Source of the DNA: a virus
Length of the DNA stretch: 25,021 nucleotides
IMG/VR virus record: IMGVR_UViG_3300023116_005055
Span: 1 to 25,021 of that record
Direction: 5' to 3' (one strand)
Both the position numbers and the translations under genes were made by a program. Position 1 is the stretch's first letter, and each line of letters begins with the position of its first letter. The notes under the pieces were generated by a model that was not told where the DNA came from, did no database searches, and saw only the letters and a list, made by a program, of their open reading frames with translations. Positions 1 to 25,021 of this stretch are shown here, in pieces.

Positions 1-618
1 AGGTTGGCGGCGATTCAAACGATTCTGTCGTTGGTGAACGCCACCCCAACGTTTGCGAGGATTTACGCCGACCGCCACGGTGTGTTGCATCTGCGGTTGC
101 TCAAGGAAATCGACGACGCTGACAACCACCCGCTGAACGGTGGAGCACTGCCCAGAACGGGAACGCCTCAAGACTTCTACCCCTCTTCAGTTTCACGGGA
201 GGACGGAGACGTTCAAGGTTTCAACGTGGTGCAAATCATCAACGAGGAGGCTGGCATCAGCGTCAGCGTCCCAGACACCACCGACTCCCGCTATCCTTCC
301 CGCCCCGTAGTGCGGATCGTGCGGGACAAGTCCATCACCCAAACCCAGCAGGCTCGGTTGTTGGGCGAGCAATACCTCCAGTCGCAGGGTGCTCAAAAGT
401 CAAGGTGGACGGTCGTCGGCAGACCCGAAAGGCTGGACATTGAGCCTGGCGACATCATTGAGTTTGCGACTTCATCCTCCGCCCTCTCTGGACGGTTTAG
501 GGTCTTTGACGTGCGGTGGAATCTGTCACCTTCATTGGTTGAAATGACGCTGGTCGTCGGTCGTCCTTCACAAGACTTGCTCTCGTCGATTAGGCTCGCC
601 AGCGATGTCAGCCTTTGA
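1..618 (+). CDS. Probable tail/baseplate hub protein, C-terminal fragment
   Basis: The frame is open from the first base of the window, so the true start is probably upstream; an in-frame TTG at position 4 is unlikely to be the real start. The visible 200 or so residues are beta-rich. The last third contains LDIEPGDIIEF, then SGRFRVFDVRW and VEMTLVVGRP. That succession (a 'placed at a given depth' GD turn, a rule-like V/F strand and a final strand ending the domain) resembles the C-terminal domain of XkdQ/gpD-type baseplate hub proteins. This is pattern resemblance only. It would place the end of a virion structural module directly before the replication region. The gene is followed by a hairpin at 663-685, consistent with the end of a transcription unit. 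Another extended structural protein cannot be excluded. Confidence 0.4.
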   Translation, partial: RLAAIQTILSLVNATPTFARIYADRHGVLHLRLLKEIDDADNHPLNGGALPRTGTPQDFYPSSVSREDGDVQGFNVVQIINEEAGISVSVPDTTDSRYPSRPVVRIVRDKSITQTQQARLLGEQYLQSQGAQKSRWTVVGRPERLDIEPGDIIEFATSSSALSGRFRVFDVRWNLSPSLVEMTLVVGRPSQDLLSSIRLASDVSL

Positions 619-661
619 ATCCCCCCGTTCTTTTGATATAGCGCAGGTTTAATGTGCATCA

Positions 662-686
662 TTGGGTGTGGCTACGCCACACCCAG
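662..686 (+). terminator. Perfect hairpin ending the structural-gene unit
   Basis: The 10-bp stem TGGGTGTGGC (663-672) pairs perfectly with GCCACACCCA (676-685) around the 3-nt loop TAC. It lies 45 bp after the stop at 618. No T-run follows, so it may act as an mRNA 3' end stabiliser or processing signal rather than as an intrinsic terminator. The terminator hairpin at 11058-11084 has the same TAC loop. The rest of 619-790 shows a lone TTGATATAG box at 633-641 and no credible gene. Confidence 0.5.
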
Positions 687-790
687 CCGAAAGAATGCTA
701 CCTGAGCCTGTGCTGAGACACACACACCATCGTCAAACTGTATATGTGTTCATGTAGGGGTATGTTGCCATCATTGTTTGGTTTTCCTTT

Positions 791-835
791 TTGATATAGC
801 AAACCATTGATAAAGGAGAACCTGCTGGTCGGGGT
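791..835 (+). promoter_or_regulatory. Tandem TTGATA promoter upstream of orphan gene 836
   Basis: Two TTGATA boxes begin at 791 and 807, exactly 16 bp apart. The downstream copy reads CATTGATAAAGG and is centred about 26 bp before the ATG at 836, the usual TATA-to-start distance in archaea. A leaderless transcript is therefore expected. A related arrangement occurs at 11111-11140 and 15441-15470. The block following the second box (GGAGAACCTGCTGG) is also close to the one at 11136-11149. Confidence 0.6.
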
Positions 836-1030
836 ATGAGCCGACACCAATTCAGCCCAACCCCAGCCAGCCCAGAGCCAAACATGGCCTACAGTCACAC
901 CGTCACGACCTTTGCCGAGGTCATCAAGAGCCTGCAAGCCTGCGGTGAATTGGGCTGGGCTTCTTGCTACAGTGAGGACACCATCACCGATGCCAACATT
1001 CAAGTTTGGCACATTTTCAACAACGCCTGA
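836..1030 (+). CDS. Small orphan protein (64 aa)
   Basis: I do not recognise this 64-residue protein. The ATG at 836 is chosen because a TTGATAAA box lies at the leaderless-promoter distance. An internal ATG at 878 would give 50 residues. The segment CYSEDTITDANIQ closely resembles GYSDENTDANILD in the protein encoded next (1040-1309), and the DNA is similar there, suggesting a partial duplication. There is no signal peptide or membrane segment. It is first in a three-gene cluster of short unknown proteins with 6-9 bp gaps. Two other short orphan genes (11167 and 15486) have the same promoter type, which suggests an accessory or early role, but this is inference. Confidence 0.6.
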   Translation: MSRHQFSPTPASPEPNMAYSHTVTTFAEVIKSLQACGELGWASCYSEDTITDANIQVWHIFNNA

Positions 1031-1039
1031 GGAATTAAC

Positions 1040-1309
1040 ATGAGCAAAGCCACATGGTTCAAGCGGATATTGAAGAAAGAACACACCGTCATGGCGTTTG
1101 AGCCAGGTGAAGATGGGCATATTTTGTTTGGCTACAGTGATGAAAACACCGATGCCAATATCCTCGATGAGTTTATGTCACGTTTGACGGACAAATACGG
1201 AGCATGGCATGACCTGTCCTACATCAGAATTGACAAGTGCTGGACATTGTTCAACCGTTGGAGCGTCTTTCACCGTGATGTCTTTGTTCACGATCTGATG
1301 GAGGACTGA
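1040..1309 (+). CDS. Small orphan protein (89 aa)
   Basis: No family is recognised. The ATG at 1040 lies 9 bp after the preceding stop, with GAGGAA just upstream as a weak ribosome-binding site. The protein starts with a basic stretch (WFKRILKKEH) and continues into an acidic, mixed alpha/beta sequence ending in DLMED. It contains FGYSDENTDANILD, which resembles a segment of the 836-1030 product. No cysteine pairs, membrane helix or coiled coil are visible. It is probably co-transcribed with its neighbours on both sides. Confidence 0.65.
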   Translation: MSKATWFKRILKKEHTVMAFEPGEDGHILFGYSDENTDANILDEFMSRLTDKYGAWHDLSYIRIDKCWTLFNRWSVFHRDVFVHDLMED

Positions 1310-1315
1310 GGAAAC

Positions 1316-1675
1316 ATGACCCCCATCGGTATTCACGGTGAGAAGTCCTACCACCTGACGACCACCAAAACGCCCCGTGGCGGTATGTCCTACGCCCGCA
1401 TCAAGTTTGCCGACTGCGTCCACCACTACACCGTTTACAAGAACGGGGGGATGGAGGGCTACGGGTTTATCGTTGAAATCTATGACCTGAAGGGCAACCT
1501 CATCGCCTTTGGCGACGATCAGGATTTCATCGGCCAAGTGCGGCAGGGTCAAACCCTCCCCGCCACGAAGTCTTACGCCATCCAACACGCCCAGGGCATG
1601 GTTGAATATCACCTCAACGACGAGGAGATACCTCTCTGGACACCCAGCGGCTACACAATCGAGTGCAACCTGTGA
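1316..1675 (+). CDS. Hypothetical protein (119 aa)
   Basis: This 119-residue protein is not recognised. The ATG at 1316 follows the preceding stop by 6 bp, with the spacer GAGGAAAC acting as a ribosome-binding site. The sequence is rich in beta-strand formers and aromatics (HHYTVYKNGGMEGYGF, then IVEIYDLKGNLIAFGDDQDF) and gives the impression of a small beta-sandwich or barrel. No catalytic motif is visible. Its end overlaps the promoter element of the helicase gene that starts at 1702. Confidence 0.65.
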   Translation: MTPIGIHGEKSYHLTTTKTPRGGMSYARIKFADCVHHYTVYKNGGMEGYGFIVEIYDLKGNLIAFGDDQDFIGQVRQGQTLPATKSYAIQHAQGMVEYHLNDEEIPLWTPSGYTIECNL

Positions 1676-1686
1676 AAAGGGTGGGA
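1671..1686 (+). promoter_or_regulatory. GGGTGG-class promoter of the XPD-like helicase gene
   Basis: The sequence TGTGAAAAGGGTGGGA places GGGTGG at 1679, 23 bp before the ATG at 1702. The same core sits 23-24 bp before six other genes. The AT-rich box (GTGAAAA) is degenerate. The element overlaps the stop codon of the preceding gene. Confidence 0.45.
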
Positions 1687-1701
1687 TGACCACCTCAAGG
1701 C

Positions 1702-3441
1702 ATGGCGGTCGTCCGTATCAACATACCGTCAAAGGCTACGCTCCCAAATGAATGGGACGATATCCAGCCACACTTCCCAATGCCAGCCCCCCGCAAATAT
1801 CAAGACGACGCTTTGAGCGTGGCGTGGTGGGCGTTGAAGAATGACAACTTTGACAACATCGTGATCGAAGCACCCACGGGAATCGGCAAATCCGCCGTGG
1901 CCATGACCCTCCAGTCTCAGTTTCAATCAGCCTACCTCTTGACCCCCACGCTGGGGCTGACTGAGCAATACAAACGGGACTACGGACACGTCGTGGAAGA
2001 GGTTCGGGGGCGTAGCAACTTCCCATGCTGGATTCAGAGCGGATCGGCACACAACGCCCCCTGCTACAAGAACGGCAAGACGTGTCCCCACGCAAAGAAG
2101 GACGAGGACGACCCCTGCCCGTATTATGAGCAAAAGTGGGCTGGTCAAGACGCTCGCATAACGTTGAGCAACCCCGCCTACCTCTTCAGGGCTATCCAAT
2201 TTGACGAGGGCTGGGGTCAGCGTGACTTTGCTATCATCGATGAAGCACACAACCTGGAGCCGTTCTTCATGGGGTTGCTTGAAGTCAAACTAACCGAGGC
2301 GGACTTCACCGCCGTCTATGGTCCAAAGTCCATGCCCTTCATCCACGTCCCAAAGGATTGGGAAGAGCCTGTTCAAGAGTTGCTGGACGGTGCTATCAAG
2401 AGCCGTGATGAAGCAAAGAAAGAGCGGAACGAACAGGCTGAAGAGGCGTTCAATGGAATCGCCCAAAGGTGCTCGATGATGCTGACGTTGCTGGGCAAAC
2501 CCAATGACATGGTGATGACTCAAGAGAGCGACCGCTCTGGGCGGAGTTTGACGGGCAAGCCTGTGCGGGTCAGCCAATTTGCTGGTGAACGTCTGGAGCA
2601 AATATCCCGCCAGCGCATCATGCTCTCAGCGACGATCCTTGACATTGACACCTACCTCAAGTCCCTGGGGTTGGAGCACCAAAAGACCCTGTTCATTTGC
2701 ATCACGAAGTCCCCGTTCCCGCAGACCAATTTCAACATCCACTACGCGCCCTGCGGCCCTATGTCGTGGGCTAAACGCAAGCATAGCATCCCCCGTCAAG
2801 TCAAGGCGATTGCCGCCATCATGCGGAAGTGGCCTGAACGTCGAGGGGTTGTGTTGCCCCACACCCACGCCATACGAAAGGAAATCGTTGAAGGACTCAA
2901 GGCTGAGGGATTGGGCGACCGTGTCTTGACCCATGATTCAGACGGACGGGCGCGGGACTTGGTGCTTGATAGGTTCATGAAGTCGGGGAAACCAGGCGAG
3001 GTTCTCATCTCCACCTACGTTGGTGAAGGGTTTGACTTTGCGGGCGATCTGGCTCATTGGCTCGTATTGAGCAAAATACCCTACCTTTTCACGCCCGATC
3101 CGCAAATTGCCCAGCGCATGGAACAAGACGAGCATGAATGGAGGCGGGAGAATGAGGGGTCGCCAGCCTGTCCGTATGAACCGCCAAACAAATATAGCAA
3201 CGGGCTGTGCTCGTCCTTCTCATGCCCCAAGCCGTGTCAACGCTGGTATAACCTCCAGACGACGCTGAAGTTGGTGCAGGGTGCTGGACGTATTCACCGC
3301 CGCCCCGATGACGTGGGACACATCTTCATTCTCGACGGCTCATGGCAACGGTATTATCGCCAAAACGGGCATCTCCTCCCCTCTTGGTTCAGGGACAACA
3401 TCAGCGACCCGCCCAATTGGTTGAAGCGTCATATTGCTTAA
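1702..3441 (+). CDS. XPD/DinG-family iron-sulfur superfamily 2 DNA helicase
   Basis: The protein is 579 residues, close to archaeal XPD in size. Visible motifs are Walker A APTGIGKS (57-64), the four-cysteine Fe-S insertion C109, C121, C128, C139, the DEAH box IIDEAHNLE (178-186), MLSATI (307-312), a motif V-like region GEGFDFAGD (441-449) and motif VI QGAGRIHR (526-533). XPD-family proteins unwind DNA 5' to 3' using ATP, so a role in opening replication or repair intermediates is expected. A second cysteine set (C490, C503, C508, C512) lies between motifs V and VI, which I do not recall from standard XPD or DinG. The ATG at 1702 lies at the set distance from a GGGTGG element. The gene ends inside the TATA promoter of the next gene. 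Confidence 0.9.
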   Translation: MAVVRINIPSKATLPNEWDDIQPHFPMPAPRKYQDDALSVAWWALKNDNFDNIVIEAPTGIGKSAVAMTLQSQFQSAYLLTPTLGLTEQYKRDYGHVVEEVRGRSNFPCWIQSGSAHNAPCYKNGKTCPHAKKDEDDPCPYYEQKWAGQDARITLSNPAYLFRAIQFDEGWGQRDFAIIDEAHNLEPFFMGLLEVKLTEADFTAVYGPKSMPFIHVPKDWEEPVQELLDGAIKSRDEAKKERNEQAEEAFNGIAQRCSMMLTLLGKPNDMVMTQESDRSGRSLTGKPVRVSQFAGERLEQISRQRIMLSATILDIDTYLKSLGLEHQKTLFICITKSPFPQTNFNIHYAPCGPMSWAKRKHSIPRQVKAIAAIMRKWPERRGVVLPHTHAIRKEIVEGLKAEGLGDRVLTHDSDGRARDLVLDRFMKSGKPGEVLISTYVGEGFDFAGDLAHWLVLSKIPYLFTPDPQIAQRMEQDEHEWRRENEGSPACPYEPPNKYSNGLCSSFSCPKPCQRWYNLQTTLKLVQGAGRIHRRPDDVGHIFILDGSWQRYYRQNGHLLPSWFRDNISDPPNWLKRHIA

Positions 3442-3480
3442 TGGTTTAAGCAAACAAGGTGCGGGGTTTATATGCGGTGG
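3438..3480 (+). promoter_or_regulatory. TATA promoter (TTTATATG class) upstream of zinc-ribbon gene
   Basis: TTTATATG (3467-3474) is followed directly by CGGTGG. It lies 30 bp before the ATG at 3497, so a leaderless mRNA is predicted. The upstream part (AATGGTT at 3440-3446, then CAAGGTG) is a diverged copy of the block found before the MoxR (20220) and VWA (22640) genes. It overlaps the last codons of the helicase gene. Confidence 0.7.
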
Positions 3481-3496
3481 GGGTGTCGGGTCAGCC

Positions 3497-3673
3497 ATGA
3501 ACGAGCCACATCGTCATGCCCTGAAGCCCGCCGACCCGACCGCCCCGATTTTGGTTTGCCCCGTTTGTGAGAAAACCTTCTTTGAAATCGATTTGCCAAC
3601 CTTGACCGCCATTTGCTCTCTCGGTTGCGATTCCAGAGTCCAGATCGACACCATGCTTTTCACGGAGAATTGA
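3497..3673 (+). CDS. Small zinc-ribbon protein (58 aa)
   Basis: The start is the ATG at 3497, set by the TATA box 30 bp upstream; the frame is open back to 3434 but that segment would overlap the promoter. The 58-residue product has CPVC (C21, C24) and CSLGC (C40, C44), a classic zinc-ribbon arrangement with about 15 residues between knuckles. Small zinc ribbons of this kind often mediate nucleic-acid or protein contacts. The specific role here is unknown. It is the first of three successive zinc-binding proteins leading into the large ATPase gene at 5117. Confidence 0.7.
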   Translation: MNEPHRHALKPADPTAPILVCPVCEKTFFEIDLPTLTAICSLGCDSRVQIDTMLFTEN

Positions 3674-3675
3674 AC

Positions 3676-3753
3676 ATGGACGACAATAAGCACAACTTGA
3701 AAATCCGCATTGAAACGGACGAGTACATCTATTGGGAATATCTGGAGGCTTGA
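3676..3753 (+). CDS. Possible 25-residue micropeptide
   Basis: A 25-codon frame begins with ATG at 3676, 2 bp after the preceding stop, with GGAGAATT just upstream as a ribosome-binding site. It ends at 3753, and its last codons (tctggaggct) carry the GGAGG that serves the next gene. The peptide begins MDDNKHNLKIRIETDEY and is acidic and aromatic at its end. It may be a real small protein or only a translational-coupling leader. No family is recognised. Confidence 0.4.
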   Translation: MDDNKHNLKIRIETDEYIYWEYLEA

Positions 3754-3756
3754 AAA

Positions 3757-4839
3757 TTGAGCGGACTGTTGGCCCGTCAAGCGAGCAAATGGAAGGCTCA
3801 AGAAGGGCGCGGTGAATTGCCCGACGCTCTCTATGCCGCCCTGTCTGAAGGCCACGCCAGCGGCTACGAGCGTCGGATTATCCGCAACCTCGCCAGAGTT
3901 AGCCGCATTATCAACGACGACGGGACGATCCGTCCCTACGCCGTGTTCTCCCTCGATTGGGTCTATCGTCATTCTGTGTATGGTGAAGTCCAAAAGTGTC
4001 AACTGTGCGGCCACGAGCCCATCGTTGAAAACTGCGTCCTTGAGAACACCGAGAGCGGTGAGAGCATTTACATCGGCAACACGTGTGTGCTCCGCTACAT
4101 TGAGGTGCGGGACAAGAACGGCAACATCATGACCGCCCGTGAAAAGGCGGACTACCTCAAAGGTGAAATGGGCGAGGCCAAGACTGAGTTTCGCCGTCAG
4201 GACTTTGCGTCCCGCTTCCCGACCGCTATGCGTGACCTCGCCAAATACGAGCCCATGATGAAAGAGCGCAAAGCCCTCAAGACCCTACACGCAAAGGTGA
4301 TGAGCCGCATCGTGAAATACGGCTATCTTGGTCCCAAAATTGACGCTGAGTTTGCTCAATTCATGCTGACCGCCGAGGATGACTACAACGCATGGAGAGC
4401 GGACAACCAGCGGAGGTTGGAGGAACGCCAAGCCAGGAACGCCGCCACCGCCCTCAAGGTCGCCCAGATGAGAAATGAATGGGCAAAAGAAGCGGACGGC
4501 TGGATCGAGAGCGTCAACGATTTGACCCTCAACTCGTGGGAGCAGGGAATGGTTCAGCGTGTTGAACGCCACATCCGCAACCGTGGTCGAGCGTCCATCC
4601 GTCACGGCATGGCTCGATTTGTTGAAGAGATTGAAGCCCGTGTCAAGTTGGAGGACGGAGAGGCCAGCAACCCGTTGGCTCGTGAATTGCTTTCAATTGA
4701 CACACACCGCCTCAACGAATGGGAGCAGGGCTTTGTCACGTCCGTGGTCAGCCGTCTGGAATGCGGACGATCATTGTCAAAGGGTCAGCAGGCAGTTGTT
4801 GAAAAATTGAAAAAGAAGCACCTGCCTCATGCGTCTTGA
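3757..4839 (+). CDS. Hypothetical protein with N-terminal zinc-binding motif (360 aa)
   Basis: The start is TTG at 3757, supported by GGAGG at 3744-3748; no usable in-frame ATG occurs near the N-terminus. Residues 80-115 form a treble-clef-like motif: KCQLCGHEP (C81, C84), C93, and IYIGNTCVLRY (C110). The pattern 'CxxCG...GxxCVxxY' recurs in uncharacterised phage proteins. The remaining 240 residues are helical, charged and rich in Lys, Arg and Glu, with two similar segments near the end: LNSWEQGMVQRVERH and LNEWEQGFVTSVVSRL. These suggest an internal repeat of about 65 residues. The motif points to nucleic-acid or protein binding. The exact function is unknown. Confidence 0.75.
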   Translation: MSGLLARQASKWKAQEGRGELPDALYAALSEGHASGYERRIIRNLARVSRIINDDGTIRPYAVFSLDWVYRHSVYGEVQKCQLCGHEPIVENCVLENTESGESIYIGNTCVLRYIEVRDKNGNIMTAREKADYLKGEMGEAKTEFRRQDFASRFPTAMRDLAKYEPMMKERKALKTLHAKVMSRIVKYGYLGPKIDAEFAQFMLTAEDDYNAWRADNQRRLEERQARNAATALKVAQMRNEWAKEADGWIESVNDLTLNSWEQGMVQRVERHIRNRGRASIRHGMARFVEEIEARVKLEDGEASNPLARELLSIDTHRLNEWEQGFVTSVVSRLECGRSLSKGQQAVVEKLKKKHLPHAS

Positions 4840-5120
4840 TGTCTATGTTTGACTCGCCGCCGAGCAGGGTATTGACCCCCTCAACCCCTCAGCAACCGTC
4901 CAGAATGGCCGATGTCGTTGGGGTGGGGGTGTTGGAGCGTTGCCCCAATTGTCAACGCACAGGCCGCTTCACGGTGCTCATGCTTGCCCCTGGCGACATC
5001 TATCCAAACCAAGCCGTGATATGTGGCGAGGGTGGGTGTGGTGTGTTTTGGGCTTTAGGGCCAGCCCCACTTCAGTCACGCTTCTTTGATGAGGGTGGGC
5101 AGTCTGGGGTGAACCCATGA
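4839..5120 (+). CDS. Zinc-ribbon protein (93 aa)
   Basis: The ATG at 4839 overlaps the stop of the preceding gene by one base (TGATG), a sign of translational coupling; a TTG at 4836 and an ATG at 4845 are alternatives. Residues 35-38 are CPNC and residues 62-67 are CGEGGC, forming a zinc-ribbon-like site. The N-terminal 30 residues are Pro/Ser-rich and probably disordered. The gene overlaps the start of the ATPase gene by four bases (ATGA). It probably assists the replication ATPase or binds nucleic acid, but this is inferred from context only. Confidence 0.65.
   Translation: MSMFDSPPSRVLTPSTPQQPSRMADVVGVGVLERCPNCQRTGRFTVLMLAPGDIYPNQAVICGEGGCGVFWALGPAPLQSRFFDEGGQSGVNP
5085..5100 (+). promoter_or_regulatory. 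GGGTGG-class promoter inside the zinc-ribbon gene, for the ATPase at 5117
   Basis: TTTGATGAGGGTGGGC places GGGTGG at 5093, exactly 24 bp before the ATG at 5117. The AT box TTTGAT lies about 30 bp before the start. It lies inside the coding end of the preceding gene, so the ATPase could be transcribed both from the upstream operon and on its own. Confidence 0.6.
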
Positions 5121-7120
5121 CCGAGAAAATCGTGGTGCGTCAATCCACTGAAACCGCTTCAAAATACGAGGCCAGCGTTGGCGGCTACGACCTCGTCTTT
5201 GCCTTCTTGAAGTCCTCAAAGAACCGCATGGACTTCATGGTTGAGCACGACAACAAACCCCACGGAACGTATAACCTGCTCAGCCAGCATAGCATCAGCC
5301 GCCTGTGCAAATCGATGAAAGTCCCAGAGGATGAACGGGAGACGTTCAAGGTCGGCGTGTTGCAGGTCGGCGTTTCTTTGCGGGACGGTGAATACGAGCC
5401 TGCGCCAATTGTGGATCGACGGGTCGCTGAGAAGGAGGACTACAACGGCAAGATGTCCAGCCGTGGGGCTATTGACACCAATATCATCACTGACTTTCTG
5501 GGCGATCAGCACCTGCTTGACTCCGTGAACGAGGTGCTTCATGGGTCAAGGGGTGTCCCGTTTGTTGGTGATGATGCCAACCTTCTGCTCACCTTCTTGG
5601 TTATGCTCTCATGCAAAACCGACCAACCCCTCAACCTGGAAATGGTCGGCCAATCCGCAAGCGGCAAGACCTACATGACACTGACCGCTCGCAACGGCTT
5701 CCCGAAGTCAATGTGCATGGTGCTGGCTGGTGCATCACGTGAGGCTCTGAAATACGACTACGATGAAATCGACGACGACGGCAACTTCATCGTCCATGTG
5801 GACGGGCGTTGTATCGTCATTCTTGAGAAGGATGAGTCCGAGGCGTTTATCCGCAAAATGAAGCCGCTGATGAGCGGTGACGATAAGGAGTTGGTCTGGA
5901 AAACGCCCATCAAAAACGACCTCACGGGGGAGATTGAAACACGGGACTTCATCATCAAAGGCCAGCCGTCCTTCATCACGCTGACCACCCGCAACCCCAG
6001 AGAGGCGGAGCAAATCACACGTCAACTGCTCATGACCCCAGACACCACCAGCGACAAGGTGGAGGCGGTCGTCGGCAACGCCCTGCAAGCCAAAGCGCGC
6101 CCCGATGAGATGCTGGTTCACCCCGATGTGGATTTGCTTCAAGCATCCATGCTCAACCTCAAGCAATACCGCATACGCAACATCTTCGCCCCGCTCATGG
6201 TGGACTTCTTCCCAGCCCGCAACGCTCAACACCAACGTGACATCAACAAAGTGCTGTCCATCATTGACTCCGTGACGTTGCTTCACCAAAAGCAACGGCC
6301 TGTGCAACGTGTGGGCGACCGTGAATACCTCATGGCGTCGATTGAGGACAACATCATCGGCCTCATTCTATGCGACCTCGTGTTGCGGGCAAGCCTCAGC
6401 GGTATTCCCGACGACTCATGGATCGTGTTCAGCGAGTTGCAGTCAATGGAAGAAGCAAACCGCCCGCTGACGGAGGACAATATCCTTCAGTGGCTCAACA
6501 TCCACGCCTTTTCATGTTCAAAGAACGCCCTCAAGGAGAAGCACCTGCCAACGTTGGAGGATGCTGGGTTGATTGAGTTGGCACGACGTGGTGGCGGACG
6601 TGGAGGCGGTCGCAAATCATGGAGAATCGTCAAGACCCGACAAGGGCTGATGGAGACCTATGCCCTCGCCCCGCTCTTTGTTGAAGCGGCCAGGAACAAC
6701 CTGCCGACCATTCTCGATGAGTTTAGAGGCGTTATTGACTCCTGTATTGCCCCAGAACGTTGCAGACGTTTGGATCGGGGCGAGCGTGAATTGCTCCAGC
6801 GTCTTGGTTGCTCAAGCAAAACCGCCAGCATGACCTATCGCTCGTTGTTGTTGGGGTCATACCTTCACAACACGGGGCGGGATGGGGTGTTGTTCAACAT
6901 TGTTGGCGACGTTCCTTCCCGTGATTCTTTGTTTGCACGTGTCCCAGCGTGGCTCAATGAAGAGATAGAAGGACGAGCCACCCAAACCCTCGCCAAGAAA
7001 CGCAAAGCCGCTGAGAAGGTCAAAGAGGCAACCCGCATCGCCGCAGTCGGTGATAACGCCGACGACCTTTGGAACGCTCTGGCTGAAGCCCACCTCTTTG
7101 ATGATGATTCTTCTTTATGA
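5117..7120 (+). CDS. P-loop (AAA+-like) ATPase, candidate replicative helicase
   Basis: The protein is 667 residues. Walker A is GQSASGKT (178-185), a Walker B-like strand is IVILEKDE (233-240), and a sensor-1/arginine region SFITLTTRNPREAEQ lies at 285-299. The N-terminal 170 residues carry no recognised motif. The C-terminal 300 residues are helical with a winged-helix-like stretch around LPTLEDAGLIELARRGGG, a Gly/Arg loop and a Lys-rich tail. The layout resembles AAA+ ATPases of archaeal mobile elements that are thought to act as replicative helicases. No MCM or DnaB is seen in the window, which supports this role, but it stays an inference. The ATG at 5117 overlaps the previous stop by four bases and has a GGGTGG element 24 bp upstream. 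It ends just before the promoter of the SSB-like gene. Confidence 0.65.
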   Translation: MTEKIVVRQSTETASKYEASVGGYDLVFAFLKSSKNRMDFMVEHDNKPHGTYNLLSQHSISRLCKSMKVPEDERETFKVGVLQVGVSLRDGEYEPAPIVDRRVAEKEDYNGKMSSRGAIDTNIITDFLGDQHLLDSVNEVLHGSRGVPFVGDDANLLLTFLVMLSCKTDQPLNLEMVGQSASGKTYMTLTARNGFPKSMCMVLAGASREALKYDYDEIDDDGNFIVHVDGRCIVILEKDESEAFIRKMKPLMSGDDKELVWKTPIKNDLTGEIETRDFIIKGQPSFITLTTRNPREAEQITRQLLMTPDTTSDKVEAVVGNALQAKARPDEMLVHPDVDLLQASMLNLKQYRIRNIFAPLMVDFFPARNAQHQRDINKVLSIIDSVTLLHQKQRPVQRVGDREYLMASIEDNIIGLILCDLVLRASLSGIPDDSWIVFSELQSMEEANRPLTEDNILQWLNIHAFSCSKNALKEKHLPTLEDAGLIELARRGGGRGGGRKSWRIVKTRQGLMETYALAPLFVEAARNNLPTILDEFRGVIDSCIAPERCRRLDRGERELLQRLGCSSKTASMTYRSLLLGSYLHNTGRDGVLFNIVGDVPSRDSLFARVPAWLNEEIEGRATQTLAKKRKAAEKVKEATRIAAVGDNADDLWNALAEAHLFDDDSSL

Positions 7121-7129
7121 GGGTGGGGG
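7114..7129 (+). promoter_or_regulatory. GGGTGG-class promoter of the SSB-like gene
   Basis: TTTATGAGGGTGGGGG overlaps the stop codon of the ATPase gene. The GGGTGG at 7121 predicts transcription starting near 7145, giving a short leader with AAAAGGAG (7147-7154) before the ATG at 7164. Unlike most members of this class, the mRNA would therefore have a ribosome-binding site. This fits strong expression of an SSB. Confidence 0.6.
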
Positions 7130-7163
7130 ATTTCTGGGGAGTCTGCAAAAGGAGACAACACCT

Positions 7164-8465
7164 ATGCCAGCAAAGAAAAAGCAAAACAAAACAAGCCTGC
7201 CACCTGTAGCCGAGAAAGCCCTGCGCCCCTTCATTGACAAGGGAATTGCAAACGGCATCTTCAAAGACGACAAGCAAGTCGTTGAGATGTTCAAGCGCAA
7301 AGCCGCTGACCCATCCTTGAAGGACACCATCGACACGCTCGGCGGCATCAAGTCGCAAACCGCCCAATCCTTCTTGGCCGACATTGTCCGTGTTGACCTC
7401 TCAGCCATCCTCCGCCAACGCCGCTACACCGCCCACCTTGACGTGTGGCAGGTTCAACACCGAACCGTTGGAGCGGCATCGGGCAACCCCCGCCCCGTCT
7501 GTTTCTTGATGGGTCAGGCCGTTGTTGAGGACGGCGACTCCGAGATGGAGCCTGCCCTCTTCAAGATGGGTCTTTGGGACGAGGACGCTTCTCTGGGTGA
7601 CGACATCGAGTCGGGCGGACACTACCAAGCCGCCGTGACCTGCCGCAACCTTGACGACGCAACCCTCAACCTCAACGCCCTGTCGGGTTTCACCGTGTTC
7701 AACGCTGAGGAATACGAGCACCACGATCCCGTTGAGTTGCTCCGCTCCACCTTTGAGGTGACCCCGATTGCCGACCTTGAGGATGACATTTCACGGGGCC
7801 GTGACGACTTCCGATTGGTTGAGGCTCAAGTGTCCTACTCTGGGGTTCAAAACTCCAAGAACGGTGGGCAGTTTGGCAAAATCATCCTCAAGGACGAGAG
7901 CACCATGACGATGGAGGCCATTGAATCTGGCGACACCCTCAACCTCAACTGCATCTGCGCCACGGACGTTGCCGCTCGATTCGGCAAATACAGTCGCATC
8001 CTTGCGTTGGTCACGACCCGTATCAATGGAGAATACGGACTGTCGGGCAACCTTGAGTGCGCCGTTGGCATCATCACCGTTGCCCCTCCAACCGTTGAAA
8101 CTCCCGCCGCCGTTGAGCAAAAGGAGGACGACGCTTCAGATTATTTCAAAGGCCAACTCGTGAGCCTTGATGATGACGAAGAGGACGACGACGACGATCA
8201 AGAGGACACCGACGCTGAGGACACCGACGCTGAGGACGACGATGAGGATGAGGCTGAAGAAGCCCCACCCGCCAAGCCCGCCAAAAAGACCTCAAAGAAA
8301 GCCGCCCCTGCACCCCCAGAGGACGACGATGAGGATGAGGACGACGACGGGTGGCTCGACGAAGATGAGGACGACGCTGAGGACGACAGCACCCCTGCTG
8401 AAGCCGCTGACGACAACGACTCCGACGATGACGATGAAGAGGACGACTGGGACGACTGGGAATGA
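7164..8465 (+). CDS. Probable single-stranded DNA-binding protein with long acidic tail
   Basis: The ATG at 7164 is chosen because AAAAGGAG lies 10 bp upstream and a basic N-terminus (PAKKKQNK) follows. The product is 433 residues. The N-terminal 310 residues look like one or more beta-barrel domains (for example YTAHLDVWQVQHR, then GKIILKDESTM and RILALVTTRI), consistent with RPA-type OB folds. Residues 335-433 are mostly Asp and Glu, broken by a Lys/Ala/Pro linker at 369-386, and end in DDWDDWE. Acidic tails ending in aromatics are typical of bacterial and phage SSBs, where they recruit partner enzymes. Its place between a candidate helicase and a RecA-like protein supports this. No family motif proves it. 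Confidence 0.6.
   Translation: MPAKKKQNKTSLPPVAEKALRPFIDKGIANGIFKDDKQVVEMFKRKAADPSLKDTIDTLGGIKSQTAQSFLADIVRVDLSAILRQRRYTAHLDVWQVQHRTVGAASGNPRPVCFLMGQAVVEDGDSEMEPALFKMGLWDEDASLGDDIESGGHYQAAVTCRNLDDATLNLNALSGFTVFNAEEYEHHDPVELLRSTFEVTPIADLEDDISRGRDDFRLVEAQVSYSGVQNSKNGGQFGKIILKDESTMTMEAIESGDTLNLNCICATDVAARFGKYSRILALVTTRINGEYGLSGNLECAVGIITVAPPTVETPAAVEQKEDDASDYFKGQLVSLDDDEEDDDDDQEDTDAEDTDAEDDDEDEAEEAPPAKPAKKTSKKAAPAPPEDDDEDEDDDGWLDEDEDDAEDDSTPAEAADDNDSDDDDEEDDWDDWE
8202..8231 (+). repeat. Tandem 15-bp repeat within the acidic tail
   Basis: GAGGACACCGACGCT occurs twice in perfect tandem (8202-8216 and 8217-8231), encoding EDTDA twice. It lies in a GAC/GAG-rich stretch of about 290 bp, where slippage could readily change the tail length. 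Confidence 0.9.
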
Positions 8466-8495
8466 ACCCAGCCCACCCAATCTGAACCGCACCCC

Positions 8496-8509
8496 TCATA
8501 ACCGTGGGA
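8496..8509 (+). promoter_or_regulatory. Weak GGGTGG-class promoter for the RecA-like gene
   Basis: TCATAACCGTGGGA is a diverged match. CCGTGG begins at 8502, 23 bp before the ATG at 8525, the same position as the core in better matches. Confidence 0.35.
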
Positions 8510-8524
8510 TATCAAGGTGAGACC

Positions 8525-9415
8525 ATGCCAAGACGCAAGAAGCCAGACTACGCCAGCCTCATTGAAGCCTGTGACACGGGCGACTCGATGATTGAGAACC
8601 GAACCCGCCACATCAAACTTCAAGGGTTCAGCGGATCGGGGAAGAGCACTTTCGCCCTTTCCTTCTTTGCACACCACGCCAAAGACCTCAAGCCAGAGGA
8701 ATGCCTGCTGACCATTGTTGACTGCGACATGGAGGGTCAAGCCGACCTGGTTGCACGTGAGGACATCGTCCCAGCCACCCTACGGCCACGGATTCTCCGC
8801 AAAGTCTGCCAAACCCCAGACGAGGTCAACGACTACGTCTTGGCGTTCATCGACCTCCACCGCCAGCACCAAGAGGAACATCCCAACGGGGTGCGGGTGA
8901 TGGTGATGGAGAACGAGGGGGCGTATTACATGGGGGTTCGCAACCACTACGCCGAGAGCGTTCACGGTCAATCTGAAGGCGACCTGCTTCTTTCACGCCA
9001 ACGCCAAGCATTGAGCGAAGGCAAAAAGACCCTGCCAACCTACGAGGAAGGACAAATGCATGCCTACAAAGTCATCAACCGCCTGTTCATCCAGCCATAC
9101 GAGCGGCTGAAAATGGGGGCTGAGTTGTATAACTCCCATTTCATCAGCACCACGCTGATGAAATCGAGGGTGGAGGGCTTCGGCACTGCCAACGCAAAGG
9201 ACATCACCGTCGCCACGGGTCGTCCTGAAATCACCGACCCGCTCTTTGATTGGATTATTGAGTTTACGCAACAACAACGCATCCGCAAGGGTGAGTTGAA
9301 ATCACGCCACATCGCTCAAGTCGTCAAGTCACGAGCCTGCCAACCCTTCGCCATTGACAACCCAACCCAGGAACGTTTCTGGGCGGCGGTCGAGAAGCAA
9401 AGCCAAACGGAGTGA
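8525..9415 (+). CDS. RecA/Sak4-like recombination ATPase
   Basis: The ATG at 8525 is preferred over a GTG at 8504 because AAGGTGAG lies just upstream and a diverged promoter core is 23 bp away. The protein has 296 residues. Walker A is GFSGSGKST (34-42). LLTIVDCDMEGQADL (61-75) follows as the second strand, and RVMVMENEG (124-132) is the Walker B candidate, with Glu or Asn instead of the usual Asp. Size and layout match compact single-domain RecA-like ATPases such as Sak4 of phages, which promote strand annealing with an SSB. It lies between the SSB-like and Cas4-like genes, a common recombination grouping. Other P-loop NTPases remain possible. Confidence 0.65.
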   Translation: MPRRKKPDYASLIEACDTGDSMIENRTRHIKLQGFSGSGKSTFALSFFAHHAKDLKPEECLLTIVDCDMEGQADLVAREDIVPATLRPRILRKVCQTPDEVNDYVLAFIDLHRQHQEEHPNGVRVMVMENEGAYYMGVRNHYAESVHGQSEGDLLLSRQRQALSEGKKTLPTYEEGQMHAYKVINRLFIQPYERLKMGAELYNSHFISTTLMKSRVEGFGTANAKDITVATGRPEITDPLFDWIIEFTQQQRIRKGELKSRHIAQVVKSRACQPFAIDNPTQERFWAAVEKQSQTE

Positions 9416-9420
9416 TCGTG

Positions 9421-10644
9421 ATGAAAGTCCCCTACCTCTCGGCCACACGGCTCAAGAAACTGAAGGACTGCCCGTTTGCGTATCAGTGCCACTACGATGC
9501 TGACAACTGCCCCAGCCCAGACGATGCAAAGGCTCTCAAGAAGCGAGCCAACCATCAAGAAAACGGGCAGGCTTCACGGGTGGGCAACATTGTCCACGGT
9601 GCTCTTGAGGATTGGCGAAAGCCAGATGAAGCAACGGGCAAGCCAACCAAGCCCCGCTTTGGCGATCTGATGAAGCACTACGAGGTGTGGGCGGCAAAGC
9701 CCCAATACACCGTGGACCTTGACTTCTATGAGGACGGCAAACAACTGCTCCGCCGCTGGTTTGACCGTCGAGGCAAAACCCCCGTCCGTGTCGTTGCCGT
9801 TGAGCAAAACATCGGGCAGGCGTATGCCCCCTACGTGTTGGAGAACGGTGTGCCGATCCACGGCTTCATCGATTTGATTCTTGAGCACAAGGATGGCACG
9901 ATTGAAATCATGGACTACAAATCCAACCGCGCCCCCAAGAGTCAAGGGGAGGCCGACCAAGACGTTCAGGCTGGCATCTATCTCAGTTGGGCGCGTGAGC
10001 AATACCCAGATCGCCCGCTGAAGTTTTCCTTTGAAATGCTACGGTTCGGCGTGGTCACGACCGTTTGGTCGGATGAAAAAATCGCCACGTTCACGGATTG
10101 GCTGAAAAGCAAATACGAAGCGGCCCTGGCACTTGAAGAAGCCCAGCCCACCATTGGCGACGAATGCAAATGGTGTGCCTACGACTCCATTTGTCCTGAA
10201 GCGTTCAACCTCCGTGAGAAGGGGGCGTTTGACCTCATCCTCCACGAGTTTGGCGACGACGATGAGATGCTGGACAACCTCGCCCAAATCAAGGCGGCGA
10301 AGGCTCTCCTTGAGCGAGCCCAGCGCAAAATCGAGAAGGACATACGCCAACGCCCAGAGATTGATGCCAGCAAGCCTGCGGACGAGCGGGTGATTCAAAC
10401 CCAAAAGTGGGAGGTTCGCTTGAATGAATCACGCCGTGAGGAATACGTCCCGCACGAGGTTCAACGCTTAGTCCCTCCCGCCGTCTTTGGTCAAATGGTT
10501 TCTCTTTCAAAGTCCGCCGTCGAGCGAGCCCTTCCCGTGTTGCCCCCAGACGTGGCCGACGCAGTTGAGGCCAGCAAAATTAGCAAACCAACAACACGGC
10601 TCACCATCAAACCCAAGCCAGAGGACTCCGAAGGTTCTCAATAG
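9421..10644 (+). CDS. Cas4/RecB-like PD-(D/E)XK nuclease with Fe-S cluster
   Basis: The ATG at 9421 follows GGAG by about 8 bp; an earlier GTG at 9412 overlaps the preceding stop. The product is 407 residues. Nuclease motifs are GNIVHG with H59, E128, GFIDL with D151, IMDYKSNR with D165 and K167, and the RecB-type QAGIY with Q183 and Y187. The cysteines C17, C249, C252 and C258 match the one-plus-three arrangement of the 4Fe-4S cluster of Cas4 and AddB. All catalytic residues appear present. Cas4-like exonucleases of archaeal viruses process DNA ends for recombination. The 140-residue C-terminal extension is helical and charged. There is no CRISPR array or other cas gene nearby, so a role in CRISPR adaptation is not supported. 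Confidence 0.88.
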   Translation: MKVPYLSATRLKKLKDCPFAYQCHYDADNCPSPDDAKALKKRANHQENGQASRVGNIVHGALEDWRKPDEATGKPTKPRFGDLMKHYEVWAAKPQYTVDLDFYEDGKQLLRRWFDRRGKTPVRVVAVEQNIGQAYAPYVLENGVPIHGFIDLILEHKDGTIEIMDYKSNRAPKSQGEADQDVQAGIYLSWAREQYPDRPLKFSFEMLRFGVVTTVWSDEKIATFTDWLKSKYEAALALEEAQPTIGDECKWCAYDSICPEAFNLREKGAFDLILHEFGDDDEMLDNLAQIKAAKALLERAQRKIEKDIRQRPEIDASKPADERVIQTQKWEVRLNESRREEYVPHEVQRLVPPAVFGQMVSLSKSAVERALPVLPPDVADAVEASKISKPTTRLTIKPKPEDSEGSQ

Positions 10645-10687
10645 CCGCAGGGTTCAAAGGCAGTGAAGTCCACGGGCATAACAACCA

Positions 10688-11047
10688 ATGCCCACCCCCA
10701 CCGATGATGAAGAGGAATACGTCCCTTCATCCAAATACGGAACGCGCCGCAAAGGACGGCTCGGTCGCTCTGGGGGTCGCAACATCAAACGGCTGTGGCA
10801 GTGCATGGTTGATGCTGGGGCAATCGACGTCAAGAACGCCCTGACCAGCGGGCAAATCGTCCGCCTTCCACGGCAACCCTTCTCAATGAATGCCTTGACA
10901 AATCACCTCAAAGGCAAAACCCACCTTTTCACGTGCGTCGGCAAAGTGCGGGTCGCTTCGCTTGACGGCAAATCATCCTACGACCAGCAGGTGTGGATCG
11001 TGAACCCTACGGCCTACGATACAGAACCCAATAACACCAAATCCTGA
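10688..11047 (+). CDS. Small basic hypothetical protein (119 aa)
   Basis: Not recognised. The ATG at 10688 lies 43 bp after the nuclease gene, with no clear ribosome-binding site or strong promoter. An acidic N-terminus (DDEEEYVP) is followed by a basic Gly/Arg stretch (GTRRKGRLGRSGGRNIKR), then a mixed domain with GQIVRLPRQPFSMNALTNHL and a final beta segment. The basic segment suggests nucleic-acid contact. It is the last gene before a strong terminator, so it closes the replication block that begins at 3497. Confidence 0.6.
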   Translation: MPTPTDDEEEYVPSSKYGTRRKGRLGRSGGRNIKRLWQCMVDAGAIDVKNALTSGQIVRLPRQPFSMNALTNHLKGKTHLFTCVGKVRVASLDGKSSYDQQVWIVNPTAYDTEPNNTKS

Positions 11048-11057
11048 CACGTGGCAA

Positions 11058-11104
11058 ACCTGAACCCCCTACGGGGGTTCAGGTCATCTTCGCTTCTTTC
11101 TTCT
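11058..11104 (+). terminator. Strong hairpin plus pyrimidine tract terminator
   Basis: The 12-bp stem ACCTGAACCCCC (11058-11069) pairs perfectly with GGGGGTTCAGGT (11073-11084) around a TAC loop. A T/C-rich tract follows at 11085-11108 (CATCTTCGCTTCTTTCTTCTTT and on). It lies 11 bp after the stop at 11047 and just before the next promoter, so it isolates the two units. Confidence 0.8.
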
Positions 11105-11110
11105 TTCTCA

Positions 11111-11140
11111 TTGATACATCAAAGCATTGATATAGGGAAA
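11111..11140 (+). promoter_or_regulatory. Tandem TTGATA promoter of orphan gene 11167
   Basis: TTGATA begins at 11111 and again at 11127, 16 bp apart. The downstream copy is CATTGATATAGG, followed by GAAACCTGCTGG as at 816-828. The distance to the ATG at 11167 (about 36 bp) allows a leader of about 10 nt. Confidence 0.6.
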
Positions 11141-11166
11141 CCTGCTGGGAGGATTGAGGCAGACCA

Positions 11167-11616
11167 ATGTTCACCAGCACACCAAAAAGCATGAAAATCC
11201 GAGGCATGAAGGGTATGGTCGCATACGACTTCAACTATGAAAACCCAGGCACCAAGCGTGTTCAGCGACTTTCCTACGGCCAATACGGGGCTAAGTGGAG
11301 CATCGCCGCATCAGTCGATTGGGACGGCAAATCCGCTCACCTCGTGGTTGAGTCCGACTGGTCAAAGAAGGGAGATGAAATCCTCCGCCGAGCCACGTTC
11401 TATGACGGCGAAAAGAAAATCTCAGCCTACGTCAGCGTTGACATGGAGAACAACCTCTACGGCAATTTTCCGTTCAACCCACACCGCCGACCCGCCCGCC
11501 GATCCGACGACGAGCAGGTGCATGGGTTCACGGGACTCATCATGGTTGACACGGTTCTCTCGCAGTTTGCGTTGGGCGACTACGTGTTCATCTGGGAAGC
11601 CGAGGGACAAAACTGA
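11167..11616 (+). CDS. Orphan protein (149 aa)
   Basis: Unrecognised. The ATG at 11167 follows GGGAGGATTGAGG, a plausible ribosome-binding region. The sequence is beta-rich with many aromatics, for example KWSIAASVDWDGKSAHLVVE and a closing VLSQFALGDYVFIWE, suggesting a compact beta-barrel or sandwich. There is a basic patch HRRPARRSDDE. It has its own tandem-TTGATA promoter after a strong terminator and is followed by the clamp gene's own promoter. It therefore looks like an independent cassette placed between replication genes. Confidence 0.6.
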   Translation: MFTSTPKSMKIRGMKGMVAYDFNYENPGTKRVQRLSYGQYGAKWSIAASVDWDGKSAHLVVESDWSKKGDEILRRATFYDGEKKISAYVSVDMENNLYGNFPFNPHRRPARRSDDEQVHGFTGLIMVDTVLSQFALGDYVFIWEAEGQN

Positions 11617-11620
11617 GACC

Positions 11621-11640
11621 CCCTCTTTATGAGGGTGGGG
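11621..11640 (+). promoter_or_regulatory. GGGTGG-class promoter of the PCNA-like gene
   Basis: TTTATGAGGGTGGGG at 11626-11640 has GGGTGG at 11633, 24 bp before the ATG at 11657. CCCTC (11621-11625) could pair with GAGGG (11631-11635) around TTTAT, placing the box in a small hairpin. Confidence 0.65.
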
Positions 11641-11656
11641 ATGCACCTTTGGGGGT

Positions 11657-12475
11657 ATGAGCGCAACCACGCCAAATAGCCCAACCGCCAGCCGCACAGT
11701 CAAAGCCCGTGTGAGTGCCAACGAATTCTCGGCACTTCTCCAGCGCACCGTTCTGGATAACCCACCCACGCCCGTCAAGGTTCTCCTTGAAGAGGACGGG
11801 GTTTCAATCTGGACGCACGATGCCGCCAAGACCATCCAACTTCTCATCGACCGAGCCGAGGTTGGCACTCTCCGTGTTGCCGACCCCTGCATTCTTTTGG
11901 TTGAACCCAAGTCCTTCTCGGAGTTGTTGAAGTCAAAGTTTGCTGGAGAGGTTGTTGAAATCAACACCGAGGCTGGTCAGCCCATCACCGTCAAGAACCG
12001 CACAGGCTCAAGCGTGACCTACCACCCTGCGGATGAGGACGACTGCAACACCATCCCAGACCACTGGGTTTTGCCCGTTGATGACGGCTGGCGGTTGTTC
12101 CCCATGTTTGACAACGAGAAGGCCACGACCCGCATCGCCATCTCGGTGGCGGAGTTGAAGAAGGCTCTCGTTGACATGAACATCGCCAAAGCCCCCTACG
12201 TTGTCTTTGACTTCAAGGCGGCTGGTTCAACGTGTCAGTCGGGTCATTGGGGTTCAAAGTCCAACCGCTCAACCTCTCCCGTCACCGCCACCGTCGAGGG
12301 CGACGACACCGAGGTGTGCTTCACCGAGAACCTGCAACGCATCCTGGGTTGCTTTGACTCCCGCTCCGAGGCCATCATCATTCACAAGCATAGCAAGGGC
12401 GGCTTCATTGTTCTGGAAGCCCACGACCACACGCCCACCACCGTTGTTGCGACTGAAGCGATCCGTGAAGTGTGA
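11657..12475 (+). CDS. PCNA-like DNA sliding clamp
   Basis: The 272-residue product is slightly longer than archaeal PCNA (about 245-250). N-terminal VSANEFSALLQRTV, VSIWTHDAAKTIQLLIDRAE and the first-domain helix PKSFSELLKSKFAGEVVEI (near 94-112) match the clamp's alternating helix/strand plan. The second domain ends with FTENLQRILGCFDSRSEAIII and a strand FIVLEAHD, as in clamp C-domains. The trimeric ring would tether PolB, the XPF-like nuclease and other partners to DNA after loading by RFC. Clamp sequences diverge strongly in viruses, so the call rests on fold pattern, size and context. The start lies 24 bp after the GGGTGG core, which predicts a leaderless message. Confidence 0.75.
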   Translation: MSATTPNSPTASRTVKARVSANEFSALLQRTVLDNPPTPVKVLLEEDGVSIWTHDAAKTIQLLIDRAEVGTLRVADPCILLVEPKSFSELLKSKFAGEVVEINTEAGQPITVKNRTGSSVTYHPADEDDCNTIPDHWVLPVDDGWRLFPMFDNEKATTRIAISVAELKKALVDMNIAKAPYVVFDFKAAGSTCQSGHWGSKSNRSTSPVTATVEGDDTEVCFTENLQRILGCFDSRSEAIIIHKHSKGGFIVLEAHDHTPTTVVATEAIREV

Positions 12476-12480
12476 GCGTC

Positions 12481-12708
12481 ATGTTTGACCCAAACGCAAA
12501 GAAGTTTGACCTTCAAGCCGCTGAAGCGATGCTCGGCATTGACGACGAGACCCGTGAAATCATCCGCCAACGTGTAGCCATCGATTTGTTGCTGGCTCAT
12601 GCTGGCATCACCGATGAGCAGGTTCGCCACGCATACGCTGAACGCATAAAGAACGATGTGCGGGATGCCGCCGCTTCCCTTTCTTCTCTGGCGGGCGATG
12701 ATGATTGA
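12481..12708 (+). CDS. Small helical hypothetical protein (75 aa)
   Basis: The start is the ATG at 12481; a GTG at 12472 overlapping the clamp stop would add three residues. The product is all-helical, with LQAAEAMLGIDDETREIIRQ followed by IDLLLAHAGITDEQVRHAYA and an acidic end. No domain is recognised. It is placed between clamp and primase, 5 bp after the clamp gene and 9 bp before the primase gene, and is probably translated from the same mRNA. A role as a small replisome adaptor is possible but not shown. Confidence 0.6.
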   Translation: MFDPNAKKFDLQAAEAMLGIDDETREIIRQRVAIDLLLAHAGITDEQVRHAYAERIKNDVRDAAASLSSLAGDDD

Positions 12709-12717
12709 GGGGGGCGT

Positions 12718-13896
12718 ATGCTCCCCAATGTCCAGGCCTTTGATGAGATGCTCACGCACCTCGGCTTTGTTCACTTCCCCCGCTCCGTAGGCAACCCACG
12801 CCAGCACTTTGTGTTCACCAGCGAAGATGCTTTCAAGCACTTCAAGAAGTGGGACGGAGAGTCCTCATGCTTCATTTCAACGCAAGGCTACGACAACCTC
12901 GTGTTTGACGGTGGAGGCAAACAACTGCCAGCCAGCATCATCTATGGCTTGACGTTCTTTGACTTCGATCACGACACTAAGCCTGAGAACGCCTACGCTG
13001 ATGCCCACCGCCTATCCCAATTCTTGACGGAGAACGATATCGCTCATTGGGTGGCGTATTCTGGGAGCAAAGGGTATCACCTTCACATCGTCCACCGTCC
13101 TGTCCGTTTCAAGTTTTCACACCGTGACGGATCGGGAGAAGCCCTGCGGCAGTTGGTGTGGCAGGTGCAAAACCACCTCAAGGTTGCTCTTGGGCTGAAC
13201 ACGCTTGACGCTCAAACGATGGGCGACCCCAAACGTTTGTGCCGTTTGCCGTTCACCGCCCATGTTGACCGACACGGTCAGGCTTCGGGAAAACACTGCT
13301 ACCCGATACCGCTTGACGTTCTCGCCAACTCGACGCACGTTGAAATCGAGCAGGCCGCATACAGACCTGTGTATGATTTGCCCGCAGTCCCTGGGCGAAC
13401 ACTGACTCTCGCTGAATTGATTCAAGAGTTGGGGGTCAAACTTGAAGCACCCGAAACCCAGATACGACCCGTGATTGGTGGAGAGTTTGAGTTTCAAGAC
13501 GCAGGCTCAGCCACCGCCCGCTTCATCTCGGCCTTAGACGTGAAGTGCATGGGCGTTGTCAATGAATTGAAGCGGGTCAATCCTTCACACAAATCCCGTG
13601 TCCACGCCGCCCTCTTTGCTAAGTTTCTCGGCATGGACACCGACCAATTTGAGGCGGTGTGGGTGGAGTTGGGTCAACGTGTGGGCTATGTCGATTTAGC
13701 AAACGCTGAATATCGCCGCTTTCAAATGGAGAGCATTTTCAGCAACGACAAGATGCGGTCGTTCCCCAACTGCTCAACGTTGAAGCGGGACGGGTGTTGC
13801 GTTGGCGACGTTTGCCCCAGATTCAAGACGGCGGAGGAGTTGATGAAAACCCAGCCGCAAATCAAACGCAAGTGGAGGAAAAAGGATGGCTCGTAG
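12718..13896 (+). CDS. Archaeo-eukaryotic primase with C-terminal cysteine motif
   Basis: This is a 392-residue AEP-superfamily protein. The metal-binding motif is FFDFDHD (80-86, D82 and D84), the nucleotide-binding motif is SGSKGYHLHI (115-124, with H121) and the third motif is MGDPKRLCRLPF (168-179, with D170 and R173/R176). All catalytic residues are present. It would make primers for PolB. The C-terminal part is helical and ends with C352, C360, C361 and C366 in the pattern PNCSTLKRDGCCVGDVCPRF, which recalls the Fe-S or zinc-binding end of large-subunit primase domains. This suggests a catalytic PriS-like part fused to a PriL-like tail. The gene overlaps the XPF-like gene by 11 bases. 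Confidence 0.85.
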   Translation: MLPNVQAFDEMLTHLGFVHFPRSVGNPRQHFVFTSEDAFKHFKKWDGESSCFISTQGYDNLVFDGGGKQLPASIIYGLTFFDFDHDTKPENAYADAHRLSQFLTENDIAHWVAYSGSKGYHLHIVHRPVRFKFSHRDGSGEALRQLVWQVQNHLKVALGLNTLDAQTMGDPKRLCRLPFTAHVDRHGQASGKHCYPIPLDVLANSTHVEIEQAAYRPVYDLPAVPGRTLTLAELIQELGVKLEAPETQIRPVIGGEFEFQDAGSATARFISALDVKCMGVVNELKRVNPSHKSRVHAALFAKFLGMDTDQFEAVWVELGQRVGYVDLANAEYRRFQMESIFSNDKMRSFPNCSTLKRDGCCVGDVCPRFKTAEELMKTQPQIKRKWRKKDGS

Positions 13897-14746
13897 GTCA
13901 AAGACAAAGCGCAACCTGTTGGACGATGAGATGACGATCAGGGAGCGAGCGGGTGGCCCGTTGGGTCAGCGGTTCTCGTTGTTGCGGGCTATCCTTGAAG
14001 AGTTGGAAGGGGGCTGGGATGACGTATTCCCCATGAGGGCTGACCTCTTCACCCCCGAATACATCAAGACCAAAGAAGCCGCCCAGCAGGTTGCGCTGGA
14101 CATTATCGGGGAAATGCTTCATCGACAAAAGCGGGTAGACCATCGAGAGCACATCAAAATGCTGGACTACCTCAGCGATCTGGGCTTTGAGGTTGTTCAC
14201 CTTCACACGGGGGAGGGTGATGTAGCCAGCCGCCGTGTCAGCATTGAACGCAAAGAGGACGACCTCATCTCCAGCCTGTTTGACGACCGCCGCTTGCGTC
14301 AGTTGGGGGCTATGCGTGAAGAAGCCGAGCACTCCTTCTTGATTGTCACGAAGTCCTTTGAAATGGTCCGCAGGGATGCTCAAAAGCGTGGCCTGTCCGT
14401 CCGCACCTTGATTGGCTACATCGCCAGCCTGTGTGCCGTGGGGTATCCCCCATTGTTCATCGCAAACAAAACCGAGGCGGCTACGTTGATGAGCAGGATC
14501 GTGAACAAAATTGAGGATGACGTGCCACGGGTCTATGTGCCGCGCCCCAAAGCCCCAGAGCCTCAAGAATACCGAAACGCCATCATAGAAGCCCTCCCTG
14601 GAATTGGACTCAAGACCCGCCGCCTTCTCGTTGAAGAGTTTGGCTCGTTGGCTGGTCTTTGTTCAGCCTCCCCAGAGGACATCGCTGGGGTCAAGGGAAT
14701 AGGTCAAGCAACCGCCGACCGTGTCCATGAGATTCTTCATTCTTGA
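13886..14746 (+). CDS. XPF/Mus81/Hef-family structure-specific nuclease
   Basis: The ATG at 13886 has GGAGG at 13874-13878 and lies within the end of the primase gene. The 286-residue protein has an N-terminal basic segment, then an ERCC4-type nuclease core: GD at 111-112, IERKEDDLISSL (120-131), and a central helical part. The C-terminal 50 residues form tandem helix-hairpin-helix motifs: ALPGIGLKTRRLLVEEFG and then IAGVKGIGQATADRV. Family members cut branched DNA such as flaps and forks, usually with PCNA. The core motif has only two residues between ERK and the following Asp, instead of the usual three. There is no helicase domain, so it resembles the short archaeal XPF form. Confidence 0.88.
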   Translation: MARRSKTKRNLLDDEMTIRERAGGPLGQRFSLLRAILEELEGGWDDVFPMRADLFTPEYIKTKEAAQQVALDIIGEMLHRQKRVDHREHIKMLDYLSDLGFEVVHLHTGEGDVASRRVSIERKEDDLISSLFDDRRLRQLGAMREEAEHSFLIVTKSFEMVRRDAQKRGLSVRTLIGYIASLCAVGYPPLFIANKTEAATLMSRIVNKIEDDVPRVYVPRPKAPEPQEYRNAIIEALPGIGLKTRRLLVEEFGSLAGLCSASPEDIAGVKGIGQATADRVHEILHS

Positions 14747-14750
14747 TAAA
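14743..14750 (+). promoter_or_regulatory. TATA-like box for the FkbM gene
   Basis: TTGATAAA overlaps the stop of the XPF-like gene and is centred about 26 bp before the ATG at 14773. The position fits a leaderless promoter. It has a single box, not the 16-bp tandem. Confidence 0.4.
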
Positions 14751-14772
14751 CCGCCAACCGTGACGGCTGACC

Positions 14773-15444
14773 ATGACAGGCGGAGCATATCGTCAATTTT
14801 TGAAAGACCTCCCAGGCTTGGATTCAGTGAAGGTTGCTCTTGAATTGGGTTCAAGGGATGCAAAAGACGCTGTGTGGTTGGCCGACCACTTTGGTTGCGA
14901 GGTCATCACGTGGGAAGCAAACCCGCCATCGATTGAGGTTTGTGAGTTTGTGATCGGCAACCGAGAGGACATAACGCTGGTCCCGTTTGCCGCATGGTCT
15001 GAAAACACCACCATCCCGTTCTATCCCGTCATCAACGGCAACGTGGGCGCGTCGTCGGCCTTCAAAGCAGACCCCACTTATCCCCACGAGCGTCGGTATC
15101 AGCAAAAGCAAATCGAGGTCAACGCCCTACGAGTTGAGGATTGGTGGAGCAACCGCCCAGCCCCAGAATTGCTGTGCATGGATTTGCAGGGAGCGGAGTT
15201 GGAGGCGTTGAAGGGTTGCGGCGAATTGCTTGACAACGTGGAGGTGATCGTGACGGAGGGGCAATACAGACCTCTATATCACGACACGCCGCTCCTGGCA
15301 GACCTTCAGGCGTTTCTTGAAGAGCACGACTTTCACATGGTGACGGGCAAACGTGTGAACGATTGGTTTGGCGATTTCCTCTTTGTCAAAGGTCGAGCGT
15401 GGGCGATTGCTTTGGAATCACACTTTCACCCCTCTCCATATTGA
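14773..15444 (+). CDS. FkbM-family SAM-dependent methyltransferase
   Basis: The 223-residue product has the FkbM signature. VALELGSRDAKDAVWLADHF near residues 21-40 is the SAM-binding glycine loop, EVITWEANPPS (43-53) carries the acidic ribose-binding residue, and LLCMDLQGAELEALKGC (133-149) is the family's 'DxxGxExxxLxG' motif. FkbM enzymes O-methylate small molecules, sugars or glycans. A virus could use one to modify its own or the host's surface glycans; the target cannot be read from the sequence. It sits between repair and clamp-loader genes with its own TATA-like box, so it looks like cargo rather than replication machinery. No signal peptide is present. Confidence 0.8.
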   Translation: MTGGAYRQFLKDLPGLDSVKVALELGSRDAKDAVWLADHFGCEVITWEANPPSIEVCEFVIGNREDITLVPFAAWSENTTIPFYPVINGNVGASSAFKADPTYPHERRYQQKQIEVNALRVEDWWSNRPAPELLCMDLQGAELEALKGCGELLDNVEVIVTEGQYRPLYHDTPLLADLQAFLEEHDFHMVTGKRVNDWFGDFLFVKGRAWAIALESHFHPSPY

Positions 15445-15470
15445 GATAACAAAGCATTGATATAGAGGAA
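15441..15470 (+). promoter_or_regulatory. Tandem TTGATA promoter of orphan gene 15486
   Basis: TTGAGA at 15441 and TTGATA at 15457 are 16 bp apart. CAAAGCATTGATATAG (15450-15465) is identical to the copy at 11120-11135. The downstream box lies 25 bp before the ATG at 15486, as expected for leaderless initiation. Confidence 0.65.
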
Positions 15471-15485
15471 ACGCTTCGTCCCGAC

Positions 15486-15716
15486 ATGAGCCGATACCTT
15501 TCCGAGATGGATATTCCTGAAAACTACGAATTCAGAGGCTACGATTACCACTTGTGGAAAGCCTACACCGAAGAAGGTATGGCTCGCATTGAAGCATCAG
15601 GCGTCCGATCTGGCTACGCCGAGCGAATGTATGGCGTTAACCGAGCCTGCGTCAAGCGTTGGACGATTGACGGCGTTGAGGTTTGGTGCGTCTACGCTCG
15701 CTATTGCTCTTGGTGA
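15486..15716 (+). CDS. Small orphan protein (76 aa)
   Basis: Unrecognised. The ATG at 15486 is fixed by the TTGATATAG box about 25 bp upstream. The product is rich in Tyr and Trp (FRGYDYHLWKAYTEEG, then VEVWCVYARYCSW at the end) and has an Arg-containing centre. There is no metal-binding cysteine pattern or membrane helix. It is a single-gene unit between the methyltransferase and RFC genes, with the same promoter type as orphan genes 836 and 11167. Its size and position are typical of viral accessory proteins. Confidence 0.6.
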   Translation: MSRYLSEMDIPENYEFRGYDYHLWKAYTEEGMARIEASGVRSGYAERMYGVNRACVKRWTIDGVEVWCVYARYCSW

Positions 15717-15731
15717 ATGTTGAGCCTCAAC

Positions 15732-15764
15732 CATTGAAGAGGGTGGGGCAGACAGTCCACCCTC
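15732..15764 (+). promoter_or_regulatory. GGGTGG-class promoter with palindrome, RFC small subunit gene
   Basis: CATTGAAGAGGGTGGGG has GGGTGG at 15741, 24 bp before the ATG at 15765. GAGGGTGG (15739-15746) is repeated inverted as CCACCCTC (15757-15764), which ends right at the start codon. The palindrome has a 10-nt centre and could be an operator or an RNA hairpin. Confidence 0.65.
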
Positions 15765-16787
15765 ATGCTCTGGGCTGAATCATACCGACCGCAAACGCTG
15801 GACGATGTCATTGGACAGGACCACATCACAAAGCGGCTACGCTACATGGTGGAAGAGTTGCATCGCACAGGCAACGATGCTGGCTTCCCCCACCTCATGT
15901 TTGCTGGCCCTGCGGGAACGGGCAAGACGGCCACCGCCGTGGCTCTCATGCGTTCTATGTTTGGGGATGATTGGAAGGCCAACTTCATTGAAATGAACGC
16001 CAGCGACGAGCGGTCGATTGGCGTTGTCCGCACTAAGGTCAAGGAGTTTGCTCGCCGTGGCGTGGTTGGGACATACCTTGCGGGGGAGACGATCCGCCCC
16101 ATCCCGTTCAATGTGGTTTTTCTGGATGAATGCGACCAACTGACCCCCGACGCTCAAGGTGCTCTCCGCCGTATCATGGAGCAATATTCCAAGCAGACCC
16201 GCTTCATTCTATCGTGCAATTATCCGCATCGGCTCATAGACCCCGTTAAAGACCGCTGTGCGTTCTCCGACACACGATTCCGCCCCATCAGCCCAGCCAC
16301 CGTTTACGACGCTCTGGTGAACGTTGTGGAGCGTGAAAACCTCAACATCCAAGAGGATGCCGTTGAAGCGATTGGCGAGTTGTGTCGTGGCTCAATGCGG
16401 AAGGCGTTGAACATCCTCTTTGCCGCCACACGTGTGCCAACCGCCGCAACCGTTGACGATGTCAAGGATGTCGTGAGCGAACTCGACCCCAAAGCCAGGA
16501 CACGTCTGCTGGCGACGGTCATGCGAGCCAACTCATCGACGGACGAGAAGGAATACACGAGCCTGTATCGCCGTGTAGACCGTATGGTTGAGGAATTGGG
16601 CGAGCAGGGTTTCAGCGGAGCGGACGTGCTGGACTCAATCTATCGTGCCGCCTCGGAGGATGACAAAATGCCGCTGACGTTGAAGCGTTCAATTTTCAAG
16701 GGAGTCGGTGAGGCTCTTTATCACGCCAGCGTGACCCAAGACGACCTGCTGACGGTCAAGACATTTCTGCGGGGGCTTGAGGTTTGA
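15765..16787 (+). CDS. rfcS: Replication factor C small subunit (clamp loader ATPase)
   Basis: The 340-residue protein matches archaeal RFC small subunits in length and order. The start LWAESYRPQTLDDVIGQ is the RFC-box I type. Walker A is GPAGTGKT (48-55), NASDERSIGVVR (78-89) is the RFC box after it, Walker B is VVFLDECD (117-124) and sensor 1 is LSCNYPHRLI (149-158). The family's arginine-finger box SRC is DRC here (163-165), keeping Arg164 and Cys165. Sensor 2 is GSMRKALNIL. The subunit forms the ATP-driven loader for the PCNA-like clamp encoded at 11657, with the RFC-large-like protein at 21704 as partner. The stop overlaps the TTG start of the next gene. Confidence 0.95.
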   Translation: MLWAESYRPQTLDDVIGQDHITKRLRYMVEELHRTGNDAGFPHLMFAGPAGTGKTATAVALMRSMFGDDWKANFIEMNASDERSIGVVRTKVKEFARRGVVGTYLAGETIRPIPFNVVFLDECDQLTPDAQGALRRIMEQYSKQTRFILSCNYPHRLIDPVKDRCAFSDTRFRPISPATVYDALVNVVERENLNIQEDAVEAIGELCRGSMRKALNILFAATRVPTAATVDDVKDVVSELDPKARTRLLATVMRANSSTDEKEYTSLYRRVDRMVEELGEQGFSGADVLDSIYRAASEDDKMPLTLKRSIFKGVGEALYHASVTQDDLLTVKTFLRGLEV

Positions 16788-17143
16788 CCGATCCGCTGAC
16801 CCTTGACGACAACCCAGCCCTGCTTGAAATCCTACGAGAGCGGCTGGCGTTGGGTGCAGAACGCTACGGTCACGGGCTACGATCAGGAGATGACACGACC
16901 CAATGGGGAACGAAAGAGGATTCATGGGCTGAAATGGGGCTGGAAGAAATCCTGGACATGACGATTTATCTGGCCTGCGCCCTTCTCCGTGTCCGTCGAT
17001 TTGAGGCTGAGGCCGCTGAGAAGTTGAGGGACGCTGAAATTGCCCTAAAGCAGGCCGAGACGATGAGAAGTCAAGCCTTCACGGGCGTTAAAGAGGGTGG
17101 GGACACGTGGCTGAAACGATGGTTCAAAAGACCCCGCTCTTGA
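16784..17143 (+). CDS. Putative MazG-like nucleotide pyrophosphohydrolase
   Basis: The start is TTG at 16784, sharing bases with the RFC stop (TTTGA). The 119-residue product has an N-terminal helical part with LALGAERYGHGLR and SWAEMGLEEILDMTIYLACALL, which resemble the EExxE...D helices of phage MazG-like proteins and the 'AEKYG' motif of related enzymes. Such enzymes hydrolyse dNTPs or other NTPs. The last 50 residues are a likely coiled coil and a Trp/Lys-rich end. The metal-binding residues are not all clear, so an inactive relative is possible. The end overlaps the first 25 bases of the polymerase gene and carries that gene's promoter. Confidence 0.4.
   Translation: MTDPLTLDDNPALLEILRERLALGAERYGHGLRSGDDTTQWGTKEDSWAEMGLEEILDMTIYLACALLRVRRFEAEAAEKLRDAEIALKQAETMRSQAFTGVKEGGDTWLKRWFKRPRS
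17088..17102 (+). promoter_or_regulatory. GGGTGG-class promoter of the DNA polymerase gene
   Basis: TTAAAGAGGGTGGGG lies within the preceding coding region. Its GGGTGG at 17095 is exactly 24 bp before the ATG at 17119. This spacing supports that ATG as the polymerase start. Confidence 0.65.
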
Positions 17144-19770
17144 TTGTTGGTGTGACCTATCAAGACGACCCGTTGGTCACCAAACTACGGGTGAAGAACC
17201 TCAAGGGTGAAGCGTTCAACATTGAAGTCACGGGCATCCAGCCACGGTTTTGGACGGAGAAGAACCCAGCGGGGATGCAACTCCCAGAGCAGGTGAAGTC
17301 CGCCAAACCCTCTCGGTTCAAGTCAATCACAGGCACACCGCTCTTTGAAATCCGTGTGGACAAACCCTCCGATATCCGTGAAGTGAGGGACTTCTTCTAT
17401 CCCCACTATTGTGCTGACGTTCCGTGGGCGACCTTTGTCCGCTGGATCGCAGGCTGGACAGCCGTTATTGAAGCCAATACCGCCCTCCTCAACACGTCCA
17501 GGAGGTTCAGGCCAAAGGACATCACACCGTCCGAGGTGGAGGTTGGGTTGTTCAAGTTGGACACGATGTATTTTGACATTGAAACGGAGGATTGGCTGGA
17601 CGTTGATGACCCACAGGGGCGGATAGTCAGCATCGCCGTCTATGACGACAAGACCGACCGCCACATCGTTGCGACCACGGCTCATACGTCCGAGCGTCAA
17701 GTCCGCCGCTTCTTATCCTCTCAAGACGCTCTCCACTCCGTTGTTGAGCATGACAACGACATCCCGCCGCTCGACGCTGACAAAATCCACGTCGTGAACA
17801 TTGAGGGCGCGGATGAGAACGAGCGTGAAGCGGCTTTGATGTGGTGGTTCAAGCACACGATTGAGCAATTCAACCCAGATGTGATCGCCGCACACAACGG
17901 GAGGGACTACGATATCCCGTATTGCCGCAACCGTTGTCGCCTTCAAAACAAAGCCATGCGGAGGGAATACGGAGATAACGTCCCCGTGTTTCACCGATAC
18001 CCACGCCTGTTTGAAGCCCGCCGCCCTCTCCGCCCCCACTTTGACACCAAGATGGCCTACGCCGAGCAGGTTCAAGGGGCGGCATTGACAACGGGGCAGT
18101 CGTCTTTGGCGTGGATGGGTGGGGCAACGTTGGGCTACGGCAAAGTGCCGAGAACATCCATCGTTGACATGATGAAGAACGACCCCATGATGCTGGCCGT
18201 TTACAACATCTGGGACAACGTGGTCGCCGCACGATCCATGCAGAAACTTGACCTCGTGGGCTTTTACACCTTCAAGACGGCCTGGCACAACTCCACGCTA
18301 CACAACGCCCACAGCAATATGATGCTGGTTGAGGACATGATGGGGCATTTGCTCTGGGAGCGTGATACCGTCATGCCCTCTTTGGACGTAGTGCGAGAAC
18401 GGTTGCCGACCAGCGGCATTGAGCAGGGCGGGTTTGTCATGGATGCACCCACGGGCGTTTGGCTCAACGCTATGGAGTTGGACAATTCAAAGGAATACCC
18501 CTCCGCCATCATCAGCGGCAACCTTGACCCAGCAACCAAAGTGAACCCAGCGGATTATCCAGACGGCTTCCCCTTCCCCGTGGCTACAACTCCATCGGGG
18601 CGCGTATATCGACAAGACTTTGAAGGCTTGATGCCCAGCATTCTGCGCTACCTCGCAACCAACCGTGACATCGTGCGGGCTGAGATGGGCGAGGCTGAAC
18701 GTGCGGGCAACTACGACGAAGCGGAACGGCTCAACAAAAAGCAACGGGTCATGAAGGAGAATATGAACAGTTGGTATGGGGTGTTGGGTTCTGGGCGGAC
18801 TGAAAAGACCCGTGGCCGTCCGTTCCGTTTGGCCGACCCTGAAATTGGGAGCGACATCACGGAGATAGCACGTGTTCACAACAATTGGAACAAGGAATGG
18901 ATCGAGCGGGTCGGCGTCGATTTCACCGTTGGCGAGGGTGCTCAAGGATTGAGATTTGAAAACATTGATAAACCCCCAGCCCATGTCGGCATGGTTCTCC
19001 GCTTCAAGACCATCTACCAAGACACGGACTCGTGCAAGGTCAGCATCATCAATCAGCCCCCAGATATGACACCAGCACAGGTGGCGACCGTTGCCCACCT
19101 TCTATGTGATGGGCTGAACGAGTCCTTCCATGAGTTTGTTCAAACGACGCTGGGCATTCCTAAGAATGAGTTTTTTGAAATCAAGCCCGACGCTTTCTAT
19201 GCTCGATATTTCCAATGGGGCGTGAAGAAGCGGTATGCCTACGTTGACTATGACGGCAAGTTTGGCTACCGTGGCGTGGAGATGCGACGATCCTCAACGC
19301 CGCCAGCCGTCAAGACGTTTCAGCAGTCCCTCTTTGATTGCATTCTGGGCGGTGGTGAACGTGGCGATATCAACGCCCTCGTCCGCAGGCTGAAGGATGA
19401 AATGCTGTCCGATGCTTTCACCGATGCTGACTTCGGCCAACCCCACGGCATCAAGAAGCCAGGAACGATGGCTCATCGAGCCGCCATGTGGAGCAACGCC
19501 AACCTTGACACGCACTTTGAGTTGGGCGACAAGCCTGTGATATACACGGCTCAATCAACCCCCAACGGGTTGCCAGCGAACCGCATGGTCGCTCTTGAAT
19601 GGGGTGAGAACCCAGCCGACTGGGGCGTGGTTGTGGATCGTGAAGCCAGCATCACCCGCCTCTTTGCTAACTCCAACTCCTTCGCCGCCATTTTGGGCGC
19701 GTTCAAAACGTCATGGGAGCGGGCGTTGGCGGGCATGGGGCAGGCTGACATGGGAGACTGGTTTGCTTGA
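17119..19770 (+). CDS. polB: Family B DNA polymerase with proofreading exonuclease
   Basis: The 883-residue product uses the ATG at 17119 (a GTG at 17107 is in frame), chosen by the promoter spacing. Exonuclease motifs are YFDIETE (151-157, D153 and E155), NGRDYDIPY (260-268, D265) and YNIWD (362-366). Polymerase motif A is LDNSKEYPS (454-462, D455), motif B is KENMNSWYG (546-554) and motif C is YQDTDS (633-638, D635 and D637). The thumb region has KKRYAYVDY (703-711) and RGVEMRRSS. All catalytic residues are present, so both synthesis and 3'-5' proofreading should be active. There is no protein-priming insertion, which fits RNA/DNA-primed synthesis by the AEP primase and clamp. Motifs A and C are not interrupted by an intein. 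Confidence 0.97.
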   Translation: MVQKTPLLIVGVTYQDDPLVTKLRVKNLKGEAFNIEVTGIQPRFWTEKNPAGMQLPEQVKSAKPSRFKSITGTPLFEIRVDKPSDIREVRDFFYPHYCADVPWATFVRWIAGWTAVIEANTALLNTSRRFRPKDITPSEVEVGLFKLDTMYFDIETEDWLDVDDPQGRIVSIAVYDDKTDRHIVATTAHTSERQVRRFLSSQDALHSVVEHDNDIPPLDADKIHVVNIEGADENEREAALMWWFKHTIEQFNPDVIAAHNGRDYDIPYCRNRCRLQNKAMRREYGDNVPVFHRYPRLFEARRPLRPHFDTKMAYAEQVQGAALTTGQSSLAWMGGATLGYGKVPRTSIVDMMKNDPMMLAVYNIWDNVVAARSMQKLDLVGFYTFKTAWHNSTLHNAHSNMMLVEDMMGHLLWERDTVMPSLDVVRERLPTSGIEQGGFVMDAPTGVWLNAMELDNSKEYPSAIISGNLDPATKVNPADYPDGFPFPVATTPSGRVYRQDFEGLMPSILRYLATNRDIVRAEMGEAERAGNYDEAERLNKKQRVMKENMNSWYGVLGSGRTEKTRGRPFRLADPEIGSDITEIARVHNNWNKEWIERVGVDFTVGEGAQGLRFENIDKPPAHVGMVLRFKTIYQDTDSCKVSIINQPPDMTPAQVATVAHLLCDGLNESFHEFVQTTLGIPKNEFFEIKPDAFYARYFQWGVKKRYAYVDYDGKFGYRGVEMRRSSTPPAVKTFQQSLFDCILGGGERGDINALVRRLKDEMLSDAFTDADFGQPHGIKKPGTMAHRAAMWSNANLDTHFELGDKPVIYTAQSTPNGLPANRMVALEWGENPADWGVVVDREASITRLFANSNSFAAILGAFKTSWERALAGMGQADMGDWFA

Positions 19771-20216
19771 CCCAGACCAGCAAATACACGCTGGCGTATC
19801 GATTGCTGAGAGGCAACTGCGGGCTGACCCACTTTGAAGTCCGCCATATCCTCAAAACACACTACGGGCCGCTGGCTCTCCACGAGAACCTGCTCAAACG
19901 TGAAGCAAAGCGAGAGCGGGATGAATTGAGCACCGTGATCGAAGCGACCGCTTTGTTGGCAAACCACGCCGAGCCAGAAGAGGCCGCTCAGCGGTTGCGT
20001 AGGCTGATTGAAGAGGACGACAACCTTGACTACCTCATTTGCCGCCAAGCCGCCAAGCAAATCCGAGCCTGGCACCCAGATTGGGGTGAAGCCGAGCGTC
20101 AATCAATGGAGAAGGTGCTGGCGTGGTTGCGGGTGAAAGAGCAACGACGCGCCCTCCGTGAATGGAAGAAGCGCAACCTGCTGACGTATCTGCGGGTTCA
20201 AGGTTTAGACCTCTAA
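19767..20216 (+). CDS. Helical basic hypothetical protein (149 aa)
   Basis: The start is TTG at 19767, overlapping the polymerase stop (TTGA), with GGGAG about 10 bp upstream. The product is almost wholly helical and charged: KREAKRERDELSTVI in the middle and VKEQRRALREWKKRNLL near the end. No domain is recognised. Coupling to the polymerase gene suggests a replication-associated accessory, but nothing in the sequence shows this. A short inverted repeat covers its stop codon. Confidence 0.6.
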   Translation: MTQTSKYTLAYRLLRGNCGLTHFEVRHILKTHYGPLALHENLLKREAKRERDELSTVIEATALLANHAEPEEAAQRLRRLIEEDDNLDYLICRQAAKQIRAWHPDWGEAERQSMEKVLAWLRVKEQRRALREWKKRNLLTYLRVQGLDL

Positions 20217-20219
20217 ACT

Positions 20220-20257
20220 CTCAATGGTTCATGCTTTCAATGTGTTGGGTTTATATG
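20220..20257 (+). promoter_or_regulatory. TATA promoter (TTTATATG class) of the MoxR gene
   Basis: TTTATATG lies at 20250-20257, after CTCAATGGTTC and TTTCAATGTGTTGGG. This 38-bp block differs at only two positions from 22640-22677. TCAATG recurs 16 bp apart (20221 and 20237). The start codon is 82 bp from the TATA box, so an mRNA leader of about 55 nt with GGAGATGA (20318-20325) is expected. Confidence 0.8.
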
Positions 20258-20317
20258 GTGTGACTTGCTGGCGTAGGATAACCCCACAGGAACAGGGGCA
20301 ACAAAACACAACAAAAA

Positions 20318-20325
20318 GGAGATGA
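20318..20325 (+). promoter_or_regulatory. Ribosome-binding site of the MoxR gene
   Basis: GGAGATGA matches the archaeal consensus GGAGGTGA at 7 of 8 bases and lies 6 bp before the ATG at 20332. An in-frame ATG at 20338 is less well placed. It is among the few genes here with both a leader and a strong site. Confidence 0.65.
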
Positions 20326-20331
20326 AGAAAA

Positions 20332-21510
20332 ATGGGAATGATTGAAAATATGAGAGACGCAGTTGAAATGGCTGGCGGTCGCATGAGCGAGGAGGCATAC
20401 CTCCGAGACGTGCAAACGCTAATCGAGAAGGACGGGGGCAACACCAGCCTTGAGAGCCTACGAGCAAACGCCTTCGCAAAGCGACGCATGGTCCCCGCAG
20501 GGGTCATGCGTGTCACCATTGGCGACACCAAAGAAGTCTGGCTACAAGAAAAGGCTGAAGAAATCCTGAGCGGGACGCTCTCTGGAATGCCTCAAGCCAC
20601 CAAAATTGAAATGGACTACCACACGGGAGAAGGAGCATACAACGGCATCGCCGTCCGTGGCGTTGACGAATTCCCTCAGCACCTTCACGCCAACATTTAC
20701 CGACCAGGCTCGGTCATGTTTGAAGAAACCAGCAAGGGCGAGATGCGCTTGATGAGCATCGCCTACCGCACAGGCCACCACATCATGTTCACGGGGCCAA
20801 AAGGTTGCGGCAAAACGATGGCCGTCAAAGCCTTCGCCAGCCACATTGGTCTGCCCGTTCTCCGTGTCAATTGCTCGGAGGGCATCACCGAAGACCAGTT
20901 TATTGGCTACCGCACCATCGTCGACGGCGAGGTTGTTTGGATTGACGGCCTTTTGCCTATCGCCATGCGCCACGGTTGCCTTTTGCTTTTGGATGAGTTT
21001 AACGGAGCACGAGCCGAGATTCTGATCGCTCTCAACAGTGTCGGAGACAGCGGCACGTTGCTCCTTCCGCTCAACAACAACGAGGTCATCAAGGCACACC
21101 CGTCCTTCCGCATGGTTGCGACCATGAACCCCGTTGACGGCTACGAAGGCGTTCAGCAGGTCAATCAAGCAACGAAAGACCGCTTCGCCCTTCAACTCGA
21201 CTTTGATTATCTGGAAGCCGACAAGGAGATTAGCGTCATCCAAAAGGTCAGCGGCATCACCAACCCACCGCTCGCCCGTGAATTGGTGGCCCTCGCCAAC
21301 GACCTCCGCCGTCTCCGCCGAGACCACACGCTGGAGTCCGACACCTCGACCCGCACCCTCATTCAAATGATGGAGATGAGCGGCGACCTCAACGTCACCG
21401 AGTTGGTTGACTACATCATGGTCGGCAAATACGAAGCCCATGAAGCCGAGGATGTCCGCATGGCCGCACGAGCCCGCCTCTCCGCCTACGGTGCAGTCCC
21501 GTCCGCTTGA
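20332..21510 (+). CDS. MoxR-type AAA+ ATPase (CbbQ/NorQ/CobS-like)
   Basis: The 392-residue product has an N-terminal 140-residue region without a motif, then a MoxR-type AAA+ core. Walker A is GPKGCGKT (155-162), Walker B is LLLLDEFNGA (217-226), sensor 1 is MVATMNPVDG (261-270), the pre-sensor strand is QATKDRF (279-285) with an arginine-finger Arg, and the lid region contains TRTLIQMMEM. MoxR proteins remodel or activate partners together with a VWA protein, and the protein at 22699 is the likely partner. Homologues in phages are often named CobS after a cobalt chelatase subunit, but no chelatase gene lies here. The promoter, the leader and the ribosome-binding site suggest good expression. 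Confidence 0.88.
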   Translation: MGMIENMRDAVEMAGGRMSEEAYLRDVQTLIEKDGGNTSLESLRANAFAKRRMVPAGVMRVTIGDTKEVWLQEKAEEILSGTLSGMPQATKIEMDYHTGEGAYNGIAVRGVDEFPQHLHANIYRPGSVMFEETSKGEMRLMSIAYRTGHHIMFTGPKGCGKTMAVKAFASHIGLPVLRVNCSEGITEDQFIGYRTIVDGEVVWIDGLLPIAMRHGCLLLLDEFNGARAEILIALNSVGDSGTLLLPLNNNEVIKAHPSFRMVATMNPVDGYEGVQQVNQATKDRFALQLDFDYLEADKEISVIQKVSGITNPPLARELVALANDLRRLRRDHTLESDTSTRTLIQMMEMSGDLNVTELVDYIMVGKYEAHEAEDVRMAARARLSAYGAVPSA

Positions 21511-21603
21511 TGCTCTCTGGGGCAGGTTGTTCCACGGTGGCGGGGGTGCTTGCCCCACGCATTCCCAACCCCCGCCACCACCCTCTCATTGAAGAGGGTG
21601 GGG
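21511..21603 (+). terminator. Hairpin region and promoter between MoxR and coiled-coil genes
   Basis: A perfect 12-bp stem GGTGGCGGGGGT (21536-21547) pairs with ACCCCCGCCACC (21568-21579) around a 20-nt loop. A second 9-bp stem pairs CCACCCTCT (21578-21586) with AGAGGGTGG (21593-21601). The second contains the GGGTGG element itself. The first may end the MoxR transcript. The two stems share bases 21578-21579 and so can compete. Confidence 0.5.
21588..21603 (+). promoter_or_regulatory. GGGTGG-class promoter of the coiled-coil gene
   Basis: ATTGAAGAGGGTGGGG has GGGTGG at 21596, 23 bp before the ATG at 21619. The sequence CATTGAAGAGGGTGGGG is the same as at the RFC promoter. Confidence 0.6.
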
Positions 21604-21618
21604 AACGACGAGCAAACC

Positions 21619-21777
21619 ATGAGCGACGCAGACCTCAAACATGAAATCCAAAGACTGACGACCCGCATTGAGGCGTTGGAGCGGCTGGTTGAAAATCTGG
21701 CCGATGCCCTCCGCCCTCGACCAAAGGACTACGCCCAGCGACGGATCGGGGACGACTTTGACACCCGCCACGGATGA
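21619..21777 (+). CDS. Short coiled-coil protein (52 aa)
   Basis: The ATG at 21619 is set by a GGGTGG element 23 bp upstream, although the frame is open further back. The 52-residue peptide has a heptad pattern in LKHEIQRLTTRIEALERLV and on to LADAL, ending with a basic PRPKDYAQRR segment and DDFDTRHG. It is probably a dimeric coiled coil. It lies before the RFC-large-like gene and overlaps it if that gene starts at 21704. No function is known. It could be an adaptor between the MoxR protein and others, but nothing shows that. Confidence 0.6.
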   Translation: MSDADLKHEIQRLTTRIEALERLVENLADALRPRPKDYAQRRIGDDFDTRHG

Positions 21778-22636
21778 GTTGGTTGGGGCAAAGCGACGAT
21801 ACGCCACGCTCCGCTCATGGCTTCAAGGATGGAAGGAGGGCAACCCCTCCCAGAACCCGCTGGTCATAGTGGGCGACGTTGGTTGCGGGAAAAGCACCGT
21901 AGCAACGGCACACGCCGCTTCGTTTGGCTTTGACCTCATAACCTCCGATGGAGGGGAGGAACGGCACACAGACCACTTCAAACGGCTCAATTCGGACGGG
22001 CGCATGCCGACCTTCTTTGGCGAGCGTCGTTTGGTGCTAATCGACGACGCACACCTCATCAACTCTCGGTGCTGGGATATCGTCCGTTCCTATGGGACGG
22101 CGTTCCCCTGCATCATCACCTGCACCGATGCAAACGATGTGCCGTATGCCGTCCGCAAATCTGGGGTCACGTGGACGTTGGAGAACCCCACCAAAGCAGA
22201 CCTCGTTGAATACGGGGAGCGGTTGGTTGAACGTCTGGGGCTGGCTCATCAATACGCTGACATCGCCAACGCCGCTGAGACGATCCAGTCGTGGCGGGGC
22301 ATGAAACACGCACTGCTGACAACGCCCCCTGGCTTTGACTTTCACGCCAGCGTATTCACACCAATACGGGTCGGACATCAGCAGGTTGCATCGATTTTGG
22401 CGGGGCAATACCAGCACCCAATTTCAGTGCATCCAATGGCGTTGCTTGCCGCCGCCGAATACAACCACGCCGACCCCGACGATCTGAAGGTGGCGAATTG
22501 GCTCTATTCTCAGTCTTGGGCGGTTGAAGGACTCAGCCAAGTCGCCTCGTCCTATCTGGGGACGCTGAGGGCAAAGACACAGGATAAGCCACCGTTCCGC
22601 AAACGTTCAATCCGTGGGGCAACACGGAGAACCTGA
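21704..22636 (+). CDS. RFC large-subunit-like AAA+ ATPase
   Basis: Starting from the ATG at 21704 the product has 310 residues; a TTG at 21779, 1 bp after the preceding stop, is an alternative start. I prefer 21704 because ATDELVGAKRRYATLRSWL (23-40) matches the 'D-(D/E)-(I/L)-VG...WL' entry of RFC large subunits, and the TTG would remove half of it. Walker A is GDVGCGKST (57-65), Walker B is LVLIDDAH (110-117) and sensor 1 is CIITCTDAN (136-144). The C-terminal part is helical and ends in a basic tail (KPPFRKRSIRGATRRT). It is shorter than the archaeal large subunit (about 450-500), lacking the extended C-terminal part. It is probably the partner of the small subunit at 15765. Confidence 0.7.
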   Translation: MPSALDQRTTPSDGSGTTLTPATDELVGAKRRYATLRSWLQGWKEGNPSQNPLVIVGDVGCGKSTVATAHAASFGFDLITSDGGEERHTDHFKRLNSDGRMPTFFGERRLVLIDDAHLINSRCWDIVRSYGTAFPCIITCTDANDVPYAVRKSGVTWTLENPTKADLVEYGERLVERLGLAHQYADIANAAETIQSWRGMKHALLTTPPGFDFHASVFTPIRVGHQQVASILAGQYQHPISVHPMALLAAAEYNHADPDDLKVANWLYSQSWAVEGLSQVASSYLGTLRAKTQDKPPFRKRSIRGATRRT

Positions 22637-22639
22637 AAC

Positions 22640-22683
22640 CTCAATGGTTCGTGGTTTCAATGTGTTGGGTTTATATGCGGTGG
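22640..22683 (+). promoter_or_regulatory. TATA promoter (TTTATATG class) of the VWA gene
   Basis: TTTATATG (22670-22677) is followed by CGGTGG. It lies 29 bp before the ATG at 22699, so a leaderless transcript is predicted. The 38-bp block 22640-22677 matches the MoxR gene promoter at 36 positions. TCAATG occurs at 22641 and 22657, 16 bp apart. Confidence 0.8.
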
Positions 22684-22698
22684 CGTAGTGCGTAGACC

Positions 22699-24726
22699 AT
22701 GAGCCGAGCAAACTCATGGAAACTACGAGCACGACAAGCCCGACTGACACGCATCGCACGTATCATGTCTGGTGAATTGGAAGAAATCGGGGCTAAGGTG
22801 GAGCGTGTCATCCTCAACCGTCAAGGCAAAGCATCGACGGACGGCAAGAACGTCTACATCCCCGAAACCTACGACACGGGCGATGAGGCTCTGGAGTTGA
22901 TGATGCAAGAAGCCGTCCTCGCCCATGAAGCCGCAGGCCACATGAGGTATACCGACTTTGGCTCATGGCACAAACTCTCGGAGACGGTCAAGTCTGGAGA
23001 CGACGACCAACTCATCCACGACTTTGTGAATATCCTTGAGGACGCTCGTGTCAATCACCTCCTCTCTCAGGATTTTCCAGGGTCGGGCAAGCGACTTCAT
23101 GTCAGCCAGCAGGTGTTCATGCAACGGCACAAAGACCACTGGGCTAAGGCCGACTCCGCCGACGAGAGCCTCGACCCCAAAGCCGCCATCGTTGCGATGA
23201 TGACGGAGGCCATTATTCACGAGCCACACTTCAACACGGATCGTGAAACCGTCTGCACCTTCATGGATGAGGTTCGCCCTCTTCTCAACAACGCCATCGC
23301 CCAGCCCGACACCCCTGCGGTCATCAAGCAGGCTCGACGGTTGGTTGAAGTGTTCCGCACTTATTGGCCTGCCTTTGATGAATACGGAGAGCCGCAGGGT
23401 GGCTCTGGCGAAGGCATCATCCTCGACGACATGACCCCCGAACAGGTTAAGCGCATGAAAGAGGCTCAAGAGCGGGGCGATGTCAAAGTGGTGAAGGTCA
23501 GCAAAGCCCGTTTCAATGACATGAAGAAGGCCAAGAAGCCCGAAGCCGCTGAGGACACCCCAGAGGGCGAGGAATCGTCCGCTGGTGGTGATGAGGGGGA
23601 CAACCCATCCGAAGGCGACACGGGCGACGAGAGCGGCGATTCTGGCGATGCTTGCGCTGATGCTGACGCTGACGACCAAGCCGACCTCGATGAGGCTGGC
23701 GACGCTCGTGGAGCACGTGAGCAGGAGTTTGGCATTGACTACAACCAAAATGAGGACGGCGATATTGACCGCCTCTTTGCTGAGTTGACTGAGGCTTTGG
23801 AGTCCGAGAGTGACCAAGCCGCCGACATGGAGCACGACTTCAACGAAGAGGCTGGGGACTCCCGACAGGACATTGACGGCGGGATTATCAAGCGACATGA
23901 AATCCGCATCACCCACGGGACCGACGATTTGGTCCGCCGTGGTGTTTCCGCCGTGGATTCATGGGCGGCAGAATACGACAGCACCATCAAGCAACACAAC
24001 ACGCAAATCAAGACCATGAAGAACGAACTCCGCCGCATTATCAAGGGGCGGGACTCCCGCTTCACGGACGGGCTGAAGAAGGGCGACCTCGACGACCGCC
24101 GCCTTTGGCAACACCGAACCAACGACCGCCTGTTCCGCAAGAAAGACCAGCCCAAGAAGGCCGAGGCCAATGTGCTCATTTTGGTTGACGCATCTGGGTC
24201 AATGGGTGCAGGCACTCGAGCGTCCAGCGCAAGTGAATGCGCCGCCGTGGTCACCGAGGTCATGGACTCTTTAGGCTTTGGTTGCGAGGTTGTTGACTTC
24301 AATTCAGATGGAGCATCCGCCAGCGGCTACACGTCCATGCGTGTCCGCAAGGGCATGAACGCCCCCTTGAACCGAATCACCAAAGCCGCCATCCGCGCGC
24401 CGTTTGTTGGCTCTCAAAACTCGGACGGCTACGCAGTGCAGTGGTGTCTTGACCGCTTGAAGGGCATGAAGGGCAACCGCATGCTCTTTGTCATCAGCGA
24501 CGGACAACCCGCTGGCCCATACGACAAGGACTACCGCAACGGCGAAGCACACTTGAAGGCGGTTGTCGCCAACGCTCCAAAGGACATCGGTTTGTTCTCG
24601 ATTGGCATTGACGGCATGGACACGAGCAGGTTTTACCCCAACGGGGCAACCTGCAACGCCCACGAATTGACGGCCAAAGCCATGCCAATCATCCGCCGCA
24701 TGGTCCGCAAAGTCCGAGCCGCTTGA
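22699..24726 (+). CDS. VWA-domain protein, MoxR partner (CobT/NorD-like)
   Basis: The 675-residue protein has three parts. The N-terminal region (1-230) holds AHEAAGHMRYTDF (75-87), with H76, E77 and H81, and NILEDARVN (111-119), the 'EDAR' motif typical of VWA partners of MoxR proteins. A long acidic linker follows (about 281-395, rich in Asp, Glu, Gly and Ser). The C-terminal VWA domain has the metal-ion site VDASGSMG (496-503, D497, S499, S501), a NSDG segment (574-577) and FVISDGQP (597-604). The domain binds partners through Mg2+. Cyanophage homologues are often called CobT. The HExxxH spacing differs from the zinc protease HExxH, so protease activity is uncertain. A pairing with the ATPase at 20332 is the most likely reading. 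Confidence 0.87.
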   Translation: MSRANSWKLRARQARLTRIARIMSGELEEIGAKVERVILNRQGKASTDGKNVYIPETYDTGDEALELMMQEAVLAHEAAGHMRYTDFGSWHKLSETVKSGDDDQLIHDFVNILEDARVNHLLSQDFPGSGKRLHVSQQVFMQRHKDHWAKADSADESLDPKAAIVAMMTEAIIHEPHFNTDRETVCTFMDEVRPLLNNAIAQPDTPAVIKQARRLVEVFRTYWPAFDEYGEPQGGSGEGIILDDMTPEQVKRMKEAQERGDVKVVKVSKARFNDMKKAKKPEAAEDTPEGEESSAGGDEGDNPSEGDTGDESGDSGDACADADADDQADLDEAGDARGAREQEFGIDYNQNEDGDIDRLFAELTEALESESDQAADMEHDFNEEAGDSRQDIDGGIIKRHEIRITHGTDDLVRRGVSAVDSWAAEYDSTIKQHNTQIKTMKNELRRIIKGRDSRFTDGLKKGDLDDRRLWQHRTNDRLFRKKDQPKKAEANVLILVDASGSMGAGTRASSASECAAVVTEVMDSLGFGCEVVDFNSDGASASGYTSMRVRKGMNAPLNRITKAAIRAPFVGSQNSDGYAVQWCLDRLKGMKGNRMLFVISDGQPAGPYDKDYRNGEAHLKAVVANAPKDIGLFSIGIDGMDTSRFYPNGATCNAHELTAKAMPIIRRMVRKVRAA

Positions 24727-24735
24727 GGTGAAAAC

Positions 24736-25021
24736 ATGCCACGGAAGGTAGTCAAGCGTATCTTTACCGCATCGGGCGAACCAACACCCGCCAGCCATTG
24801 GCGTGTCATTGGAGCGCAGGGGTTGTATCGTCAGCCGATGCTTGAATGTGAAGTGCATCGGAACGACACCAAACGGATTGAGAAGGACGGACTTATCCAG
24901 CAATCAAACCACCGCCTCTACAGTGAATTGCACGACGTGTTCGATCATGAACACCGCCACGCCATTTGCACCTCTTTGAGGTTGGAATGGGACTTTTTCC
25001 CATTGAACACGGGCCGATCGT
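24736..25021 (+). CDS. Hypothetical protein, truncated by the window end
   Basis: The ATG at 24736 lies 9 bp after the VWA stop and 5 bp after GAGGTG. The frame remains open to the last base, giving at least 95 residues. It begins with a basic segment (MPRKVVKRIF). It contains several His residues around HDVFDHEHRHAICTSL and a Trp-rich end (LEWDFFPLN). No family is recognised. Coupling to the VWA gene makes it a possible third member of that unit. Confidence 0.6.
   Translation, partial: MPRKVVKRIFTASGEPTPASHWRVIGAQGLYRQPMLECEVHRNDTKRIEKDGLIQQSNHRLYSELHDVFDHEHRHAICTSLRLEWDFFPLNTGRS

Follow-up and report, generated by a model that had tools for sequence, protein, structure and literature searches.

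In the virus record IMGVR_UViG_3300023116_005055 a G-rich hexamer, GGGTGG, precedes several start codons at a fixed distance. The extra promoter elements known in archaea are the upstream BRE and the −10 region, and we know of no conserved G-rich block right after the box among the archaeal elements. How viruses of uncultured marine archaea are transcribed is almost unknown, and we found no published descriptions of their promoters.

The window, that is the whole stretch of DNA that was analyzed, comprises 25,021 nt of this record and includes 28 gene starts. The original prediction of GGGTGG 23–24 bp before start codons was borne out exactly at the ATGs 1702, 5117, 11657, 15765, 17119 and 21619, where the hexamer begins 23 or 24 bp upstream. 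From the 17 plus-strand copies of the hexamer, 0.038 genes would be expected at this distance instead of 6 of the 28 (Poisson tail 4e-12), and when the gene map was shifted circularly 20,000 times, at most three genes had GGGTGG in place. None of the other 866 ATGs on both strands of the window shows the hexamer at 23–24 bp. The signal is positional: counted without regard to place, the hexamer shows only a mild excess in the window (29 copies versus 20.3, with 29 reached in 3 of 100 shuffles), and the bare count was therefore dropped as evidence.

In the relatives the element reads TT(T/C/G)ATA(A/T)n-GGTGGG and ends approximately 15–16 nt upstream of the ATG; the true unit is the box plus GGTGGG, and the leading G of GGGTGG varies (A/G/C). 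In the window these elements, hereafter class 1, are on the plus strand and precede the genes for a DEAD_2/XPD-like helicase (ATG 1702; box TGTGAAAA plus GGGTGGG, 1671..1686, matrix score 15.3 bits), kept in orthologues as TTSATTAAGGTGGG; a conserved P-loop ATPase (ATG 5117; CTTTGATGA-GGGTGGG, 5085..5100, 16.3 bits), whose orthologues have TTCATAAGGGTGGG or TTGATAACGGTGGG; PCNA (ATG 11657; CTTTATGA-GGGTGGG, 11625..11640, 20.7 bits); the RFC small subunit (ATG 15765; ATTGAAGA-GGGTGGG, 15733..15748, 17.3 bits); DNA polymerase B (ATG 17119; GTTAAAGA-GGGTGGG, 17087..17102, 14.9 bits); and a small gene at 21619–21777 (ATTGAAGA-GGGTGGG, 21588..21603, 17.3 bits), where the element is kept in the close relative L006. 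The SSB-like gene (ATG 7164) carries CTTTATGA-GGGTGGG at 7113..7128 (plus strand, 20.7 bits); as anticipated, GGGTGG lies here at −43 and a ribosome-binding site stands in between, AAGGAG at 7149..7154 (plus strand), read from the sequence and kept in an 85–94% identical relative. The end of the matrix site is 35 nt from the ATG, and therefore a leadered transcript is predicted for this gene. Upstream of the RecA-like gene (ATG 8525) there is a near match only (CTCATAACC-GTGGG, 8495..8508, plus strand), which the mixture model labels C1; orthologues have TTGATATAGGTGTG or TTCATATAGGTGG at this place, so that the weak call made for this gene was right. The identity of PCNA was confirmed by a fold search after the sequence search had failed; the names SSB and RecA-like come from the earlier reading and motifs only, and searches against solved structures with the SSB-like, RecA-like, ATPase and winged-helix candidates returned nothing useful.

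The predicted CGGTGG following TTTATATG is also present, at 3475 (−22 of the ATG 3497) and at 22678 (−21 of the ATG 22699). The former belongs to a strong TATA box plus CGGTGG at 3467..3480 (plus strand) that appears from its sequence as a class 1/class 4 hybrid; the latter, at 22670..22683 (plus strand), precedes the CobT/VWA gene and is labeled class 4 by the mixture model, and relatives carry TTTATATGGTGTGG and TTAATATAGGTGGTG. The MoxR-like AAA gene (ATG 20332) has AAGGAG at its start and, by its sequence, TTTATATGGTGTG about 80 bp upstream (20250..20262, plus strand); in relatives TTATATAGGTGGG lies about 40 bp upstream, together with a ribosome-binding site. Contrary to what had been proposed, the motif is not virus-wide: many genes lack a site, and other post-box classes occur on the plus strand of the same window, i.e. 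the class 3 promoters AAGCATTGATATAGGGAAAC (11122..11141, gene 11167, 21.2 bits) and AACCATTGATAAAGGAGAAC (802..821, gene 836, 21.0 bits), the class 3-like promoter AAGCATTGATATAGAGGAAA (15452..15471, gene 15486), assigned by sequence comparison, and the class 2 promoter TTGATAAACC (14740..14755, 12.4 bits, label C2) of an FkbM methyltransferase gene (ATG 14773).

A position matrix was used to scan the related genomes, leaving out one genome at a time; 148 matches were obtained versus 13 in the control, and 116 of the 148 have an ATG 14–17 nt downstream, with about 2 per position elsewhere. Held-out contigs gave 57 matrix matches versus 0 in the control, with the ATG at the predicted distance in 44 of them. 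The expected enrichment near start codons was also observed, given that GGTGG begins at −23/−22 in 63 of 747 starts, with about 1 per offset expected; genes and their starts were called with a simple ORF caller, and several of the contigs nearly duplicate one another. Among 165 diverged orthologous pairs the GGTGGG columns are 0.80–1.00 identical (GGTG, 0.97–1.00), most box columns 0.5–1.0, and the flanks 0.2–0.4; the box and GGTGGG have been kept between orthologues and the surrounding DNA is randomized. The virus records hold approximately 98 matches in 1.07 Mb, and when 2.9 million viral contigs were scanned blind for the pattern TTCATAAGGGTGGGN{14,17}ATG, 22 of 25 stretches fell within the clade. 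The GGTGGG element is clade-specific and is sufficient on its own to single out this clade among the 2.9 million contigs. A second IMG/VR pattern, TTATATAGGTGGG, was discarded because it is too short and its hits are mixed with chance matches; Druskaviridae HCTV-5 was rejected as a carrier, its single off-position match equaling the control.

The promoters fall into three or four classes, one of them defined by GGTGGG; the position of the box is common to all and the sequence just downstream differs: GGTGGG is found at replication genes, AACC at virion genes, and GGGG(G)AAC or SSnnnaCCC at small and anti-restriction genes. Class 1 includes the genes for the clamp loader, helicase, PolB, nuclease, PCNA, SSB and RecA-like proteins; class 2 those for the portal, protease, capsid, terminase, adaptor and tail; and classes 3/4 small ORFs, CobT-VWA and ArdC. 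Of 305 orthologous pairs, 288 have both members in the same class, where shuffling gives 120 on average and 156 at most. The GGTGGG class serves the replication module, and the short post-box sequence resembles a code specifying the gene set that is switched on.

The second T of the box is at −30/−29 in 67 of the 78 class 1 sites, at the same position in class 2, and within 1–2 nt in classes 3/4. A pyrimidine occupies −1 in 97% of class 1, in 86–90% of the other classes and in 41% of the unclassified genes, and therefore transcripts of class members probably begin at the ATG. The idea of a weak TATA-like box approximately 26 bp before a predicted start at the ATG agrees with the box position, the −1 pyrimidine and the displaced sites that have ribosome-binding sites; a point against it is that a simple ribosome-binding-site test separated class 1 only weakly from other genes (19% versus 25%). 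Leaderless archaeal core promoters, those of haloarchaea and Poseidoniaceae, likewise have the box centered about 26–27 bp before the ATG and a −1 pyrimidine, and to this layout viral class 1 adds the conserved post-box G-rich block, in support of the claim that a G-rich element directly 3' of the box falls outside the standard archaeal features.

The carriers of the element are a group of uncultured marine archaeal viruses, tailed and with a magrovirus/Druskaviridae-like replication module. When compared with the ICTV description of Magrovirales-like viruses (PMC10768690), they resemble Poseidoniales viruses in being tailed, in having their own PolB, RFC and PCNA-type replisome, and in their relation to Druskaviridae. 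No virus-encoded TBP or TFB was detected by Pfam in 16–20 virus records; ICTV reports a TFB in Aoguangviridae, therefore other relatives may differ in TFB content. The host is presumably a member of Poseidoniales: Poseidoniaceae starts show a TT(C/G)A(A/T)(G/A) box at the corresponding place, with nothing conserved after it, and the presumed link comes from this similarity of the box; no PolB relatives were found in 319 Poseidoniales genomes. Class 2 is not claimed to have been copied from a host 'ACC' promoter, since this is only weakly raised in Poseidoniaceae (33 versus 25).

With an estimated probability of about 0.7, we favor a class-specific core promoter served by the host TBP, TFB and RNA polymerase, with a GGTGGG contact read by a viral or virus-redirected factor. 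The weak TT(T/C/G)A(A/T)(A/G/T)(A/T) box would be bound by host TBP, and transcription by the host's TFB and RNA polymerase would begin about 26 bp further on, at the A of the ATG, so that the mRNAs are leaderless; where the promoter is located further upstream, a ribosome-binding site would precede the ATG. GGTGGG, directly 3' of the box, would be the contact that sets the timing or strength of class use, and its reader would most likely be a virus-encoded early protein or a virus-redirected TFB at the BREd position. Virion and small early-type genes use the geometry of class 1 with AACC, or with GGGG(G)AAC or SSnnnaCCC, after the box. More tentatively, the 4–8 bases 3' of the box may constitute a post-TATA code that selects one of three temporal programs, in the order small and anti-defense genes, replication, and virion. 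Virus-supplied or virus-redirected factors at the level of TFB would read it at the BREd position; if true, infection would be ordered with no need for a new RNA polymerase or sigma factor, a mechanism that has not been described for archaea.

It is improbable that GGTGGG follows the box in the promoters of the host as well and was simply copied by the virus. The viral box does match that of Poseidoniaceae (TTCAAGA, TTGATA), being exactly TTCAAGA at several genes of the viruses L217 and L219, and GGTGG near −22 occurs at 7 Poseidoniaceae starts versus 3.1; however, 194 Poseidoniales genomes gave 31 matches versus 29 in the control, which is chance level, 390 Thermoplasmatota genomes showed no enrichment of the pattern, and the host post-box columns hold almost no information. 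Because of these chance frequencies the host-lineage branch of the original prediction is disfavored, and largely refuted if the host belongs to Poseidoniales as suggested; it would survive with another, GGTGGG-carrying host lineage. The same absence of GGTGGG use from host genes would be odd for a site of the general factors, in which one of the two Poseidoniales TFBs would bind GGTGGG as an archaeal BREd and select the class with no viral factor. We consider this rather unlikely, although GGTGGG is directly 3' of the box, as BREd is, class 1 lacks conserved BRE columns upstream of the box (no purine-rich BRE was found there, identity being at background level, 0.2–0.38), and the presence of one canonical and one divergent TFB in Poseidoniales would fit. 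The eukaryotic BREd consensus RTDKKKK (PMC2864573) is matched in at least 6 of its 7 letters by 59 of the 78 class 1 sites, with a 1-bp offset (16 in full, 43 with one mismatch), but this consensus is very degenerate.

A viral DNA-binding regulator, activator or repressor, that reads GGTGGG is a serious possibility, somewhat short of an even chance. The putative reader is a conserved protein of about 160 aa, winged-helix plus ribbon-helix-helix-like, found in 7 of the larger contigs and in three of them itself under class 1; its model (pLDDT 82) has three helices, a wing of two strands and a pair of helices at the C-terminus, it has winged-helix matches, and ribbon-helix-helix regulators are typical of archaeal viruses (PMC5569661). 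Nonetheless, the fold matches are only weak, with E values no better than 0.01, the ribbon-helix-helix part was recognized by eye, and the link to GGTGGG is putative. A translation or mRNA signal, with GGTGGG in the 5' UTR aiding ribosome recruitment, would account for a G-rich sequence at a fixed distance from the ATG, but it is very improbable: GGTGGG is always joined to a TATA-like box, at longer ATG distances a separate ribosome-binding site mostly appears and the box-GGTGGG unit stays intact, the −1 pyrimidine marks the start point at the ATG, and a distance of 17 nt exceeds the reach of a Shine-Dalgarno contact.

The class-specific core promoter that we favor has a close parallel in the GTC element of the rudiviruses SIRV1 and SIRV2 (Kessler et al. 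2004, reviewed in PMC5569661), likewise a short virus-specific element just 3' of TATA in promoters served by the host TBP, TFB and RNA polymerase. The viruses studied here share the placement immediately downstream of TATA, but sequence, realm and host are different, and the GTC trinucleotide is reported for the majority of SIRV promoters; GGTGGG, in contrast, is the mark of a single functional class, the other classes having post-box sequences of their own. With the eukaryotic BREd the element shares its position directly 3' of TATA, its G/T-richness and a GTGGG core that fits the degenerate RTDKKKK; in contrast, it has an invariant extra G before GTGGG, is strictly conserved, and occurs in archaeal viruses. 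With the element, the sequence is enough to annotate start codons, operons and gene classes; it also leads to a concrete proposal that can be tested, namely that a few bases beside the TATA box are what archaeal viruses use to sort their gene classes. As in the early, middle and late classes of tailed phages, promoter class tracks function, replication versus virion; here, however, there is no known sigma factor or phage RNA polymerase, and the class letters stand at one core-promoter spot. A point against the favored reading is that for CobT, a glycosyltransferase, the PD-(D/E)XK nuclease and MoxR the class differs between viruses.

The window, a virus record of 25,021 bp, encodes an archaeal-type replication module made up of a DEAD_2 helicase, a P-loop ATPase, SSB-like and RecA-like proteins, a PD-(D/E)XK nuclease, PCNA (identified by fold), the RFC small subunit, PolB, a MoxR-like AAA protein and a CobT-type VWA protein. 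The original prediction had placed GGGTGG 23-24 bp before start codons, and these positions were confirmed: the exact hexamer is found at −24/−23 of 6 of the 28 window starts, against 0.04 expected, and at none of the 866 other ATGs of the window. The bare hexamer is unremarkable in number (29 vs 20.3); the signal is positional and not one of abundance. As had been described, the SSB-like gene carries the element at −43, with AAGGAG ahead of the ATG, and the weak site at 8525 proved genuine, given that orthologues carry TTGATATAGGTGTG and TTCATATAGGTGG there.

IMG/VR searches with PolB and the helicase yielded about 40 related stretches, nearly all of 52-100% identity, from contigs of up to 82 kb. 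Upstream of the orthologous replication genes there is a single element, TT(T/C/G)ATA(A/T)n-GGTGGG, with the ATG 15-16 nt further on. For 63 of 747 starts (14 contigs), GGTGG begins at −23 or −22, compared with about one per offset. The motif also held up in a position matrix trained without the tested genome, which found 148 sites versus 13 in reversed sequence, 116 of the 148 having an ATG 14-17 nt beyond; on ten contigs outside the training set it found 57 sites versus 0, 44 of them with an ATG at this distance. Among 165 orthologous pairs that have diverged to <80% identity across this region, the GGTG columns are 97-100% identical and the second T and first A of the box 100% identical, while the flanks reach 20-40%; in these alignments, such a pattern is the footprint of selection on the element, its neighbours excluded.

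A count of the pattern ATAWVGGTGGGN{14,17}ATG over 25 virus records (1.07 Mb, some records being near-duplicates) gives about 98 matches, versus 0 in the control; it is present in 21 of the 25 and, within each record, lies on one strand. A suggestion that the motif could be a host-lineage feature is disfavoured: 194 Poseidoniales genomes contain 31 occurrences, chance level when compared with about 29 for the reversed control, and the pattern is concentrated in none of 390 Thermoplasmatota genomes. When the whole of IMG/VR was scanned blind with TTCATAAGGGTGGGN{14,17}ATG, 25 stretches came back, 22 of which carry genes of this clade, and the element is absent from HCTV-5, a Druskaviridae relative whose PolB is about 25% identical. 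The host is probably a member of Poseidoniales, judging from gene content read against the ICTV description of Magrovirales and Druskaviridae (PMC10768690), the presumed marine origin and the similarity of the box; no PolB relative was found in the Poseidoniales genomes searched.

The motif had been regarded as virus-wide; instead, a mixture model of upstream regions, in which gene function played no part, separated four promoter classes that share the position of the box and differ in the sequence just 3' of it. Class 1 is defined by GGTGGG (78 genes, a count lowered because the simple ORF method used to call genes misplaces some starts, e.g. that of PolB in the window), class 2 by AnCGTnA(A/T)(A/T)AACC (76 genes), class 3 by CATTnATAAGGGGGAAC (29 genes) and class 4 by TnATATASSSnnnaCCC (45 genes); classes 3 and 4 may be a single group. 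In family scans, class 1 includes clamp loader, helicase, PolB, nuclease and methyltransferase, none of its 25 listed families being a virion one, and class 2 includes portal, S78 protease, capsid, terminase, head-tail adaptor and tail. Classes 3 and 4 hold mostly unknown small proteins, together with CobT-VWA, DUF6011, polynucleotide kinase/zeta and ArdC anti-restriction families. By orthologue groups, and counting the members that received a class, class 1 predominates in all seven groups with a replication reading (clamp loader, helicase, PolB, SSB-like, RecA-like, PCNA, nuclease), as class 2 does in all seven groups annotated as virion (capsid, adaptor, portal, terminase, protease, two tail). 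One nuclease and one MoxR member depart from this, both falling in class 2. By our own arithmetic, which treats groups as independent, this split has a chance probability of about 3e-4. Orthologues share their class in 288 of 305 pairs (shuffles: mean 120, maximum 156). We hypothesize a temporal order of the classes.

Classes 1 and 2 have the box's second T at −30/−29, and classes 3 and 4 have it within 1-2 nt of this position. Genes of Poseidoniaceae have their own box, TT(C/G)A(A/T)(G/A), near −29, with C at −1; this leaderless-type box, read from sequence records L152-L161, L167-L171 and L184-L191, is possibly the first description of their core promoter. Two viruses (L217, L219) have precisely TTCAAGA as the box of several genes, with GGTGGG unchanged; box and GGTGGG therefore behave as separate modules, the former tracking the host-type factor and the latter the virus. 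A pyrimidine directly precedes the ATG in 97% of class 1 genes, with 86-90% for the remaining classes and 41% elsewhere, as expected if the A of the ATG were the first transcribed base. Most of the sites that lie farther from the ATG (ssb, moxR and others) are accompanied by a ribosome-binding site.

Archaeal viruses are assumed to rely on the host RNAP (PMC5569661). Host TBP, TFB and RNAP would assemble on the box and produce a leaderless transcript, GGTGGG, at about −22 to −17, acting as a class-specific contact. Its reader could plausibly be TFB itself, since the element occupies the position of the downstream TFIIB recognition element (BREd) and 59 of the 78 sites agree with RTDKKKK in six or all seven letters; two TFB genes in most Poseidoniales genomes checked also favour this reading. 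A viral protein is likewise plausible; one candidate could be a conserved protein, about 160 aa long, for which a winged helix and a ribbon-helix-helix-like C-terminus are predicted (L045:3188-3670, minus strand; L050:6905-7375; L059:19107-19589, minus strand; L071:2884-3360). The nearest precedent is the GTC trinucleotide 3' of the TATA box in the rudiviruses SIRV1 and SIRV2, proposed as a virus-specific element (PMC5569661), from which GGTGGG differs in sequence, virus group and the split into function-linked classes. The literature searched holds no description of magrovirus or Poseidoniales-virus promoters, though the two main magrovirus papers, outside its coverage, could mention them.

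The gene for the candidate regulator is itself under a GGTGGG promoter in three viruses. Among Poseidoniales genomes G021-G032, most have one canonical (~311 aa) and one divergent (~350 aa) TFB gene. Class 2 promoters (L047, L053, L059, L063, L069 and others; window 14740-14755) have conserved bases also upstream of the box, unlike the GGTGGG class. The third class, CATTGATATAGGGGGAAC, on small unknown genes (window 802-821, 11122-11141 and 15452-15471; L045, L049, L071), frequently has an upstream duplicate box of the CATTGATA type. Window 4839-5117 encodes a small conserved zinc-ribbon-like protein with two Cys pairs (CPNC...CGEGGCG) and without Pfam match. Upstream of both the MoxR and the VWA gene, the similarity goes beyond the box to a long repeated block, CAATGGTTCxTGxTTTCAATGTGTTGGGTTTATATG (window 20222-20262 and 22641-22683).
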